From Rhodoferax sp. (GTDB taxonomy: Bacteria > Pseudomonadota > Gammaproteobacteria > Burkholderiales > Burkholderiaceae_C), in the NCBI RefSeq assembly GCF_012927445.1, contig NZ_JABBPD010000006.1, positions 1 to 64,000 of the forward strand: a stretch of DNA of 64,000 nt, in the 5' to 3' direction. A model generated the notes under the pieces. The model did no database searches. It was not told where the DNA came from and was given only the letters and a program-made list of their open reading frames with translations. Of this stretch, positions 1 through 64,000 are shown in pieces; within the stretch, counting starts at the first letter, position 1; the number at the start of each line of letters is the position of its first letter. The position numbers and the translations under genes are program-made.

Positions 1-158
1 TCCTGCAGACCAGGCTCGAAGATCGGGATGCCGCCGTCTTCCAGCAGTTGGATTTTGGCCGGGTCGACATCCAGGCACAACACGTCGTTGCCGACTTCGG
101 CCATGCAAGTGCCGGACACCAGGCCGACGTAGCCGGTGCCTATTACGGTAATTTTCAT
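1..158 (-). CDS. ugd: UDP-glucose 6-dehydrogenase, N-terminal fragment
   Basis: Only the first 52 codons are inside the window; the gene runs off the left edge. The protein begins [16 protein letters not shown], the Rossmann GxGxxG dinucleotide-binding loop of the UDP-glucose/GDP-mannose dehydrogenase family, followed by the conserved acidic stretch CLDVDPAKI and the motif PIFEPGL. Known family members oxidise UDP-glucose to UDP-glucuronate in the cytoplasm. Here it would feed glucuronate to the polysaccharide operon and substrate to the UDP-glucuronate 4-epimerase-like protein at 12976-14016. It is the third of three minus-strand genes (GH5, acyltransferase, ugd), with a 55-bp gap to the acyltransferase. 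GDP-mannose dehydrogenase cannot be excluded from the fragment alone, but the glycine-rich start and EPGL motif favour Ugd. Confidence 0.88.
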
Positions 159-213
159 GAAAAGGTCTTTCTAAAAAAAGGAGGTTCTTGAATAAAAAAG
201 CCTTTCGACCCGG

Positions 214-1224
214 TCAAGCCTGCGCCAGCCGTGGCGGGCGCGCCGTTTTGGGGGACTCGCCCAGCATCCAGTGGCCGAAATGCGGTATCTTCCGCAGCAC
301 CTTGGCCGCGGCGATCGGGCCAAAGAGGCCGGCGGCGAGGCCGGCGACAAACAAATAGGCGGTAGCGTCCACGTCCAGCCGGAGCAAGGCAATCCGCGAG
401 GCCGCCGAAAACATGCTGTGGAAAAGATAGATGGCAAACGAGTGCACGCCAATCCAGGCCAGCCAGCGCAACTCCAGGTTGCAACGCAGGAGAAAGACGC
501 AGCAGCAGGAACCGATCAGCAGCCCGGGCAGGCTGGCCTTGTAGGGCAGTGCGGCGGCGACAAAAATCAGATACAGACAGGTGCCCACGAACAAGCCGGC
601 TGTCATCAGCATCACCGGCTTGCGCGGCAATTGGTCGGCAAAACGGTTACTCGCCAAGCCAAGCAGAAAAAATGGCATCAGATAGGCCGCTCCTTGCAAA
701 CCCAGGTACGGCGGCAGCGGGTTCAGCAGCAGCAGGGTCGCCGCCAGCAGCCAGATGATGACAAACGGTTTGACCGTCGCCAAAAGCTTGAAGCGATCAA
801 GACAGGCAGTCAGCAAAAAAATGATGAACAGCGATTCCAGGAACCAGTAGTGGGCGACTGGGACGATGTGCAGCAGGCGCCAGTCATACTGGCCCGCGTT
901 GGCGCCGGGGGTGTTGGCCTGCAACACGGCAAACAAGGTGCCCACCAGCAGCATGGGAACCAGCAGCCGGCGCGCTTTGCCACGGACGAACTTGAGGGGT
1001 TCACCGTTGTAGGGCCGCCAGGCATAGACAAAGCCGGAGAGAAAGGAAAAGAGCGGCATTCGCAGCAAGGCCAGCACATCGTTGAGGCGGCTCAACATGT
1101 CGTTGTCGTCCAGGCGCAATCCCACCGTGGACGTATCGCCCACGACGTGGAAGGCAACCAATAAAATGCAGGCCAGGCCGCGAAGCGTATCGATTGAGAG
1201 TTTACGTAGCACCCGGGTCGTCAA
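214..1224 (-). CDS. Acyltransferase-3 family membrane protein (polysaccharide O-acylation)
   Basis: This 336-residue protein is almost entirely hydrophobic, with about ten membrane segments. It opens with the acyltransferase-3 signature DTLRGLACILLVAFHV (about residues 12-27), carrying the conserved Arg and His, and has the second motif FSFLSGFVYAW near residue 60. Family members move acyl groups, usually acetyl, across or within the inner membrane onto sugars. The start codon overlaps the stop of the GH5 gene by 4 bp (ATGA), so the two are translationally coupled. Its place between ugd and a secreted glycosidase in a polysaccharide locus points to decoration of the exopolysaccharide. The exact acyl donor and sugar cannot be told from sequence. 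Confidence 0.85.
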   Translation of the reverse strand: MTTRVLRKLSIDTLRGLACILLVAFHVVGDTSTVGLRLDDNDMLSRLNDVLALLRMPLFSFLSGFVYAWRPYNGEPLKFVRGKARRLLVPMLLVGTLFAVLQANTPGANAGQYDWRLLHIVPVAHYWFLESLFIIFLLTACLDRFKLLATVKPFVIIWLLAATLLLLNPLPPYLGLQGAAYLMPFFLLGLASNRFADQLPRKPVMLMTAGLFVGTCLYLIFVAAALPYKASLPGLLIGSCCCVFLLRCNLELRWLAWIGVHSFAIYLFHSMFSAASRIALLRLDVDATAYLFVAGLAAGLFGPIAAAKVLRKIPHFGHWMLGESPKTARPPRLAQA

Positions 1225-2297
1225 TCCAGTAGCGCTCGGCGAATCGGCTCAACCCAGTTGCCCGTCTTGGGCGAGTAGACACCGTAAGAGGCGGCGAAGT
1301 CCCAGTAGGTCCAGCCGATGCTGCGGCGCTCGGCCTCATCTCGCATAAAGCGGGTGTAGGTCTCGCGTGAAGCCATGTCGGCGGACTGGTTGGCGCCAAA
1401 TTCGCCCAGGTGCAAGGGATAGCCATTGGCCTGGCTCCACTTGACGGCCGCATCCAGCGAATAGGTCATGGTTTGTTGTTGCTTGACGTTGCAGCAAGTG
1501 GTGCCGGTCGGAAACGGCTTGGGCAAGTAGGTGACCCCTTGATGCGTGAACTCGAAAGGGTCGTAGTTATGGATCGACACAATCAGATTGCGGTCAGGCG
1601 GCAGACGCAGCTTGGGCAGGTCGCGCACATTGTTCCAGTAACTGGGGCCGATCAGCACGGTCCGCGCCGGGTTGCTGGCCCGCACTGCAGCCAGCGATCT
1701 GGCCGCCAGTACGTTCCAGGGTTCGCCATCCATCCGTCCGTGCGGCTCGTTGAGCAGTTCGAACAGGAGCTTGGGTGAGCGGTCCTTATAACGAAGGGCG
1801 ATCTGGCGCCACATGTTGACCACCCGGGTCTCCATCACGGCCGGGTCGACGCCGAATTCATTCGGGAGCAAGCGATCGCCAAACAGCTGGCTGTTGTGGT
1901 GCATGTCCAGTATCACGTACACGCCCTTGGCCAGCAGCGCGTCGATCACCTGGTCCATTCGTGTGGCAAACACCTCGTCCAGGGTCGCATCGGCCGAAGC
2001 CGAGGCATGGTTACTCCATCGCACAGGGAGCCGAACCGTTGTGAATGCGCCCGTTACCCGATCGATGGACGGGGCGTCCAGTCGCAAACCCCAGTCGCCC
2101 TCCCGGGGTGCTTCCAGCATATTGCCCATGTTGATGCCCCGGCCCAGCTTGTGCGCCAGGGAGCAGGTTTCCGGCGTGACGGCGGTGCAACTCTGCAAGG
2201 TCTGCCCCGGCAGGGTTGACGCGCTGCCGGATTGCGCGGTCACGCCGGTCAGGCTGGCGGCCAGGAAAAGTGTGGTGATCAGGTTTTTTTTCAACAT
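1221..2297 (-). CDS. Secreted glycoside hydrolase family 5 (endoglucanase-like)
   Basis: The 358-residue protein starts with a signal peptide (MLKKNLITTLFLAASLTGVTA, cleavage near AQS). The GH5 TIM-barrel landmarks are present: GINMGNMLEAP, VRLPVRW, VILDMHHN, the acid/base glutamate in FELLNEPHG (about residue 184) and the nucleophile glutamate in HLGEFGAN (about residue 299). GH5 enzymes cleave beta-1,4-glucans and mannans by a retaining mechanism. Inside an exopolysaccharide locus, such exported hydrolases generally trim or release the cluster's own polymer, so a beta-linked backbone is inferred. A weak purine-rich ribosome site (GCGAAAG) precedes the ATG. A CC pair (TTCC) falls in a variable loop. 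Confidence 0.9.
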   Translation of the reverse strand: MLKKNLITTLFLAASLTGVTAQSGSASTLPGQTLQSCTAVTPETCSLAHKLGRGINMGNMLEAPREGDWGLRLDAPSIDRVTGAFTTVRLPVRWSNHASASADATLDEVFATRMDQVIDALLAKGVYVILDMHHNSQLFGDRLLPNEFGVDPAVMETRVVNMWRQIALRYKDRSPKLLFELLNEPHGRMDGEPWNVLAARSLAAVRASNPARTVLIGPSYWNNVRDLPKLRLPPDRNLIVSIHNYDPFEFTHQGVTYLPKPFPTGTTCCNVKQQQTMTYSLDAAVKWSQANGYPLHLGEFGANQSADMASRETYTRFMRDEAERRSIGWTYWDFAASYGVYSPKTGNWVEPIRRALLD

Positions 2298-2977
2298 TCT
2301 TTCGCTTTCAATAGTGAGGCTGTAGACCGGTATGTCGTTAGATCGTGTTCATGGAGAACACCTCCAATGACCGCCGGGCATCAGCCAGGAACATCTGCTT
2401 GAAAGGTCCAATGTGATCCGCCTTTTTGGCGGCAACCATCGCGGACCCGGTGAATTATTTTTTAGAAATGATGATGGTGGGACCCCCGCAGTCCCAAACT
2501 ATGTACCGTGCATGCCCAGAAAAAATCTGGCATCTCGTGTCAATTCGTGTGTGCGTTGTAAATTTTTAGCAGATGGCATTTCTGCCACTTCGCGGTGCGC
2601 CAACCCGCGCCGACTGGCAACGCCAGACGCCAGCACAGGTCTTGATTTACCCTGCAAAAATGCTTGTCTAAGGCTGCTCGATCAAGCGCACGATTAACTT
2701 CATAACAACTGATTTTTGAATTTACTTTTTCACTAGGAAATGTAAACCTCAATTGCCAATTTATTGCGCGGTACTTTGTAAGTCTTTGAAACTAAACAAC
2801 TTTTTATACGGTTGTCCTGAGATGATGCAGCATCGAAAATTAAAGTGCTATAAAAATAGTGCGTCAAAGACGCTTTGTCTTAGCTCTGCAACTTACCGGG
2901 AAACCCATCTAAATGCTGTCAAATTTCCCTCCTCTATTTTTTGAAACACCGGTCATCTCCGTGATGAATCGGCTCGA
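2298..2977. other. A+T-rich intergenic region between divergent polysaccharide operons
   Basis: This 680-bp gap separates the minus-strand GH5 operon from the long plus-strand operon. I see no convincing coding region; short open frames here have no recognisable residues. The right half is strikingly A+T-rich compared with the genes. Structures visible are a CCGCC-T5-GGCGG hairpin at 2418-2432 enclosed by GGTCC/GGACC arms (2405-2409 and 2443-2447), and a GCGTC-AAA-GACGC hairpin (2861-2873) followed by TTTGTCTT, which resembles a weak plus-strand terminator or attenuator. On the minus strand a GGAGG sequence just before a four-codon ATG frame (near 2340-2375) lies inside a 5-bp hairpin. No confident promoter hexamers were found. 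Confidence 0.6.
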
Positions 2978-4471
2978 TTGAGCGGCCTCGCCCAAGCAGG
3001 CGTTCGTGCCGCCAAGTGGAGTGCCATTTCTACCGTGGCCCGCTTTGCGTTGCAGTTGCTGGCGCAGGTGGTGCTCGCCCGTTTATTGGGGCCGGACAGT
3101 TACGGTGTGTTCGGCATGGGGCTGGTGATCTTCACCTTCAGTAATTTTTTGGCCACCTTCGGTTTCTCCTGGAGCCTGGCGCAGCTCCGCGAGATTTCTG
3201 ACGAAGACATCCGTTTTGCCTTCACCTGGCAACTCCTGGTTGGCCTGGTGGCCGGCGTGGCACTGTTCTTTGCCGCACCCTTGGTGGCAGACTACTTTCA
3301 TGATCCGCGTGTGCTGGGTATCGTGCGCTGGATGTCTGCCGCTTGCGTGATCAACGCTGCCGGCTCGGTTGCCGGCAACCTGATGCGGCGCAACATGAAC
3401 TTCCGCGCGATTGGCCTGATTCAGCTTGCCAGCTATGCCGTTGGTTACCTGGCGGTGGGCATTCCCATGGCACTGGCCGGGGCGGGCGTCAATGCGCTGG
3501 TGGCGGCATGGATGGCCCAGGCGGTGGTGGTGGTCGTTGCGGGCTACGTGATGTGTCCGCACCCGATCAAGCCGCTGCTGGTCGGACCGCAAGCGCGCGA
3601 GATGGTGCGAATTGGCACGGCGGTGTTTTTCACCAACCTGATCAACTGGTTCATCAACAACCTGGACCGCCTGATCATTGGCCGCATGCTCAATGCCCAC
3701 GCGGTCGGTGTCTACACCGCGGGCTACAACCTGGCCAATATGCCCAACACCTTGTTGCTTGGCGCGCTGCAACCGGTGTTCCTGGCGGCAGGCGCACGCG
3801 TTCAGGACGAGCGCACCAGACTGCGCAATGCCTATCAACAAGTGATTGCCACGGTGTGGGTGCTGCTGCTGCCGTTTTTCGTTTTTCTGGCGATGATTGC
3901 CCCGGATGTGATCAAGCTGCTTTACGGGCCCGCCTGGTCCGATGCCGCGCCGGTGATGGCGGTGTTGTTCCTGGCCATGCCGGCCTATGTCACCTGGGGC
4001 ATGTCCACCCCGGTGCTCTGGAACACAGGGCGCGCCCATCAGGAAATGCTTCTCCAGTTGCCCCTGCTGCCGTTGGCTGCCGGTGTCTTCTATGTCTTCG
4101 CCTCACGCGGTGTATTTGCGGCGGCGGCAGTGGCTGCTTTCGTGCTGGTTCTTCGTGGCGTCGTCATGGGTATTGCGGCCTTTCGCGTCTTGGGCCTGCG
4201 GTATCGCCTGTGTCTGGGCTGGCTGCTGCGGGGTCTCGGCTTGAGTCTGCTGGTTGCCGCGCCTGTCGTTGCTATCACTCTATTTGCCCCGTCCAGCTGG
4301 CATCCTCTCGTCCGCCTCACCCTGGATGGTGCGGGTGCCGCCATCCTCCTCAGTGCGACTTTGGCGCTCTTCCCCCGCATCATCGGCCACGATGCTGCGG
4401 CCATGCTGGTTCGTTTCGCGCCGAAGTTGCAGCCGTGGCTTGTGCCATCTAAAGCGACCGCGGGTCGCTGA
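2978..4471 (+). CDS. Wzx-type lipid-linked oligosaccharide flippase
   Basis: A 497-residue MOP-superfamily membrane protein with about 12-14 hydrophobic helices. The N-terminus (AAKWSAISTVARFALQLLAQ, then LARLLGPDSYGVFGMG) is typical of the oligosaccharide flippase/RfbX group that moves undecaprenyl-linked repeat units to the periplasm. The region NNLDRLIIGRMLNAHAVGVY is another conserved block. The only in-frame initiation codon after the upstream stop at 2942 is TTG at 2978; no ATG or GTG precedes the conserved start, so TTG is chosen. It is the first gene of a plus-strand operon running to 16199 and is followed after 15 bp by the polymerase gene, as expected for a Wzx/Wzy pathway. Confidence 0.9.
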   Translation: MSGLAQAGVRAAKWSAISTVARFALQLLAQVVLARLLGPDSYGVFGMGLVIFTFSNFLATFGFSWSLAQLREISDEDIRFAFTWQLLVGLVAGVALFFAAPLVADYFHDPRVLGIVRWMSAACVINAAGSVAGNLMRRNMNFRAIGLIQLASYAVGYLAVGIPMALAGAGVNALVAAWMAQAVVVVVAGYVMCPHPIKPLLVGPQAREMVRIGTAVFFTNLINWFINNLDRLIIGRMLNAHAVGVYTAGYNLANMPNTLLLGALQPVFLAAGARVQDERTRLRNAYQQVIATVWVLLLPFFVFLAMIAPDVIKLLYGPAWSDAAPVMAVLFLAMPAYVTWGMSTPVLWNTGRAHQEMLLQLPLLPLAAGVFYVFASRGVFAAAAVAAFVLVLRGVVMGIAAFRVLGLRYRLCLGWLLRGLGLSLLVAAPVVAITLFAPSSWHPLVRLTLDGAGAAILLSATLALFPRIIGHDAAAMLVRFAPKLQPWLVPSKATAGR

Positions 4472-4486
4472 CCCGCCCCTCTACCT

Positions 4487-5896
4487 ATGCTTGAATATCT
4501 CTTCCCGGCCGGTTTTTTTATAGCAGCGTTTCTTGGCGCGTGGGTCGTCATTCTGGTCAGCGTGGGCAGTTTGCAAATGGCCCGCCGCTTCCCTGATGGG
4601 CTGTTGCACTACTACTTCTATGCCGTCCTGTTCAGCAATTGCCTCGCCATCTTCTTGTCCACAAGAAGTTTCGCAGAAGCGGGCGAGACGATCCAGGAAG
4701 GCCTCACCACCAACCCCCTTGCGGCCTGGGCCATCCGGCTGACCTCGCTCTTTGCGCTGCTGGCGTCGGCTGACCTGATCACCCGGTATCTGGGCCCCAG
4801 CCGCCGGATTGGCGGCATCAGAGCTTTTCTGGCCATCGTTTTCGGATTTTTCTGGGTGACCAACATCGTGGTGCCCGCGCTATTTTCACCGCACACGATG
4901 CCGTTCCAGTTGAACTGGTTTTACTCGCTGGTGCTCGGCATGGGCATGATCTTCATGGTCGCGAGTGGCGCCACCCTGAGCATTCGCCATTGCCGCAACG
5001 CCATCTTTTTGTTTTGCGCGGCAAGCCTGCTGCTCATTCCGATTCGTCCTGATCTCGTGATGCAGTCCGATTACACGCAGGGCTATTTGCCGGGCATCCC
5101 CCGTTTTGCCGGCTTGGCCCCGCACGCCATCGTCATGGGCATGAATGCCGCCCTGGGGCTTTGGTGTCTGATGGCCTACCCGATGGCGTCGCGCACCCTC
5201 AATCGGCTGTGCTGGCTGATTGGCTTGAGCGCCTTGTTTTTGGCGCAGTCGAAAACGGTGTGGTTTTCTTTCCTGGTGTCCCTGCCGGTCATGCTCTATT
5301 GCCAACACGGGCTTCCCAGCTGGCAATCGCTGACAGCCTCCCGCCACCGGTCGCTGTTCGCCTTGCTGGGCAGCTTGACCTTGCTCGGGATCACTGGGGT
5401 GACGGCCATCCTGTTATTTGGAAACGTGGGCACTCGGCTGGAACATTTCCTGGGTTCGTCGGAGGGCGCCCAAGTCATGTCGTTGACCGGACGCGACCAG
5501 ATCTGGGCGGTGGCGCTTTCCGAATGGGATCGCTCTCCCATTGTGGGCTATGGTCTTCCTTTGTTTGGACTTGAGCATCAGGCCCAAATCGGGATGAAGT
5601 TTGCGACCTCTGGCCACAACCAAATCATTGACAGCCTCGGACGTGCCGGTACGGTGGGTGCTGCGGGAACACTGCTTTATGCGCTCACCTTGCTCTGGCT
5701 CGGCTTGCGTTTTGGCCGAAGCAGCAGGGGCCTCAGTGCGGCACTTGCGATCTCCATTGTCATCCGCATGATCAGTGAGGTGCCGATTACGCTGGGCAAC
5801 ATCGGCATCGACAGTCTTCCTTATTATTTGTTGCTGGCCGTCATTGCCGCCCACTTGGGCAAGCCGGATTCTCGCGGGGCTACCACGCATGCGTAA
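4487..5896 (+). CDS. O-antigen polymerase/ligase (Wzy/WaaL-like)
   Basis: A 469-residue inner-membrane protein with about 12 predicted helices and a large periplasmic loop in the last third. The stretch RDQIWAVALSEW, then PIVGYGLPLFG and the histidine-containing SGHNQIIDSLGRAGTVG (about residues 325-385), match the O-antigen ligase domain (Wzy_C), whose loop arginine and histidine are needed for activity in WaaL and Wzy. It would polymerise flipped repeat units in the periplasm, using the adjacent flippase and the EpsF chain-length regulator. Its last 8 bp overlap the following glycosyltransferase gene. Polymerase rather than ligase is inferred from the exopolysaccharide context. Confidence 0.85.
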   Translation: MLEYLFPAGFFIAAFLGAWVVILVSVGSLQMARRFPDGLLHYYFYAVLFSNCLAIFLSTRSFAEAGETIQEGLTTNPLAAWAIRLTSLFALLASADLITRYLGPSRRIGGIRAFLAIVFGFFWVTNIVVPALFSPHTMPFQLNWFYSLVLGMGMIFMVASGATLSIRHCRNAIFLFCAASLLLIPIRPDLVMQSDYTQGYLPGIPRFAGLAPHAIVMGMNAALGLWCLMAYPMASRTLNRLCWLIGLSALFLAQSKTVWFSFLVSLPVMLYCQHGLPSWQSLTASRHRSLFALLGSLTLLGITGVTAILLFGNVGTRLEHFLGSSEGAQVMSLTGRDQIWAVALSEWDRSPIVGYGLPLFGLEHQAQIGMKFATSGHNQIIDSLGRAGTVGAAGTLLYALTLLWLGLRFGRSSRGLSAALAISIVIRMISEVPITLGNIGIDSLPYYLLLAVIAAHLGKPDSRGATTHA

Positions 5897-6848
5897 CGTA
5901 CATTTTTCGGTCGTCGTGCCGCTTTACAACAAGGCTGAGCACATCGTGCGCACCCTGGCCTCCTTGCAGGCGCAGTCTTTTCAACCGCTGGAAATTGTGG
6001 TGGTGAACGATGGTTCGACCGATCAGGGGTCTGATCTGGTTGCCGCACTGGGCGACCCCCGAATAAAAATGGTGCACCAGCCCAATGGGGGCGTGGCGCG
6101 CGCGCGCAACACCGGCATTGCGCACGCGCAGGGCAATTGGATTGCTTTTCTGGATGCGGACGACTGGCTGCACCCAGACTATCTTCAAACCCTGGCCCAG
6201 CTGATCTTGACGCACCCGCAGCTTGACATGGTGGCAACCCAGTACAAAAGTATGCCCTACGAGGCCGGCGTCACCCTGCAGCCCTGGTTCGTCGACGTTG
6301 ACTCCGCCGCGGTCGAACTGATTCAGGATTTGCCGCAACGCTGGATGCGCGGTACCTCGTTTTTCACTAGCTCGGTTGCCGTGCGTGCGAGCCGACTGCA
6401 GGCGCTGCAGCCCTGTTTTCCACCGGGTGAATCTTTTGGCGAAGACCTGGACCTTTGGTTTCGACTGGCCGAGACTTCGGCCATCGCACTCAGCACCGCC
6501 GCGCTGGTGGGACGCGTTTTGGTTCCCGGTAGCCTGTCGGTCGTTCATGTGGCGCGCACCGAGCCCCCGTTTTTGCTGCGTATGGCAGAGCGCGCACGCA
6601 GTCCCCGCATGGCGCCTGCACTGCGCCGATCATCTCTGCAATTGGTTAACTACCACCGCCTCACCCTGGCGCGTGCAGCCATCAGTGCCGGCGATCGCCT
6701 CTTGGCCCGACAGTTGTTGTGGCGCGCCAGGCAGTCCCTGTTCAGCCAGCGCTGGTGGTTCACGGCCATCATGGCAACGCTGTTGCCGGGACCGCTGGTG
6801 TATCGCTGGCAGCATTGGCGAAAGCTTAGAAAGGTGGCACTGGGATGA
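5889..6848 (+). CDS. Family 2 glycosyltransferase
   Basis: The chosen ATG at 5889 gives 319 residues beginning directly with the GT2 core: FSVVVPLYNKAEHIVRTL, VVNDGSTDQG and the metal-binding DADDW (about residue 88). A longer reading frame upstream lies inside the polymerase gene and is rejected. The GT-A fold occupies the first 220 residues; the C-terminal part is basic, with a short hydrophobic end that may lie on the membrane. Such enzymes add one sugar from a nucleotide donor to the lipid-linked repeat unit on the cytoplasmic face. The gene overlaps its neighbours by 8 bp and 4 bp. Donor and linkage cannot be read from the sequence. Confidence 0.88.
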   Translation: MRNVHFSVVVPLYNKAEHIVRTLASLQAQSFQPLEIVVVNDGSTDQGSDLVAALGDPRIKMVHQPNGGVARARNTGIAHAQGNWIAFLDADDWLHPDYLQTLAQLILTHPQLDMVATQYKSMPYEAGVTLQPWFVDVDSAAVELIQDLPQRWMRGTSFFTSSVAVRASRLQALQPCFPPGESFGEDLDLWFRLAETSAIALSTAALVGRVLVPGSLSVVHVARTEPPFLLRMAERARSPRMAPALRRSSLQLVNYHRLTLARAAISAGDRLLARQLLWRARQSLFSQRWWFTAIMATLLPGPLVYRWQHWRKLRKVALG

Positions 6849-7405
6849 GCCTCCTCAACACCATCCGTCACTGGGCTTTTTTTGAAGATCTGCGCGCCAG
6901 TCAAGAAGGGCTTTTGTCGCTGGGCTTTTGGGCCTTGCAGGCCTATCGCCTGGGTCACTTGCGCTACCGGTTCAACTCCCGGTTGATCCGCATTCCCTTG
7001 GGCATTGTTCACTTGTTGCTGGCCAAGCTGGCCGAAATGCTGACCGGCATCACGATCGGGGTTTCGGCCAAGATCGGCCGCCGGCTGACCATTGAGCATT
7101 CCGGCGCCATCGTGGTGCACGGCAACGCCGAGCTGGGGGATGACTGCATCATTCGGCAGGGCGTCACCATCGGTAACCGCCGTCAGGATGACCCGTTTGG
7201 CGCGCCCGTGATCGGCCACCGGGTCAACATGGGTGCCGGTGCCAAGGTGCTTGGCCGGGTTCGCATTGGCGATGATGTTGAGATTGGTGCCAATGCGGTG
7301 GTGTTAATCGATGTGCCCGCTGGCGCAGTCGCCGTGGGCGTGCCCGCCCGAATCCTGCCCCGGCCCTTGGCCAGCGGCCCAACCAGCACTTCCACCCATG
7401 ACTAA
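6845..7405 (+). CDS. Hexapeptide-repeat O-acetyltransferase (serine acetyltransferase-like)
   Basis: A 186-residue protein whose second half is a left-handed beta-helix of hexapeptide repeats (GITIGVSAKIGRRLTIEHSG through VGVPARIL), with the acetyl-CoA-site histidine in IEHSGAIVVHGN. The N-terminal helical part (FEDLRASQEGLLSLGFWALQAYRLGH) is of the kind seen in CysE-like enzymes found in capsule and exopolysaccharide clusters. It starts inside the stop of the GT2 gene (ATGA) and overlaps the next GT2 gene by 8 bp, so it belongs to the polysaccharide pathway rather than to cysteine synthesis. O-acetylation of a sugar intermediate with acetyl-CoA is inferred. Confidence 0.82.
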   Translation: MSLLNTIRHWAFFEDLRASQEGLLSLGFWALQAYRLGHLRYRFNSRLIRIPLGIVHLLLAKLAEMLTGITIGVSAKIGRRLTIEHSGAIVVHGNAELGDDCIIRQGVTIGNRRQDDPFGAPVIGHRVNMGAGAKVLGRVRIGDDVEIGANAVVLIDVPAGAVAVGVPARILPRPLASGPTSTSTHD

Positions 7406-8483
7406 AGCACCGCTCTCGCAAACAGAAGGCGCTTGTCGCGTCTCCATCATCATCAAGGCACTCAACGAAGAGAAGCGCATCGCACGCGCGATCGAGTCGT
7501 CCTTGCGCGCACTTGAACGCGTCGGCGGTGAGGTGATTCTTGCCGACTCCTGCTCGACCGATCAGACGATTGAAATCGCCAAGCGTTATCCCATCAAAAT
7601 CGTTCAACTGGCCAATCCGGCGGAGCGTTGCTGCGGGGTTGGGCCGCAACTGGGCTACCAGCATTCTTGCGGTGACTACGTTTACATTTTGGATGGCGAC
7701 ATGGATCTGCGCGCCGACTTCATCGACCAGGCGGTGCAGTTTCTGGATGCCCATCCCAATGTGGCGGGTGTCGGCGGACGGGTGGTGGAGCACAACCTGG
7801 ACAGCCTGGAATACAAGGCCCGGGTAGAGCGCAATGCGCACCACATGAGCGCCGGTCCGGTCGATCGGCTCGACATGGGGGGCTTGTACCGTCGCGCCGC
7901 CATTGATGAAGTCGGCTATTTCTCGGATCGCAACCTGCACAGTTACGAAGAATTTGATCTGGCCATTCGCCTGCGTGCATCTGGCTGGGAGCTGGCGCGG
8001 GTGGCGGCTGATGCGGTCGATCATTTTGGACACGATACGCCGCCCTATCAGCTGCTGTATCGACGCTGGAAAACAAAATATATCTACGGCGTCGGCGAGA
8101 TAGTGCACGCTAGCTTTGGAAAGCCTCATTTCAAGCTCTTGATCAAGCAACTCCGGGAACTCAAGTTGTATTTTTTCATCATCGCCTGGACGATCAGTTT
8201 TTGCTTGATGACCGGTATTGCAACATGGCTCAACCACGGTGGAATTATCCTGGGCTTGCTCACTTGCTTGCTGAGTTTTCTGCCCATTGTGGTGGTCATG
8301 GCCATCCGCAAGCGGTCGCCCAGCAAGGTGGCCTACGCCATGACTTCTCTGTTGGCACATTGCGTCGCCCTCGTGCGTGGCGTACTTGTCCCGCGCAAGG
8401 ATCCTGCTCATCGCATTGACTCAACTGTTATCAAAAACAACAGGCTGGAAACGTTTGATAGCGCGTCATCACCTTACGCCTGA
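7398..8483 (+). CDS. Family 2 glycosyltransferase with C-terminal membrane anchor
   Basis: Start ATG at 7398 gives 361 residues; it overlaps the acetyltransferase end by 8 bp, and a longer frame is only read-through of that gene. The GT2 core is clear: VSIIIKALNEEKRIARAI, ADSCSTDQT, DGDMDLRADF (metal-binding DxD) and the acceptor-side ED-type motif in YEEFDLAIRLRASGW. Residues from about 265 hold two hydrophobic helices (FFIIAWTISFCLMTGIATW and LGLLTCLLSFLPIVVVMAI) that anchor it to the inner membrane. Membrane-anchored GT2 enzymes act on undecaprenyl-linked sugars. The last codons use an A+T-richer composition that continues into the next gene. Confidence 0.87.
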   Translation: MTKAPLSQTEGACRVSIIIKALNEEKRIARAIESSLRALERVGGEVILADSCSTDQTIEIAKRYPIKIVQLANPAERCCGVGPQLGYQHSCGDYVYILDGDMDLRADFIDQAVQFLDAHPNVAGVGGRVVEHNLDSLEYKARVERNAHHMSAGPVDRLDMGGLYRRAAIDEVGYFSDRNLHSYEEFDLAIRLRASGWELARVAADAVDHFGHDTPPYQLLYRRWKTKYIYGVGEIVHASFGKPHFKLLIKQLRELKLYFFIIAWTISFCLMTGIATWLNHGGIILGLLTCLLSFLPIVVVMAIRKRSPSKVAYAMTSLLAHCVALVRGVLVPRKDPAHRIDSTVIKNNRLETFDSASSPYA

Positions 8484-8498
8484 AGATAAAAAACACAG

Positions 8499-9590
8499 AT
8501 GAAAAAGTTAGCCGAACTGACCCCGGATAAAAACAACAATCTCAATTTGATCCGGATTTTGGCGGCCTTCGCCGTCTTGATCAGCCATAGTTTTGCGATC
8601 GTGACGGGTGACGTGGAGGCAGAACCGCTTCGGGCGCTCCTCGGTGTCACGCCAGGTACTTTAGCCGTCGATGTATTTTTTGTAACCAGTGGGTTGTTGC
8701 TGGCGAACAGTTTGAGCAAGAAGGGCAATGCGCTGGAGTTCATCATTTCAAGGGTGGCCAGAATCTATCCGGCCTTGATCGTTGCAGTGCTGCTGACCGT
8801 CTTTGTGCTGGGTCCGGTATTTACAAAACTTACATTTATTGACTATCTGCAGAATAAGGCAACCTACACTTATTTGCTAAAGACAGCGACGCTTGTTCGG
8901 GATGTTGGCTATACCCTTCCCGGTGTTTTTAGCGATAACCCGCTTTATAACCAGGTGAACGGATCGCTTTGGACGTTGCCGTTTGAATTAAAAATGTACA
9001 TTCTGCTTTTTTGTACATGGTATGCCTGCAAGGTCATGGCGCGATCACAGGCCAGTCAATTTTTGAAGCTGGGTGTTCTTGGAATTACCGCTGTGGCTGG
9101 AATTTTGTACGCACGAGAGTACGTTACCTCCGGTGGGGTTGATTCGATGCACAGCATCAGTCGATTTGTTTTTATCTTCTTCTCTGGCGCATGCCTTGGT
9201 TTGTATCAGGAGCGCGTATTAATCTCTCCCGGAATACTCGGTGTTGCGCTGCTTGCCATCGTCGTCAGTGCCACCAACAAGATGGCATTCTTTTTTGTAT
9301 GGCACGCCTTGATCGGCTATGCCGTTGTTCTTCTGGCCTACCAGTCCAGTCACTTGCTGGCTCGTTATAACAAGGTAGGTGACTACTCTTATGGTGTTTA
9401 TATTTATGCCTTTTCAATTCAGCAAGCGCTAATGGCTGCGATGGTTGACATATCAGTAACTCACATGATTTTTTATTCTTCAATAGTGACGGCTATGTTT
9501 GCATTTCTATCATGGCACTTGATAGAAAAGCCGGTCATGAAGAAGAAGAACCTATTTTTAGCGCGGCTTAAGTTCTGCGCCACGACTTGA
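8499..9590 (+). CDS. Acyltransferase-3 family membrane protein
   Basis: A 363-residue protein with about ten membrane helices. The acyltransferase-3 signature NLIRILAAFAVLISHSF (about residues 15-31) and FFVTSGLLLANSLSKK (about 60-75) are present, as is SLWTLPFELKMYI. It lies 15 bp after a membrane-anchored GT2 gene and its stop overlaps the TTG start of a second acyltransferase. Base composition is visibly more A+T-rich than the surrounding glycosyltransferase genes, which suggests separate acquisition. Transfer of acetyl or a similar acyl group to the exopolysaccharide is the family-based inference. Confidence 0.85.
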   Translation: MKKLAELTPDKNNNLNLIRILAAFAVLISHSFAIVTGDVEAEPLRALLGVTPGTLAVDVFFVTSGLLLANSLSKKGNALEFIISRVARIYPALIVAVLLTVFVLGPVFTKLTFIDYLQNKATYTYLLKTATLVRDVGYTLPGVFSDNPLYNQVNGSLWTLPFELKMYILLFCTWYACKVMARSQASQFLKLGVLGITAVAGILYAREYVTSGGVDSMHSISRFVFIFFSGACLGLYQERVLISPGILGVALLAIVVSATNKMAFFFVWHALIGYAVVLLAYQSSHLLARYNKVGDYSYGVYIYAFSIQQALMAAMVDISVTHMIFYSSIVTAMFAFLSWHLIEKPVMKKKNLFLARLKFCATT

Positions 9591-10672
9591 AAAACACTTC
9601 GGGCCTGGCAATGGCCAATGCCAAAAGGTACGTGGCCCTTGATGGTCTGCGTGGCCTATTGGCCATCACCGTGGTCATTCACCACTATGCCCAGCTCTAC
9701 CATGTGAATTGGATGGGAAAAGCCTGGATTTCGGTGGACGCTTTTTTCATACTGTCCGGCTTCGTGATCACCCACAGTTACGCGGCCAAAATTCAGTCTG
9801 GCATGCGCTTTTCCGAGTTTGCAAAATCAAGACTGTTGCGGCTCTATCCCATGTATCTGGTGGGTTTGGCGCTTGGCTTGACGGGACTGCTATTTGCAAT
9901 TCAAGACACCAATGTTTCTCTGCTCGATTTGTTCTTTTCTACGCTGGTCGGGCTGTTGATCTTGCCCTATTTCAATCACCTGGCTTGGCCCATTGCCGGG
10001 GCTGTGCATACGGGAACCATCTTTCCGATGAACGATCCGGCATGGTCACTGTTTTTTGAGTTGTTTGTTAATTTCCTGTTTTTTGCGTGGATTGTGCAAG
10101 TTAAACGATGGAGTGGAAAGTTGATACTTGGCACTGCCTTTGTTTTGTATTTGTGGGCGGCACAGATTTTTGGAATTCACAGTGGATGGGGAACGGATAA
10201 CTTTATGGGCGGTATTCCCCGGGTTATTTTGTATTTTTCTTTAGGGTGTTTTATTTATTCGATTCATCTTAAAGTTTCGAAGCAAGCTCTCTACAGGGCT
10301 GCCTTCCTGGCCGTCCTATTGATCGCTGGATTTTCTCTAAAGAATACGGCTGCCACTTATTTTTTGCTCTTGGTCGTTTCGCCATTGGCGATATTGGTTG
10401 CTAGCCGTACAGAAATTACAGACTCACCCTTTATTGCGGCAACGCTTACCCGCCTCGGTAGCATGTCTTACCCGTTGTACATCACGCATTTTCCTCTGGC
10501 CATCTTTTCATACTGGGTTCTCAATGCGACAGGCATCAGTACAGGAATGAGTGTGTTTATCTCAACCCTCTTTGCATTGGCTGTTTCAATTCCACTCTCG
10601 GTGATCGAGCCAAGACTGCGGGGTAGATTGACTGCCTTATTTAATCCGGCCAAGGCAAGGTCTGTCGCATGA
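9587..10672 (+). CDS. Acyltransferase-3 family membrane protein (second of a tandem pair)
   Basis: A membrane protein of 361 residues if translation begins at TTG 9587, which overlaps the previous stop codon; the in-frame ATG at 9611 (MANAKRYVALDGLRG) is an equally plausible start and gives 353 residues. Neither has a good ribosome site, so coupled translation is likely. Conserved blocks are YVALDGLRGLLAITVVIHHY, FFILSGFVITHSY and DPAWSLFFELFVN. It is similar in plan but not in sequence to its neighbour, so this is not a recent duplication. It shares the neighbour's A+T-rich composition. The end overlaps the following GT gene by 4 bp. Confidence 0.85.
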   Translation: MKNTSGLAMANAKRYVALDGLRGLLAITVVIHHYAQLYHVNWMGKAWISVDAFFILSGFVITHSYAAKIQSGMRFSEFAKSRLLRLYPMYLVGLALGLTGLLFAIQDTNVSLLDLFFSTLVGLLILPYFNHLAWPIAGAVHTGTIFPMNDPAWSLFFELFVNFLFFAWIVQVKRWSGKLILGTAFVLYLWAAQIFGIHSGWGTDNFMGGIPRVILYFSLGCFIYSIHLKVSKQALYRAAFLAVLLIAGFSLKNTAATYFLLLVVSPLAILVASRTEITDSPFIAATLTRLGSMSYPLYITHFPLAIFSYWVLNATGISTGMSVFISTLFALAVSIPLSVIEPRLRGRLTALFNPAKARSVA

Positions 10673-11814
10673 CCTTGAGACGCCTGCTACAAAAACTGCC
10701 ATTTTTTTCCTGGCTTCTGGCATGCCTCCATTTTTGGGTGATGCTTCGGGCTCATTCGCACGCTTGTCCTGTGGTCTGGATTTCGCCCAGTGGGGGCGGC
10801 GTAGGTTCCGCTGCGGATCTGCGTGCCTTGGCGATCGGGAAAACGCTTGGCCGACTCGGTTGGTGCTGCGTCACGCTGCATCCAAAATTGGGTCAGCAGG
10901 CGCGGCGCATTCTCTTGCGCCTGTTCAAACCCGACGTGGTACTTCTGCAGCAGACCCGGCACCCATTGAATCGCCCGGAAATTTACTTTCCGGTGCCGTG
11001 CGTGCTGGATGTGGACGATGCCGACATCATCAACCCTTCGGAGACTTCCCGCATCGGCGACGTTGCGGCGCGGTGCTATGGGGTGGTCGCCGGCTCGCGC
11101 CATCTGGCAGGACTCTTTCGTGCGTTCAACCCCGCCGTCCGGGTGATCTGGACGGGTACCTATATTCATTCCGTGGCCAGTGCCCGGCCCAATGCAGAGC
11201 GGGGCCGAATTCTGGCGTGGGCGCCCAGCGACCCTTTTGGTTACCCGGTTGAACTGGCGCTGATGCAGACGCTGGTGGCGCGCTTGTCGACTTCCGCCGA
11301 AGTTGAATTTCGCGTTTACGGTGTTTCGCCAGCACGCCATGACGACATGCACAAGCTGTGGGAGGAGCGCTTGAGCCATGTGCGCCTGCGCTTGATGCCG
11401 CCCATGCCTTACAAAGAATTCGTTGCTTCGCTGGCTGAAGTGGCGGTGGGCTTGCAACCGGTCTGTGAGGATCATGAATACAGCCTGGGCAAGTCGTTTG
11501 GCAAGGCGCTGGCTTATCTTGCGGCGGACGTTGCCGTGGTTGCCTCCAACAACATCGATCATCCCTTGTTCTTCGAAGAGGGTGTGAATGGTCGACTCTT
11601 GCTGAATGAGCCGACGGTGTGGGCGCAAGCGTGCGACCAGCTCCTGAGTCGCAACCAGGAACGCCAAGGTTTGGTGCTGCAGGCCAGAAAAGACTTCTTG
11701 GCGCGTCTGACGACGGATAAAAGTGCCCAACTTATGAGTGACTTGCTTCATCGCGCCCGGCTGGGGCAGGCATGGCCGCGCGGTTTGGCGAAATCAAAGG
11801 ACTACAGTGAATGA
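10669..11814 (+). CDS. GT4/GT1-like glycosyltransferase
   Basis: A 381-residue protein that looks like a GT-B glycosyltransferase. The N-terminal half has a hydrophobic patch (FFSWLLACLHFWVML) and the glycine-rich GGGVGSAADLRALAIGKTLGRLG, typical of the acceptor side. The C-terminal half contains EYSLGKSFGKALAYLAADVAVVAS followed by HPLFFEEGVNGRLLL, matching the nucleotide-sugar half of GT4 enzymes, but the usual E-x7-E pair is not preserved in canonical form. The DVDDAD motif near residue 118 is notable. It overlaps both neighbours by 4-8 bp. Assignment to a glycosyltransferase is fairly firm; donor is unknown. Confidence 0.75.
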   Translation: MTLRRLLQKLPFFSWLLACLHFWVMLRAHSHACPVVWISPSGGGVGSAADLRALAIGKTLGRLGWCCVTLHPKLGQQARRILLRLFKPDVVLLQQTRHPLNRPEIYFPVPCVLDVDDADIINPSETSRIGDVAARCYGVVAGSRHLAGLFRAFNPAVRVIWTGTYIHSVASARPNAERGRILAWAPSDPFGYPVELALMQTLVARLSTSAEVEFRVYGVSPARHDDMHKLWEERLSHVRLRLMPPMPYKEFVASLAEVAVGLQPVCEDHEYSLGKSFGKALAYLAADVAVVASNNIDHPLFFEEGVNGRLLLNEPTVWAQACDQLLSRNQERQGLVLQARKDFLARLTTDKSAQLMSDLLHRARLGQAWPRGLAKSKDYSE

Positions 11815-12979
11815 TCGCGTGATTTATCTGAAGGGGGGGCGTGCCATTGAGGAAGCTCACCGGCTTTTCCCCCGGCTGGGCGCGTTGCCCGATGGCGGGC
11901 CGGACAAATTCTTGTTGGCCGTGCTTTTTCATGCGCGCGAGGCTGCGTTCCGTCTGGCTTCGTTGGGTCCGCGCACCGAGCGCATGAGCTTGAGCGGACG
12001 TGAGGTGGTCGAATACGGTGCCCGCTCCACGGACGCCAGTCGTGTGACGCGTCGCCTGTCGTTTTTTCGGGCGGCTTTTGATTTCATGCTGGACACCGTT
12101 CGGTTTCGGCCCCGGCGGGTGCTGTGTGGCGTCGATGGCCCGTTTGCACTGCTGGCCTGGGCTGCAGCGCGGCTGGTTGGGGCGCAGTTCATTTTCCTGG
12201 CGCACAACGCGCTGGCGCTGCCCACGACATCGTCAATCTATCGGCGTGCACATCGCTTTGTCTGTCGCCGGGCCGATCTGGTGATCGCGCACGGGCCGTT
12301 CGTGCGGGACGAGGCCATACGCCTGGGTGCCGCGCCAGCGCAGGTGCTGGAGTTCAACAATGCCCTGGACCCGGAGCATGAGGCCTTGGTCCAGAGTTTG
12401 CCCGCCAAATCGGATGCCGCAAGCGACACCATTGTTCTCTACATGGGTCGCGTGGAGGAAGACAAAGGCGTGCTGGACTTGTTCCATGCCTTTCGAAAGT
12501 TGAATCCCCGGCCGGACCTGCAACTGCGCTTTGTCGGTAACGGCAGTGCCAACGACAAGTTGCGGCAACTCGTGCGGCAGCACCGACTGCAAGACCGGGT
12601 GGAGGTTTTGGGGCCGGTTGAATTTGAGTCGGTATTCGCACACCTGAAGCAGGCTACCGTGCTAGTGACCCCATCGCAGTCCCGCTTCCCGGAGGGTTTT
12701 TGCAAATCAGCCATGGAGGCGTTTTACGTCGGCACGCCGGTGATCGCTCCCAACTATGGCCCGTTCCCCTATATGGTCAAACATGAAGAAAACGGGTTGC
12801 TGTACCCGCCGGATGATGTCGCTGCTTTGGCGCAGGCACTACAGCGCTATCTGGAGGAGGATGGTTTGCGCAGCCGGCTGGAGCAGGGCGCCCGGCGTTG
12901 GGGCGAGATTTTCATGAAACCGGCAACCACTTTTGCCAACGCCATTGACCGCGTTTTTTCACAAGGGCAGCCACGATGA
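11807..12979 (+). CDS. GT4 family glycosyltransferase
   Basis: The GTG at 11807 overlaps the previous stop and gives 390 residues beginning MNDRVIYLKGG; a longer frame reads only into the previous gene. The GT4 C-terminal domain is clear: VLYMGRVEEDKGVLDLFHAF, LRFVGNGS, then E-x7-E in PEGFCKSAMEAF followed by GTPVIAPNYG and ENGLLYPPDD. The glutamate pair binds the nucleotide-sugar donor. It retains the GT-B fold and would add a sugar with retention of configuration on the cytoplasmic side. Its stop overlaps the epimerase start by 4 bp. Confidence 0.88.
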   Translation: MNDRVIYLKGGRAIEEAHRLFPRLGALPDGGPDKFLLAVLFHAREAAFRLASLGPRTERMSLSGREVVEYGARSTDASRVTRRLSFFRAAFDFMLDTVRFRPRRVLCGVDGPFALLAWAAARLVGAQFIFLAHNALALPTTSSIYRRAHRFVCRRADLVIAHGPFVRDEAIRLGAAPAQVLEFNNALDPEHEALVQSLPAKSDAASDTIVLYMGRVEEDKGVLDLFHAFRKLNPRPDLQLRFVGNGSANDKLRQLVRQHRLQDRVEVLGPVEFESVFAHLKQATVLVTPSQSRFPEGFCKSAMEAFYVGTPVIAPNYGPFPYMVKHEENGLLYPPDDVAALAQALQRYLEEDGLRSRLEQGARRWGEIFMKPATTFANAIDRVFSQGQPR

Positions 12980-14016
12980 ACATGACAGTTTCCAATATCC
13001 ACGACGGCCATCGCTATCTTGTCACCGGCGTGGCGGGTTTTATTGGCATGCACACCGCCCAAGCCTTGCTCAGCCAGGGGGCGCAGGTGCTGGGGGTGGA
13101 TGTGATGAACGACTATTACGACGTCGCCCTGAAAGAGGCCCGGCTGAAACAGCTGGCGGGTTCGCCGGGGCTGGACCTGCGGCGCATCGATCTGGCCGAC
13201 ACGGCCGCTTGTGCGGCACTGTTCGCCGACTATCAGCCCACACATGTGATTCACCTCGCGGCCCAGGCGGGGGTGCGCTATTCCATCACGCACCCGCATG
13301 CTTATGCACAAGCCAATCTGGTGGCCTTTCTCAATGTGCTGGAAGGGTGCCGGCAACTGCAGGTGAAGCACCTGGCCTATGCCAGCTCATCCAGCGTCTA
13401 CGGCGGTAACAGGCACATGCCTTTTTCCGAAGCGCACAGTGTTGATCATCCCGTGAGTCTGTATGCCGCCACCAAGAAGTCGAACGAACTCATGGCGCAC
13501 ACCTACAGTCATTTGTACGGCATACCAACGACTGGTCTGCGTTTCTTTACGGTTTACGGCCCTTGGGGTCGGCCAGACATGGCGCCCTATTTGTTTACCA
13601 AGGCGATCTTTGAAGGCCGGACCATCGATGTGTTCAACCAGGGCCAGATGCGCCGGGACTTTACCTACATCGACGACATCGTGGAAGGCGTGGTTCGTGT
13701 CGTGCTGAAGCCGGCCACCCCCATGCCGGACTATGACGCCGTGTCCCCTTCGCCGGCTGGCAGTTCGGCCCCCTACCGGATCTTCAATATTGGTAATTCA
13801 CAACCGGTGGAGTTGATGACCTTCATCGCCACGCTGGAAGAGGCCATTGGTCGCAAAGCACAGATGCGCATGTTGCCAATGCAGGCCGGTGATGTGGTGG
13901 CGACGGCGGCAGACACCCAACTGCTGGCGCAATGGGTTGGCTTTCAACCCGCTACCCCGCTGGAGAAGGGGTTGGCGGCGTTTGTGGCTTGGTACCGCAA
14001 CTATCACCAACTCTGA
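12976..14016 (+). CDS. NAD-dependent epimerase, UDP-glucuronate 4-epimerase-like
   Basis: A 346-residue extended short-chain dehydrogenase. The NAD-binding loop is GVAGFIGMHTA (about residues 17-27); the catalytic set is SSSSVYGG and Y-A-A-T-K (Y-x3-K, about residue 160). Blocks such as GVDVMNDYYDVALKEARL, AAQAGVRYSI and FFTVYGPWGRPDMA are characteristic of the enzyme that converts UDP-glucuronate to UDP-galacturonate. With ugd at the left edge this would give the route UDP-glucose to UDP-glucuronate to UDP-galacturonate, so an acidic polymer is inferred. UDP-glucose 4-epimerase is a less likely alternative. A 27-bp gap separates it from the next gene. Confidence 0.87.
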   Translation: MNMTVSNIHDGHRYLVTGVAGFIGMHTAQALLSQGAQVLGVDVMNDYYDVALKEARLKQLAGSPGLDLRRIDLADTAACAALFADYQPTHVIHLAAQAGVRYSITHPHAYAQANLVAFLNVLEGCRQLQVKHLAYASSSSVYGGNRHMPFSEAHSVDHPVSLYAATKKSNELMAHTYSHLYGIPTTGLRFFTVYGPWGRPDMAPYLFTKAIFEGRTIDVFNQGQMRRDFTYIDDIVEGVVRVVLKPATPMPDYDAVSPSPAGSSAPYRIFNIGNSQPVELMTFIATLEEAIGRKAQMRMLPMQAGDVVATAADTQLLAQWVGFQPATPLEKGLAAFVAWYRNYHQL

Positions 14017-14043
14017 ACCACTCACAACTTCGCGGGCTATGGC

Positions 14044-15150
14044 ATGAATCGAGTACTACACATCATCAACGGAGAGTTTTTCGCAGGTGCGGAACGGGTT
14101 CAAGACCTGTTGGCGCTGCGATTACCAGAATTTGGCTACGCGTGTGGTTTTGTCAGCTTGAAGGACGGCGTTTTTGACGAACACCGTCGGTCGACTTCGT
14201 CGCTTAATGTGATCCCGATGCGCTCGCGTTTCGATCTTTCTATCGTCGGCCGGATCGCAAGTTTGGCGAAATCGGATGGCTACCAGATCATCCACACCCA
14301 TACCCCCAGAAGCGCGCTCATTGGACGACTGGTTGCCCGCAAGCTGGGGTTGCCCCTGGTGCACCATGTGCACAGTCCGACGCAAAGAGACACCGAAAGC
14401 AAGTTGCGCAACCTCGCCAATGCTTTTGTTGAAGATCAGCTCGTCTTGCCCAGTGCAACGCATCTGGTCGCTGTGTCTTCAAGTCTCGGCGCATATTTGA
14501 TTGCGCGTGGTGTCAACCGCAACCGCTTCACCGTGGTGCCCAACGGCGTACCCGTCGTCCGGGAGGAGCCGGCCTGGCGGCCACCTGTGCATGAATGGGT
14601 CATTGGAACCGTTGCCCTGTTCCGTCCGCGCAAAGGGATAGAGGTTTTGTTGCATTCGTTGCGTGAACTGCTTGATCAGGGCTTGCCTGTCAGACTGAAG
14701 GCGGTCGGAACCTTTGAGACGCCACTCTATGAGGCGTCAATCAAGATGCTCGTCAAGGAGCTGGGCTTGACCGATAAAGTGCACTGGACCGGCTTCAGCA
14801 GTGAGGTGCATCGCGAGATGGAGAGCATGCACGTCTTCGTTCTTCCCAGTCTGTTTGGGGAAGGACTGCCCATGGTCGTGATTGAAGCCATGTCGGTCGG
14901 CATTCCTGTGGTGGCCTCGCGGGTAGAGGGCATACCGGAAGTGATCAGCGGGCCAGAGATTGGCGTGGTGGTTGAACCCAACGATGTCGCCAGTCTGACC
15001 CGTGGCTTGAAGACCCTGGTCGTGGGCGACTTGCCAGCGCAGTCGATGGCCCGTGCGGCACATGCACGGCAGATGAACCACTACTCAGACCTGGCCATGG
15101 CCAGGTCTGTCGCCGCAGTTTATAAACACGTTCAATTGACCCGCACATGA
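14044..15150 (+). CDS. GT4 family glycosyltransferase
   Basis: A 368-residue GT-B enzyme. The N-terminal domain has the loop NGEFFAGAERVQDLLALRL and HTHTPRSALIGRLVARKL; the C-terminal domain has FRPRKGIEVLLHSL, HWTGFSSEV, the E-x7-E donor motif in FGEGLPMVVIEAMSVG and GIPVVASRVEGIPEVI. This is a textbook retaining GT4 layout. The gene begins 27 bp after the epimerase and its stop overlaps the start of the last acyltransferase by 4 bp. It is one of five glycosyltransferases in the plus-strand operon, which with the initiating enzyme EpsB allows a repeat unit of up to about six sugars. Confidence 0.88.
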   Translation: MNRVLHIINGEFFAGAERVQDLLALRLPEFGYACGFVSLKDGVFDEHRRSTSSLNVIPMRSRFDLSIVGRIASLAKSDGYQIIHTHTPRSALIGRLVARKLGLPLVHHVHSPTQRDTESKLRNLANAFVEDQLVLPSATHLVAVSSSLGAYLIARGVNRNRFTVVPNGVPVVREEPAWRPPVHEWVIGTVALFRPRKGIEVLLHSLRELLDQGLPVRLKAVGTFETPLYEASIKMLVKELGLTDKVHWTGFSSEVHREMESMHVFVLPSLFGEGLPMVVIEAMSVGIPVVASRVEGIPEVISGPEIGVVVEPNDVASLTRGLKTLVVGDLPAQSMARAAHARQMNHYSDLAMARSVAAVYKHVQLTRT

Positions 15151-16199
15151 GCGCAGCCCCTGCGCAACAGGCCCCGCAACGCGAAGCGCTGATCAATATC
15201 CAGTACCTCCGCGCCATCGCCGCCATGATGGTGGTCTGGGTACATGGCCGCGAACAATTTGAATGGATCAAGCTGCAGTTCCCTTCGGCTGCCGGTAGCA
15301 ATGGAGTGGACCTGTTTTTCGTGATCAGTGGCTTTATCATGGTTTACACCACGTATGGCAAGACCCTGACACCCGGATCCTTTCTGGCGCGCCGTCTTGC
15401 CCGCATAGCCCCCCTGTATTGGTTGGGGACACTGGCGATTGTGGCAATTTCGTTCTTGGCGCCCGCTGTCTTGCAAAGAACGATTATCAGTCTGCCCCAT
15501 GTGCTGGCCAGCTTGGCGTTCATTCCGATGCTCTCGCCCAGCTTCCCGGGTCAAATGTGGCCGCTGCTGGTGCCAGGGTGGACTCTGAACTATGAGATGG
15601 CTTTCTATGGGGTGTTCGCGCTGACGTTGTTGGCGCCGCAATGGATTCGCATTTACTTGCTGTGCGCCAGTTTGGCGCTGTTGGTCGCATCAAGCGCGTT
15701 ATTCAATTTCAACGGCATCCTCGAGTTCTATACCAATGCCATTGTGCTGACTTTCGCTGCGGGTTCTATTTTGGGGAGTTTGTACTGCGCAGGTCGCCTG
15801 CGTCGGAGCAAACCGATGGGGCTGGCGCTGATGATTGCCGGTGTTGCCTGCTGGCTTGTCGCGCTGTCCCTGGATCTGGGGCCGCGCGTCATCGCTGCAG
15901 GTCTACCCGCCTGCTTGGTGGTGTTGGGCGCTTGCATCATGCCCAGTGTCGGCTTGAATTGGCTTGGCTGGCTCCGCCGCCTCGGTGATGCTTCGTACTC
16001 GATTTACCTCGGACACCTGTTTCTTCTGGGTATGCTGCGGGTGGTTTGGCACCGGCTTCATTTGCCAATGCATACAGCCATCGCTGGTTGGCTGTTCATG
16101 CTATGTGGACTTCTGGTTTGTGCCCTCGGGGGCTGGCTGATCTATCGTCTGGTTGAGACAACCTTGAATGTCTGGATCAAGGGGCGGTTCAATCTATAG
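15147..16199 (+). CDS. Acyltransferase-3 family membrane protein, last gene of operon
   Basis: A 350-residue membrane protein with about ten helices. It has the family start NIQYLRAIAAMMVVWVHGREQF, FFVISGFIMVYTTYGK and GWTLNYEMAFYGVFAL; the conserved histidine is in VWVHGR. It is the last plus-strand gene of the polysaccharide operon. Just after the stop, a GCCTGG-CTA-CCAGGC hairpin (16199-16213) lies between the convergent operons but lacks a T tract, so it is at best a weak terminator. As with the other three acyltransferases here, the acyl donor and target sugar are not readable from the sequence. Confidence 0.86.
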   Translation: MSAAPAQQAPQREALINIQYLRAIAAMMVVWVHGREQFEWIKLQFPSAAGSNGVDLFFVISGFIMVYTTYGKTLTPGSFLARRLARIAPLYWLGTLAIVAISFLAPAVLQRTIISLPHVLASLAFIPMLSPSFPGQMWPLLVPGWTLNYEMAFYGVFALTLLAPQWIRIYLLCASLALLVASSALFNFNGILEFYTNAIVLTFAAGSILGSLYCAGRLRRSKPMGLALMIAGVACWLVALSLDLGPRVIAAGLPACLVVLGACIMPSVGLNWLGWLRRLGDASYSIYLGHLFLLGMLRVVWHRLHLPMHTAIAGWLFMLCGLLVCALGGWLIYRLVETTLNVWIKGRFNL

Positions 16200-16245
16200 C
16201 CTGGCTACCAGGCACCAGTTTCGGCAAACAACGGCTGCACGGCCA

Positions 16246-16851
16246 TCAGAAGATCGCCTGATTAGGGACATCTGGCGTGCAATTGCTTTTCACGATGTCA
16301 CCCGGATTGCCAACGACGATCGAGTACGGTGGCACGGAGTTAAACACGCAGGCCCCACCGGCAATGCGACTGCCACGACCAATCACAACGTCGCCAACAA
16401 TAATGGCATGGGGTCCGATCCAAACCTCATCCTCAATGGTGGGGTAACCGGGCGTACGCACGCCATCACTGGCGATACGATCGCGCCGGCCCAACGTCAC
16501 TCCGTGAAAAATCGTGACATTTCTTCCTATTACAGCCCCCGGGCTAACCACCAACCCCCAGCCATGGGTCAGAGACAAGCCGGCGCCCATCGAGGTTTTC
16601 CAAGGCAAGTCCATGCCGGCCCAATGGCACACGATTCGATGCAAACCCCGCGCCACGGGCAGCAGCAACGTTTTTACTGGGGCTGGGTAATCAAGAAATT
16701 TTTGGGAAATTCGGAGCGTCAGTACAGGGCGAAAAGTTCGACGCAGAACAAACCCTTTCAAGACGAGCCACCATTGATAGCGGCCAAACTCTCGATAGGT
16801 GTCGGCTTTTAGCGCCTGCCAAGCGTCAAGGCGCGAGCTCATCGCTGGCAT
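16246..16851 (-). CDS. Colanic-acid-type hexapeptide O-acetyltransferase
   Basis: A 201-residue protein with hexapeptide repeats from about residue 90 onward (GAGLSLTHGWGLVVSPGAVIG, TIFHGVTLG, VWIGPHAIIVGDVVIGRGSRIAGG, VVGNPGDIV). The histidines in LTHGWG and IFHGVTLG are those expected to deprotonate the sugar hydroxyl. The N-terminus is helical, as in serine acetyltransferase-like proteins of polysaccharide clusters. It is the last gene of the minus-strand epsB-to-epsG series, 52 bp after the WecG-type gene and convergent with the large operon. A second ATG at 16842 is a possible start. O-acetylation of the exopolysaccharide is inferred. Confidence 0.82.
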   Translation of the reverse strand: MPAMSSRLDAWQALKADTYREFGRYQWWLVLKGFVLRRTFRPVLTLRISQKFLDYPAPVKTLLLPVARGLHRIVCHWAGMDLPWKTSMGAGLSLTHGWGLVVSPGAVIGRNVTIFHGVTLGRRDRIASDGVRTPGYPTIEDEVWIGPHAIIVGDVVIGRGSRIAGGACVFNSVPPYSIVVGNPGDIVKSNCTPDVPNQAIF

Positions 16852-16903
16852 GCGAAATGCTCAATAGGAGTGAAGGAATGGGCCATGCTTGGATTAATGC
16901 TTC

Positions 16904-17701
16904 TCAACGTTTTTCAGTGCGCTGCAATGCGTCGCGCAGAACGATGAAGGGGAAAACGACGGCATCTTTACCGTAACGTCGAACCATGCGTTTGGGTTCC
17001 TGACACATGCGATAAAACCACTCAAGTCCGGTACGCTGCATCCACTGCGGCGCTCGTTGCTTTTCACCGGCCAGAAAATCGATGGTTGCGCCAACACATA
17101 AAACAAGTTTGACGTTCAATTGCTCGCGGTGCGCCAAAGCCCACAGTTCTTGCTTGGGGGCGCCAACGCCAATAACCAGGATATCTGCGCCAGACTGTGC
17201 AATTTCACGTGCATAGGCGGCAGAAGCAGGCGCATCATGTTCAAACCCGAAGGCCGGAGACGTGGCGCCAACGACTTGCAGCGTGCTGCCCCATCGGGTT
17301 TGAATGTTGTCTCTCGCCTTGAGTGCCACGCCGGGACCCGCGCCAAAAAGAAATACCTTTGTTGAGATTTTTTTTGCACAAATTTCGGTAAACAGGGCCG
17401 GCAGTAAATCACTGCCGGGGACGGTTTCCGGCAAGGGCTTGCCAAGCAGCCGAGAGGCCAGAACGACAGGCTTTCCATCGGCCACCACCAAAAAAGCATT
17501 CAAGTAAGCCTTGTGAAATGCCGCATCAGACTGCAGCATGACGATGTGATCGGTGTTGGGTGTGACCACATAGTGACTGGCGCGCTGAGGCGTGTGCAAG
17601 AGGGTCAGCAGTTTGTCCACTGCGGCCTTCATTGTGAGGGGATCGATCTGGATGCCGAATAGAGACACGCGATCTCGTTGCGCTGAAGCGGATGGATTCA
17701 T
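16904..17701 (-). CDS. WecG/TagA/CpsF family glycosyltransferase (GT26)
   Basis: A 265-residue protein with the full GT26 signature set: VVTPNTDHIVML, VVADGKPVVLASRLLGKPLPETVPGSDLLPAL, LFGAGPGVA, VIGVGAPKQELWALAH, LVLCVGATIDFLAGEKQRAPQWM and GLEWFYRMCQEPKRMVRRYGKDA. The aspartate in the N-T-D-H motif is the likely catalytic base. Family members transfer ManNAcA, ManNAc or glucose to the lipid-linked primer as an early step, so this enzyme probably adds the second sugar after EpsB. It follows epsG after 75 bp. In the classical order epsG would be followed by the exosortase gene, so this gene sits where epsH is expected. Confidence 0.9.
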   Translation of the reverse strand: MNPSASAQRDRVSLFGIQIDPLTMKAAVDKLLTLLHTPQRASHYVVTPNTDHIVMLQSDAAFHKAYLNAFLVVADGKPVVLASRLLGKPLPETVPGSDLLPALFTEICAKKISTKVFLFGAGPGVALKARDNIQTRWGSTLQVVGATSPAFGFEHDAPASAAYAREIAQSGADILVIGVGAPKQELWALAHREQLNVKLVLCVGATIDFLAGEKQRAPQWMQRTGLEWFYRMCQEPKRMVRRYGKDAVVFPFIVLRDALQRTEKR

Positions 17702-17776
17702 GGATGGGAATTAACCTTGTAGAGAGGCAAGCAACTGGCACGCTGTCGAGGCGAGCGCATCTTGTCGGCAGGATGC

Positions 17777-18667
17777 TTAAGCATCATTGAGAACGGAGCC
17801 CACCAGCACAACGCCGATGTCTTGCAAACGGCGTGCCATCGTGGCGGCGGCGGGCACCAGGCTCCGGTTTTTGCGCGCCACCATCACAGCCGCGCCGGCG
17901 CGGGAGGCAATGATTTCTGCATCTGCAAAGTCAGTCCCGGCAGGGGTGTCAATAATGATGACGTCAAACTGTTGGCTGGTTTTGTGCAACAGGTCGATAA
18001 ACGCGGCGCGGCCCAGCAGTTCCTGCGGATTGGGGGGCACCGACCCGGCAGGCAGCACGGCCAAGCCCGGCAGTCCGGTGACCAACTGGATCGCTTCCAG
18101 GCTGGCGTGTCCGGCCAAGATATCTGACAAGCCGACACTGGTTCCCAGCTTGAACAGCGTGTGCTGGCCCCGCCCAGGAGAGGCACGCAGGTTGCCATCA
18201 ATCAGCAAGGTGCGCTCGCCCTGCTGGGCAAACACAACAGCCAGGTTGGCCGCTATAAAACTGCGACCCTCGGCGGCGCCGGGGCTCACGACCGCCAGAA
18301 CTTTGCGATCTGGATCCGTATTAAACCAGCGCAGCATGAGTTGGCTTCGCACCGCGCGCAGGTTTTCACCAATACGGCTAAACGGTTGGTAGGCGGCCAC
18401 CAACTCAGGGCTGAGGCTGGTGTCCTGCGTGGTCAGGTAGGCGTAGTCGAACTGTTTGCTAAGGGCAAAGTCGATGTCATCCTTGGTGAGAATTTTCAGA
18501 GCAAGCGCCGCGTCTCCAAAGCGGCTCTTGTCTTTTTTCTGGCGTTCCACAACGCGTGCGGCGTCTTGGGCACTCAGGCGGCCAGTGGCCACCAGAATGT
18601 CGCCAATGTGTCGTCCAGCACCGGTGGTGCTGCTATTTTGGGGGTGGAATGGGGCCGGTGTATTCAT
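17777..18667 (-). CDS. epsG: Chain-length-determinant-associated tyrosine kinase EpsG
   Basis: A 296-residue cytoplasmic P-loop protein of the XrtB-associated EpsG type. Residues 20-90 form an MshEN-like N-terminal part (HIGDILVATGRLSAQDAARVVERQ). The nucleotide-binding part begins SPGAAEGRSFIAANLAVVFAQ, a Walker A variant with EGRS in place of GKS, which is usual for EpsG, then LLIDGNLRA (Walker A') and VIIIDTPAG (Walker B). The tyrosine-rich tail of Wzc-type kinases is lacking. It would work with EpsF to regulate polymerisation and export. It starts 8 bp after epsF. The stop codon lies inside a perfect 14-bp palindrome (17772-17785). Confidence 0.88.
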   Translation of the reverse strand: MNTPAPFHPQNSSTTGAGRHIGDILVATGRLSAQDAARVVERQKKDKSRFGDAALALKILTKDDIDFALSKQFDYAYLTTQDTSLSPELVAAYQPFSRIGENLRAVRSQLMLRWFNTDPDRKVLAVVSPGAAEGRSFIAANLAVVFAQQGERTLLIDGNLRASPGRGQHTLFKLGTSVGLSDILAGHASLEAIQLVTGLPGLAVLPAGSVPPNPQELLGRAAFIDLLHKTSQQFDVIIIDTPAGTDFADAEIIASRAGAAVMVARKNRSLVPAAATMARRLQDIGVVLVGSVLNDA

Positions 18668-18675
18668 TCTTGTCC

Positions 18676-20040
18676 TCAGTTAGTGATGCGCTTGAACATG
18701 CCGCCAGCCGAGCAAATAGACCCCAGCACGGGCAGGTCCAGGGCTTCCAGCAGATCGTCGATTGAGCGCACGCGGCGATTGGCCAACTCCAGCATCAGTG
18801 CCAGGCCGACGCCCATCAAGGTGCCCAAAAACACGGAGGCCAGTATGTTGAGCAGCACCCGTGGTTTGGACGGGTCGGCTGGCACAGACGCGGGATTCAG
18901 CACGGTGATGTTGGTCTGTGTGGTTTTGCTCTCGATGGTGGTCTGTGAGGCACGCTGGCTCACAGACTCAAAGGTGTGCTGGGCAGATTCAATGTCACGG
19001 TGCATCACATTGAGTTCGTCGCGCAGTTTGTTAAGCGCCAGCACCCGGGCTTTTTGACCGCCCAATGCGCTTTGCAGTTGTTGCTCACGTTGCTTGCTGA
19101 CCTGGTAGGTGGTTTCAATCGAGGTGGTTATTTTGTTGGTTTCCGCCCCTAGTTTGGCTTTGAGCGTGGCCACCTCGGCCTCGGTTCGCAACGTTTGGGG
19201 GTGGTTCTTGCCCAGGTTGACGTTGCTCTCGGTCAGCTTGGCTTCCAGCCGCGCGATGTCGGCTTTCAAGCCATTGATAAGCGGGCTTTGCATGACTTCA
19301 GAGACGGTGTCGGCCTTGGCGTTTTGGCGCTTGCTTTGGCTGTCGGTGGTTTGACCCTGCACCGCAGTGAGCAAGCTGGAGGTTTCGTTGAGCTTGGTGG
19401 TTTCATAGTCAAGCCGCTCGTCGGTGGTGGTAATGCCATTTTTTTGCTGGAACTCTGACAAGGTTTTTTGTGCAATTTCGAGTCTGTCGCGTGCCGCTTT
19501 GGTTTGCTCTTCAAAAAATGCTGCGTATTCTTTGGCAGGGGATACCCGCAGGTCGACGTTGACGTTGATATAGGCCTGGGCAAAGGCATTTGCCACGGCT
19601 GCCGAAAACTCGGGGTTGGTGCCGGTGTAGTTGATGTTGATGACGTTACTTTCTTTCGAGGGTTTCACGTCCAGCTTCTTTTGCAGCGAGTTGGCCAGCC
19701 AGTCGATCAGCTGACCTTTGCCCTGGGTGGAATCGGTCCATTGTTGGCGAACGACGGCGCTCTCATCCATGTGCAGCAGCTTGACCACGGCTTTGGCGAC
19801 GCGGTCGCTGTTGATAATGTCCACTTGGGTTGCCATGTAGCCAGGCGCCACCATGCCTTGCAGCATCAGGCCGCTCACCTGGTCTGGCGATTTGACGTCC
19901 ACCACCACGGCTGCGCTGGAGGTGTATTGCTTGGGCAGCATCAAGCTGACAATGACCGTGCTGGTGACGATCACCAGCAGGGTGAGCAGCGCTACCTTGT
20001 AGCGTGCGCGCAGGATAAATAGGAATTGTTGGAGTGTCAT
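18676..20040 (-). CDS. epsF: Chain length determinant protein EpsF (Wzz/PCP family)
   Basis: The ATG at 20040 gives 454 residues starting MTLQQFLFILRARYKVALL; the longer open frame adds 17 residues with no supporting ribosome site. The protein has a cytoplasmic start, a membrane helix at about residues 16-35, the Wzz domain (YTSSAAVVVDVKSPDQVSGL), a long periplasmic coiled coil (about 180-360, many Glu, Lys and Gln residues) and a second membrane helix near 410 (VLLNILASVFLGTLMGVGLAL). This is the usual co-polymerase layout that sets polymer length and links polymerase to the outer-membrane channel. It lies between epsE and epsG with gaps of 16 and 8 bp. Confidence 0.9.
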   Translation of the reverse strand: MTLQQFLFILRARYKVALLTLLVIVTSTVIVSLMLPKQYTSSAAVVVDVKSPDQVSGLMLQGMVAPGYMATQVDIINSDRVAKAVVKLLHMDESAVVRQQWTDSTQGKGQLIDWLANSLQKKLDVKPSKESNVININYTGTNPEFSAAVANAFAQAYINVNVDLRVSPAKEYAAFFEEQTKAARDRLEIAQKTLSEFQQKNGITTTDERLDYETTKLNETSSLLTAVQGQTTDSQSKRQNAKADTVSEVMQSPLINGLKADIARLEAKLTESNVNLGKNHPQTLRTEAEVATLKAKLGAETNKITTSIETTYQVSKQREQQLQSALGGQKARVLALNKLRDELNVMHRDIESAQHTFESVSQRASQTTIESKTTQTNITVLNPASVPADPSKPRVLLNILASVFLGTLMGVGLALMLELANRRVRSIDDLLEALDLPVLGSICSAGGMFKRITN

Positions 20041-20056
20041 GGCTGGTGCGATCCGA

Positions 20057-20935
20057 TCAGAAAATGCTTTCTTTGACGTAGATAACGTCATTCGGCAGGA
20101 CTGTGTCCGTCAGCTTGGGTTCGAGTTGCTGAATGCTGCCATCCGCCGCTTTGCGGTGCAGGCGCAAGCGTCTTTCGCTACCGCGGGGAGTGGGGCCACC
20201 GCCTGCAGCCAGAGCCTGCATGACCGTCATGTTGCGTTCAATGCGGAACGAACCGGGGTGTTGTGCTTCGCCATAGATGAAAAATACCGGGGCACGGTCC
20301 ACAAAGATGCTGTCGCCGCCTTGCAACACGATGTTGTCTTGCTGCTTTTCCGCCAGGAAGAGGGAAGGAATGTCGACCTGTTTGCGAAACGACTTGCCGT
20401 TGCGCAGGCCGGTGACGATAACGATGTCGTCCCCAGCAATGGTGGCGCCGCCCGCGTTGGCCAGCATGTCGCTCAGGCGGGTGTTGGCGGTTTCCAGCGG
20501 AAAGCGACCCGGGCGGTTAACTTGGCCAAGAACGGCTATCTGGTTGCCACGGATCTGGGTGAGGACGATGTTGACCTGGGGCTTCTGGATGAAGCCGCCT
20601 TGCTGCAGGGCGTCGGCAATTTTTTTCTCAGCCAAGGCAATGGACAGGCCGCCGAGCTCCACCGCGCCGATCATCGGGTAGGTGATGGAGCCGTTCTCAG
20701 AGACGCGTGTCTCAATCGTCAGGTCAGGGTTTTGAAACACCTGGACTTTGATCGCGTCACCCGCGCCCAGCGGGTAGTCCGGCATGGCTTTGGCTTGCGC
20801 TTGAACCGGCGTTACAACTTGGGCTGTCGCTTTGGCGGGGGCCGGGACTTGTGCCAGTGTCTGGAAGGTTAGGCCGGAAAGCGCCAAAAATGCAGTCACC
20901 AGAAAATACGGAAATTTAAGCAGGCGTTGAGTCAT
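20057..20935 (-). CDS. epsE: Polysaccharide export outer-membrane protein EpsE (Wza family)
   Basis: A 292-residue exported protein with an N-terminal signal helix (FPYFLVTAFLALSGLTFQTLA). The Poly_export domain begins YPLGAGDAIKVQVFQNPDLT and is followed by two SLBB domains (GQVNRPGRFPLETANTRLSDMLANAGG and GEAQHPGSFRIERNMTVMQALAAGGG). Wza-like proteins form the periplasmic and outer-membrane conduit for the polymer. There is no cysteine lipobox at the signal cleavage site, unlike Escherichia coli Wza, which fits the EpsE subgroup. Position between epsD and epsF is conserved in XrtB-type clusters. Confidence 0.92.
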   Translation of the reverse strand: MTQRLLKFPYFLVTAFLALSGLTFQTLAQVPAPAKATAQVVTPVQAQAKAMPDYPLGAGDAIKVQVFQNPDLTIETRVSENGSITYPMIGAVELGGLSIALAEKKIADALQQGGFIQKPQVNIVLTQIRGNQIAVLGQVNRPGRFPLETANTRLSDMLANAGGATIAGDDIVIVTGLRNGKSFRKQVDIPSLFLAEKQQDNIVLQGGDSIFVDRAPVFFIYGEAQHPGSFRIERNMTVMQALAAGGGPTPRGSERRLRLHRKAADGSIQQLEPKLTDTVLPNDVIYVKESIF

Positions 20936-20986
20936 GGATATCTCCAGGTAGAAAAAAGGGTTGAAGGGATAAGAGGTGCGCGGGGC

Positions 20987-21949
20987 TTACTTCAGCCCAA
21001 CCACACCTTTTGCGAGAGCTGTATTTGTTTTGACATCAGCCGCTGGTTGTGCCACGGGTGATGACGGACTGATGGTGATGGATGCAGCGGGTTCTGTTTC
21101 AGGTTTTGCATAGTCGCCCATATAGCTAATCTTGGTGTTAGCCCGCAGCTGCTTCAGGTTGGCGGCCACAGCCTCATCAGCGCGCTGGTTGACTAAAAAT
21201 TGTTCGATGCGCGGTAAGGCCGTGGCCTCCGTCACGGGGGAAATCTGAGAAGACGTTAGTCGCAACAGGGTGATGGTTTGGGGTGTATCGATCACCACGC
21301 TCTGGCCGTCTTGAAGGGCATGAATTTGCGTCAGCAGTTCCAGCGGGATTTGCTCTGAAGTCCGCGTGGCATTTCCGCCGTCAAACTTGATGTCTTTGCC
21401 TTTGAGCCAGACGGTCGCTTCCTCGATGGATTTGCCCGTCGCGATCAGTTGGCGCAAATGATCGGCAACGCCCGCTGCTGTGGGCACCACGATTTCCTGT
21501 ACATTGAAAATGCGTCGCTCTGAAAAGAGCTGAGGATGCTCGGCGTAGTACTTTTTGAGTTCCTCTGCCGTGGGTTTAGGGATGGCACTCGCGATCAGCT
21601 GCATATAGGCCCGCGCCAGAATTTCACTGCGGGCCGCTTCAATTTGCGATACCACCTTGAAGGAGCGATTGAGCTTTTTATCGGTTGCCTGTTCCACTGC
21701 GAGTTGCTGATCGATCAATTTTTCAAGCACTTCACGGTTCATCGCTTGTGTCAACTGGGGTGATGTGGCCGTCGTACTGATTCGGCTGGTCACCTGGTTG
21801 ATTTGGCGCACCAATATTTCTTCGGTCCCCACTTTGGCGGCGACCTCCGTGTTTTCATTTTTGTCATCCGGATTGCCGCAGGCGGATAAGCCCAATACAA
21901 GGCCTGCGGCAAAAATTGACATGGAAAAACGGGTTTGTGATGAGGTCAT
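20987..21949 (-). CDS. epsD: EpsD family peptidyl-prolyl isomerase lipoprotein
   Basis: A 320-residue lipoprotein: the signal sequence ends in the lipobox LSAC (Cys at about residue 24). It then shows SurA/PrsA-type helices (VLEKLIDQQLAVEQATDKK) and a parvulin-like section around residues 130-235 (YYAEHPQLFSERRIFNVQEIVV, LKGKDIKFDGGNATRTSEQIP). The C-terminal 60 residues are rich in Pro, Ala and Ser, a flexible tail. EpsD proteins occur only with this kind of exopolysaccharide system and are thought to assist folding of the outer-membrane components, here EpsL or EpsE. It lies 12 bp after epsL. Confidence 0.87.
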   Translation of the reverse strand: MTSSQTRFSMSIFAAGLVLGLSACGNPDDKNENTEVAAKVGTEEILVRQINQVTSRISTTATSPQLTQAMNREVLEKLIDQQLAVEQATDKKLNRSFKVVSQIEAARSEILARAYMQLIASAIPKPTAEELKKYYAEHPQLFSERRIFNVQEIVVPTAAGVADHLRQLIATGKSIEEATVWLKGKDIKFDGGNATRTSEQIPLELLTQIHALQDGQSVVIDTPQTITLLRLTSSQISPVTEATALPRIEQFLVNQRADEAVAANLKQLRANTKISYMGDYAKPETEPAASITISPSSPVAQPAADVKTNTALAKGVVGLK

Positions 21950-21961
21950 GGTGCGTGGAAA

Positions 21962-23209
21962 TCAGAAGCTGAATTTGGCAGAAACATTGACCATGTTGCT
22001 GTCATAGTCGAGGCCGGGCAGACTGGCCGTGCGTTTGGCTTTGCCAAGCGAGGTGCTGAGGCTCAGGTAGCGGTAGGGCTGCCAGTCAAACGAAAGTGTG
22101 GTGTCTGTCAGGGTCTCGCTGCGCTGGGGCGCGATCACGGCAGTGGGCGTTCCCTTGTAGTCGCGCTGGGCCACTTGATAGCGCAGGCTAACTATCGTTT
22201 TCGGACTCATTTGCCAAGTGGGTCCAATTGAGAAGCTGTCGGTCTGGCTGTAGTTGGCACTGCCGGTCTGGTAACTGGCGAGTTCGCGAAGCCAGCCGGC
22301 AGACAGCACGGTTTTGGCTGTCATGCTCCAGTTGATTTTTGCGCCCGCGGTAAAGCCGCTGTAGTCGCGTTCACCAAAGTGGGGGTGCGTTCGGTTGATG
22401 TAGGCCGTGGTGAGATCAGCCGTACTTTTGCCACTGATGAGCCAGTGCAGTTTGAGTTCGTTGTCGAGTTGGTTGTAGCCGTCATCGAGCAGGTTGCCCG
22501 GAGACATCGCCCGGTTGACGTAGGTGCCGCTGCTATTTTTAAGGGTGTAGGTGAGTGCGCTGCCGGAGGCAAAGGTATAGCGCAGGCCCACATCGGCTGA
22601 GTTGGCTTTGTAGTCGCCTTCGGCCACCAGAGCCTCTTCGTTGATCTGAGCCGATTGCTCGACGCCACCCAGTACAGCCCAAGCTCCGTCGAGTTCATAC
22701 GCGCCGTCAAAACGGGTTTTGGTGTTGGTCCGCTGGTTACGCTGGTTGAAACTTTGGACGTCCGTAAAACTGTTCAGCGTTTCCTTGCGGTCGGTGGTCA
22801 AGTTGCCGGTCAGGCGTGGCGTCAGTGACCAGCGCCAGGCGGCGTTGTAATTCTTTGCCGTAAAGCTCAAATAACTGAAGTTCTGATAGCGGTAGTCGAT
22901 CAGGTCCATGTCCAGTTCGAAACGTTGCAGACTGTAGGCTTTGTTGATGCTCAGGCCCAACGTGGTGATGTTGATTTTCTCGGCGGCGCTCGATCTGCCA
23001 ATTAGCGCGTTGAGATCGGCACTGTCGGACAATCGAAAAAGATTACTGTCGGTCATGATCGTTTCACTGGCATTGATCTTGAAGGTTTCCTCCGTTTGTT
23101 TCTCGCCAGAGTTCATCTTGGGGGTGTCCACGGTTTGCGACCATGAAGGCGCCGTGCTGCAGAGCAGTACCACGGCAGGCGTAAGCCAGAAAGGACGGTT
23201 AATTTTCAT
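21962..23209 (-). CDS. epsL: Outer-membrane beta-barrel protein EpsL
   Basis: The ATG at 23209 gives 415 residues with a signal peptide (MKINRPFWLTPAVVLLCSTAPSWSQ); a TTG two codons upstream overlaps the epsB stop and is less likely. From residue 55 on the sequence alternates polar and aromatic residues in short strands and ends in phenylalanine (NVSAKFSF), the outer-membrane barrel insertion signal. This matches EpsL, the barrel protein of XrtB/PEP-CTERM-associated exopolysaccharide systems, thought to form the outer export pore. The gap to epsB is 2 bp, so the genes form one operon. Confidence 0.88.
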   Translation of the reverse strand: MKINRPFWLTPAVVLLCSTAPSWSQTVDTPKMNSGEKQTEETFKINASETIMTDSNLFRLSDSADLNALIGRSSAAEKINITTLGLSINKAYSLQRFELDMDLIDYRYQNFSYLSFTAKNYNAAWRWSLTPRLTGNLTTDRKETLNSFTDVQSFNQRNQRTNTKTRFDGAYELDGAWAVLGGVEQSAQINEEALVAEGDYKANSADVGLRYTFASGSALTYTLKNSSGTYVNRAMSPGNLLDDGYNQLDNELKLHWLISGKSTADLTTAYINRTHPHFGERDYSGFTAGAKINWSMTAKTVLSAGWLRELASYQTGSANYSQTDSFSIGPTWQMSPKTIVSLRYQVAQRDYKGTPTAVIAPQRSETLTDTTLSFDWQPYRYLSLSTSLGKAKRTASLPGLDYDSNMVNVSAKFSF

Positions 23210-23211
23210 GT

Positions 23212-24633
23212 TCAATAAGCCTTTTGGTCTTTCAGGACCAGGCGGATAGTTTTGAGAATGATGTGGGCGTCCAGTTGTAAGGACCAGTTGCGCAGGTAGT
23301 CGAGGTCAAAGTCGATGCGGCCCTGCATTTTGTCGAGTGTCTCGGTTTCTCCCCGGTACCCGTTGACCTGAGCCCAGCCGGTAATGCCCGGCTTGACTTT
23401 GTGGCGCACCATGTAGCCTTTGATGAGCTTGCGATAGAGCTCGTTGTGGGCTACCGCGTGAGGACGAGGGCCGACGATGCTCATGCGGCCCTGCAACACG
23501 TTGACGAATTGAGGCAGCTCATCAAGAGATGTCCGGCGCAAAATTGCGCCTAACGGTGTGATGCGCTTGTCGTTTTTTTGCGCCTGCTGGATAGCGCCGC
23601 CGTCTTCGGTCACGCTCATTGAGCGAAATTTATAAACCAGAATTTCATCTCCATCCAGTCCATAACGGCGTTGCTTGAAGATGATGGGCCCGGCTGATCC
23701 GAGCTTGACCGCTGCGGCAATGATGAGCATCACGGGCGAGATCAGGATCAGGATCAGCAATGAAAAAACAATATCGCTCAGTCGTTTGACCACGCCATTG
23801 ACGGCCTTGAACGGCGTTTCGCACACCGAGATAACAGGCATGCCGCACACGGAGGCAGGATGACCCTGGATCAAGTCGGTGACAAACATGTCGGGTACGA
23901 AATATATCGACGTGGTGGTGTCTTTAAGTTGATCCAGAATTTGCAGAACCCGTGGTTGTGCCGCCATGGGCAGTGACAGGTAGATGATCTGAATATTGTT
24001 GGTTTTGACCAGATGGGCGAGTTCATCGAGATTGCCCAGTAGTTTGTGCGGCCCAGAGGTGTCCAGGCGCTCAATCTTGCGGCTGTCCACAATGCCGACC
24101 AGTTCAATGCGGGAGTACGGGGCCTCGTCGATTTTGTTAGCGAGTGCCAGGCCCTGCTCGTTCATGCCGACAATAATGGCGCGTTTTTTTCGACCCTGCA
24201 GTTTAAGAATCATGGGCGCCGCCCGTCGTAAAGCAAGGTAGCCACCGAGCTTGGCCAGTGGGGCTGCCAATAGCCAGGTGTAGAAAACGGGTTTGGAAAA
24301 CTCGTGGATATAGCCTGAGGCGAAACCCGTGACAAGCAACAGTCCCGCGACCCAGAACCAGTTCACGCTGATATCGACCGCCATGGAGAAAACAGAGGAT
24401 TGCAGCCGTGCCTGACCCGGAAAAGTCAGGGCAAAAACCAGGATCGACAAGATGAAATAGCGGGGGAGGATTTCGCCCTCAAAGAAGTAGGCGAGACCCC
24501 ACAAAGAGAAGACGAAAGCCCCGGGGCCAACCGATGATTCAAAAAAGCTGAGCAGGTTGTCGTTGCCCAGCGAGACGTGCTCTGGCCGTTTGTTCAGGGC
24601 CGCTGCTGAAAGGGTGGTTTGAGTTTCAGACAT
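23212..24633 (-). CDS. epsB: Undecaprenyl-phosphate glucose phosphotransferase EpsB
   Basis: A 473-residue polyisoprenyl-phosphate hexose-1-phosphate transferase. The first 130 residues form four or five membrane helices, a CoA-binding-like Rossmann domain follows (RAIIVGMNEQGLALANKI), and after another helix (DIVFSLLILILISPVMLIIA) comes the catalytic WbaP/EpsB domain: FKQRRYGLDGDEILVYKFRSM, TPLGAILRRTSLDELPQFVNVLQGRMSIVGPRPHAVAHN, VKPGITGWAQVNGYRGET. It starts each repeat unit by moving glucose-1-phosphate from UDP-glucose to undecaprenyl phosphate. It is the first full gene of the minus-strand eps operon. Its ATG overlaps the end of a small upstream frame by 8 bp. Confidence 0.93.
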   Translation of the reverse strand: MSETQTTLSAAALNKRPEHVSLGNDNLLSFFESSVGPGAFVFSLWGLAYFFEGEILPRYFILSILVFALTFPGQARLQSSVFSMAVDISVNWFWVAGLLLVTGFASGYIHEFSKPVFYTWLLAAPLAKLGGYLALRRAAPMILKLQGRKKRAIIVGMNEQGLALANKIDEAPYSRIELVGIVDSRKIERLDTSGPHKLLGNLDELAHLVKTNNIQIIYLSLPMAAQPRVLQILDQLKDTTTSIYFVPDMFVTDLIQGHPASVCGMPVISVCETPFKAVNGVVKRLSDIVFSLLILILISPVMLIIAAAVKLGSAGPIIFKQRRYGLDGDEILVYKFRSMSVTEDGGAIQQAQKNDKRITPLGAILRRTSLDELPQFVNVLQGRMSIVGPRPHAVAHNELYRKLIKGYMVRHKVKPGITGWAQVNGYRGETETLDKMQGRIDFDLDYLRNWSLQLDAHIILKTIRLVLKDQKAY

Positions 24634-24826
24634 CGTTGATGAATGTCTTGCACTCGCCCATGGTCCAGACGCGGTCGCTGTCGGTAAGTTTCTTCACGAC
24701 GCGCTGTAGGTTGCCTTGCAGCCAGCCGACGGCGTCAAAATGGTTGCGCAGTGTTACCGAATGCCTGCGGTTCGCCGTACGGCAAAGCGACTGCACACGA
24801 AACCCAAGGTTGTTTGTGGTGTTCAT
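24626..24826 (-). pseudogene. Small 66-codon frame before epsB, possible epsA remnant
   Basis: A 66-codon frame begins at an ATG (24826) preceded by GGGAAC and ends 8 bp inside epsB, an arrangement that would couple translation. Residues 22-43 (HSVTLRNHFDAVGWLQGNLQ region) resemble, from memory, the N-terminal part of EpsA, the LuxR-type regulator usually encoded directly before epsB, which has an R-x-HF...W-x-QG-x-LQ pattern. No HTH domain follows, so if the resemblance is real this is a degraded or truncated epsA. It could equally be a chance leader frame. A CCCC/GGGG hairpin (24850-24862) lies just upstream of it. Confidence 0.35.
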
Positions 24827-24970
24827 GGTGTTCCCGTTGAAAAGATAGCCCCAGAACGGGGGGTGCTGAAATGCAGCAACTTATCCACGAAATATTTCAT
24901 GGAGGGAACGCGGAGAATTAAGGGGTTGCGGTGCAAGCCCTGTTTCAGAGGCGAAAGCCTCTTGCGCTGA

Positions 24971-25504
24971 TTAATCAGCGTTGGCCTTGATACGGCGCAC
25001 TGCAATTGCGCCCATCAAACCCAGGCTGGCCAGCAGCATGGCCAGGGTTTCGGGTTGAGAACCAGTGGAGGTACCCATGTTGCTGGCGTAGGACGCTTCG
25101 CCATTGAACAACCCAGGGGTTGAAGCTTTAGAGGAAAAGGGACCCGTTGACAATGTTGTTCTGCCCGCAAGCATCTGGCTTGTGAGTGTGTAAAACGAAG
25201 AAGTTGTGGGTGCAGACGAACTGAAGTGTGAATCGCGGTTCAGTGTGGTGGACAGTTCTCTTATGGCGCCGAAGCTGAAGGAACTAAACGCAATGGCCAC
25301 GTTGGTGAGTGAGACCCCGGCGAGTGAAGATGAACTTAGACTGGAATTCCTCGTGTCATTAAACTCACCTCTGGCAGAGCTGGCAAATGCTGCACTCGGA
25401 GTTAGCGTCACCATCGAGCCACTGTCAGCATATGCAAAACTGCTACCGGAACTGACCGCTGCAATTGCGGCTGCGACTGCGATGATTTGTGTCTTTATCT
25501 TCAT
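24971..25504 (-). CDS. PEP-CTERM-like exported protein, Ser/Thr-rich
   Basis: A 177-residue protein with signal peptide (IIAVAAAIAAVSSGSSFAYA) and a very Ser/Thr/Ala-rich middle without cysteine. The C-terminus has the tripartite sorting layout: SQPETLAMLLASLGLMGAIA as short motif plus hydrophobic helix, then the basic end VRRIKANAD. The Pro-Glu-Thr and LAMLLASLGLMG pattern match the XrtB-type PEP-CTERM signal, although the strict P-E-P triplet is replaced by Q-P-E. Family members are exported, cleaved by an exosortase and retained at the surface or in the matrix. It sits upstream of epsB on the same strand. A strong ribosome site (GAGAGGG) precedes the ATG but is buried in a hairpin. Confidence 0.8.
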   Translation of the reverse strand: MKIKTQIIAVAAAIAAVSSGSSFAYADSGSMVTLTPSAAFASSARGEFNDTRNSSLSSSSLAGVSLTNVAIAFSSFSFGAIRELSTTLNRDSHFSSSAPTTSSFYTLTSQMLAGRTTLSTGPFSSKASTPGLFNGEASYASNMGTSTGSQPETLAMLLASLGLMGAIAVRRIKANAD

Positions 25505-25511
25505 GTATTTA

Positions 25512-25544
25512 CCCTCTCACGTTTTGAAAAACCAAACGTGAGGG
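25512..25544 (-). promoter_or_regulatory. Shine-Dalgarno-sequestering hairpin in leader of PEP-CTERM gene
   Basis: On the minus-strand transcript, CCCUC (25540-25544) and ACGUUU (25534-25539) pair with AAACGU (25519-25524) and GAGGG (25512-25516), leaving a 9-nt U-rich loop and a 2-nt GA bulge. The GAGGG arm is the Shine-Dalgarno itself, 7 nt before the ATG at 25504. Eleven base pairs next to the start codon should hold translation down unless the stem is opened, so temperature, a protein, an RNA or a ligand may control it. The structure is read directly; the control is inference. Confidence 0.6.
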
Positions 25545-25586
25545 CAGACTAACATGAGGGTTATCCCGAATGTGCGTGTTCTGAGT

Positions 25587-25642
25587 AACTTGAAGTAACT
25601 TGAAATACCTTGTCGTAACTTAAGGTAACTTGCCGTAATAAG
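25587..25642. repeat. 10-bp-period direct repeat array (AACTTG motif)
   Basis: Five consecutive 10-bp units start at 25587, 25597, 25607, 25617 and 25627, each beginning AACTTG or a one-base variant (ACCTTG, AACTTA), and a partial sixth begins at 25637 (AATAAG). The spacing is close to one DNA turn, so a protein could bind them on one face. The array ends about 80 bp upstream of the PEP-CTERM gene start, a usual activator distance. It could be an operator for that gene or for the plus-strand transcript candidate at 25743. Confidence 0.65.
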
Positions 25643-25742
25643 CCGCCTTCCTCTGTTTTTTTCACGAATGTTTCATCAATCGTGCGGCTATTCCCGTTGC
25701 CTAGTAATCATTACCTGTCGCGTCATTCAAACAAGGTAATTC

Positions 25743-25909
25743 ATTGAGCTGATTGCTTCAGCGTTTCACCAGCCAACCCAGCGAAGTTTGCTGGTTGAGT
25801 TGATCCGACTTGTGCGACGCTATCTGGTGCGCGATGCGTGGACGCGCATGCTCGGTGGGGGCCTTAGTGAACTTGAATTCAAGAACTCGCCCCCCTCTTA
25901 AGTTTTTTT
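25743..25909 (+). ncRNA. Candidate small transcript ending in a terminator
   Basis: On the plus strand between two minus-strand genes is a region with a hairpin (AACCCAGC 25775-25782 with GCTGGTT 25790-25796, one bulge) and a strong-looking terminator at 25857-25909. A 52-codon open frame without an ATG start runs from ATT 25743, preceded by AAGG, to TAA 25901, and its product is not recognised. A terminator that serves no annotated plus-strand gene implies a transcript here. It may be a small RNA or a remnant gene. No promoter was identified. Confidence 0.35.
25857..25909 (+). terminator. Rho-independent terminator, orphan
   Basis: GGGGGC (25857-25862) pairs with GCCCCC (25889-25894); between them is the 12-bp palindrome CTTGAATTCAAG (25872-25883), which can form its own stem. 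A seven-T run follows at 25903-25909. The T run is only on the plus side, so this cannot end the minus-strand rlmJ transcript. Confidence 0.6.
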
Positions 25910-25951
25910 GTAAACAGCCCGTCAGCAAGTTGCCGTGGACTTGGACGTAGT

Positions 25952-26893
25952 TCAGCCGCCGGATTCGACCGTCGAGGTGGCGTGCTGATCCTGACCGAGG
26001 ATTTCCGCCAATTGCGGCAATGCAAGCTGGAGCGCTGCCTTCAAGGTATGGGGTGGATTGATGATGAACATGCCGCTGGCAGGCAGGCCGGGCCGCACGA
26101 CCTCGCCCGCTTCATCGGAAGTCAACTTGCTTGATTTCACGGTCAAGGTGGCGTTTAACCATTTCTTGCCTGATTTTGTCGCCAGGGTCTTGAGTTTGCG
26201 CGGCACGTCGTGCGCTTCGGGGCGGGGAATGATGGGGTACCAAACCGCATAAGTGCCTGTGGCAAAGCGTGTCAGTGAGTCCGCAACCATGGCCACGACA
26301 CGGGCGTAATCGTTTTTGATTTCGTAGCTGGGGTCGCTCAGTACCAGCGCCCGGCGTGCCGGTGGCGGCAGGAATTTCTTGATGCCTTCGAAGCCATCCT
26401 CGCGCAGCACGGCGACCTGGCGGCCGGCTTCCAGTTGAGCGATGTTGGCCGAGAGTGTTTTGGAGTCGGTAGGGTGGATCTCAAAAACTTTCAGTTTGTC
26501 CCGTTCACCCAGCAGTCGCTGGATGATGAAAGGAGAGCCTGGGTAAACCTTGTGGCTGCCTTTGTTGTTGAAGCTGGCGACCAGATCCATATAGTCTTTA
26601 ATCACCGGCGCCAGACCACCTTCTGCGATTGATTTTGCCGCGGCTGAAGGTTTCTTGGCGGGGGCTGGCGGCGTGCTGATTGACGCGAGTAGTTTTAAAA
26701 AGCCATTGGCCGCCTCGCCACTGGTTTCGGCATATTCACCGTCGAGTCGGTATAAACCGGCGCCGGCATGGGTGTCAAAAACCGTGAGGGCCGTGTCTTT
26801 TTGGAGTAAATGCCGCAGGATGGCAATCAACACCGTGTGTTTGAGGACGTCGGCATGATTGCCGGCATGGAAGGCGTGGCGATAACTAAACAT
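25952..26893 (-). CDS. rlmJ: 23S rRNA (adenine-2030-N6)-methyltransferase
   Basis: ATG at 26893 gives 313 residues beginning MFSYRHAFHAGNHADVLKH, the characteristic RlmJ start; the TTG two codons upstream is ignored. The SAM-binding part has FDTHAGAGLYRLDG, and the catalytic motif IV reads SDPSYEIKNDYARV, where many relatives have DPPYE. A second conserved block is FIINPPHTLKAALQLALPQLAEILGQD. It methylates A2030 of 23S rRNA. An inserted Pro/Ala/Lys-rich loop (PPAPAKKPSAAAKSIAEGG, about residues 78-96) lengthens it over E. coli RlmJ (280 residues). It is transcribed away from rplM. Confidence 0.92.
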   Translation of the reverse strand: MFSYRHAFHAGNHADVLKHTVLIAILRHLLQKDTALTVFDTHAGAGLYRLDGEYAETSGEAANGFLKLLASISTPPAPAKKPSAAAKSIAEGGLAPVIKDYMDLVASFNNKGSHKVYPGSPFIIQRLLGERDKLKVFEIHPTDSKTLSANIAQLEAGRQVAVLREDGFEGIKKFLPPPARRALVLSDPSYEIKNDYARVVAMVADSLTRFATGTYAVWYPIIPRPEAHDVPRKLKTLATKSGKKWLNATLTVKSSKLTSDEAGEVVRPGLPASGMFIINPPHTLKAALQLALPQLAEILGQDQHATSTVESGG

Positions 26894-26926
26894 GGACAAA
26901 TTTTAACCGCCAAGCGGTGAAGTTTG

Positions 26927-26972
26927 TATAATCATGAGCTTCGCAGCGCTTTTGTGGCTCCGCGGCGAAGCT
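26927..26972 (+). promoter_or_regulatory. rplM promoter -10 and structured leader
   Basis: A perfect TATAAT lies at 26927-26932, while no good -35 box is found 16-18 bp upstream. Transcription would start near 26939, right at an 8-bp stem AGCTTCGC (26937-26944) with GCGAAGCT (26965-26972). A further CTCTT/AAGAG hairpin lies close to the rplM start. In E. coli the L13 protein represses its own operon through the leader, so an autoregulatory leader is a reasonable inference, not a proof. Confidence 0.5.
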
Positions 26973-27056
26973 TGATCCCCACCTAAGAGATTCCCATCAG
27001 AGGAACGCCGACCGTGGAAAAGAGCCCGACAAACCCTCTTCGAAAAGAGAAAACTC

Positions 27057-27530
27057 ATGACCAAAACTTTCAGCGCTAAATCCGCTGACGTGGTGCACGA
27101 GTGGTTTGTGGTTGACGCGACCGATAAGGTCCTCGGACGAGTAGCCAGCGAAGTTGCTCTCCGTTTGCGCGGCAAACACAAGGCCATTTACACGCCTCAC
27201 GTCGATACCGGTGATTTCATCATTGTTATCAATACATCTCAACTGCGTGTGACTGGCGCCAAGCCAATCGACAAAGTTTATTACAGCCACTCCGGCTACC
27301 CTGGTGGCATTTCTGCCATCAACTTCCGTGACATGCAAGCCAAATTCCCTGGCCGCGCTTTGGAAAAAGCCGTCAAGGGTATGTTGCCTAAAGGCCCTCT
27401 GGGCTACGCCATGATCAAGAAGCTCAAGGTGTACGGTGGTGCTGAGCATCCCCATACCGCCCAGCAGCCTAAAGTGTTGGATATTGCAGGCATTTCTACC
27501 AATGCCATTAAGAGGGAGTCCGCCAAATGA
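27057..27530 (+). CDS. rplM: 50S ribosomal protein L13
   Basis: A 157-residue protein with the L13 signature [12 protein letters not shown] and [42 protein letters not shown]. It binds 23S rRNA early in large-subunit assembly. It is about 15 residues longer than E. coli L13 (142) because of the C-terminal tail [18 protein letters not shown]. The ATG follows an A-rich site (AAAAGAGAAAACTC). Its last 4 bp overlap the rpsI start (ATGA), the conserved L13-S9 operon. Confidence 0.98.
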
Positions 27531-27919
27531 TCGGTGAATGGAACAATGGTACCGGCCGTCGCAAATCCAGCGTCGCCCGCGTATTCCTGAAAAAAGGCTC
27601 CGGCCAGATCGTGATCAACGGTAAAGACATTGAAAAATTCTTTGGTCGTGGTACTTCCATCATGATTTGCAAGCAGCCATTGCTGCTGACAAACCACGCT
27701 GAAACGTTTGACATCATGGTCAACGTGGCTGGCGGCGGTGAGTCTGGCCAGGCTGGTGCTGTTCGCCACGGCATTACGCGCGCCTTGATTGACTACGATG
27801 CAACGCTCAAGCCTGAGTTGAGCAAAGCTGGTTTCGTCACGCGTGATGCCCGTGAAGTCGAACGTAAGAAAGTCGGCTTCCACGGTGCACGTCGCCGTAA
27901 ACAGTTCAGCAAGCGTTAA
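27527..27919 (+). CDS. rpsI: 30S ribosomal protein S9
   Basis: A 130-residue S9 protein: [20 protein letters not shown] at the start, [20 protein letters not shown] in the middle and the basic tail [17 protein letters not shown] that reaches the ribosomal P site. The ATG overlaps the rplM stop, so both come from one mRNA. A clear intrinsic terminator follows after 36 bp. Confidence 0.98.
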
Positions 27920-27955
27920 TTTCAAAAAAATTACGCCAACGAAATGTTGCGAAAC

Positions 27956-27995
27956 AACAGCCGCCAGAATGCAAATTCCGGCGGCTGTTTGCTTT
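27956..27995 (+). terminator. Rho-independent terminator of rplM-rpsI
   Basis: AACAGCCGCC (27956-27965) pairs with GGCGGCTGTT (27980-27989); inside, GAAT pairs with ATTC around a GCAA loop, with one A-C mismatch between. The tail is TTTGCTTT. Confidence 0.9.
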
Positions 27996-28018
27996 CCGGC
28001 TACTAACTTATCCCGCTC

Positions 28019-28747
28019 ATGCGTCTGCGCCTGCTCATCCGTCGACTGACTGTCAGTGCCCCGCGCATGGCGGTGCGCAGTGCTTTGCCTTGGCCGTTCC
28101 GCTGGGTTGTCCTGGCACTCGTCTTTGGATTTTGCGCTGCCATTGGCCTGTGGGCCTTCGAGTTTGGTAAACATATTGCCGGCCTCGACAGGGGCTCGAA
28201 GGAAGAGTTGCAACAGATGAGCGCCCAACTGGGTAGGTTGCGTGCGGATGTGCTGACCCTGAAAGAAGAGCGCGACAAGGCGCAGTCGATCGCCAATACG
28301 GTTGATACGCTGCTGACCTCGGAAAAAGTGGCGCAGGAAAGACTGGCGGCGCAGAACAAGCAGCTAGAGGCTGATAACCAGAGTCTGCGCGATGATCTGG
28401 GATTTTTTGAGAAACTGATACCCACCGCGGGGGTTCAAGGCATTGCGATTCGCGGTTTGCAGGCTGAGGTCCGCAACGGGCGAGAAATCAAATGGCAGGT
28501 GTTGGTCATCCAGGCACTGAAAAATCCACCCGAGTTCAGCGGCCGGCTGGAGTTGAGTTTTACCGGCTTGCTCAATGGCAAGCCCTGGGTAGCGACTTTG
28601 CCGGGCGGGGCGCAGGCGTTCAAGTTAAAGCAGTACGGCCGCCTTGACGGTGTTTTCGAGATGCCGCCGCAAGCCGTGATCAAGGGCGTTACCGCCAAAA
28701 TTCTGGATGGCACGGTTACGAAAGCCGTGCAATCCATCAAACTGTAG
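28019..28747 (+). CDS. Inner-membrane coiled-coil protein (DUF6776-like)
   Basis: A 242-residue protein of unknown function. A basic N-terminus is followed by one membrane helix (WVVLALVFGFCAAIGLWAFEF, about residues 29-49). Residues 58-128 form a coiled coil (LQQMSAQLGRLRADVLTLKEE, QERLAAQNKQLEADNQSLRDDL), ending in LGFFEKLIP. The C-terminal domain (130-242) is beta-rich (WQVLVIQALKNPPEFSGRLELSF). The layout fits the betaproteobacterial family that often lies before bactofilin genes. The next gene starts 24 bp later and they likely share an operon, which hints at a role in envelope or cytoskeletal organisation. Confidence 0.8.
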   Translation: MRLRLLIRRLTVSAPRMAVRSALPWPFRWVVLALVFGFCAAIGLWAFEFGKHIAGLDRGSKEELQQMSAQLGRLRADVLTLKEERDKAQSIANTVDTLLTSEKVAQERLAAQNKQLEADNQSLRDDLGFFEKLIPTAGVQGIAIRGLQAEVRNGREIKWQVLVIQALKNPPEFSGRLELSFTGLLNGKPWVATLPGGAQAFKLKQYGRLDGVFEMPPQAVIKGVTAKILDGTVTKAVQSIKL

Positions 28748-28771
28748 TTCAACCTAATCAAGGATACCGAC

Positions 28772-29167
28772 GTGTTCAACAAGAAAAAGCAGCCGCCCAT
28801 CAAAAGTCTGATTGCCGAAGGCAGCCAGATTGACGGGAACTTCAAGTTTTCCGACGGTTTGCGAATCGATGGCGTGGTGGTCGGCAATATCTTTGGCAAC
28901 CCGGATCTGGCGAGCATTCTGGTGATTTCGGAAGCCGCCACGGTAACGGGTGAAATCCACGCGGATCACATCATCATCAATGGCACGGTCAAGGGGCCGG
29001 TGCATGCCCGTCTCATGCTCGAATTACAGCCCAAAGCGCGAATTCAGGGCGATGTGCACTACACCGCGCTGGAGATGCACCAAGGCGCCCTCATCGCCGG
29101 GCAATTGCGTCCCATCGTCGGGGCGGAGGAAAAGCCCACACTCAAATTAGCGGCAAATAACGGCTGA
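28772..29167 (+). CDS. Bactofilin (polymer-forming cytoskeletal protein)
   Basis: GTG start at 28772, 131 residues. The bactofilin domain covers most of the protein: SLIAEGSQIDGNFKFSDGLRIDGVVVGNI, SEAATVTGEIHADHIIINGTVKGPVHAR, KARIQGDVHYTALEMHQGALIAGQL. Right-handed beta-helix proteins of this family polymerise without nucleotide and act as scaffolds for cell-shape or envelope enzymes. An M23 peptidase gene, a class often partnered with bactofilins, lies 1.6 kb downstream but on the other strand. The preceding coiled-coil protein is the likely operon partner. Confidence 0.92.
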   Translation: MFNKKKQPPIKSLIAEGSQIDGNFKFSDGLRIDGVVVGNIFGNPDLASILVISEAATVTGEIHADHIIINGTVKGPVHARLMLELQPKARIQGDVHYTALEMHQGALIAGQLRPIVGAEEKPTLKLAANNG

Positions 29168-29280
29168 CAGAATTCTTGAGCGAATTGCTGTACTATTCTT
29201 AAATCAATATTGAAAACTTGCGGGACAGTCCGCCGTCACGAAGTGGCAAGCCCTGTCCTCAACTGATTAAAGGATTCCAC

Positions 29281-29646
29281 ATGAGTGCCGTCGCAGAAAA
29301 TATCCAGACTGAAATGCCAAGCCCGATTCTCTTCACGGACAGTGCTGCCGCCAAGGTGGCAGACCTGATCGCCGAAGAGGGCAATCCTGACCTGAAGTTG
29401 CGCGTTTTCGTGCAGGGTGGTGGCTGTTCCGGCTTCCAGTATGGTTTCACGTTTGATGAAATCACCAATGAAGACGACACCATCATGTCCAAGAATGGCG
29501 TATCTCTCTTGATTGATGCCATGAGCTACCAGTATCTGCTGGGCGCTGAAATTGATTACAAGGAAGATTTGCAGGGCGCGCAGTTTGTGATCAAAAACCC
29601 CAATGCCCAGTCCACCTGCGGCTGCGGGTCGAGCTTTTCGACCTGA
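29281..29646 (+). CDS. erpA: Iron-sulfur cluster insertion protein ErpA
   Basis: ATG at 29281 with ribosome site AAAGGA gives 121 residues. The A-type carrier signature is complete: one cysteine in [13 protein letters not shown] and two in STCGCGSSF at the C-terminus. These ligate the [4Fe-4S] or [2Fe-2S] cluster that ErpA passes on to apo-proteins, including the isoprenoid enzymes IspG/IspH. The 113-bp upstream gap holds a moderate promoter candidate (TTGAGC-N17-TTAAAT near 29178). The gene is convergent with anmK, with 13 bp between. Confidence 0.95.
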
Positions 29647-29659
29647 GCGGTATCCCGGC

Positions 29660-30775
29660 TCAGGCCGGGTAAATCGCACCCAGTACGCGGGCGCCTTGGG
29701 CGCCCGTTACTTCTTGCAGGCTCGATGTTTCACGCAAGATGGTTTTCCGTGCCAGCCAGGCAAAGGCCGCTGCTTCCACCTGCAGAGGGTGCAGGCCATG
29801 CATTTGGGAAGAATCTACTTGCAGCGACGGTAAATGCGCCTGGAGCCGATGCATCAAGTGGGTGTTAAATGCACCGCCACCGCACACAATCAGATTTTTA
29901 CTCTCAAATCCATAGCGCTTGACGCAGATTGCACAAGCACTAGCGGTTAATTCAGTCAGTGTCGCCTGCACATCCACGGGTGCCACCGAGGTGAACTTTT
30001 CAAGTTTTCGGGTCAACCAGACGGCGTTGAACAGATCGCGTCCGGTACTTTTGGGTGCCGGTTGGTCAAAGTAGGGCTCGTCCAGCAGGGTGGCCAGTAA
30101 TTCCGCGTGAACCTGCCCGGCGGCAGCCCATGCGCCACCGGCATCAAAGGCTTGGCCAAGATGCTGCTTGCACCACGCATCCATCAGGGCATTGCCGGGG
30201 CCGCAATCGAAGCCCAGCACGTCGTTCGTCAGTTTCGGACCCAGTACCGTCAGGTTTGAAATGCCGCCAATATTGAGGGTGGCGACCGTTTCACCAAGGC
30301 GTCCGAACACGGATTGGTGAAAGGCCGGCACCAGCGGGGCACCTTGTCCACCGGCTGCCACATCACGGCTGCGGAAATCGGCCACGACGTCGATGCCCGT
30401 CAACTCGGCCAGCAGGGCTGGGTTATTGAGCTGCAGGGTGTAACCGGTGCCGTCAAAGGCTTGGGGCTGGTGGCGCACGGTCTGGCCATGGGCGCCGATG
30501 GCGGTCACTTGGCGGTTGCTGATGCCAGCCTGCTCCAGCAAATTGGCCACCAGGTGGGTGTAGACGCGGACCAGGGCATTCGCCGCCAGCGCGGCGCGGT
30601 GCAATTCATTGGCGCCAGGGCTGTTGAGCGCCAGGAGCTCCTCGGTCAAGGCCTGTGACAAGGGCGCGCTGCAATGCGCCAGCACGGCCAGACGGGAGCC
30701 GGAAATGTCAGCCAGCACACCGTCTACCCCGTCCAGCGAGGTGCCAGACATCAGGCCGACAAAGAGTTCAGACAC
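29660..30775 (-). CDS. anmK: Anhydro-N-acetylmuramic acid kinase
   Basis: A 371-residue ASKHA-fold kinase starting MSELFVGLMSGTSLDGVDG, the family signature. Further motifs are GAHGQTVRHQP, LNIGGISNLT, GFDCGPGNALMDAW and VCGGGAFNTHLM. The enzyme phosphorylates and opens 1,6-anhydro-MurNAc recovered from murein turnover. It is separated by 20 bp from the M23 murein peptidase gene upstream on the same strand, so the two may be co-transcribed and both deal with peptidoglycan. Confidence 0.95.
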   Translation of the reverse strand: MSELFVGLMSGTSLDGVDGVLADISGSRLAVLAHCSAPLSQALTEELLALNSPGANELHRAALAANALVRVYTHLVANLLEQAGISNRQVTAIGAHGQTVRHQPQAFDGTGYTLQLNNPALLAELTGIDVVADFRSRDVAAGGQGAPLVPAFHQSVFGRLGETVATLNIGGISNLTVLGPKLTNDVLGFDCGPGNALMDAWCKQHLGQAFDAGGAWAAAGQVHAELLATLLDEPYFDQPAPKSTGRDLFNAVWLTRKLEKFTSVAPVDVQATLTELTASACAICVKRYGFESKNLIVCGGGAFNTHLMHRLQAHLPSLQVDSSQMHGLHPLQVEAAAFAWLARKTILRETSSLQEVTGAQGARVLGAIYPA

Positions 30776-30795
30776 GCCGCATTAACTCCAAAAAA

Positions 30796-32157
30796 TTACT
30801 GGGCGCTGCTTTGCTGGATGGACGCAGCGGCCGAGAGTTGAACCCGGGCAGCGGACGCGAGCCGCGTAAACAAAGGCTTGGCGGAGGCTGTGATTGCCAC
30901 CGCTTCGCTTTGGCGCGCCACCGTCATCGGATCAGTCGGCTTGCCGTTGATACGGAATTCAAAATGCAAATGCGGACCGGTGGCCCAGCCGGTGGCGCCC
31001 ACGGCGCCGATGTTCTGACTTTGGCCAACATGCTCGCCTTTGCGAACGTTGATGCGGCTCAGATGCCCGTACACCGTCAGCCGGTTGTTGCCGTGATCGA
31101 CATAAATGACGTTGCCGAAACCGTTTTGAACGCCCGCAAATTGAACCACGCCATCACCAATGCTGCGCACCGGTGTGCCGGTTGGGGCCGCGTAATCGAT
31201 GCCCAAGTGCGCTTTCCAGGTTTGCAAAATGGGATGAAAACGCATCTTGAAGCCGCTGGTAACCCGGGAAAACTCCATGGGCGAGGCGAGGAAGGATCGG
31301 CGCAGGCTTTGACCGTCCAGCGTGAAGTAGCCACCCTTGCTGCGGGAATCTTTGGCGTGCGACGCATCGGCGATTGGGGTGCCGCCCGCAACGGGTTCCT
31401 GGAACCACATGGCCTGGAAGGTTTTGTCGCCGTTGACAAATTCGGCGCTTAACACGCGTCCGGAGCGCAGGGGTTCACCATCGCCTTCGAGCGTTTCGTA
31501 GACGATGGAAAAACGGTCGCCCTTGCGCAGGGAACGGTGAAAGTCAATATTGCTGGAGAAAATTTCTGCCAGTTGCGTCGCAATTGCATCTGGAATTCTG
31601 GCGTCGTCGGTGGCGGCAAACAGGGAGGTCTGGATGGTGCCGCTGGCGAGCCGGGAGGTGGCGGTCAGCGGTGCGGTTTCGATCCGGGACTGAAAGCCTT
31701 GCGGGGTTTTTTCAATCACCAGGCGATTGAAATTGCCGTCAGTGTCTGCCGTCCAGCGGGCGCTGAGCTTGAGCAAACTGTTGGTGTCACTGGTCTCGGT
31801 GGTGACGCTGCGGCCGCTGCGACCCAGCAAAAGGCGGGCCGAGCTGTCGGTGCGCAGGAAGGTTGCTGCGGCTGCATCGTCGACGCCCAGGCGCTTGAGC
31901 AGCGTGTCGGCGGTGTCGCTGGAGCGGGTGAGTTCGGTGCGGAAAAGTTTGAATTGTTCGATGTTCAGGTCGTCTGACGCGAGATTCGCCGGCAGCGCTT
32001 GAACCGATTCCAGAACTTGCCGGACTGGCAAATCGGATGCGTCCGGGGCAAAGGAGGCTACGGCAAAGGCGCCGCCGCCGCCGCCCAGCATCAACGCGGC
32101 AATGGCTGCAGTGATTCGTTTCGGGTGTTGTTTGAGGGTTTGACGGGCCAAAGTCAA
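30796..32157 (-). CDS. M23 family murein endopeptidase (MepM-like)
   Basis: The C-terminal LytM/M23 domain has the zinc ligands in RFHPILQTWKAHLGIDYAAP (H-x3-D) and GPHLHFEF (H-x-H), so it should be an active cross-link endopeptidase. Before it lies an OapA/LysM-like region, and at the N-terminus a signal anchor (ITAAIAALMLGGGGGAFAVASF). The start is uncertain: every candidate is TTG, at 32157 (453 residues) or further up to 32244. A minus-strand promoter candidate (TTGATA 32319-32324, TATAAT 32294-32299, 19-bp spacer) supports a start downstream of 32290. It is divergent from tyrS. This arrangement is conserved in Comamonadaceae. Confidence 0.9.
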   Translation of the reverse strand: MTLARQTLKQHPKRITAAIAALMLGGGGGAFAVASFAPDASDLPVRQVLESVQALPANLASDDLNIEQFKLFRTELTRSSDTADTLLKRLGVDDAAAATFLRTDSSARLLLGRSGRSVTTETSDTNSLLKLSARWTADTDGNFNRLVIEKTPQGFQSRIETAPLTATSRLASGTIQTSLFAATDDARIPDAIATQLAEIFSSNIDFHRSLRKGDRFSIVYETLEGDGEPLRSGRVLSAEFVNGDKTFQAMWFQEPVAGGTPIADASHAKDSRSKGGYFTLDGQSLRRSFLASPMEFSRVTSGFKMRFHPILQTWKAHLGIDYAAPTGTPVRSIGDGVVQFAGVQNGFGNVIYVDHGNNRLTVYGHLSRINVRKGEHVGQSQNIGAVGATGWATGPHLHFEFRINGKPTDPMTVARQSEAVAITASAKPLFTRLASAARVQLSAAASIQQSSAQ

Positions 32158-32293
32158 GAAGGAATTTTTAGCGCAAAGCAGGCTATTAAGCAAAATAAGG
32201 GATCCCAAATCAGAGTTGGTGCGCGAGCGACAGACCGGGTGCAAGGGTCGTTAAGACTTGTCCACTTAAAATCCAGCGCAGGGATGAAGATAG

Positions 32294-32324
32294 ATTATAA
32301 CTTCGCCCACTTTCGTTGTATCAA
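32294..32324 (-). promoter_or_regulatory. Candidate sigma-70 promoter of the M23 gene
   Basis: On the minus strand, TTGATA (32324-32319) and a perfect TATAAT (32299-32294) are separated by 19 bp, slightly longer than optimal. The predicted start is near 32287, ahead of every possible TTG start of the peptidase gene. It overlaps the leader of divergent tyrS. Confidence 0.4.
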
Positions 32325-32335
32325 GAAAAACCCTT

Positions 32336-33580
32336 ATGAATCAAGCCTCGTCCTCCAAATTTTGTGTAACAGATCGTGTCCAGGAGGCCTTGGCGGTGTC
32401 GCTGCGGGGCTGTGATGAACTGATTCCACAAGACGAGTGGATCAAGAAATTAGCGCGCTCGGAAGCCACCGGTATTCCGCTGCGCATCAAGCTGGGCCTT
32501 GATCCGACGGCGCCGGATATCCATATTGGCCACACTGTGGTGCTCAATAAAATGCGCCAATTGCAAGATTTGGGCCACACCGTCATCTTTTTGATCGGCG
32601 ACTTCACCACCCTGATCGGCGATCCGTCGGGTCGCAACACCACCCGCCCGCCGCTGACCCGGGAGCAGATCGAGGCCAATGCGCAGACCTATTACCGGCA
32701 GGCGTCGATGGTGCTGGATCCGTCTAAAACCGAAATCCGCTACAACAGTGAATGGGGCGATACGCTGGGCTCGCGCGGCATGATCGAGCTGGCGGCCAAA
32801 TATACGGTGGCGCGCATGATGGAGCGCAATGATTTTCATGACCGCTTCAAGTCCGGCACGCCGATCAGCGTGCATGAATTTTTGTACCCGCTGATGCAGG
32901 GTTACGACTCGGTGGCGCTCAAAAGCGACCTGGAACTGGGTGGCACCGACCAGAAATTCAATTTGCTGGTGGGACGCCATCTGCAGGCGGAGTATGGCCA
33001 GGAGCCGCAGTGCATCTTGACCATGCCGCTGCTGGAAGGGCTGGATGGCATTGAGAAAATGTCCAAGAGCAAGAACAACTACATCGGTATTTCCGAAGAA
33101 CCCAACACCATGTTCGCCAAAGTGTTGAGCATCTCGGACGTGCTGATGTGGCGCTGGTACACCTTGCTCAGCTTCCAGAGCGAGGCGGCCATTGCCGCCC
33201 TCAAAGCCGAGGTGGCCGCTGGTCGCAATCCGAAAGACGCCAAAGTGGCGCTGGCGAAAGAGATCACGGCCCGTTTCCATTCCGTGGCGGCGGCCGATGC
33301 CGCCGAGCAGGATTTCATCAACCGCAGCAAGGGCGGCGTGCCGGACGAAATTGACGAGGTCGCCTTGCCGCTGGGCGAAGGCGGTGCGCCGTTGGGTCTG
33401 GGCGCCTTGCTCAAGCTGGCCGGGCTGGCGGCATCCAGTGGTGAAGGCAACCGCCTGATTGACGGCGGCGGCGTGCGCATCGACTCCAGCGTGATCAGCG
33501 ACAAAGGGCTGAAGCTGGGTGCCGGGACCTACGTGGTGCAGGTCGGCAAGCGCAAGTTTGCCAAGGTCACGGTCGGCTGA
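32336..33580 (+). CDS. tyrS: Tyrosyl-tRNA synthetase
   Basis: A 414-residue class I aminoacyl-tRNA synthetase. The HIGH motif is in [14 protein letters not shown] (about residues 63-66) and the KMSKS motif in [14 protein letters not shown] (about 240). Tyrosine-binding residues lie in [16 protein letters not shown]. The C-terminal 65 residues form an S4-like RNA-binding domain ([23 protein letters not shown]). The ATG at 32336 agrees with the family start. dtd follows after 6 bp, a functional pairing since Dtd removes mischarged D-Tyr from tRNA-Tyr. Confidence 0.96.
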
Positions 33581-33586
33581 TCCAGC

Positions 33587-34054
33587 ATGCTGGCGCTGTT
33601 GCAGCGTGTCAGCGAGGCGCGCGTGCTGATTGGCGGGCAGGTTAGCGGCGAGATTGGTGCCGGCCTGCTGGTGCTGCTGTGCGCCGAGCGCGGTGACACG
33701 GCGTTGCAGAGCGACAAGCTGCTGGCCAAACTGCTGAAGCTGCGCATCTTCAGTGATAGCGCCGGCAAGATGAACCACAGCGTGCAGGACCTGGACGGCC
33801 AGGGCACGGCGGGTGGCTTGCTGCTGGTGAGCCAGTTCACGCTGGCGGCGGATGCGTCAGGCGGCAACCGGCCCAGTTTCACGGCCGCCGCGCCTGCCGA
33901 GGAGGGGCGCCGGCTGTACGACTACTTTGTCGCGCAAGCCCGCTTGGCCCATCCGGTGGTGCAGACCGGCCAGTTTGGCGCCGACATGCAGGTGCACCTG
34001 GTGAACGACGGCCCGGTGACGATCCCGTTGCGGATAGCGCCCGACGCCAAATAG
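33587..34054 (+). CDS. dtd: D-aminoacyl-tRNA deacylase
   Basis: A 155-residue protein with the Dtd signatures [13 protein letters not shown], the [17 protein letters not shown] block (S-Q-x-x-L motif) and [12 protein letters not shown] (the cross-subunit G-x-P loop). It hydrolyses D-amino acids from tRNA as a dimer. It begins 6 bp after tyrS, which makes a two-gene operon for tyrosine charging quality. The 72-bp gap to the convergent ybeY gene is nearly filled by a copy of the GCTA repeat, so no separate terminator was recognised. Confidence 0.95.
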
Positions 34055-34065
34055 ACGAGCTGTTT

Positions 34066-34121
34066 TTGCTATATATTCAATAGCTACTTACGCAAGAACG
34101 ACGGGGGCTAGCGGCTGATTT
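34066..34121 (+). repeat. GCTA repeat, copy R1 (intergenic)
   Basis: This copy holds the full core GCTA-N10-AGCT-N6-GCA-N8-GGGGGCTA on the plus strand, between dtd and ybeY. The stem GCTAT/ATAGC is intact. The frame used by the translated copies meets TGA just after the core. With R2 it forms an inverted pair around ybeY. Confidence 0.85.
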
Positions 34122-34126
34122 GATCC

Positions 34127-34582
34127 TTAATACGGGTTGTCGAAGCCGAGCCGGGCCATGATTTCCATCTCGCGCAGCTCCATCACCTGGGCGTCTTCCT
34201 CGCTGCTTTCGTGGTCCCAGCCTTGCGCGTGCAGCGTGCCATGCACCAGCAGGTGGGCGTAATGGGCTTGCAGTGTCTTGCCTTGTTCCTTGGCTTCTTT
34301 CGCCACCACCGGGGCGCACAGCACCAGATCGGCGGTGACCACCGGTTCTTGCGTGTAGTCGAAAGTCAGCACGTTGGTGGCGTAGTCTTTTTTGCGGTAA
34401 TCGCGGTTCAGCGCCAGCCCTTCTTCGGCGTCCACAATGCGCACGGTGATTTCGGCGTCGCTTTGCAGCGCGTGGCGAATCCAGCGCGCCACCTTGTGGC
34501 GGGGCAGGGCGGCGCGGTGCAGGGCAGCGTCGTCGATCTTGCCGAATTGCAGCGATAAAGTGAGTTGATTCAATAAAAGCAT
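34127..34582 (-). CDS. ybeY: Endoribonuclease / rRNA maturation factor YbeY
   Basis: A 151-residue metalloprotein with the zinc site H-x3-H-x5-H in [20 protein letters not shown] (about residues 112-122) and the preceding block [18 protein letters not shown], which is the strongly conserved UPF0054 signature. It takes part in 16S rRNA 3'-end maturation and ribosome quality control. It lies downstream of the PhoH-like ybeZ gene on the same strand, the conserved ybeZ-ybeY pair. The two genes are separated by 70 bp that is almost entirely a GCTA repeat copy (R2), and R1 follows ybeY in the opposite orientation. Confidence 0.95.
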
Positions 34583-34587
34583 TGGGT

Positions 34588-34644
34588 AAATAGGCTTCTA
34601 GCCCCCGTTTAATATGCGTTGATAGCTATTATTTCAATAGCAAA
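34588..34644 (-). repeat. GCTA repeat, copy R2 (intergenic)
   Basis: The copy reads on the minus strand with core spacing identical to R1 and the stem GCTATT/AATAGC. It lies between ybeZ and ybeY, inside a likely operon, so it is transcribed. A TAA interrupts the frame used by the translated copies. Confidence 0.85.
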
Positions 34645-34652
34645 TAGAGGAG

Positions 34653-35660
34653 TTAGATCAGCTTGGTTCGGACGCGCGACCGCGCCACCACGGCCGCCAC
34701 CTCCGGCTCGTCGTCGTCCCGGCGGCTCTGGCGGGAACGGCCCGCTACGTCGTAGGCATCCACGATGCGGGCCACCAGCGGATGGCGCACCACATCGGCA
34801 CTGGTGAAGCGGCACATGGCAATGCCGTCGACCCGCTTGAGCACGCGCTCGGCGTCGATCAGGCCGCTGAACTGGGTTTTCGGCAGGTCGATCTGGCTGA
34901 TGTCGCCCGTCACCACCGCTTTGGAGCCGAAGCCGATGCGGGTCAGGAACATTTTCATTTGCTCGGGCGTGGTGTTTTGCGCCTCGTCCAGAATGACAAA
35001 AGCGTTGTTCAGCGTGCGCCCGCGCATGAAAGCCAGCGGCGCGATTTCAATCGTTTGCCGTTCCAGCGCTTTTTGTACCTGCTCGAAACCCATCAGGTCA
35101 TACAGCGCGTCGTACAGCGGGCGCAGGTAGGGGTCGATTTTTTGGGTCAAATCGCCGGGCAAAAAGCCCAGCCGTTCACCGGCTTCTACCGCTGGCCGCG
35201 TCAGCATGATGCGTTGCACGGCGCTGCGCTGCAAGGCGTCCACTGCCATCGCCACCGCCAGGTAAGTTTTGCCGGTCCCGGCCGGGCCAATGCCAAAGGT
35301 GATGTCGTGGCTGGCGATGCTGTCCAGGTAGGTGGCCTGGTTCATCGTGCGGGCCTTCAGGTCGCTGCGCTTGGTTTTCAGCGCGTGGCTGTCGGCATCG
35401 TCCATCTCTCCGTCGCCGGCCAGCATCAGTTGCACGGTGGCGGGCTCGATCGGGCGCGACGCCATTTCGTACAGGGCCTGCAGCATTTCCATGCCGCGCT
35501 TGGCCTTGGCCTTGGTACCGTCCACCTTGAACTGCTCGTGCCGGTGCGCAATTTTGACTTGCAGCGCCACTTCGATGGTGCGCAGATGCTCGTCCATCGG
35601 GCCGCACAGGTGCGACAGTCGGGTGTTGTTGGGCGGGGAAAACAGGTGTCGGAGAATCAA
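34653..35660 (-). CDS. ybeZ: PhoH-like ATPase YbeZ
   Basis: A 335-residue P-loop protein with Walker A GPAGTGKTYLAVAMA (about residues 139-153) and Walker B AFVILDEAQNTTPEQMKMFLTR, plus GFGSKAVVTGDISQIDLP, the PhoH pattern. The N-terminal part (LRTIEVALQVKIAHRHEQFKV) is a KH-like domain. YbeZ acts with YbeY in RNA processing. The C-terminus is basic and Arg-rich (RSRQSRRDDDEPEVAAVVARSRVRTKLI), possibly RNA-contacting. It is divergent from ruvA, with 41 bp between the coding regions. Confidence 0.93.
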   Translation of the reverse strand: MILRHLFSPPNNTRLSHLCGPMDEHLRTIEVALQVKIAHRHEQFKVDGTKAKAKRGMEMLQALYEMASRPIEPATVQLMLAGDGEMDDADSHALKTKRSDLKARTMNQATYLDSIASHDITFGIGPAGTGKTYLAVAMAVDALQRSAVQRIMLTRPAVEAGERLGFLPGDLTQKIDPYLRPLYDALYDLMGFEQVQKALERQTIEIAPLAFMRGRTLNNAFVILDEAQNTTPEQMKMFLTRIGFGSKAVVTGDISQIDLPKTQFSGLIDAERVLKRVDGIAMCRFTSADVVRHPLVARIVDAYDVAGRSRQSRRDDDEPEVAAVVARSRVRTKLI

Positions 35661-35701
35661 GTTGATAATTCCTTAATAGGGTTACCAATGATAGGCAAGA
35701 A

Positions 35702-36274
35702 ATGATCGGCAAACTGACAGGCACACTGAGCGACAAGAATCCACCCCAGGTGCTGGTGGACTGCAACGGTGTCGGCTATGAGGTCCATGTGCCCATGAGC
35801 ACGTTTTACAACCTGCCGGAACTGGGCGCCCGCGTCAGTCTGTTGACGCACTTTGTGGTGCGGGAAGACGCGCAAATTTTGTATGGGTTCGAGAACGCCC
35901 AGGAGCGTGAAGCTTTTCGCCAGCTCATCAAGATTACCGGTGTCGGTCCCCGCACCGCCTTGTCGGTGCTGTCGGGCATGAGCGTCGGCGAGCTGGCGCA
36001 AGCCATCACGCTGCAGGAAGCCGGGCGGCTGATCAAGGTGCCCGGCATTGGCAAGAAAACGGCGGAACGTTTGCTGCTGGAACTCAAAGGCAAGCTTGGT
36101 CCCGATATCGGCGTGTCTGCCAGCGTCGCCAACGATGCGCAGGGCGACATTCTGCAAGCCCTGCTGGCGCTGGGTTACAGCGACAAGGAGGCGGCGGTAT
36201 CGCTCAAGGCCCTGCCAGCCGAGGTCGGCGTGAGCGAGGGTATCAAGCTGGCGCTGCGGGCGCTCGCGAAGTAG
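35702..36274 (+). CDS. ruvA: Holliday junction DNA helicase subunit RuvA
   Basis: A 190-residue protein starting [28 protein letters not shown] (OB fold), followed by two helix-hairpin-helix motifs ([16 protein letters not shown] and [19 protein letters not shown]) and the C-terminal domain III ([16 protein letters not shown]) that contacts RuvB. RuvA binds four-way junctions and loads the RuvB motor. In many proteobacteria ruvB follows directly; here the two are separated by 5.4 kb with a restriction-modification gene, a toxin-antitoxin pair and a carbonic anhydrase. Confidence 0.97.
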
Positions 36275-36314
36275 GCTGTTAGAGCCAGGCTGAAGCAGGC
36301 GCCGCGCTGCTACG

Positions 36315-39300
36315 ATGCACGCCATGACCCTTGCCAGCCCCTCTCATCCCGTCCATGCCTATCTTCAATCCCTGCAAAAAGAGCTGTTGCGCGGCGACGC
36401 CACTGAGCATACGCACCGCAGCGCACTCAAAACGCTAATTGAGTCCGCCGCCCCCGGCTTACTTGCCACCAACGAGCCCAAAGCCACCCAGCGCGAAAAT
36501 AAGCCTGATTACATCGTGCGCAAAGCCGCGTCGGTGATTGGCTTTGTTGAAGCCAAAGACGTGGATAAAAGCCTCAAGACCACGCTGAAAACGAACCAGC
36601 TCAAGCGCTACCTTGAAGCTCTTCCCAACCTGATGTTGACCAACTACCTCGACTTCATCTGGTTCGTCGGGGGCGAAAAGCGCATGGAAATCAGCTTGGG
36701 GCAGTTGAATGGTCAGCATGTGTCGCCTGCCAAAGATGCGTCTGCGCGGTGGGACGAATTGATTGGTTGCTTTCTGGCCGAAGTCAGCCCCACTGTCTCC
36801 AGCCCGTCGCAGCTTGCCAAAAACCTGGCAGGCCAAACCCGGCTGTTGCGCGATTTGTCGCTGGAACTGCTCACCGCCGGAGACGCTGACCTTCTTGAGC
36901 AAGAGCAGAGTTTTCGCGCGCTGCTGGTGCCCGACCTCAAGCCCGAAGAGTTTGCCGACATGTACGCGCAAACCGCCGCCTACGGACTGTTCACGGCCCG
37001 CGTGTTTGCCCACACCACGATGTTTGGCGGCAACCCCGAGTCGCTGCCCGATAGCCTCAAAAAGAACGATGCCTTCAGCCTGGAGCAAGCGGCTTACCTC
37101 ATTCCCAAGGCCAACCCTTTTTTGCGACAGTTCTTTCAGCATGTCGCCAGCCCCAACCTGAACCCGCAACTGCGCTGGCTGGTGGAGCAAATTGCCGATA
37201 GCTTGCGCTACACCGACATGGAAAAAGTGTTGCACCGGCAAAGCCGAAAGCAGGGCTTTGAAGACCCGGTGTTTCACTTTTACGAAACCTTTTTGGCGGA
37301 ATACGACCGCAAATTGCGCGAATCGCGGGGCGTTTACTACACCCCTGAGCCGGTGGTGGACTACATCGTGCGCGGTGTGGACTGGCTGCTGGCCAACCGG
37401 TTTGACAAGCCTGACGGCCTGGCCGACCCCAGCGCCCTGATCCTGGACCCGGCCACCGGCACGGCCACTTTTTTGCGCAAGGTGATAGCCCTCATTCACC
37501 AGCGGGTGGATGGCCAGCATGGCGCTGGGGCCTGGCCGGGTTACGTGCGCTCGCAGTTGCTGCCCCGCATCTTTGGCTTCGAGCTGATGATGGCACCCTA
37601 CACGGTGGCCCACCTCAAGCTGGCCTTGCAGTTGCAGGAGTCGGGCTTTGAGTTTCAAGCCGGTGAGCGCCTGCATGTGTACCTGACCAACACGCTGGAT
37701 CAGTTGCATCAGCAAACTGCCGCCATGCTGGGCCAGTGGATCGCCAAGGAAAACGAAGGCGCCGAGAAAATCAAGATCGACAAGCCCGTCGTGGTGGTCG
37801 TGGGCAACCCGCCGTATTCAGGCGAGTCGCGCAACAAGAGCGACTGGATCATGCAGTTGCTGAAGACCTACAAGACCGAGCCCGAAGGCGGCCCACTGAA
37901 AGAGCGCAACAGCAAGTGGCTCAATGACGACTACGTCAAGTTCATCCGCTTTGCGCATGATCGTATCGCCCGCACCGGCCACGGCATCGTGGCCTTCATC
38001 ACCAACCACGGCTGGCTGGACAACCCCACTTTTCGTGGCATGCGGGCGCAGTTGATGGCCGATTTTGACGACATCTATGTGCTGGACCTGCACGGCAACA
38101 GCAAGAAGAAAGAGCGCACGCCCGTGGCCTTGAAAGCGCAGGGTGACGACAAAAACGTGTTTGATATTGAGCAGGGCGTGAGCATCACCTTTCTCGTCAA
38201 ACTGCCCAATATCGTTCAGGCTGAGCCGGTTAAAGCCGTTGAAGAAGTTTTTGAACTCACCGCCCCCGAGCCCGGCGCTGTGAAAAAAGCCAAACACCGC
38301 CAGCTCGAAGGCGGCAAAGTCACGCTCAAGGCCCGCATTCACCAGGCCGACCTGTGGGGCAGCCGCGACTACAAATACGACTGGCTGGAAAAGCACGGCT
38401 TGTTGGATACACCGTGGCAAGACCTGCAGCCCGCCTTGCCGCAACTGCTGCTGGTGCCACGCGATGAGACCGATGCGGCGGAGTATGAGCGGGGCTGGAA
38501 GGTGACGGACATCTTCCCGGTCAACTCGGTGGGCATCGTCACCGCCCGCGACAGCCTGACCATTCACTTCACTGCGGAATCGCTGAAACAAACCGCTGAG
38601 CGGTTTTCCAAGCTGCCGGTGGAGGTTGCGCGTGAGCAATTCAAACTGGGCGAAGACACTCGCGACTGGACGGTGGTTGGCGCGCAGAAGGACTTGAACG
38701 ACACGCGGCGCCCGCCCAAGCAGACGGAAGACGCTGCTTTGCAGCCGACACCGCCAAAGTCCGAATGGTTGCTAGACCCGGCGCGCATTGTGCCTGTAGC
38801 CTACCGCCCGTTTGACACGCGCTTCACCTACTACACCGGCAAGTCAAAAGGGTTTCATTGCATGGCGCGTGGCGAGGTGATGCGGCATTTGGCTAATGAT
38901 CCCAACAACCTCAGTTTGAGCACGACACGTTCAGTCGAAACGGGCGGTTTCACTCACGTATTCGCGATGCAGGGCCTGACGACTCTTCACACAGTTTCGA
39001 TCAAAGAAGTCAACTATGCCTTTCCGCTCTGGCTGCTTCCCGATCAGATTGCGCCCGGTCAACCGCTGCCCACGCAGCGCCACCCCAATCTCGCCCCTGC
39101 CTTCCTGAGCGCGTTGGCGCAGGCGCTGGGCCGCCCGGTGTCACCTCTGCATGGCCTGCCTGAAGGCATCACGCCCGAGGACGTGCTGGCCTATGTTTAT
39201 GCGGTGCTGCACGCCCCCAGCTACCGCAGCCGCTACGCCGGGTTCCTGAAAAGCGACTTTCCCCGAGTTCCACTATCAAATCAGGCGTTAGCCCCCGTCG

Positions 39301-39713
39301 ATACTGCGCAAGAAGCTACTGATTTTGTAGCGATATGGAATGCCTTGTTGCCACTGGGCATGCAGTTGATCGACTTGCACCTGCTCAAAAACGTGCCCTC
39401 CGCTTTGCGCGTCAAGTTTGCCATGCCGGGCAGCAACGAGGTGGAGAAGCCGCGATTTGAGAACGGCCGTGTCTGGATCAACGCCACCCAATACTTTGAC
39501 GGTGTGCCTGCGGACACCTGGGGCTTCAAGGTCGGTGGCTACGCGGTGTGCGAAAAGTGGCTCAAAGACCGCAAAGGCCGCCAGCTCGACTTTGCCGACA
39601 TCCAGCACTATGGCGCCGTCGTCGCCGCACTCACCCGCACCCGCGAGCTGATGCAGGAGATCGACGCCGTTGCCAACGGCAAGCTCTGGCCCGAAGCGGC
39701 AGGCAGTCTTTGA
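36315..39713 (+). CDS. Single-chain restriction-modification enzyme (type IIG-like, ISP-type C-terminus)
   Basis: The 1132-residue protein combines nuclease and methyltransferase. Near the N-terminus KPDYIV and GFVEAKD (Lys at about residue 80) form a PD-(D/E)xK nuclease site. The methyltransferase has motif I in LDPATGTATFLRKV (about 375) and motif IV NPPYSGES (about 497), typical of N6-adenine methylation. The C-terminal 500 residues should read the target sequence (RPFDTRFTYYTGKSKGF block, as in type ISP enzymes). Unlike type ISP proteins (about 1500 residues) there is no helicase domain between nuclease and methyltransferase. About 20 residues near 988-1007 are encoded by an antisense GCTA repeat. 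Start ATG 36315 or 36324. Confidence 0.87.
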   Translation: MHAMTLASPSHPVHAYLQSLQKELLRGDATEHTHRSALKTLIESAAPGLLATNEPKATQRENKPDYIVRKAASVIGFVEAKDVDKSLKTTLKTNQLKRYLEALPNLMLTNYLDFIWFVGGEKRMEISLGQLNGQHVSPAKDASARWDELIGCFLAEVSPTVSSPSQLAKNLAGQTRLLRDLSLELLTAGDADLLEQEQSFRALLVPDLKPEEFADMYAQTAAYGLFTARVFAHTTMFGGNPESLPDSLKKNDAFSLEQAAYLIPKANPFLRQFFQHVASPNLNPQLRWLVEQIADSLRYTDMEKVLHRQSRKQGFEDPVFHFYETFLAEYDRKLRESRGVYYTPEPVVDYIVRGVDWLLANRFDKPDGLADPSALILDPATGTATFLRKVIALIHQRVDGQHGAGAWPGYVRSQLLPRIFGFELMMAPYTVAHLKLALQLQESGFEFQAGERLHVYLTNTLDQLHQQTAAMLGQWIAKENEGAEKIKIDKPVVVVVGNPPYSGESRNKSDWIMQLLKTYKTEPEGGPLKERNSKWLNDDYVKFIRFAHDRIARTGHGIVAFITNHGWLDNPTFRGMRAQLMADFDDIYVLDLHGNSKKKERTPVALKAQGDDKNVFDIEQGVSITFLVKLPNIVQAEPVKAVEEVFELTAPEPGAVKKAKHRQLEGGKVTLKARIHQADLWGSRDYKYDWLEKHGLLDTPWQDLQPALPQLLLVPRDETDAAEYERGWKVTDIFPVNSVGIVTARDSLTIHFTAESLKQTAERFSKLPVEVAREQFKLGEDTRDWTVVGAQKDLNDTRRPPKQTEDAALQPTPPKSEWLLDPARIVPVAYRPFDTRFTYYTGKSKGFHCMARGEVMRHLANDPNNLSLSTTRSVETGGFTHVFAMQGLTTLHTVSIKEVNYAFPLWLLPDQIAPGQPLPTQRHPNLAPAFLSALAQALGRPVSPLHGLPEGITPEDVLAYVYAVLHAPSYRSRYAGFLKSDFPRVPLSNQALAPVDTAQEATDFVAIWNALLPLGMQLIDLHLLKNVPSALRVKFAMPGSNEVEKPRFENGRVWINATQYFDGVPADTWGFKVGGYAVCEKWLKDRKGRQLDFADIQHYGAVVAALTRTRELMQEIDAVANGKLWPEAAGSL
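39278..39336 (-). repeat. GCTA repeat, copy R3 (inside restriction-modification gene, antisense)
   Basis: The core (GCTA-N10-AGCT-N6-GCA-N8-GGGGGCTA) is on the minus strand while the gene is on plus. The gene reads through it in frame, adding roughly LAPVDTAQEATDFVA between the conserved FPRVPL and LLPLGMQLIDLHLL blocks. The stem is GCTAC/GTAGC. Confidence 0.85.
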
Positions 39714-39738
39714 CTTTTTGTATCCCAAACAATACAAT
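39710..39738 (+). promoter_or_regulatory. Promoter and palindromic operator of toxin-antitoxin pair
   Basis: TTGACT (39710-39715) and TACAAT (39733-39738) are 17 bp apart, a near-consensus sigma-70 promoter. The start would be about 39745, one base before the toxin ATG, so the mRNA would be leaderless or nearly so. TTGTAT (39718-39723) and ATACAA (39732-39737) form an inverted repeat over the spacer and -10, a likely binding site for the HTH antitoxin. The -35 overlaps the stop codon of the restriction gene. Confidence 0.65.
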
Positions 39739-39745
39739 CTAAGCG

Positions 39746-40036
39746 ATGAAGGTCATCCACACCACGGAAGTTTTCGATACTTGGTTCGCCGGGTTGAAGG
39801 ACAAGCAAGCCGCGCGGCGTGTCCAGATTCGAATCGACCGTGCCGAGGGTGGCAACTTTGGCGATTGCGAACCGGTGGGCGAGGGGGTTTCGGAAATGCG
39901 GATTCATTACGGGCCCGGCTATCGCGTGTATTTCGCCCAGCGCGGCATGGAAGTTGTGATTCTGCTGGCGGGTGGCGACAAATCAACGCAGTCGCGTGAC
40001 ATTCAAACCGCGCTGGAAATTGCGCGGCAACTTTAG
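39746..40036 (+). CDS. RelE/ParE-superfamily toxin (HigB-like)
   Basis: A 96-residue basic protein with the phage Gp49/HigB-like pattern: FDTWFAGLKDKQAARRVQIRIDRAEGGNFGDCEPVGEGVSEMRI, then YGPGYRVYFAQRGMEVVILLAGGDKSTQSRDIQTALEIA. Members of this COG3657-type group are mRNA interferase-like toxins placed before their antitoxin. The order toxin then antitoxin with 9 bp between is that of higBA-like modules. It immediately follows the restriction-modification gene. Toxic action is inferred from family. Confidence 0.88.
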   Translation: MKVIHTTEVFDTWFAGLKDKQAARRVQIRIDRAEGGNFGDCEPVGEGVSEMRIHYGPGYRVYFAQRGMEVVILLAGGDKSTQSRDIQTALEIARQL

Positions 40037-40045
40037 GAGGTCAAT

Positions 40046-40345
40046 ATGGGAACGATCAAGCTGCGTAAGTGGGATAGCGCCGAACACCTCAAAACCGACG
40101 AGGACATGGTGCTCTATCTGGAAGCCTGTCTGGAGGAGGCCGGGGATGATGCGGCGTTTATTGCCAAAGCGCTAGGTACGATTGCCCGTGCCAAGGGCAT
40201 GACGCAGCTTGCCAAGGAAACCGGTCTGGGACGTGAAAGTCTTTACAAGGCACTGTCCGGCGAAGGAAATCCAAGTTTTTCGACCATTCTCAAAGTCATT
40301 GCCGCGCTGGGCATTAAATTGCACGTCGAAACAGCGCCTGCCTGA
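40046..40345 (+). CDS. HTH antitoxin of addiction module (HigA-like)
   Basis: A 99-residue Xre-type DNA-binding protein. The helix-turn-helix is in MTQLAKETGLGRESLYKALSGEGNPSFSTILKVIAALGIKL (about residues 54-94); the N-terminal part (DSAEHLKTDEDMVLYLEACLEEAGDDAAFI) is the acidic toxin-binding segment typical of 'putative addiction module antidote' proteins. It has a good ribosome site (TTAGGAGG) and starts 9 bp after the toxin. It should bind the TTGTAT/ATACAA operator. The stop lies 2 bp from the end of the convergent carbonic anhydrase gene. Confidence 0.88.
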   Translation: MGTIKLRKWDSAEHLKTDEDMVLYLEACLEEAGDDAAFIAKALGTIARAKGMTQLAKETGLGRESLYKALSGEGNPSFSTILKVIAALGIKLHVETAPA

Positions 40346-40347
40346 CC

Positions 40348-41559
40348 CTACTGCGCGTCCCGCACCGCCCGCCCATTGACGGCTTGCACCGGGCGGGCGT
40401 TGTTGGGGAACAGCTGGGAGAACAGCTTGATCTGCTCCCGGCTCACCGTGGTGGGTTGTTTCAGCACCAGCCACAACACGCCCTCGGTACAGGGCGGTGT
40501 GGTGAGGGACCCCATGAACTGGTAGTAGCGCTGGTCTTTCGGCAGCAACTCGTTCATGTCGATCAACCCGGTGGGCATGCGCACGCGGTCGCCAGTATCG
40601 AGCGGCATGTAGGTCCAGACCTTGTTGATCAGGGGGTTGGCGGCGCCGGGCTCCAGCAGCACCGAGACCACGGCCAGTTGGCCCTCGGCATTTCTGTGGA
40701 CCAGGTGCGCCACCATGGCAAAACCGCGGTAATTGACCTGCTCTTCCGACGGGTGATGGAAATGGAATTGCAGCAGCTTGAAGCTGGAGTCGCGCACGGT
40801 CAAGGCGTTGTCGCCGTACAAATCGACCTGAATCGTGTGACCATTGTTCACCACGCTGCCACTGCTGGGCTGGTAATTGAATTTGAGCGGCTCCGCCGGG
40901 CCCTGCAGCGTGCCTGATTCTTCAATGTTGATAGGCGACTGGCGCTTGCCCAGGGCGCAGACATTGAAGTCGGGCTTGAGTTTGCCCCAGGCCTGCGGCC
41001 CGTTTTCGCCGGCATAACTCCAGTGCACTTCGCCCTCATTCGCGTCATGACCTTGCGCCGCAGGGGCTTCGAAACCCGCTTCATGACCGGTCAGTGCCGC
41101 GGCCTTGGCGCGAATGTACTGGCGGCTGGACTGCGGGTTGACGGCCAGCCCGGTGCGCTTGGGCGCCACCGCGGGCGCGGCACGGCGGTCGTTCTCTGCT
41201 GTCTTGGCCGGGGCTTCTGCGGGGACCGCCTGCGCTTTGCCGGGCAGGGTGATGAATTTTTTCTCTTTGCCGTTGATCACCAGCGTGAGTCGTTTGTTGC
41301 CGGCGGCGCTGCTGTCCACCGCCTCGCGCACCTGCTCGCCCATCTTTTTGGCGGTGGCGTTACTGGATGTTGGTTTTTTGACTGCAGCGGCAGGCGCCTC
41401 GTCCGTGGTATCGGCGTGTTCAGCGGCCTGGCTGGGGCTGGACAGGCCCGCGGCCAGCGTCAGGGCCAGGCAGGAGGACACGCTCCAAACGCGCCAGCAC
41501 CGGGTCCAGGGTGGCGATAAGGGGCCGGGCGCGGCGGGCTTCAGGTGAGTCTTTGTCAT
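40348..41559 (-). CDS. Alpha-type carbonic anhydrase with long N-terminal region
   Basis: The last 230 residues are an alpha-carbonic anhydrase: HWSYAGENGPQAWG, QSPINIEES, zinc ligands in LLQFHFHHPSEE (two His) and MVAHLVHRN (third His), and SLTTPPCTEGVLWLVLKQP. The enzyme hydrates CO2, usually in the periplasm. Ahead of it are a signal helix (SVSSCLALTLAAGLSSPSQA) and about 120 residues rich in Ala, Lys and Thr without recognised fold, an unusual extension. The ATG at 41559 is chosen; the frame is open to 41637 but adds nothing conserved. It is convergent with the antitoxin gene (2 bp). Confidence 0.9.
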   Translation of the reverse strand: MTKTHLKPAAPGPLSPPWTRCWRVWSVSSCLALTLAAGLSSPSQAAEHADTTDEAPAAAVKKPTSSNATAKKMGEQVREAVDSSAAGNKRLTLVINGKEKKFITLPGKAQAVPAEAPAKTAENDRRAAPAVAPKRTGLAVNPQSSRQYIRAKAAALTGHEAGFEAPAAQGHDANEGEVHWSYAGENGPQAWGKLKPDFNVCALGKRQSPINIEESGTLQGPAEPLKFNYQPSSGSVVNNGHTIQVDLYGDNALTVRDSSFKLLQFHFHHPSEEQVNYRGFAMVAHLVHRNAEGQLAVVSVLLEPGAANPLINKVWTYMPLDTGDRVRMPTGLIDMNELLPKDQRYYQFMGSLTTPPCTEGVLWLVLKQPTTVSREQIKLFSQLFPNNARPVQAVNGRAVRDAQ

Positions 41560-41713
41560 GTCAGGCGGACCCAATGGGCGTACACAATGATCAGGCCCCT
41601 CTTTGGAAAAGACGGGTTGGTGACTTGTTATCGGCACCTTCGGCCGGTCACTTGAGCGGGGCCGGCCCGCTGCAGGCTATAGTCAAGCTCCACTTTCGCA
41701 CCCGCACCGCCCC

Positions 41714-42772
41714 GTGAGCATCCAGACCGACGATTTCGCCCCCCCACCGCCCAAACGCATGGTGTCCGCCGCCCCGGCCTCACCCAATGAGGAGGCGATT
41801 GAGCGCGCCCTGCGGCCCAAGCTGCTGGACGAGTACGTGGGGCAAGCCAAGGTGCGCGAGCAGCTGGAGATTTTCATCAGCGCCGCCAAAATGCGCGACG
41901 AGGCGCTGGACCATGTGCTGCTGTTCGGCCCGCCTGGTTTGGGTAAAACCACGTTATCCCACATCATTGCGCACGAATTGGGTGTTAATTTGCGCCAGAC
42001 CAGCGGCCCGGTGCTGGAAAAACCGAAAGACCTGGCGGCCCTGCTGACCAATCTGGAGAAGAACGACGTTCTTTTCATCGACGAAATTCACCGCTTGAGC
42101 CCGGTGGTGGAAGAAATTCTTTACCCCGCGCTGGAAGATTACAAGATCGACATCATGATTGGCGAAGGGCCGGCGGCGCGCTCCATCAAGCTCGATCTGC
42201 AGCCTTTCACGCTGGTCGGCGCCACCACCCGCGCCGGCATGCTGACCAACCCGCTGCGCGACCGCTTTGGCATTGTGGCGCGGCTGGAGTTTTATTCGTC
42301 CGAAGAGTTGGCGCTGATCGTGCGCCGCAGTGCTGGTCTGCTCAAGGTACCGACCGACGACAAGGGTGGTTTCGAGATTGCCCGTCGTTCGCGCGGCACG
42401 CCCCGCATTGCCAACCGCTTGCTACGCCGGGTGCGTGACTATGCCGATGTCAAAGGTGCGGGCGAGATCACATTTGATATTGCCAACCGCGCGCTGGCGA
42501 TGCTCGATGTCGATGCGCAAGGTTTCGATCTGATGGACCGCAAGGTGCTGGAGGCCGTGATTCTCCGTTTTGACGGCGGCCCGGTGGGCCTGGACAACAT
42601 CGCCGCCAGCATTGGCGAAGAGCGCGAAACGATTGAAGACGTGATTGAACCCTATCTGATTCAGCAAGGCTACCTGCAGCGCACGCCACGCGGCCGCATC
42701 GCCACGCTGGCCGCCTACCGGCATCTGGGGGTGACGCCGCCCAATCGGGACGGGGATCTGTCGGGCGCTTAA
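41714..42772 (+). CDS. ruvB: Holliday junction branch-migration ATPase RuvB
   Basis: GTG start, 352 residues. The AAA+ core shows [22 protein letters not shown], Walker [16 protein letters not shown] (about residues 75-89), Walker [24 protein letters not shown], sensor [21 protein letters not shown] and the C-terminal winged helix ending in [23 protein letters not shown]. It is the hexameric motor that drives junctions held by RuvA. The 154-bp upstream gap shared with the carbonic anhydrase has no clear promoter. Confidence 0.97.
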
Positions 42773-42800
42773 CGCCGCGAGACGGGCCGGGTCGACTGGT

Positions 42801-43448
42801 TTAAGTCGAGGTTTCGTCCAGGATCGTGTCGTCTTCGAGGTGACGCGTGTCGGACCAGCCCACCAGCGTGAGTCCGTCGGGCGTCCACAGCAGGCGATTG
42901 ATGGCGGCGTTACCCAGGTTCCAGGTGCGCGGGGCCTGCACCTCCTGACCGGTGGCGGCGCGGTACAGCGCGTCCATCACGCCGCCATGGGCGACCAGCA
43001 CAATTTGCCCGCCAACATGCCGGGCGGCCAATTCAGACGTGGCGCCGGTGATGCGTTCGCGCAAGTCCATCAACGATTCACCCCCTTCAGGCGTCCAGAG
43101 CGGGTCACGCTGGCGCCAGTGCCGAGCCTCAGTGGGCCAGTTGGCCTCGATTTCGGCATGGGTCTGGCCCTGCAGCACGCCAAAATTTCGCTCGCGCAAA
43201 GCGGTCACTGCCTGCAGGTCGCCACCAGTGGCATCGGCGATGGCGCGTGCGGTGTCCCAGGCCCGCATCAAATCACTGGCGTAGATCGCGCTGATCGGCT
43301 CGCGGCTCAAGGCCAGCGCCACCCGGCGCGCCTGCTGGCGGCCGGTCGCATTCAGTCCGATGTCGAGTTGACCCTGGAGGCGGGTGTCCACGTTCCAGGC
43401 GGTTTCGCCGTGGCGAATGGCAATGATGCGGGTGGCGTGCATGGTCAT
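42801..43448 (-). CDS. Histidine phosphatase family protein (phosphoglycerate mutase-like)
   Basis: With ATG 43448, 215 residues; ATG 43442 and TTG 43460 are alternatives. The catalytic motif is IIAIRHGETAWN (RHGE) near the N-terminus; the second histidine lies in LVAHGGVMDALYR and the conserved arginine and glutamate in ALRERNFGVLQGQTHAEIE. These enzymes use a phosphohistidine to remove phosphate from small molecules; the substrate is not predictable. It overlaps or adjoins the DUF4136 gene upstream, so they are likely co-transcribed. Confidence 0.88.
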   Translation of the reverse strand: MTMHATRIIAIRHGETAWNVDTRLQGQLDIGLNATGRQQARRVALALSREPISAIYASDLMRAWDTARAIADATGGDLQAVTALRERNFGVLQGQTHAEIEANWPTEARHWRQRDPLWTPEGGESLMDLRERITGATSELAARHVGGQIVLVAHGGVMDALYRAATGQEVQAPRTWNLGNAAINRLLWTPDGLTLVGWSDTRHLEDDTILDETST

Positions 43449-43456
43449 GGTCGGGT

Positions 43457-44068
43457 TCAACGGGGGATTTCAATATGGATGCGGCGCACGCCGGGCGGCG
43501 GGTGGGGGAAATCCCGCAGCGCGGCGTCAAACATGGCGGGCAGGACCGCCTCGCTGTCCGCCCAGCGGCCATCGTGGGCGGCGTGGGTCTCGTACACCAC
43601 TTGGGACGTACTCAGGTTGCGCATGATGAGGCTGACCTGGCGCCAGTAGTAGGGCAGTTCGCCCATGCCAAAGCCGGGCATGTAAGGGCCGTTGCCCATG
43701 AGCAGCACATTGCCACTGTGCAGTCCAAAACCCAGGTTCAAACCCGGCATCCAGCCTGGGGATGGTCGATCCCACGGTGAATAGGGGTCGACTTTCATGC
43801 CGACCGCAATCTGCACGCTGTAACTGGCCGCGGCGTCATTGCGTTGCAGGCCGACCTTGCTCAGCGCCTGTTGCACGATGACCTCCAGGCGGTCCTGCTG
43901 GGCGGCATCTGCCTGTTGCGACGGCAAGCGTTCAAACCGGTAGGTCGCGCCCAGCGGCACGCCCGGCGGCGTGGCAAAGCTGCGCACGTCGGTGTCCACC
44001 AGCCGCATGCCGGCGCAGCCGGTCAGTCCCAGTACTATAAAAAAAATAGCAGTGAATAACCTGAACAT
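43457..44068 (-). CDS. DUF4136 lipoprotein
   Basis: ATG 44068 with ribosome site GGGAGGT gives 203 residues. The signal peptide ends in the lipobox LTGC (Cys at about residue 18). The body has the DUF4136 pattern: DTDVRSFAT at the start, DRLEVIVQQALSKVGLQRND, YSVQIAVGMKVDP, LIMRNLSTSQVVYETHAAHDGRW. Function is unknown. A Gly/Pro/Met-rich central loop (PGWMPGLNLGFGLHSG) stands out. The hydrophobic signal core is encoded by a poly-T stretch flanked by TAG/CTA bases that resembles half of the GCTA repeat, but the G-rich half is missing. Confidence 0.82.
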   Translation of the reverse strand: MFRLFTAIFFIVLGLTGCAGMRLVDTDVRSFATPPGVPLGATYRFERLPSQQADAAQQDRLEVIVQQALSKVGLQRNDAAASYSVQIAVGMKVDPYSPWDRPSPGWMPGLNLGFGLHSGNVLLMGNGPYMPGFGMGELPYYWRQVSLIMRNLSTSQVVYETHAAHDGRWADSEAVLPAMFDAALRDFPHPPPGVRRIHIEIPR

Positions 44069-44099
44069 GGGACCTCCCGTCAAAGTGGCTACAAAAAAA

Positions 44100-45047
44100 T
44101 CAGGAGCGGATGCTGACCACCTGCAGGCTGGGCAAGGAGGCCACCGGAAACGCTTCGTCATCAAACCCCTTGTCGCCGTCGGCGTCCGGCACGCCGGTGG
44201 TCTTGATGTCCTTGAAGTTGTGGCGTGTGGTGTCCATCAGGTGCGAAGGCACCACGTTTTGCAGCGCGGTGAACATGGTCTCGGTGCGGCCAGGGTATTG
44301 TTTTTCCCAATCGCGCATCATGTTGCCGATCTGTTTGCGCTGCAGATTTTCCTGGCTGCCGCACAAGCTGCACGGAATGATCGGGAACTGGCGGTGATCG
44401 GCCCAGCGAATCAGGTCTTTTTCGGCCACATTGGCCAGCGGCCGGATCACGATGTGGCCGCCGTCGTCGCTCACCAGTTTCGGCGGCATGCCCTTGAGCT
44501 TGCCGGCAAAAAACATGTTCAGAAAGAACGTTTGCAGCATGTCGTCGCGGTGGTGACCGAGCGCAATCTTGGTGATTTTCAGCTCGTCGGCCACCCGGTA
44601 CAAAATGCCGCGGCGCAGGCGGCTGCACAGGCTGCACATGGTTTTTCCTTCAGGAATCACCTTCTTGACGATGCTGTAGGTGTCCTGCGTTTCGATGTGA
44701 AATTGCACCCCCAGCTTGGCCAGGTACTCGGGCAGGATGTGCGCCGGAAAACCGGGTTGTTTTTGGTCCAGATTGACCGCAATCAACTCAAACTTGATGG
44801 GCGCTCGGGCTTGCAGTTTGAGCAAAATATCGAGCATGCCGAAGCTGTCTTTGCCGCCAGAGACGCAGACCATGACGCGGTCGCCGTCTTCAATCAGGTT
44901 GAAATCCATGATGGCTTTGCCAACCTGGTGGCACAAGCGTTTTTCCAGTTTGTTGATTTCGCGCTCGATTTGGGGCTGCTTGGCGGCCGGGGCGTCGGCC
45001 TGCGGGGCTTCGGTCGTTACTTCGGTTTCTGTCCAGACGGCACTCAT
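44100..45047 (-). CDS. ttcA: tRNA 2-thiocytidine biosynthesis protein TtcA
   Basis: ATG 45047 preceded by GGAGAAAG gives 315 residues; earlier in-frame starts overlap folB and are less likely. The PP-loop is [13 protein letters not shown]; paired cysteines in [10 protein letters not shown] and a further pair in [16 protein letters not shown] hold the iron-sulfur cluster. [16 protein letters not shown] is the conserved helix. The enzyme adenylates cytidine-32 of tRNA and inserts sulfur. Upstream lies folB on the same strand with 26 bp between. The N-terminal 20 residues ([13 protein letters not shown]) are a disordered extension. Confidence 0.95.
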
Positions 45048-45073
45048 GTTTTCTTTCTCCAATTCAGTCATTG

Positions 45074-45445
45074 TTACCACTGGCCGGTTTCGACGCGGAT
45101 GGCGACTTCGCAGTCATCAAAAATTTCAAGTTTGGCGATCTTGACCCGCACGCCCAGCACGCCGGGCAGCTGCATCAAGCGGTTGGCGAGTTTGCCAATC
45201 AGCGTTTCCAGCAGACTGACGTGTTCGGCGGTGCACTCGTTGATGATGATCTGGCGCACCTTGCGGTAGTCCAGCACCCGGTTGATGTCGTCATCGTGCG
45301 GCAGCAGCGGCTGCTTGCCCAGGCTGAGCTCGGCGTCGACCTGAATCGGCTGCGGCGCGGTTTTTTCAAGCTCAAGAATGCCGAGGTTGGCGTCAAAACG
45401 CAAACCGGTGAGCGTGAGGGTCTGGTGACCAAAAATGTGGGGCAT
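45074..45445 (-). CDS. folB: Dihydroneopterin aldolase
   Basis: ATG 45445 gives 123 residues. FolB features are [41 protein letters not shown] and the catalytic-site segment [26 protein letters not shown]. The enzyme cleaves 7,8-dihydroneopterin in folate synthesis. The SDR gene 28 bp upstream is probably a pteridine reductase, so folB and its neighbour form a pterin pair, followed by ttcA. Confidence 0.92.
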
Positions 45446-45473
45446 GGTGATTGGGTTCGTTGGCTGCAAGGCG

Positions 45474-46268
45474 TCACAGCATGGAGAAATCGCGCTCGAA
45501 TTTCATCAAGTGCTGGCCGCCATCGACCAGGATCGTGGTGCCGGTGAGAGACTGATTGTCGATCGCAAATTTCACGGTGGCGGCGACATCAGCCGCCGTG
45601 GACGAGCGGCCCAGCAGGGAGAGCTGGTGCAGCGTTTCAAATTTTTCCTGGCTCAGCAGATGGCTGGTCAAGGTGAGGCCGGGGGCCACCCCGACGACGC
45701 GAATCTGCGGGCTCAGCGCCATGGCCAGCATGGTGTTGGCGGCTTCCAGGGCGGCTTTGGACAGCGTGTAGCTGAAAAAATCGGGGTTCTGGTTCCATAA
45801 TTTTTGGTCCAGCAGGTTCACCACCACGCCCCGGGGGCCAAGCGCCGAAGAGCGGTCCGTGCCTTCGCGCGCCAGCACATGCGCATGCAGAGCCTGCGCC
45901 AAAATAATGGCGGCCCCGGTGTTGCTGTGCAAATGTTTGTCCATGGCGTCAAAGCTGAAGCTGGCCGACGTATCGTGCTCAAAGGTGGAGGCGCTGTTGA
46001 CCACGGCGTCGACCCGGCCAAATTGCCGGATGACTTGCGGCAACAAGTTGCGCACCGCCGTCTCATCGATTAAATTTGCACAAAAAGCGACGCTAGCCCC
46101 CGCCAATGCTGCGCAGTCAGCTACTGTTTTAGTAGCGTCATCTGCTGAATCGCGGTAATGGACGGCCACCTGCCAGCCGTCTTTCGCCAGCGTGAGCGCA
46201 ATTTCACGACCTAAGCGTTTGGCGGCGCCGGTGACCAGAACCGTGCGGAGAGGAGAGGGGGCGGACAT
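45474..46268 (-). CDS. Short-chain dehydrogenase, probable pteridine/dihydromonapterin reductase (FolM-like)
   Basis: A 264-residue SDR with the cofactor loop VLVTGAAKRLGREIA (T-G-x3-R-x-G variant, the arginine favours NADPH), NSAS motif VNSASTFEHD, catalytic YTLSK (Y-x3-K) and GVAPGLTL. The TGAAKRLGR loop and the neighbouring folB suggest a FolM/PTR1-like enzyme that reduces dihydropterins or dihydrofolate. Residues about 44-60 (DATKTVADCAALAGASVAF) are encoded by a sense-oriented GCTA repeat. The gene is divergent from the COG1565 methyltransferase with 21 bp between coding regions. Confidence 0.85.
   Translation of the reverse strand: MSAPSPLRTVLVTGAAKRLGREIALTLAKDGWQVAVHYRDSADDATKTVADCAALAGASVAFCANLIDETAVRNLLPQVIRQFGRVDAVVNSASTFEHDTSASFSFDAMDKHLHSNTGAAIILAQALHAHVLAREGTDRSSALGPRGVVVNLLDQKLWNQNPDFFSYTLSKAALEAANTMLAMALSPQIRVVGVAPGLTLTSHLLSQEKFETLHQLSLLGRSSTAADVAATVKFAIDNQSLTGTTILVDGGQHLMKFERDFSML
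46087..46139 (-). repeat. GCTA repeat, copy R4 (inside SDR gene, sense)
   Basis: The core is GCTA-N10-AGCT-N6-GCA-N8-GGGGGCTA in the direction of the gene, translated as VADCAALAGA. The stem GCTACT/AGTAGC is perfect. It closely matches R3, with most differences in the N positions. Confidence 0.8.
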
Positions 46269-46289
46269 TCGGGGACAATTCAGGCTGAT

Positions 46290-47390
46290 ATGACAACACC
46301 CTACAGTTTAACGAGCGCCCTTGCGGCCCACATTGCACAAACCATTGCCGCCGCTAAGGGCTGGATCGGTTTTGATGCGTTCATGGCGCAGGCTTTGTAC
46401 ACGCCGGGCCTGGGCTATTACGCCAATGACAGCACCAAATTCGGCGCCATGCCCGAGGCCGGCAGCGACTTTGTCACCGCCCCCGAGATGACGCCCCTGT
46501 TTGGCCAGACCCTGGCGGCGCAAGTGGCGCAAGCCCTGCAGGTGACGCAGACCCGCGAGGTGTGGGAGTTTGGCGCCGGTTCCGGCGCGCTGGCGCTGCA
46601 ACTGCTGGAAACGCTGGCGGCGCTGGGCCAGCCCGTGCAGCGTTACAACATTGTGGATTTGTCCGGCAGCCTGCGGGCGCGCCAGCAGCACAAGTTGGAA
46701 AAGTACGCCGATGTCGTGCAGTGGGTCAGCGCCTTGCCCGACACCCTGCAAGGCGTGGTGGTGGGCAATGAGGTGCTGGATGCCATGCCGGTGAAACTGC
46801 TGGCCCGGGTGAACGGCGTCTGGTACGAGCGCGGTGTGGTCGTCGGTCTGCCCGTGTTTGCCTGGCAAGACCGACCCACCGAGCTGCGCCCCCCGCTGGA
46901 GATTGAAGGCGCGCACGATTACCTGACCGAAATCCATCCGCAAGCCGAATCCTTTATCCGCACGTTGGCCGACAAGCTCACCGTGGGCGCGGCGTTCCTG
47001 ATTGACTATGGCTTTCCGGAGCACGAGTACTACCACCCGCAGCGCCACATGGGCACGGTGATGTGTCACCTGCGGCACCGTTCTGACCCCGATCCTTTGA
47101 GCGATGTGGGGCTGAAAGACATCACCGCCCACGTCAATTTCACCGGCATTGCGCTGGCGGCGCAGGAGGCTGGTTTGAATGTGCTGGGTTATTGCACGCA
47201 GGCGCGGTTTTTGATCAATTGCGGCATCGGGCCCCGGCTGGACGCCGCTCCGCTGGCGGCGCGGGTGATGGCGCAACGGCTGATCATGGAGCATGAGATG
47301 GGCGAGTTGTTCAAGGTCATCGGCCTGTACAAAGGCGAACCGTGGCCGGCCATCGGGTTCTCGCACGGCGACCGCACTCACACGCTCTAA
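46290..47390 (+). CDS. SAM-dependent methyltransferase, COG1565/NDUFAF7 family
   Basis: A 366-residue protein with the family-wide N-terminal block AKGWIGFDAFMAQALYTPGLGYYAN, then FVTAPEMTPLFGQTLAAQVAQAL, the SAM loop WEFGAGSGALALQLLETL and VVGNEVLDAMPVKLL. C-terminal blocks are FLIDYGFPEHEYYHPQRHMGT and GLNVLGYCTQARFLINCGI. The mitochondrial homologue NDUFAF7 methylates an arginine of complex I; the bacterial target is not established. The DUF2905 gene follows after 20 bp. Confidence 0.88.
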   Translation: MTTPYSLTSALAAHIAQTIAAAKGWIGFDAFMAQALYTPGLGYYANDSTKFGAMPEAGSDFVTAPEMTPLFGQTLAAQVAQALQVTQTREVWEFGAGSGALALQLLETLAALGQPVQRYNIVDLSGSLRARQQHKLEKYADVVQWVSALPDTLQGVVVGNEVLDAMPVKLLARVNGVWYERGVVVGLPVFAWQDRPTELRPPLEIEGAHDYLTEIHPQAESFIRTLADKLTVGAAFLIDYGFPEHEYYHPQRHMGTVMCHLRHRSDPDPLSDVGLKDITAHVNFTGIALAAQEAGLNVLGYCTQARFLINCGIGPRLDAAPLAARVMAQRLIMEHEMGELFKVIGLYKGEPWPAIGFSHGDRTHTL

Positions 47391-47410
47391 CTCCGGAATC
47401 GCAGGCCGCC

Positions 47411-47605
47411 ATGTTCCGCTGGTTTATCGTTATCTTTTTCGCCCTGATGCTGATCAGCGCGCTCACGCCCTGGCTGCATAAACTGGGGTTTGGCAAATTG
47501 CCGGGTGACTTTTCGTTTCGGCTGTTGGGGCGCGAATGGAACATTCCGCTGGCCTCTACCCTGGTGCTCAGCTTGCTGGCCAGTCTGGTTTCCAAGCTGA
47601 TCTAG
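47411..47605 (+). CDS. Small membrane protein, DUF2905
   Basis: ATG 47411, 64 residues. It has two hydrophobic segments (WFIVIFFALMLISALTPWL and IPLASTLVLSLLASLVSKLI) separated by KLGFGKLPGDFSFRLLGREWN, the signature of DUF2905 proteins. Such small inner-membrane proteins have no assigned function. It follows the COG1565 methyltransferase by 20 bp and probably shares its transcript. A longer frame upstream is only read-through of the methyltransferase gene. Confidence 0.85.
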   Translation: MFRWFIVIFFALMLISALTPWLHKLGFGKLPGDFSFRLLGREWNIPLASTLVLSLLASLVSKLI

Positions 47606-47935
47606 GCTGGTACAAGGGGACTACTTTGTTGGTCCAAGTAGCGCGGCAGTCACTGATGGCGCGGCTTTGGGAGGCGTTGGTCTGCCCGTCAAGTTTGCTT
47701 CTTCAGGGGCAGCGGTGCGGTGCACCCTCGTATTTACCCATATAGGAAAGAAGCAAGAAGCTAGGTAGACTCGTCGAAATAGCTTGCTTATCTCGGATGC
47801 GGCCTGTTCCCGGCAACGGATCAGGCTGTTTTTCTGATCCAGCGCCGAGTGGTGAACGTTTGGCGCCAGGCCTCAGAGACTGAGGAGGCGGGTGATGCCC
47901 AGTTCATATTTTTTCAAAAAAGAAGGAGAGCAACC
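47606..47935. other. Intergenic leader region before universal stress protein gene
   Basis: No gene is supported in this 330-bp gap. It has several hairpins read on the plus strand: GGATCAG (47818-47824) with CTGATCC (47834-47840) around a T-rich 9-nt loop, the palindrome TGGCGCCA (47861-47868), and CCTCA-GAGAC-TGAGG (47871-47885), followed by an A-rich stretch and the strong ribosome site AGAAGGAGAG. A long, structured leader for the stress gene is likely. No clear promoter hexamers were found. Confidence 0.5.
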
Positions 47936-48328
47936 ATGACCATACTCGTAGCTTATGTGCCACGTCCAGAAGGACAAGCCGCTTTGGACAAAGGTATCGA
48001 AATTGCAAAACGCCGTAATGAACCGTTGGTGGTGGTCAATGCCAGTCCTGGCGGCAGGCAAGAAGATTTATCAAAAGCAGATGTGCAAGATGTCGAGCGC
48101 GTCGAGAAATTACTGGCGGAGTCCGGTCTCGACGCAACATTCAAGCAGTTTGTTCGAGGCAACAGTGCGGTCGCCGAAATTGAAGCGCTGGTCGACTCTC
48201 TGCAGGTCTCCGTGCTGGTGATTGGCTTGCGAAAACGCACCGCTGTGGGCAAACTCATTATGGGCAGTGTCGCCCAGGAAGTTCTGCTCTCTGTTTCATG
48301 CCCGGTCTTGGCCGTGAAAGCCAGCTAA
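47936..48328 (+). CDS. Universal stress protein (UspA-like)
   Basis: ATG 47936 with the strong ribosome site AAGGAGAG gives 130 residues. The Usp fold is clear: ILVAYVPRPEGQAALDKGIEIAKRR, VVVNASPG, ADVQDVERVEKLLAESGL and the ATP-binding-type loop VLVIGLRKRTAVGKLIMGSVAQEVLLSVSCPVLAVK, close to the consensus G-2x-G-9x-G-(S/T). Small nucleotide-binding Usp proteins respond to starvation and other stresses. It stands alone with a long structured leader and a 191-bp gap after it. Confidence 0.92.
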   Translation: MTILVAYVPRPEGQAALDKGIEIAKRRNEPLVVVNASPGGRQEDLSKADVQDVERVEKLLAESGLDATFKQFVRGNSAVAEIEALVDSLQVSVLVIGLRKRTAVGKLIMGSVAQEVLLSVSCPVLAVKAS

Positions 48329-48519
48329 TTTCCAACTCAAGGAAACGAACGGGCGGTGTCAATCAAGTCCACTTTTGCCGGCATGAAGAAACAGCGCCCG
48401 AAGTGGACCTGCTCAACGAGGGTTGGCAGGCACTCCACAGGATTTTTGGCTAGAATTTTCGGTTTGTGCCTGGCAAGTCGCAGATTGCCCATCACGCATT
48501 CAACTCAAAGCAGTACGTC

Positions 48520-49239
48520 ATGTCATTGAATAAATCGTTCGGATATATCCCGGAAGTTTTCAAAAAACTCTGGTTCCTTGACCCGGACGCGGACACGCTC
48601 TACATCAACGATATTGCAGTTCGAATTCGTGCCGGCCTGTTGTTGATCATTCCCTTGTACATGGGGTTGACGCTGTACGAGGCCGTGTATGGCTCTCATT
48701 GGATCGTCACTGGCAATGCGATCAGGGATACCTTCACTACGGATTTTGACGACCACATTCTTTACAGCGTCGAGGCGATTCGACGCACGTTGGACTATTC
48801 AACGCAGACCATGGTGCTTTGGTTTGCACTGTTTGAGATGTTGTCGGGAATGTTTGTCTTCACCTCCCGGTTTTCCCCCACCGTGCTGATCAGCAGCTTT
48901 CTTGCCAAAGGCCATGCGCCCGTCTGGAAGCCCCTGACACCCAAACGCTTTGCGTGGTCCATCGGTGCCAGTTTTATATCGGTTTGCCTGATCTTCTTTA
49001 ATCCGGACGTATTTGCCGGCTGGGTTAACTGGGTGCTGGCGCATGACGTGCTGCCGACCACCCGAAACTACCTGCCCAAATGGATTCCGCTGGTCCTCGT
49101 GTGGGTGTGCCTCGGGTTCATGTGGATGGAAACGGTACTGGGGTTTTGCGTCGGCTGCAAAGTTCATTCCCTGCTGGTCAAAGTGGGTCTGTTGAAAGAG
49201 GAATGTGAAGCCTGCAACAACCTGAGCTGGAATTCCTAG
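48520..49239 (+). CDS. DUF4395 membrane protein
   Basis: ATG 48520 gives 239 residues with four hydrophobic helices (LLLIIPLYMGLTLYEAVYG, FALFEMLSGMFVFTS, WSIGASFISVCLIFFNPDVF, WIPLVLVWVCLGFMWMETVLGF). The C-terminus GFCVGCKVHSLLVKVGLLKEECEACNN has four cysteines in C-x2-C spacing twice, a possible metal or redox site typical of DUF4395 proteins. Function is unknown. The 280-bp stretch before it (after usp) contains an 8-bp inverted repeat GTCCACTT (48367-48374)/AAGTGGAC (48401-48408). It is the last core gene before the mobile segment. Confidence 0.75.
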   Translation: MSLNKSFGYIPEVFKKLWFLDPDADTLYINDIAVRIRAGLLLIIPLYMGLTLYEAVYGSHWIVTGNAIRDTFTTDFDDHILYSVEAIRRTLDYSTQTMVLWFALFEMLSGMFVFTSRFSPTVLISSFLAKGHAPVWKPLTPKRFAWSIGASFISVCLIFFNPDVFAGWVNWVLAHDVLPTTRNYLPKWIPLVLVWVCLGFMWMETVLGFCVGCKVHSLLVKVGLLKEECEACNNLSWNS

Positions 49240-49342
49240 CCCCGAGTTGCCCGGCTTTCAAGTTGGCGGGAACCACATCCTTTTTAGCCTCTGCATCCAG
49301 GCGAAGAAGCGTTCAGGTCTTCAGGAAATAAGCAATATTTGG

Positions 49343-50845
49343 GGCGTGGTTCAAACCTGGGTAACACTTTGATAGGTTTTCAGATACGCAATTGAGCAGT
49401 CTTTCGGCGCCAATGTGGGTCGCCCTGATACTCAGTGTCCCTCGTTCACCACAGAATTCCAGCATGACCACATCCTCTTGCCCAGCAGCCAGACTTGAGC
49501 CAGCCCAGCGCATGGACCTTGCCATTGAGACCTTGGCCAAGGATGCAAATCTCAGCAAGCTTGCCAGCACCAATGATGTCAGCCGCAAGTACCTCTACCA
49601 ACAAAAGGGTAAAGCCCGTGACGCCCTGCAGGAGGCGTTCGCGCCAAGCAGCGCTGGCGAAGAGGTCCTGTTCTCAATTCCGGTGACCAGTGCCTGGCTC
49701 GATCAGTTCGTCGTCTCCCTTACCCTGACTTGCCATAGCTCTTACCGCGGGGTGGTGCAATTCGTGCACGACTTGCTGGGCGTGTCCATCAGTCTTGGCA
49801 GTGTACACAATTTGCTCCAACGCGCTGCCAAGCGTGCACTGGAGCTCAACTGTGCTCAGGACCTGTCGGCCATTCGGGTGGGCTTGAATGACGAGATATT
49901 CCACTGCAACGAGCCGGTGCTGGCCGGCGTCGATGCCCGTTCAACCTATTGTTATTTGCTTGCCGCTGAGCTGCACCGTGATGGTGACGCCTGGGCCACT
50001 CACTTGCTGTGCCTGCGCGACCAGGGCCTTGATCCCGACTTCTTTATCGGGGACCAGGGAACTGGCCTGAGGGCCGGGCAGGCACAGGTCTGGGACATCA
50101 AGACGCTCACGCAGTGGCTCAAGCGCGACGTGCTGGAGCTCGCTGGCCCTGGGTTGGCCACGCGCCTGGAGCTGTTCGATTTCGTCGTTGCGGAGATCCA
50201 CGCCCGTGAGTACCTGGAGCCTGAGCGCATCAGGAAGGTGCGCGTCGCACTGCAAAATCAGCGCGATGATCTGCTCGCGTTCGCCGCAGTTCTGGACGAG
50301 CACTTGGATTGCATCGCCCATGCCTACGAGGTAAGCGCCCACCTTGTGCGCCAAGCCTGTTTGTTGCAGCGCAAGCCCGACACATCCAACGCTTTCTGGC
50401 AGGGCTGGAACCGGCTGTGCGCCCAAATGGGCCACAAATGCCACGATGTCTTTGAGGCCGTCATGCCGGCCATGGCCCAGACGCCGCGCTGCAGCTCCAT
50501 GGTTGAAAACCTGAATTCCAGGCTGCGCAACTACTTCACGCTGCGCCGGCAACTCGCCGGCCAGTACCTGGAACTGCTGAAGTTCTTCCTCAATCACCGC
50601 ACGTTCCTGCGCAGCCGTGTGCCTGAGCGGGTTGGCAAAAGTCCCCGCCAGCTCTTGACGGGTGAGGCGCACCCGCATTGGCTGACGATGCTGGGTTTTG
50701 GCCCGCTGCAGCCGCAGCAAGGCTGACCCGGCGCAGGTCAACAGGCCTGCCGCCACTCCATCGTACCGAACGATAAATCTCGAAATCCTGCGGGAGATAC
50801 GGTCACGTCTGTGTTACCCGAAAACGGCCATTTTTGAACCACGCC
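49343..50845 (+). mobile_element. Insertion sequence of about 1.5 kb with terminal inverted repeats
   Basis: The ends carry a perfect 13-bp inverted repeat: GGCGTGGTTCAAA at 49343-49355 and its complement at 50833-50845. A second shared motif, GGGTAACAC, occurs just inside each end in inverted orientation (near 49359 and 50811). One transposase-like gene fills the interior. The only possible target duplication is GG on both sides; nothing longer was found. The IS family was not recognised. Confidence 0.75.
49464..50726 (+). CDS. Transposase-like protein of the insertion sequence
   Basis: ATG 49464 gives 420 residues. The first 60 residues form a helix-turn-helix-like start (LAIETLAKDANLSKLASTNDVSRKYLYQQKGKARDAL). 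A DDE-like core is suggested by GLNDEIFHCNEPVLAGVDARSTYCYLL (first Asp), FIGDQGTGLRAG (second Asp) and MVENLNSRLRNYFTLRRQL (Glu), in the order and style of RNase-H-fold transposases. The region between the second Asp and the helical part looks short, so an internal deletion is possible. The flanking inverted repeats support the identity. Activity is not predictable. Confidence 0.75.
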   Translation: MTTSSCPAARLEPAQRMDLAIETLAKDANLSKLASTNDVSRKYLYQQKGKARDALQEAFAPSSAGEEVLFSIPVTSAWLDQFVVSLTLTCHSSYRGVVQFVHDLLGVSISLGSVHNLLQRAAKRALELNCAQDLSAIRVGLNDEIFHCNEPVLAGVDARSTYCYLLAAELHRDGDAWATHLLCLRDQGLDPDFFIGDQGTGLRAGQAQVWDIKTLTQWLKRDVLELAGPGLATRLELFDFVVAEIHAREYLEPERIRKVRVALQNQRDDLLAFAAVLDEHLDCIAHAYEVSAHLVRQACLLQRKPDTSNAFWQGWNRLCAQMGHKCHDVFEAVMPAMAQTPRCSSMVENLNSRLRNYFTLRRQLAGQYLELLKFFLNHRTFLRSRVPERVGKSPRQLLTGEAHPHWLTMLGFGPLQPQQG

Positions 50846-50867
50846 GGAACAAGCATCCACCCTGGCT

Positions 50868-51773
50868 TCACGCTGGGCCGCAATGTGCGGCGAAGCGCTC
50901 CAGGTTGGCCGAGAACTGTTTCTGGCGATGCCGAATCAGGTAAAAACGGCGTGTAAGTCGTGGCAGGGTGGTGTTCAAGACCACCAGGCGGCCTAGCGTT
51001 AGTAGGTCTTGCACTGCACACAAGGACAGGCAGGCCAAGCCCAGACCTTCTGCCGCCGCTTGCTTGATGGCCTCGGTGCTGCCCAGTTGCATCTCACCGT
51101 TGAGGTGGTTCAAGTGGGGTAGAAGCGCATGCTCCACCGCCTCGCGTGTACCGGAGCCAGGCTCACGCAATAACCATCTCGCTTGACGCAAGGACTTTAC
51201 CGTCACGCGGTTATGAGCCACCTCGTCTCGCAGTGGGTGCCCAGAGGCGCAGACGATCACCAACTTGTCTTCCCGCCAAGGTAGCACGAGCAGATCGGCC
51301 TCGTGGCATGGACCTTCGATCAGACCCATATCGACCTCCAGCCGGGTCACGGACAACGCAACTTCGCGGGTATTTCCAATGTGCACGTCGATGCCCACCG
51401 TTGGCCAAGCGCGCTGGTAACTCGCCACCAGCGCAGGCAAGAGGTAATTGCCGATAGTGGTGCTTGCGCCGACGCGCAATCGGGTTGCCAGCACGCCTTT
51501 ACCGCCTGCTGCGCCAATACCGAACTGCCCTTCAATCTCCTGCGTCGCGTCTAGCAGCGCCCGAGCCTGCGGCAACAATGCACGTCCATTGTCATTCAGC
51601 AGCAGACGCTTGCCAATTCGGTCGAAAAGCTGTGTCCCGAGCAGGCTTTCCAGTTCGTTCAGGGCGCAGCTGGTGGCCGATTGCGACAGCGCGACACGCA
51701 GCCCCGCAGCAATGGTACTACCCGTATCGGCAACCGCCGTGAAGATAAAGAGTTGACGCAGCGTCAGTCGCAT
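50868..51773 (-). CDS. LysR family regulator (YeiE-like)
   Basis: A 301-residue LysR protein. The N-terminal HTH is MRLTLRQLFIFTAVADTGS...LSQSATSCALNELESLLGTQLFDR; the ligand-binding domain follows (RVGASTTIGNYLLPALVASYQRAWP, GPCHEADLLVLPWREDKLVIVCASGHPL, EPGSGTREAVEHAL). The last motif and TIGNYLLP are seen in the CysB/CbbR/YeiE branch. It is divergent from yeiH, with 63 bp between them that should hold the shared operator, as LysR proteins control their neighbour. YeiE of enterics responds to sulfite. The gene ends 22 bp from the insertion-sequence end. Confidence 0.9.
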   Translation of the reverse strand: MRLTLRQLFIFTAVADTGSTIAAGLRVALSQSATSCALNELESLLGTQLFDRIGKRLLLNDNGRALLPQARALLDATQEIEGQFGIGAAGGKGVLATRLRVGASTTIGNYLLPALVASYQRAWPTVGIDVHIGNTREVALSVTRLEVDMGLIEGPCHEADLLVLPWREDKLVIVCASGHPLRDEVAHNRVTVKSLRQARWLLREPGSGTREAVEHALLPHLNHLNGEMQLGSTEAIKQAAAEGLGLACLSLCAVQDLLTLGRLVVLNTTLPRLTRRFYLIRHRQKQFSANLERFAAHCGPA

Positions 51774-51836
51774 AGTTTAAGTTTCCATACCTGTTTTTCA
51801 GCTAGTTTATAGCCGAACAATCCGTTTGTTTAATAT

Positions 51837-53039
51837 ATGACGAAACCGCACACTCGCTCCATGTCTTTCGAACACGATTTATTGGAGAACCCCTTGTCCG
51901 CCTTTGCCCGCCCAACGCCTGCATCCCGCGCTCCTACCGGCTTGCCCGTCAGCCATATCCATCACGACTTGCGGGCGCACTGGCGCGGGCTGGTGCCCGG
52001 CCTGGCTTTGACCGGTGCGATCGCCTGCGCATCCATTCAACTGGGAAAGTTCGGCTGGATGCAATCTAACGGCATCAGTGCGCTGACCTTGGCTATCGTG
52101 CTCGGCATGCTGGTGGGCAACACGGTGTATTTCCGTTTCAGCGCCGTTACCGGTGCGGGCGTGACGTTTTCCAAGGCGAATCTGTTGCGCCTGGGCATCA
52201 TCCTGTATGGTTTTCGCCTCACCTTCCAGGACATTGGCAACGTGGGCTGGGCCGGCGTTGCGATCGACGCCGCCGTGCTGAGCAGTACCTTCGGGCTGGC
52301 ATGCTTTCTGGGCACAAAGGTGTTCGGGCTTGACCGCAAGACCGCCATGTTGATTGGTGCGGGTAGCTCGATCTGCGGTGCCGCCGCAGTGATGGCCGCC
52401 GAGCCCGTGGTGCGCGGCCGCGCCGAGCAGGTCATGGTGGCGGTGGCTACCGTGGTCGTATTCGGCACCCTGGCAATCTTTCTCTACCCCGCGCTGTACC
52501 ACTTGAACGCGCAGTACGACCTTGTCAGCATGTCGCCGACAGCCTATGGCGTGTTCGCGGGTTCGACCATCCACGAGGTTGCCCAAGTCGTGGCAGCGGG
52601 GCACGCGATCAGCGAACAGGCGGCCAACACGGCCGTGATTGCGAAGATGGTGCGCGTGATGATGCTGGCCCCGTTCCTGGTCATCCTGTCGGCCTGGCTG
52701 TCGCGCTCTTCATCCCCGCACGAAGCATTGGACGGCTGTGGGGACCATGGCCAGGCCCAGCAATGCGGCGACATCGTCATTCCCTGGTTTGCGCTCGGTT
52801 TCGTCGCTGTCGCGGGACTGAACTCGCTGTCCCTGCTGCCCCACGCTGTGGTGAGCCAGATGCTTGACATCGACACCGTGCTACTCGCGATGGCCATGGC
52901 AGGCTTGGGCTTGAGTACCCATGTTTCCGCCATCCGCAAGGCCGGCATCAAGCCGCTGGCGCTGGCGGCCGTGCTGTTCGCCTGGCTGATTTGCGGCGGG
53001 CTTGCCATCAACGTGGCTGTTACCGCACTGCTGAATTGA
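51837..53039 (+). CDS. yeiH: YeiH/UPF0324 family putative sulfate/sulfite-related exporter
   Basis: A 400-residue inner-membrane protein with about ten or eleven helices. The family block [57 protein letters not shown] and [20 protein letters not shown] (conserved histidine) are all present. UPF0324 proteins are annotated as putative sulfate or sulfonate exporters; the substrate is not proven. ATG 51837 (or 51861). The divergent LysR gene is its probable regulator. The pair lies between an insertion sequence and an IS66-like remnant, which suggests recent gain. Confidence 0.88.
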
Positions 53040-53127
53040 TTTCTTCTTATGGAATAAATGTGCCCTCATAAACGTCTGCAGCTTGAACAGCCCCCCAAAC
53101 TTGTGGTGGTCTAATTTAAAAAGACAC

Positions 53128-53508
53128 GTAACTACTCACCCCCTGAAGCGATAAGCGACAATTCTCGGCAATGCAAGAATTACCCGATCTGAGTTAACTC
53201 AGCCACAACGAGAAAGACAACCTGATTCGTTTGTTGTGGTCGATTCTTCAGGATCAAGCCAAACAGATCGTGGCCTTGCAATCGCAGGTTGCAGAGTTGC
53301 AATCGAAGCTCAACAAAAACAGTCGTAACTCCAGCAAGCCACCATCAAGCGACGGCTTGAACAAACCCGCACCGAAGTCATTGCGGGTTGCAGGGGAGAA
53401 CCCAACAGGCGGACAAAAAGGTCACCCTGGACGTACCTTGAGCCAAACCATTCAGCCCTGCTTCGGTTAAATCGAAGTTGCCTGCCTAAAATTGGCTTGA
53501 GTAGTTAC
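53128..53508 (+). mobile_element. Internally deleted IS66-like remnant with both ends
   Basis: GTAACTACTCA at 53128-53138 and its exact complement TGAGTAGTTAC at 53498-53508 bound a 381-bp unit that contains only the 5' part of an IS66-family transposase gene. IS66 elements are about 2.5 kb and begin with GTAA, so about 2 kb has been lost between preserved ends. No target duplication was recognised. It could still be mobilised by a transposase acting in trans. Confidence 0.65.
53171..53470 (+). pseudogene. IS66 family transposase, 5' fragment with nonsense codon
   Basis: The frame starts at ATG 53171 (MQELPDLS), meets TAA at 53195-53197, then continues LSHNEKDNLIRLLWSILQDQ with the IS66 leucine zipper (IVALQSQVAELQSKLNKNSRNSSKPPSSDG) and GGQKGHPGRTL. 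It ends at 53470 without zinc-finger or DDE domain. The nonsense codon and truncation make it inactive. Confidence 0.8.
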
Positions 53509-53582
53509 AAAACCCGTTACAAATTCCCAGGGCTTGAAACCTGCTGGACTGGCCTTAATCTGATGTTTTGAAAGGTGTTCCC

Positions 53583-54020
53583 ATGACTGATTCGCTGCAC
53601 ATTGTTTGTCCCCACTGCCATACCACCAACCGGGTGCGCAGCGAGAATCTGACCCAGGCGCCCGATTGCGGCAGTTGCCACAAGCCGCTGTTCATGGCGC
53701 ATTCGCTGGCCCTGGATGAAAGTAATTTTGACCGCCACATCAGCCGCAGCCAGATTCCGCTGCTGGTGGATTTCTGGGCGCCGTGGTGCGGCCCCTGTCG
53801 CCAGATGGCCCCGGCGTTCGAGCAGGCGGCGGCGCAGCTGGAGCCGAAGATGCGGCTGGTCAAGGTCGATACCGAAGCGGCCCAGAATTTGGGTGCTCGC
53901 TTCAATATCCGCAGCATTCCGACGCTGGCGCTGTTTGCCAATGGGCGCGAAGTGGCGCGCCAGGCCGGTGCCATGGGTGCGGCCGATATCGTGCGCTGGG
54001 CGCTGGCGCAACGTCTTTGA
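53583..54020 (+). CDS. trxC: Thioredoxin 2 (TrxC) with zinc ribbon
   Basis: ATG 53583, 145 residues. The N-terminal zinc ribbon is HIVCPHCHTTNRVRSENLTQAPDCGSCHKPL (two C-x2-C pairs). The thioredoxin domain has the active site DFWAPWCGPCRQMAPAFEQAA (about residues 63-75) and the cis-proline in SIPTLALFANG. It reduces disulfides in the cytoplasm and is often under oxidative-stress control in other bacteria. A CCCGGTT/AACCGGG hairpin (54051-54077) without a T run lies between it and the ROK gene. Confidence 0.95.
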   Translation: MTDSLHIVCPHCHTTNRVRSENLTQAPDCGSCHKPLFMAHSLALDESNFDRHISRSQIPLLVDFWAPWCGPCRQMAPAFEQAAAQLEPKMRLVKVDTEAAQNLGARFNIRSIPTLALFANGREVARQAGAMGAADIVRWALAQRL

Positions 54021-54112
54021 TTTGGGCGCCAACAGGCGTGCCACCAAGCCCCCGGTTGTAACGCCACCGTAACCGGGCGGGCGGGGTTCCCCCTTTCTGA
54101 TGAAATACGGAC

Positions 54113-55105
54113 ATGAACCCACAATTTTTAGCGACTGAATTCAAGCTGTCTCCAGGGGCCGCGCCCGTGGCCTGTGTCGACATTGGGGGCACCAAGGTGG
54201 CCGTCAGCATTGCCGATGCGCAAGGGGTGCGCGGCCGGGTCGCCGAGCCGACCGCCAAGGAGGGGCCGCACGATGCGTTGGCCCAGCAAATCATCCGCCT
54301 GCTGGGTGAGAGTTGTCAGGCCGCTGGTGTGGCGACCGACGCGTTGGCGGCGGTGGGGGTGGCCTCTTGCGGGCCGTTTGTGTTGAATGCGGGCCTGGTG
54401 GAATTGGCCGCTCCCAACATCTGCGGTGGCCTGGCCGGCAAGGCGCGTGGTCTGCCGAACGACTGGACCACCGCGCTGCTGGAGGCGCCGCTGCGGCAAC
54501 GCTTCCCCAATGTGCGGGTGGAAAACGACGGTATCGGTGCGCTGGAGGCAGAGCGGCGCTGGGGCGCGCTGCAGACCAAGGGCCAACCGATGGCCAACTG
54601 CGCCTACGTCACCTGGAGCACCGGCATTGGCGTTGGCCTGTGTGTGGACGGCCATGTGCTGCGCGGCAAGAACGGCAATGCCGGCCACGCCGGCCACCTC
54701 TTTGTCAGTGACAACGACGATGCCCTGTGTGGCTGCGGCAATGTCGGCGACGTCGAAGCGCTGGTGGCGGGCAACGCCATCCCGCGCCGCTTTGCGCACC
54801 TGGGTTATCCCGATGCAGCTACACTTTTTATAGCTGCTTACGCAGGTAATACGGGGGCTGCGGCCATTATTGATGAAATGTGCCGGATCATGGGCCGCAC
54901 GCTGTACAACCTGATCGTGACGCTGGATTTGCAGCGCATCAGCATTGGGGGCAGTGTGTTTTGGCATCACCGTGCCTTGCTCCTGCCGAAGTTGCAATCC
55001 TACGTGCATGGCAAATTGCCGGCCTTGACCGACGGCTGCGAACTGCTGCCCGCCGGCCTGGGTGAACGCGTCGGGGATTTCGGCGCGCTGGCGCTGGTGG
55101 CGTAA
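54113..55105 (+). CDS. ROK family sugar kinase (fructokinase/glucokinase-like)
   Basis: A 330-residue ASKHA kinase: CVDIGGTKVAVSIADAQG (phosphate 1), VENDGIGALEAE (catalytic Asp), WSTGIGVGLCVDG and the ROK zinc motif NAGHAGHLFV...LCGCGNVGDVEALVAG. In ROK enzymes the zinc motif is C-x-C-G-x2-G-C-x-E; here the third cysteine is replaced by Asp, so zinc binding may be lost or altered. Residues about 235-254 (ATLFIAAYAGNTGAAA) are encoded by a sense GCTA repeat. Hexose is the likely substrate. The gene is convergent with the GGDEF-EAL gene. Confidence 0.87.
   Translation: MNPQFLATEFKLSPGAAPVACVDIGGTKVAVSIADAQGVRGRVAEPTAKEGPHDALAQQIIRLLGESCQAAGVATDALAAVGVASCGPFVLNAGLVELAAPNICGGLAGKARGLPNDWTTALLEAPLRQRFPNVRVENDGIGALEAERRWGALQTKGQPMANCAYVTWSTGIGVGLCVDGHVLRGKNGNAGHAGHLFVSDNDDALCGCGNVGDVEALVAGNAIPRRFAHLGYPDAATLFIAAYAGNTGAAAIIDEMCRIMGRTLYNLIVTLDLQRISIGGSVFWHHRALLLPKLQSYVHGKLPALTDGCELLPAGLGERVGDFGALALVA
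54815..54868 (+). repeat. GCTA repeat, copy R5 (inside ROK kinase gene, sense)
   Basis: The core has the fixed spacing (GCTA-N10-AGCT-N6-GCA-N8-GGGGGCTG), with G as its last base. It is translated as IAAYAGNTGA in the frame shared with R4, R6 and R7. Confidence 0.8.
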
Positions 55106-55124
55106 GGCGGCGCCTAAGCTGCGT

Positions 55125-58070
55125 CTACCGTTGCGCCATGAAGGCTTCAAAGTCCGGCGCGGACATCGGCCGGGCGAACAGGTAGCCTTGCGCATAATCG
55201 CAACCGGCGGCGGCCAGCAGATCGCGCTGCAACTCGGTTTCAACGCCTTCGGCGATCACCTTGATGCCCAGTTCATGGGCCATCACGATGATGGCCTTGC
55301 ACAACGCCAGATCGGTGCACGCCGGCACCAGGTGCCGCACAAAGGACTGGTCGATCTTGATGAAGTCGATGTCAAATTTCTGCAGGTAGGACAGCGACGA
55401 GTAGCCGGTGCCAAAGTCGTCCAGCGACACCTGAATGCCGGCGTCGCGCAGCGCCAGTAACTGGTCGGCCACGCTGTCGCTGCTGTCCAGCAGCAGCCCC
55501 TCGGTGATTTCCACCACAATGCTCTCGCCCGGCAGCCCCATCGCTTGCAGCTGCTGGAACCAAGGCTTGTGGGCGCTGCCACTGTGGTGAAACTGCACCG
55601 GCGACTTGTTGACGCTGATCTGGAACTGGGGCGACAGCGAAGCGCGCCACGCCTGCACCTGGGTGGCTGCCTGCTGGAACACCCAGTCACCGATCTCGAC
55701 GATGAGACCACTGGCTTCCGCGATCGGGATGAAGGCGGCCGGACTGATCAGCCCGCGCGTCGGGTGGTGCCAGCGAATCAACGCCTCCGCCTTGTGCACG
55801 GCGCCCGTGGCCATCTCCACAATCGGCTGGTAAACCACCCGGAACTGTTGGCCCGCCAGACCGGTCCGCAAGTCGTTCGCCAGGCGCACCCGGGTTTGTG
55901 CCGCCTCTTGCAGCGCCGGTGTAAAAAAGCTGAAGCGGTTGCGCCCGGCACCCTTGGCGACATACAGCGCCTGGTCGGCATGCTTGAACAAGTCTTCAAT
56001 TTCGGTCGCATCCAGCGGGTACATGGTGATGCCAATGCTGGCCGAGACAAAGACCTGCTCATCACCCAGCTGGAACACCGACTCCAGCGCCTGCAGCAGC
56101 TTTTGCAGGATGCGTTCCAGGCTGCTGGCCTCCGTCAGGTCGCTCAGGATGACAGTGAACTCGTCGCCGCCCATGCGAGCCACGGTGTCGGATGCGCGCA
56201 CCGCGCCCCGGATGCGGCGGGCGGCTTCGATCAGCAGCAGGTCGCCGCTGTCGTGCCCGAGCGTGTCGTTGACTTCCTTGAAATGGTCCAGGTCAATGAA
56301 CAGGAGGGCGAGTTGCTGGCCGTCGCGGTTGCTTTTTTTGATCTCTTGTTCCAGCCGGTCGCGCAGCATGCTGCGGTTGGGCAGGCCGGTCAGGGCGTCA
56401 AAATGGGCCTGCTGCCAAATCAGCGCCTCTGATTTTTTCCGCTCCGTGATGTCGGTGTGGGTGCCTGTCATGCGCAGGGGCTTGCCCTCGGCATCACGGC
56501 TGATCACCATGCCGCGGGCCAACACCCATTTCCAGCTGCCGTCCTTGCAGCGCACGCGGCGTTCGTTGCTGTAGGTCGGTGTCAGTCCGTCAAAATGGGC
56601 CTGGCGGTCGCGGTGCATTTGCGCCCGATCCTCGGGGTGAATGCGCGAATCGAGTTCGTCGGTGGGGTTGCTGCGTTCAGCCTCGCCAAAGCCATACATT
56701 TCCAGCAGGCGTTTCGAGAAAAATTTCTCGCCGCTCGGGATATCCCAGTCCCACACGCCGTCACCGGTACTCTCCAGCGCCAGCTTCCAGATTTGCTCGT
56801 TTTCCCGCAAGGCCGCCTCACCCTGTTTGCGTTCGGTAATGTCCTGCAGCACCGCCGTGCGTTTCACGGGCTGGCCCTGTTTCCAGGTCGTGGTACCCAT
56901 GGAGTGGACCCAGATGTGGCGCCCCTTGGCGGTGATCATTTCCAGTTCCAGATCATGCAGCTGCGGCTGATCGGTGCCGTCCGAATAGGAGGCCTTGATC
57001 AGTGCCTTGGCGGCGGGTGTGAAAAATTGGTTGGCGGTGGCCGGTGTGGGGGTGAATTCCTGGATCGAGGTGTCCAGGATGCGGTAAATCCCTTCGGTCC
57101 AGAACACGGTGTCATTGGCAATATCAGCGTCCCAGCCACCGACCCGGGCGATGGCCTGGGTGGCGTCCAGCAACTGGTTCAGCCGTTTGCGCGCTTCTTC
57201 GGCCTGCACATAGTCCGAGACATCGGCGAAAGTGCGCACCATGCCGCCCGAGGGCAGCATTTGTGTTTTGACCTCCAGCGTGCGGCCGGCCAGGGTGGTG
57301 CGCAGATAGTGGTTGGGGATGGCGCCGCTGCAGCCGTCCGTCAGATAGCGGCGGGCATGCGGATCAACCAGGCAGGCAGCAGGACCGAAATCGCCGCGTT
57401 GACACTGATAAAGAGCGATCTCTTGCACGGTGGGGTGGGTCGCCAGAAACTGCTCGGGCAGACCCAGCAACTCGGAGGCCTTGGGGTTGAAGGTGCTGAC
57501 CCGTCCGTTGGCCTCAATCATGAAAATGCCCTGGCTGATGCTGGCCAGCGTGGTTTCCAGCAGCCGGGTTTCTTCAATCAGCTGCGCGTTCAGCTCAAGC
57601 AACGCCTGCTCGGCTTGCTTGCGTTCGGTGATGTCGGTGTGGGTGCCAATCATGCGCAAGGAGTTGCCCTGCGCGTCGTGGCTGACCACCATGCCATGCG
57701 ACATAATCCATTTCCAGGAGCCGTCCTTGCAGCGCATGCGCAGGTCAATCGCATAGCCCTTGGAGCGGCCTTCCAGGCAGGCGGTGAAAGCGTCCTGCAC
57801 ACGGGCGATGTCGTCCGGGTGGACGCGGGTGACAAATTCGTTATAGCCCTGGTCAATCTCATCGGCCGCATAACCGAGCATCTCTTTCCAGAGGACGGGG
57901 TGCGTCTGCTCACCGGTCACCACATTCCAGTCCCAGACGCCTTGGCCGGCACTTTCCAGGGCCAGTTTCCAAGGGTTTTTACTAACGTCCAGCTCATGCC
58001 CGGACGGGTACAACGCTGACGGATTAGCCGGCGGGGCCAGGTGAGATGAATGGTCTGAAGGCGAGGTCAT
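55125..58070 (-). CDS. PAS-GGDEF-EAL cyclic-di-GMP signalling protein
   Basis: ATG 58070 gives 981 residues; ATG 58085 is possible. Four PAS-type segments precede the output domains: WKLALESAGQGVWDWNV (about 34-150), FMIEANGRVSTFNPKASELLG, a degenerate third one and WKLALESTGDGVWDWDI, the first and last being PAS-3 with TDITERK linkers. The GGDEF domain has intact GGDEF in ARMGGDEFTVIL and an RASD inhibitory I-site five residues earlier. The EAL domain has KAEALIRWHHP, EITEGLLLDS, LDDFGTGYSSLSYL and KIDQSFV, so both making and breaking c-di-GMP are possible. No membrane helix is seen. It is followed on the same strand by a sensor kinase pair, perhaps by chance. Confidence 0.93.
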   Translation of the reverse strand: MTSPSDHSSHLAPPANPSALYPSGHELDVSKNPWKLALESAGQGVWDWNVVTGEQTHPVLWKEMLGYAADEIDQGYNEFVTRVHPDDIARVQDAFTACLEGRSKGYAIDLRMRCKDGSWKWIMSHGMVVSHDAQGNSLRMIGTHTDITERKQAEQALLELNAQLIEETRLLETTLASISQGIFMIEANGRVSTFNPKASELLGLPEQFLATHPTVQEIALYQCQRGDFGPAACLVDPHARRYLTDGCSGAIPNHYLRTTLAGRTLEVKTQMLPSGGMVRTFADVSDYVQAEEARKRLNQLLDATQAIARVGGWDADIANDTVFWTEGIYRILDTSIQEFTPTPATANQFFTPAAKALIKASYSDGTDQPQLHDLELEMITAKGRHIWVHSMGTTTWKQGQPVKRTAVLQDITERKQGEAALRENEQIWKLALESTGDGVWDWDIPSGEKFFSKRLLEMYGFGEAERSNPTDELDSRIHPEDRAQMHRDRQAHFDGLTPTYSNERRVRCKDGSWKWVLARGMVISRDAEGKPLRMTGTHTDITERKKSEALIWQQAHFDALTGLPNRSMLRDRLEQEIKKSNRDGQQLALLFIDLDHFKEVNDTLGHDSGDLLLIEAARRIRGAVRASDTVARMGGDEFTVILSDLTEASSLERILQKLLQALESVFQLGDEQVFVSASIGITMYPLDATEIEDLFKHADQALYVAKGAGRNRFSFFTPALQEAAQTRVRLANDLRTGLAGQQFRVVYQPIVEMATGAVHKAEALIRWHHPTRGLISPAAFIPIAEASGLIVEIGDWVFQQAATQVQAWRASLSPQFQISVNKSPVQFHHSGSAHKPWFQQLQAMGLPGESIVVEITEGLLLDSSDSVADQLLALRDAGIQVSLDDFGTGYSSLSYLQKFDIDFIKIDQSFVRHLVPACTDLALCKAIIVMAHELGIKVIAEGVETELQRDLLAAAGCDYAQGYLFARPMSAPDFEAFMAQR

Positions 58071-58127
58071 GGCGCAGTATCCCATGACCTGCATGCCCCT
58101 CGCACGGGACGAAGATTGGACCACAAA

Positions 58128-59531
58128 TCAAGCCGTCAGCGGCAAGCTGAGCCTGATCCGCAAGCCCTGCGGCGAGACGGCCTGCGCGGTGGCTGTGCCG
58201 CCATGGCGGTGGGCAATCTCGGCCACGATGGCCAGGCCCAGGCCGCAGCCGCCGGGCAATTCACTGGCCCGCCAGAAGCGTTCAAAAACGTGTGCCAGAT
58301 CGGCTGGCGACAAGCCGGGGCCGTTGTCTTCGACTTCCAGCTGGGCCTGATTCTGTGACTGCGTGACGCGCAGTGTCACCACGCTGCCCGTGCCGGCATA
58401 GAGGATCGCGTTGTCCAGCAGGTTGCTCAGGGCCTCATGCAGCAAAATTTTTTCTCCCTCAATCAGGAGGCTGTCTTCGCCCTCGTAGCCGAGGTCGATA
58501 CCGGCGGCCAATGCCCGTGGTGTCCATTCCCGCGCGACCTCGCGCGCCAGTGCCGCAGCGTCCAGGGCTTGCAGTTTGACGTCGGCCTCGTTGCGCGCCA
58601 AGGACAGCAGTTGATGCACCAGGTGCGCACTGCGCTGGGCGCCGGCCAGGACCTTGGTCAGGCGGTTCTTCAGCGCTTGCGGGTCAGACTCCGCCAGGGC
58701 CAGTTCGGTCTGGCTGATCAAGCCCGCCAGCGGCGTGCGCAGTTGGTGGGCGGCATCGTTTAAAAAACGCTTTTCCTGGCCGAGGCTGCGACGCACCACC
58801 GACAGCAGCTGGTTGACGGCACCGGCCAGGGCATGCACTTCCTGCGGCGCTTGTGTCATCTCGATCGGTGACAAGGCAGACAGGCTGAATTCGCGCCGGT
58901 CACCCAGTTGCGCCTGCAGCCGTTTCAAGGGGCTCAAGCCCCGGGAAATACCGCCATAGACCAGCACGCTCAAAACCGCACCCAGCAACAGCAGCGGCAG
59001 CAGCATGTCGGACACCAGTTCAGCGGTGATGCGTTTTTGGACCGCCAGACTTTTGGCCACTTGCACCCGCAAATTTTGCGGTTCGCTCGGCTCGCCGTAG
59101 TTGACGTCCAGCAGCGCGATGCGCATCGGCTTGCCGTCCACCTTGACGTTGTAGAGCAAGGGTTCACCCGGCGCTGAGTAGGCGCCGTCCGGCGGCCCGG
59201 GCAGTTTGCCGTTGCCCAGCAGAAAACTGCCGGGCGGTGACGACACCATGTAACTCACCCGGTCCTTCGGGTCTTGTTCGATGATGTCCTGCGCGGCCCT
59301 TGGAAAGTCGATCAGCAGGCCGGAACCCACCGGCTTGACCTGGCGCGCCAGCGAGCGCACCGACTGCGTGAGGGACTGGTCAATGCCTTTCTCGGCGTAG
59401 TTCAGGGCAATGCGGTAGGTCAGCGCGCCGCCGACCAGCAACAGCACCAACTGTGGCAGCAACAGCCACAGCAGCAGTTGCCGTTTCAGCGACAGGCCGT
59501 GACCGGATGGGGCCGGGTTGCTTGTGGTCAC
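58128..59531 (-). CDS. Sensor histidine kinase (TctE-like)
   Basis: A 467-residue kinase with two membrane helices (LLLWLLLPQLVLLLVGGALTY and LLPLLLLGAVLSVLVYGGI) around a periplasmic 2CSK_N domain, then HAMP, H-box LNDAAHQLRTPLAGL (phospho-His), N-box LSNLLDNAILYAG, G1 VEDNGPGLSP and G2 GGCGLGLAIVAEIAHRHGG. The 2CSK_N and helix pattern are those of TctE, which senses tricarboxylates, but no tripartite transporter genes are nearby. The response regulator lies 48 bp upstream on the same strand. Confidence 0.92.
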   Translation of the reverse strand: MTTSNPAPSGHGLSLKRQLLLWLLLPQLVLLLVGGALTYRIALNYAEKGIDQSLTQSVRSLARQVKPVGSGLLIDFPRAAQDIIEQDPKDRVSYMVSSPPGSFLLGNGKLPGPPDGAYSAPGEPLLYNVKVDGKPMRIALLDVNYGEPSEPQNLRVQVAKSLAVQKRITAELVSDMLLPLLLLGAVLSVLVYGGISRGLSPLKRLQAQLGDRREFSLSALSPIEMTQAPQEVHALAGAVNQLLSVVRRSLGQEKRFLNDAAHQLRTPLAGLISQTELALAESDPQALKNRLTKVLAGAQRSAHLVHQLLSLARNEADVKLQALDAAALAREVAREWTPRALAAGIDLGYEGEDSLLIEGEKILLHEALSNLLDNAILYAGTGSVVTLRVTQSQNQAQLEVEDNGPGLSPADLAHVFERFWRASELPGGCGLGLAIVAEIAHRHGGTATAQAVSPQGLRIRLSLPLTA

Positions 59532-59579
59532 CGTTTATGTCTGGTTTGAATGGTCGGCTTGCACGCAGGTCGGGCCACC

Positions 59580-60290
59580 TCAGGGCGTGCCTGATTCCAG
59601 CATGTAGCCCAGTCCGCGCACGTTACGGATGTTCAGGCCGGAGTCGCCCAGTTTGCGGCGCAGGCGATGGATGTAAACCTCCAGCGCATTGGAGCCAACG
59701 CCGACCACGTCGCCGGGCACCGATTGCCAGACTTCCTGCACATCTTCCCGGCTGACCACCTGGCCGGCGTTGGTGACCAGCAAGGACAGCAAGGACAGCA
59801 AGGCCCACTCGCGCTGCGTCAACTCCATTGCTTCATCGTCCAGCCAGGCTTGCGGCAGGGTGGCGTCCACCCGCAGCCGCCGCGTGCTGTCGGCGACCAG
59901 CTCCAGTGAGCCGCCAAAAGCCGGTAGACGGGCGCGCCGCAGCATGGCGCCCAGACGGGCCTGCAGCTCAGCCATGCTGAAGGGCTTGGTCAGGTAGTCA
60001 TCGGCGCCGGCGTTGAGGCCTTGCACCCGGTCGTCCACGCCGTCGCGGGCGGTCAGCACGAGTACTGGCAGCGCCGGCAGGCGCAACCGGATCCAGTGCA
60101 GCACCTCCATGCCGCTCACTTTGGGCAGGCCCAGGTCCAGCAGCACACCGTCAAAGCGGTGGGTTTCCAGCAGCGCTTGCGCGATGGCGCCATCGGCGGC
60201 AGGCGTGACGGTATGGCCGGCTTGGGCCAGTTGGGCGCTTAACGCATCGCGCAACAATTCGTCGTCTTCAACAATCAGCAAACTAGACAT
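59580..60290 (-). CDS. OmpR/TctD-like response regulator
   Basis: A 236-residue regulator: receiver domain with acidic pair LLIVEDDELLRDAL, phospho-acceptor Asp in DGVLLDLGLPK, Thr/Ser in VLTARDGVDDRV and Lys in DYLTKPFSMAEL, then an OmpR-type winged helix (MELTQREWALLSLLSLLVTNAGQVVSREDVQEVWQ, SNALEVYIHRLRRKLGDSGLNIRNVRGLGYML). It pairs with the kinase downstream. The gene for the target operon is not obvious in this window. Confidence 0.94.
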   Translation of the reverse strand: MSSLLIVEDDELLRDALSAQLAQAGHTVTPAADGAIAQALLETHRFDGVLLDLGLPKVSGMEVLHWIRLRLPALPVLVLTARDGVDDRVQGLNAGADDYLTKPFSMAELQARLGAMLRRARLPAFGGSLELVADSTRRLRVDATLPQAWLDDEAMELTQREWALLSLLSLLVTNAGQVVSREDVQEVWQSVPGDVVGVGSNALEVYIHRLRRKLGDSGLNIRNVRGLGYMLESGTP

Positions 60291-60334
60291 GGGCCAAGCA
60301 TAACAAGCAAACAGACGCTAACGCCCGATCAGGC

Positions 60335-61621
60335 CTACAGGCTGGCCCGGACCGCCTCAACCCGGGCGAGATGAATCAGTTCACCGATATTTTTGCCACT
60401 GGCCCCCGTCGCCATTGCGGTGGTAGCTATTAAATGAGTAGCAATACTTTGTGCCGCCGTCAGTGCGTCCAGCAAGCGCGGGCCCTGGGGGTAGGGCGAC
60501 TCGCTCAGGCCCAGTCGGCCACGGGCATCACATTCACAGGCCAGCAGCACCTCGCCAAAGCGCTGCGGCTTGCGAAAGGCGTCGCAACGCTCCAGCAGAC
60601 GCACCAACGCCGCCGGTCCCAGCTCGCCACTGCGGTGAATGTTGCCGTGTTCGCGAGCCACCACGTCGGCCAGTTCGCGGCATTCCGTGGGCAGGCGCAG
60701 CCGCTCGCAAATGCCTTTGAGTAGTCTGGCGCTGCGTTCTTCGTGGCCAATATGGCGCGGCAGCATGTCAGGTGGCGTGGTGCCTTTGCCCAGGTCATGG
60801 AACAGGCAGGCCAGGCGCACTGGCAGGCTGGCTTGCAAACGGGCGCTCATGTCCAGCACCAGCAGCAGGTGGGCGCCGGTGTCGATTTCGGGGTGGTAGT
60901 CGGCGCGTTGCGGCACGCCCCAGAGCTGGTTCACTTCGGGCAGCAGGCGCGCCAGGGCGCCACAGTCCCGCAGCACCTCGAGCATGCGAGAAGGGGTGTT
61001 TTCCATCAGGCCTTTGGCCAGTTCCTGCCAGACCCGTTCGGCCACCAGGTGATCTGCTTCGCCTTCCTGAACCATCTCCTGCATCAGTTGCAGCGTATCC
61101 GGCGCCACCGTGAAGTCACAAAAGCGTGCCGCCAGCCGCGCCACGCGCAGGATGCGCACCGGGTCTTCGCGAAAGGCGGCGGTGACGTGGCGGAACACCT
61201 TGTGCTCCAGGTCTTGTTGTCCGCCGAACGGGTCCACCAGCGCATCAGCTGCCTGCCAGGCCGCCGGGTTCAGTGCAATTTCAGTATCAAATCGGCCTCT
61301 AGCCCCCATGGAATGTGCGCTGACAGCTATCGAATTAATAGTAAGGTCGCGACGCGCCAGATCTTCTTCCAGCGTCACATCGGGGGCGGCGTGGACGCAA
61401 AAGCCGTGGTAGCCGGGCGCGGTTTTGCGTTCGGTGCGGGCCAGTGCGTATTCTTCTTTGGTCTGCGGGTGCAGGAACACCGGAAAGTCTTTGCCGACCG
61501 GCAAAAAGCCCTGCGCGACCAAGGCCTCGGGCGTGGCGCCCACCACCACCCAGTCCCGGTCTTTTACCGGCAGCCCCAGCAGTGCATCCCGCACCGCGCC
61601 CCCCACCATGTAAATCTGCAT
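60335..61621 (-). CDS. cca: Multifunctional CCA-adding tRNA nucleotidyltransferase
   Basis: A 428-residue protein: nucleotidyltransferase head MQIYMVGGAVRDALLGLPVKDRDWVVVGATPE (metal-binding D-x-D in DRDW), LARRDLTINSIA, EDPVRILRVARLAARF, and HD domain with LACLFHDLGKGTTP and AREHGNIHR. It adds and repairs the 3' CCA of tRNAs. Two GCTA repeats are translated in frame: R7 (about residues 93-111), which together with ALNPAAWQAADALV lengthens the loop between TINSIA and DPFGGQQDL beyond the usual E. coli length, and R6 near the C-terminus (SIATHLIATTAMATGASG). The GST gene stops just 1 bp upstream. Confidence 0.94.
   Translation of the reverse strand: MQIYMVGGAVRDALLGLPVKDRDWVVVGATPEALVAQGFLPVGKDFPVFLHPQTKEEYALARTERKTAPGYHGFCVHAAPDVTLEEDLARRDLTINSIAVSAHSMGARGRFDTEIALNPAAWQAADALVDPFGGQQDLEHKVFRHVTAAFREDPVRILRVARLAARFCDFTVAPDTLQLMQEMVQEGEADHLVAERVWQELAKGLMENTPSRMLEVLRDCGALARLLPEVNQLWGVPQRADYHPEIDTGAHLLLVLDMSARLQASLPVRLACLFHDLGKGTTPPDMLPRHIGHEERSARLLKGICERLRLPTECRELADVVAREHGNIHRSGELGPAALVRLLERCDAFRKPQRFGEVLLACECDARGRLGLSESPYPQGPRLLDALTAAQSIATHLIATTAMATGASGKNIGELIHLARVEAVRASL
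60395..60445 (-). repeat. GCTA repeat, copy R6 (inside cca, sense)
   Basis: The core spacing is exact, ending GGGGGCCA in place of GGGGGCTA. It is translated as IATTAMATGA in the same frame as R4, R5 and R7. It is a direct repeat of R7, about 0.9 kb away in the same gene. Confidence 0.8.
61289..61344 (-). repeat. GCTA repeat, copy R7 (inside cca, sense)
   Basis: The core is exact apart from ACTA instead of GCTA at the first position and AT before the G run. It is translated as IAVSAHSMGARG and lies in a loop where most CCA enzymes have only a few residues. Confidence 0.85.
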
Positions 61622-61622
61622 G

Positions 61623-62306
61623 TCAGCGCTTCAGCCGGTAGGGTTCTTCGAATTCGCGAAAATCCTGTTCAGCGACCGCCTCGTCCATCCACGCCTTCAC
61701 GCCCGGCAGGGCACAGACCCGCGCCACGTAGGCGGCACTGGGCGGCGGCACCGGCAGCGCGTAGCTTTTCAGGCGCATGCAGACCGGGGCGAAATAGGCG
61801 TCGGCGATGGAGAAGTCGCCAAACAGCAGCGGTCCGCCATGGGCCGCCAGCAGCTCCTGCCACATCGTCACCAGGCGGTCGACATCGGCGCGTACCGCCG
61901 GTTTGTCCCGCCAGATCAGGGCGCCAGCGTCGGCCAGGGAGGCTTCGATGTTCATCGGGCAGTTACCGCGCAGACCGGTAAAACCCGCATGCATCTCGGC
62001 ACAGACGCTGCGGGCGCGTGCCCGGGCCGCTTTGTCACGGGGCCACAGCGTTTGGTCGGGGAATTGTTCGGCCAGGTATTCGGCAATGGCCAGTGTGTCC
62101 CACACCACCAGATCACCATCCACCAGCACCGGGACTTTGCCGGTGGGCGTTACCGCATTGATGGTGTGCTTGAAGCTGGAGTCGGCGTCAAACGAGTCAA
62201 AACGGACCTTGATCTCTTCAAACGGGATGCCGGCCTGTTTGAGCAGCACCCAGGGGCGCATGGACCAGGAAGAATAGTTTTTATTGCCGATGTAGAGCTT
62301 GAGCAT
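61623..62306 (-). CDS. Glutathione S-transferase
   Basis: ATG 62306 gives 227 residues. The thioredoxin-like half has LYIGNKNYSSWSMRPWVLLKQAG (the likely catalytic Ser in SSWS), the cis-proline in TPTGKVPVLVDGD and the conserved DTLAIAEYLAE. The helical half contains ARSVCAEMHAGFTGLR and GDFSIADAYFAPVCMRL. This serine-type GST resembles the maleylacetoacetate isomerase/zeta-like or yfcF-type proteins of proteobacteria. It begins 56 bp from the end of the transglycosylase gene and ends 1 bp before cca starts on the same strand, so they likely form one operon. Confidence 0.9.
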   Translation of the reverse strand: MLKLYIGNKNYSSWSMRPWVLLKQAGIPFEEIKVRFDSFDADSSFKHTINAVTPTGKVPVLVDGDLVVWDTLAIAEYLAEQFPDQTLWPRDKAARARARSVCAEMHAGFTGLRGNCPMNIEASLADAGALIWRDKPAVRADVDRLVTMWQELLAAHGGPLLFGDFSIADAYFAPVCMRLKSYALPVPPPSAAYVARVCALPGVKAWMDEAVAEQDFREFEEPYRLKR

Positions 62307-62361
62307 GAAGGTCTCCAAAACGCCCATGCTAGCGCATGGGGTTCGAATCACGCCGCTGCGA

Positions 62362-64000
62362 TCACGGCAATTCGGCGTTCACCACGATGGCACTGGCCTC
62401 GCGCGGTCCCACCATGCCGAGGCGGCTTTTCAGCGACTGCGGCTGGCCGGAAATCAGCGCGGCGTAGTTGGTGGTGTTGGACAGCACTTTTTTCACGTAA
62501 TCGCGTGTTTCGGTAAATGGCACATTCTCGGCCCAGATCGCGGCCTCCAGCACCGGCCCGCCGGTTTGGCCGCGCCAGCTTCTGGGGCGGCCAGGACCGG
62601 CGTTGTAGGCGGCGGCAGCCATCGGCATGGAGCCTGAGAAGTCGTCCAGCACCAGCTTGAGATAACCGGTGCCGATGGCGATATTGGTGTCGCGGTCGTT
62701 GAGTTGGTAGGGCTTGAAGTCGGTCATGCCGATTTTCTTGGCGGTCCAGCGGGCGGTCGGCGGCATGACTTGCATCAGGCCGGAGGCGCCCACGCCCGAG
62801 CGGGCGTCCATGATGAAACGGCTTTCCTGGCGGATCAGGCCATAGACATAGGCCGGGTCGAGCCCGATCTGGGTGGCGCGTTGAATCACCGCGTTTTTGA
62901 ATGGCATCGGATAGCGCTGCTCAAAATCGATCACGGATTTGGTTCGCTCACTGGTGTTGATGCAGCGGTCCCACACCTCACGCTGGCAGGCCAGATCAGC
63001 GGCGGCCAGCAACTCGCGGTCACCCATGCCGCCGTGCTGGTGCAGGTTGGTGCTGTAGTTCCATTCGCGCACGCCCTCGCTGCGCAGGCCCATTTGAATC
63101 GCATACAGACTGCGGCCCAGGCCGGGGTTCTGGCTGGCGGCAGCCCTCTCCTCTGGCGTGAGAGGCAAGGGTCGGGCCGGCGTGCTGATGCGCTGGCCCA
63201 GATCTTCCAGCGCCAGTTGCTCGTAGAAGCCGCGCACGCTGGCAATGCTTTCCAGCAAAGCGGTGACTTCAGCGCGGTCCGCGTCGGTCTTGGCCAGTTG
63301 GCTGAGGGCCCGCGCCCGCCAGTAGACCCAGGTGGATTCCTGGCGCGTCTCGGGGCTCATGGCTTTGGTGGCCGCCAGCACTTCTTTCCACTTGGCCTGG
63401 CGCAGTGCGGCGCGCACTTTCCAGCCCAGATGGTCGTCATTCAGGTCGCTGTCCTTGGCTTTGGCGAAATGTTCCGTGGCATCGCCGGACAGGCGCTGTG
63501 CCACCTGCTTGCCGATGACACCCCAAGCCCAGGACCGCTGCTCGGAACTCAAGTGCACGCTCCAGTGGTTTTCCAGCACGCTGGCGGCGGTATCCGGGTC
63601 ATTCGCTGCCATGCGGATCAGTGCCAGCACGACCCACTCTTTGGCCACACGACCGGCTGCGCCCACCCGTTTGGCCAAGTAACGGGCCGGGTTGTTGTTG
63701 ATTTCATCAATGGGGGCGGCGGCCTCGGGCGAGATGATTTCGGCCGCGACTTTCACGGCCCGGGGCTGGTTGGCTTCCATGGCCAGCCGCGCTTTGCGCC
63801 AGACGTCGGCGTCGGTCAGCTTCTTGGCGGCATACAGGCGGGTTGCTGCAAAAGTGCAGCCATCGTTGGTTTCTTTTTGGCCGTACCACTGGCGTTTGAC
63901 GTTGGCAGCCAGGTCATCGCCCGCCAGTGTTGGGTCCAGGCTGAGCTCGTAGCAGCGTACTTCGCGGTCGTCGTTCATGCGAAACAAGGGCTGCATGACG
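62362..64000 (-). CDS. slt: Soluble lytic murein transglycosylase, 5' end outside the window
   Basis: At least 546 codons are inside the window, and the frame stays open through the right edge. The protein has the long alpha-superhelical U-domain of Slt70 (many TPR-like repeats, such as ALRQAKWKEVLAATKAMSPETRQESTWVYWRARAL) followed by the SLT domain: YGLIRQESRFIMDARSGVGASGLMQVMPPTARWTA (catalytic Glu in QES), TNIAIGTGYLKLVLDDF and AAAYNAGPGRPRSW. It cleaves glycan strands to 1,6-anhydro-MurNAc, the product that AnmK in this window would recycle. The start codon is not visible. Confidence 0.92.
   Translation of the reverse strand, partial: VMQPLFRMNDDREVRCYELSLDPTLAGDDLAANVKRQWYGQKETNDGCTFAATRLYAAKKLTDADVWRKARLAMEANQPRAVKVAAEIISPEAAAPIDEINNNPARYLAKRVGAAGRVAKEWVVLALIRMAANDPDTAASVLENHWSVHLSSEQRSWAWGVIGKQVAQRLSGDATEHFAKAKDSDLNDDHLGWKVRAALRQAKWKEVLAATKAMSPETRQESTWVYWRARALSQLAKTDADRAEVTALLESIASVRGFYEQLALEDLGQRISTPARPLPLTPEERAAASQNPGLGRSLYAIQMGLRSEGVREWNYSTNLHQHGGMGDRELLAAADLACQREVWDRCINTSERTKSVIDFEQRYPMPFKNAVIQRATQIGLDPAYVYGLIRQESRFIMDARSGVGASGLMQVMPPTARWTAKKIGMTDFKPYQLNDRDTNIAIGTGYLKLVLDDFSGSMPMAAAAYNAGPGRPRSWRGQTGGPVLEAAIWAENVPFTETRDYVKKVLSNTTNYAALISGQPQSLKSRLGMVGPREASAIVVNAELP

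Follow-up and report, generated by a model that had tools for sequence, protein, structure and literature searches.

The 64,000-nucleotide window of Rhodoferax sp. DNA analysed here carries seven copies of a short repeat (R1–R7). The seven loci were confirmed, while the start positions given in the earlier note proved to be two to 11 bases off. Four of the copies match the 43-bp pattern of that note exactly and three carry one mismatch, and no further match with up to three mismatches was found within the window. R1 (34068..34110, + strand), an exact core with a conserved tail reaching to approximately 34131, is located between the convergent dtd and ybeY genes, while R2 (34599..34641, − strand; exact core, tail to approximately 34578) takes up most of the phoH–ybeY spacer. 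The remaining copies lie within genes, whose names were assigned by Pfam. R3 (39289..39331, − strand; exact core) is situated within a Type ISP restriction-modification gene (36315–39713, + strand), where it occupies a stop-free frame on the opposite strand, and R4 (46094..46136, − strand; exact core) spans codons 45–59 of a short-chain dehydrogenase gene (45474–46268, − strand). R5 (54818..54860, + strand; one mismatch) covers codons 236–250 of a ROK-family kinase gene (54113–55105, + strand). A single CCA-adding-enzyme-type gene (60335–61621, − strand) harbours both R6 (60400..60442, − strand; one mismatch; codons 394–408) and R7 (61300..61342, − strand; one mismatch; codons 94–108), the latter starting in a TINAIA stretch that is conserved in other families. 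In the exopolysaccharide-type cluster at 1–29.9 kb of the window strong copies are absent, and a single weak match lies at the end of the cluster.

The rigid spacing described for the 43-bp pattern was upheld, and the true motif is longer: alignment of 76 copies revealed conserved columns from approximately −1 to +65 around that pattern, indicating a motif of some 60–66 bp. Its consensus reads roughly TTGCTAT-AT-rich-ATAGCT-RCTTGCGCA-N6-ACGGGGGCTAGAGGC-NN-ATTT, followed by an A-rich end. Across the genome (3.94 Mb in ten contigs), 92 copies match the 43-bp pattern exactly, a number that rises to 439 (219 forward, 220 reverse) when up to three mismatches are allowed, as against 0 and 1, respectively, for the reversed pattern; the large family of fixed spacing that had been proposed is thus real and far exceeds the threshold of ten copies set for it. 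Additionally, a weight matrix trained on copies from this genome (with the consequence that other dialects score lower) returned 115 matches in 800 kb at a score of 8, 103 of which remained at a score of 30, while Markov-shuffled sequence gave one match and reversed sequence none. The family is, by these scores, cleanly set off from its background. At a density of about one copy per 7 kb (117 in 864 kb), the motif displays the strong over-representation on both strands that is characteristic of the uptake sequences DUS and USS.

Placement was assessed for copies scoring 20 or more in 864 kb (C2:1–400000, C3:1–400000 and the window), using gene calls from a simple hexamer caller rather than an annotation. 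The 117 copies comprise 56 inside called genes, 49 in intergenic DNA and 12 at gene edges, so that in-gene copies are rarer than expected, given that 85% of the DNA was called as coding. Of the 56 in-gene copies, 28 share the strand of the gene and a single frame, another 20 share a single frame of the opposite strand, and the four remaining frame classes contain eight, which may be real or stem from gene-call errors. By our own reading of the consensus, the two main frames (48/56) would be those that it leaves free of stop codons. Beyond the window, the host genes include those for aminopeptidase N, ThiL, FolC and an acyl-CoA-ligase-like protein (below the cut-offs of its models). For 48 of the 61 copies that do not lie wholly within genes the nearest gene boundary is a stop codon, and spacers between convergent genes hold 22 of 60 copies while representing 13.5% of the intergenic bases counted. 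The spacing of copies was no more even than random (coefficients of variation of 1.13 and 0.94, and of 0.61 for eight copies in the window), and no marked clustering was observed in the sampled 864 kb. A 42-kb gap devoid of the motif holds ordinary metabolic genes (ten of its 20 genes measuring at least 700 bp were scanned), and the idea that the motif is absent from foreign DNA is consequently suggestive at most. The consensus of this genome's own dialect had no match in plasmids or phages, a weak negative given that the query was short and degenerate and that copies of other dialects would escape it; nor was a match obtained in a search of viral contigs with the dehydrogenase or in a structure search with a 962-residue protein.

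To follow the motif across genomes, a dialect-neutral pattern of 21 fixed bases, allowing up to three mismatches, was applied and the genome counts were made by hand. At least ten copies are present in 53 of the 89 genomes of the genus and in 82 of 299 sampled genomes of the family, with a maximum of 494. The 291 genomes from other families of the same order remain at chance level, with a single match in each of six of them, which is below the count for the reversed control. Judging by the names of the matches, the family would be the Comamonadaceae. Among the 80 named exact-match loci listed, out of 112 stretches, Rhodoferax was the commonest genus (31), accompanied by Polaromonas, Curvibacter and many unnamed betaproteobacteria, a listing that gives names and not frequencies. 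The second dyad of the motif is the main site at which dialects differ: the present genome reads GCGCA..ACGGGGGCTA, G010 reads GCGCTT..AAGNGCTA, G004, G041 and G043 read GCCCTT..AAGGGCTA, G040 reads GCGCTT..AAGGGCTA and G124 reads GCCGGC..GCCGGCTA. Dialects that differ between species are likewise a property of DUS and USS.

These dialects also bear on the question of a stem. The earlier note had read compensating changes in the GCTAY/RTAGC arms of four copies as selection for a stem; in 114 copies this impression was reduced to two marginal pairs. Positions 5/13 (TA 54, CA 30, CG 15, TG 11, others 4) are paired in 70% of copies, where independent columns would predict 66% (p=0.04), and positions 6/12 in 55%, where they would predict 48% (p=0.04), while the inner arm positions are almost invariant or at expectation. 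The alternative fold, in which the middle TAGC would pair with the final GCTA, did not hold up either, as it displays no pairing excess (lowest p 0.08). Arm covariation is close to chance, and the motif is not a hairpin family. Furthermore, a search of Rfam over positions 33500–62000 produced no match overlapping any copy (three sub-threshold matches lie elsewhere), and a structured-RNA family was rejected on both grounds. In several dialects the two half-sites of the second dyad are altered together, while in others, including those of the present genome and G040, this dyad is asymmetric, a pattern no less compatible with a protein that contacts DNA at two points than with a hairpin.

A comparison of occupied and empty sites, as called for by the earlier note, established that most of the in-gene copies examined are not insertions, and the reading of a mobile in-frame insertion was overturned by ortholog alignments at most of these sites. 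The orthologs of the genes carrying R4, R5 and R6 could be aligned without a difference in length in four, five and seven sister sequences, respectively. The motif-poor sister G006 (seven matrix matches in 700 kb) permitted comparison of 12 of the 48 main-frame in-gene copies, four of them R4–R7 and one a weak match (score 23), the other 36 not being comparable. Eleven of the 12 align without a gap to the G006 protein in an 18-codon window, and the remaining one displays a 10-residue gap; identity amounts to 5–13 of 18 residues in the motif window and to 80–91% across the rest of the protein. Distant homologs were required in addition, because an insertion older than the split between the present genome and G006 would also give equal lengths. 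Aligned to proteins of solved structure, R5 shows no gap against the glucokinase 3vov, the PepN copy a one-residue gap against 4qhp, and R4 one- and two-residue gaps against 5tgd, thereby excluding an old insertion of 22 residues at these three sites. As the in-gene copies are mostly gap-free against G006 and against the solved homologs, we infer that the motif arose largely in place, genes included, as DUS and USS do.

There are exceptions to this in-place origin, and the sites with length changes count against a purely in-place model. The approximately 22 extra residues expected of an in-frame insertion were found only in the R7 region, which is 22 residues longer than in seven of seven sequences from other families of the order (by manual count), and in part at the second acyl-CoA-ligase copy, which spans differences of four plus eight residues. 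The full length of the R7 region is also present in the motif-poor genomes G006 and G009, and part of the extra length in other motif-poor sisters. The R6 region has three to five residues more than other-family sequences, and another acyl-CoA-ligase copy directly follows a four-residue difference. At six comparable intergenic sites the spacer of the present genome differs from that of G006 by 18, 54, −6, 0, 68 and 29 bp, while the differences for 26 motif-free spacers range from −8 to 15 bp in the middle half and from −25 to 44 bp between the 10% and 90% limits. The spacer holding R2 measures 70 bp by the gene calls, whereas only 2 bp separate the phoH stop from the earliest possible start of ybeY in G006; compared from end to end, however, the phoH–ybeY region differs by only 29 bp.

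Presence of the motif was mapped on a tree of one protein from 23 genus members (12 motif-bearing and 11 motif-poor), the protein itself carrying R6 and R7, whose columns were kept in. Five changes are needed, compared to 8.0 on average for shuffled labels (13 of 500 shuffles required as few as five), indicating that motif state is clustered, yet not of single origin. The present genome pairs with the motif-poor G006, with support of 86/88 only. Individual sites were then followed in the sister genomes, 20 of the 23 being used for R6 and R7 (G012 and G013 were dropped for cut genes and G022 for want of a good match). R7 was kept in nine of ten other motif-bearing species (scores 32.6–52.1) and in none of ten motif-poor ones (−5.8 to −48.0), and R6, at a score of at least 14, in six of ten and none of ten, respectively. 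Similarly, R5 was kept in two of two motif-bearing and none of three motif-poor genomes, and R4 in one of one and none of two. G014 is motif-bearing, yet lacks both R6 and R7. Sites that are old and shared are thus retained in lineages possessing the system and lost from those without it, which we regard as the strongest indication of a trans-acting cause operating across the genome.

The motif is thus dispersed on both strands and divided into dialects; within native genes most copies are in place rather than inserted, and at the tested sites their retention or loss follows the motif state of the whole genome. By analogy with known systems, it may represent a DNA-uptake-type sequence for natural transformation, in the form of a long (approximately 60–66 bp) recognition motif in double-stranded DNA, a reading to which we assign a probability of roughly one half. 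Its copies would be much like the ‘self’ tags by which some bacteria recognise their own DNA on uptake. Uptake sequences accumulate in resident DNA through biased uptake and recombination. In the present case, the motif on free DNA would be bound by a receptor at the cell surface, such as a minor pilin of the type IV pilus; better-matching DNA would enter cells more frequently and replace the resident allele by recombination, and matches would then build up and persist at protein-tolerant positions and gene ends. A change of the receptor would lead to drift of the dialect, and its loss to erosion of the sites. The inferred elements of this scheme are DNA uptake, its receptor and the direction in which selection acts.

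The machinery appears to be available, since ComEC (79/89), ComP_DUS (75/89) and GspH (79/89) are widespread over curated cut-offs among the genus genomes. Matches to all three also occur in motif-poor genomes (G006, G003 and G021), and 11 of the 14 genomes with no ComP_DUS match are motif-bearing and three motif-poor; most of these 14 are drafts under 90% complete, while the motif-bearing G013 is rated 100%. The competence and pilin families therefore do not separate motif-bearing from motif-poor genomes. None of the 89 genomes scored above the cut-off of the ComEA model TIGR00426, which was not used. Verminephrobacter eiseniae, listed under Comamonadaceae (PMC3110155), is naturally transformable, and its authors suggest a possible restriction of uptake by sequence (PMC4212676). 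Against the uptake reading stand the length of the motif, which far exceeds that of described uptake sequences, its spacing, which is not more even than random, the 42-kb region of ordinary genes without it, the competence and pilin families that do not discriminate, the sites with length differences, and G014 with neither R6 nor R7.

The main rival is a chromosomal site for a cytoplasmic DNA-binding protein (in organisation, segregation or repair) with the same on/off history among lineages, the motif evolving in place under selection. It would explain the in-place origin, the strand balance, the dialects and the joint loss of sites equally well, and the competence and pilin families do not discriminate between the two; however, the lack of marked clustering in the sampled 864 kb speaks against it, and the fact that sister species have lost the motif wholesale counts against an essential role. 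We regard it as rather unlikely, if clearly ahead of the other alternatives.

Rickettsia palindromic elements and REP/RAYT are both many short repeats of inserted DNA, the former in frame in genes. A non-autonomous mobile element of one of these types, or a MITE, inserting approximately 66 bp, and in frame in genes, would account for the element-like length, the half of the copies that lie in genes, mostly in stop-free frames, the 22 residues (66 bp) gained in the R7 region, the two of six intergenic sites that exceed G006 by 54 and 68 bp and, its small end-to-end difference notwithstanding, the phoH–ybeY spacer. Most in-gene copies examined, unlike such elements, replace native sequence with length unchanged: 11 of 12 are gap-free against G006, and the solved homologs contradict insertion at R4, R5 and PepN. 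Additionally, linkage to RAYT was rejected, as Y1 (RAYT-type) genes are also present in motif-poor genomes, and only one of 13 Y1 loci, that of the present genome, has a nearby copy, at four mismatches (scanned with the own-dialect pattern at up to four mismatches). An element of this kind is consequently improbable. Least plausible is a structured RNA or single-stranded-DNA hairpin acting in transcripts (as a terminator or processing site), for although two dyads exist, copies are enriched at gene ends and between convergent genes, and the half-sites of the second dyad change jointly in several dialects, covariation is only marginal in 114 copies, no Rfam match overlaps a copy, in-gene copies occupy either strand (in the main frames, 28 share the strand of the gene and 20 do not) and the second dyad is asymmetric in the present genome and G040.

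Returning to the uptake reading, DUS and USS are common inside genes, tolerated at gene ends, divided into dialects and in some species arranged as dyad-symmetric pairs (Frye et al. 2013, PMC3630211), with lengths given as 9–11 bp (PMC4212676). The present motif is like the DUS of Neisseriaceae and the USS of Pasteurellaceae in its many copies, its position in genes and at gene ends and its dialects, and unlike them in its length (approximately 60 bp versus 9–11 bp), its density of about one copy per 7 kb here and its occurrence in another bacterial family. The beta-proteobacterial repeat elements (BRE) are similarly a dispersed repeat of betaproteobacteria with some copies within coding sequences; in Bordetella they are described as 75–91 bp long, 69% GC and often tandem, with no more than 29 copies in a genome (Hot et al. 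2011, PMC3110155), and they are reported also from Polaromonas and Rhodoferax (PMC3110155). Judged by this published description, rather than by sequence, the motif would differ from BRE in length, copy number and tandem habit, though the two may still be one repeat; the present pattern is at chance level in the 291 genomes from other families of the order. No published description of the motif was found by titles and the beginnings of abstracts, in a search outside of which most subscription journals lie.

In the accounts consulted, only two bacterial families are named as taking up DNA in a sequence-specific manner (PMC4212676, PMC7811141). We suggest, tentatively and with somewhat less confidence than in the uptake reading itself, that the motif may constitute a third self-DNA recognition system of the uptake type, located by its named matches in Comamonadaceae and bearing the longest signature known to us (approximately 60 bp, in several dialects), whose bias would have rewritten parts of many genes in place, conserved housekeeping genes included, and which would have undergone repeated gain, loss or change inside a single genus. 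If the motif is of the uptake type, its length, its dialects and its repeated gain and loss among close relatives would provide many natural replicates with which to address how such a system originates, how its receptor changes and to what extent it bends protein evolution. Should the binder turn out to be chromosomal instead, a motif of 60 bp that takes the place of native coding sequence while leaving gene length mostly unchanged would still be unusual.

An exopolysaccharide/capsule-type cluster is located at 2978-24633 of the window, comprising genes for a polysaccharide flippase, an O-antigen-ligase-like protein, glycosyltransferases, Wzz and a sugar transferase. No motif copy with a weight-matrix score of at least 20 was detected upstream of 29.9 kb in the window, this cluster included. 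An eighth, weak match (score 23.7 by the weight matrix) was identified at 29900-29942, where it lies inside the gene at 29660-30751, on the opposite strand and in an unusual frame, and it may represent a chance occurrence or a decayed motif copy.

The host of copy R3 is a Type ISP restriction-modification gene (36315-39713), for which no ortholog was found in the sister stretches searched. Genome G014 is motif-bearing, yet its CCA-adding-enzyme-type gene carries the motif at neither the R6 nor the R7 site. Among the matches listed, exact pattern matches were also present on contigs labelled as Patescibacteria and Rhodocyclaceae MAGs (L088 and L082), perhaps reflecting binning errors.

The genome itself yielded a single Y1-transposase (RAYT-type) match, near 424 kb of contig C5. 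A motif copy with four mismatches (positions 1112-1154 of the surrounding stretch, L140) overlaps the 3' end of this match, whose final residues and stop codon are thus read from motif DNA.
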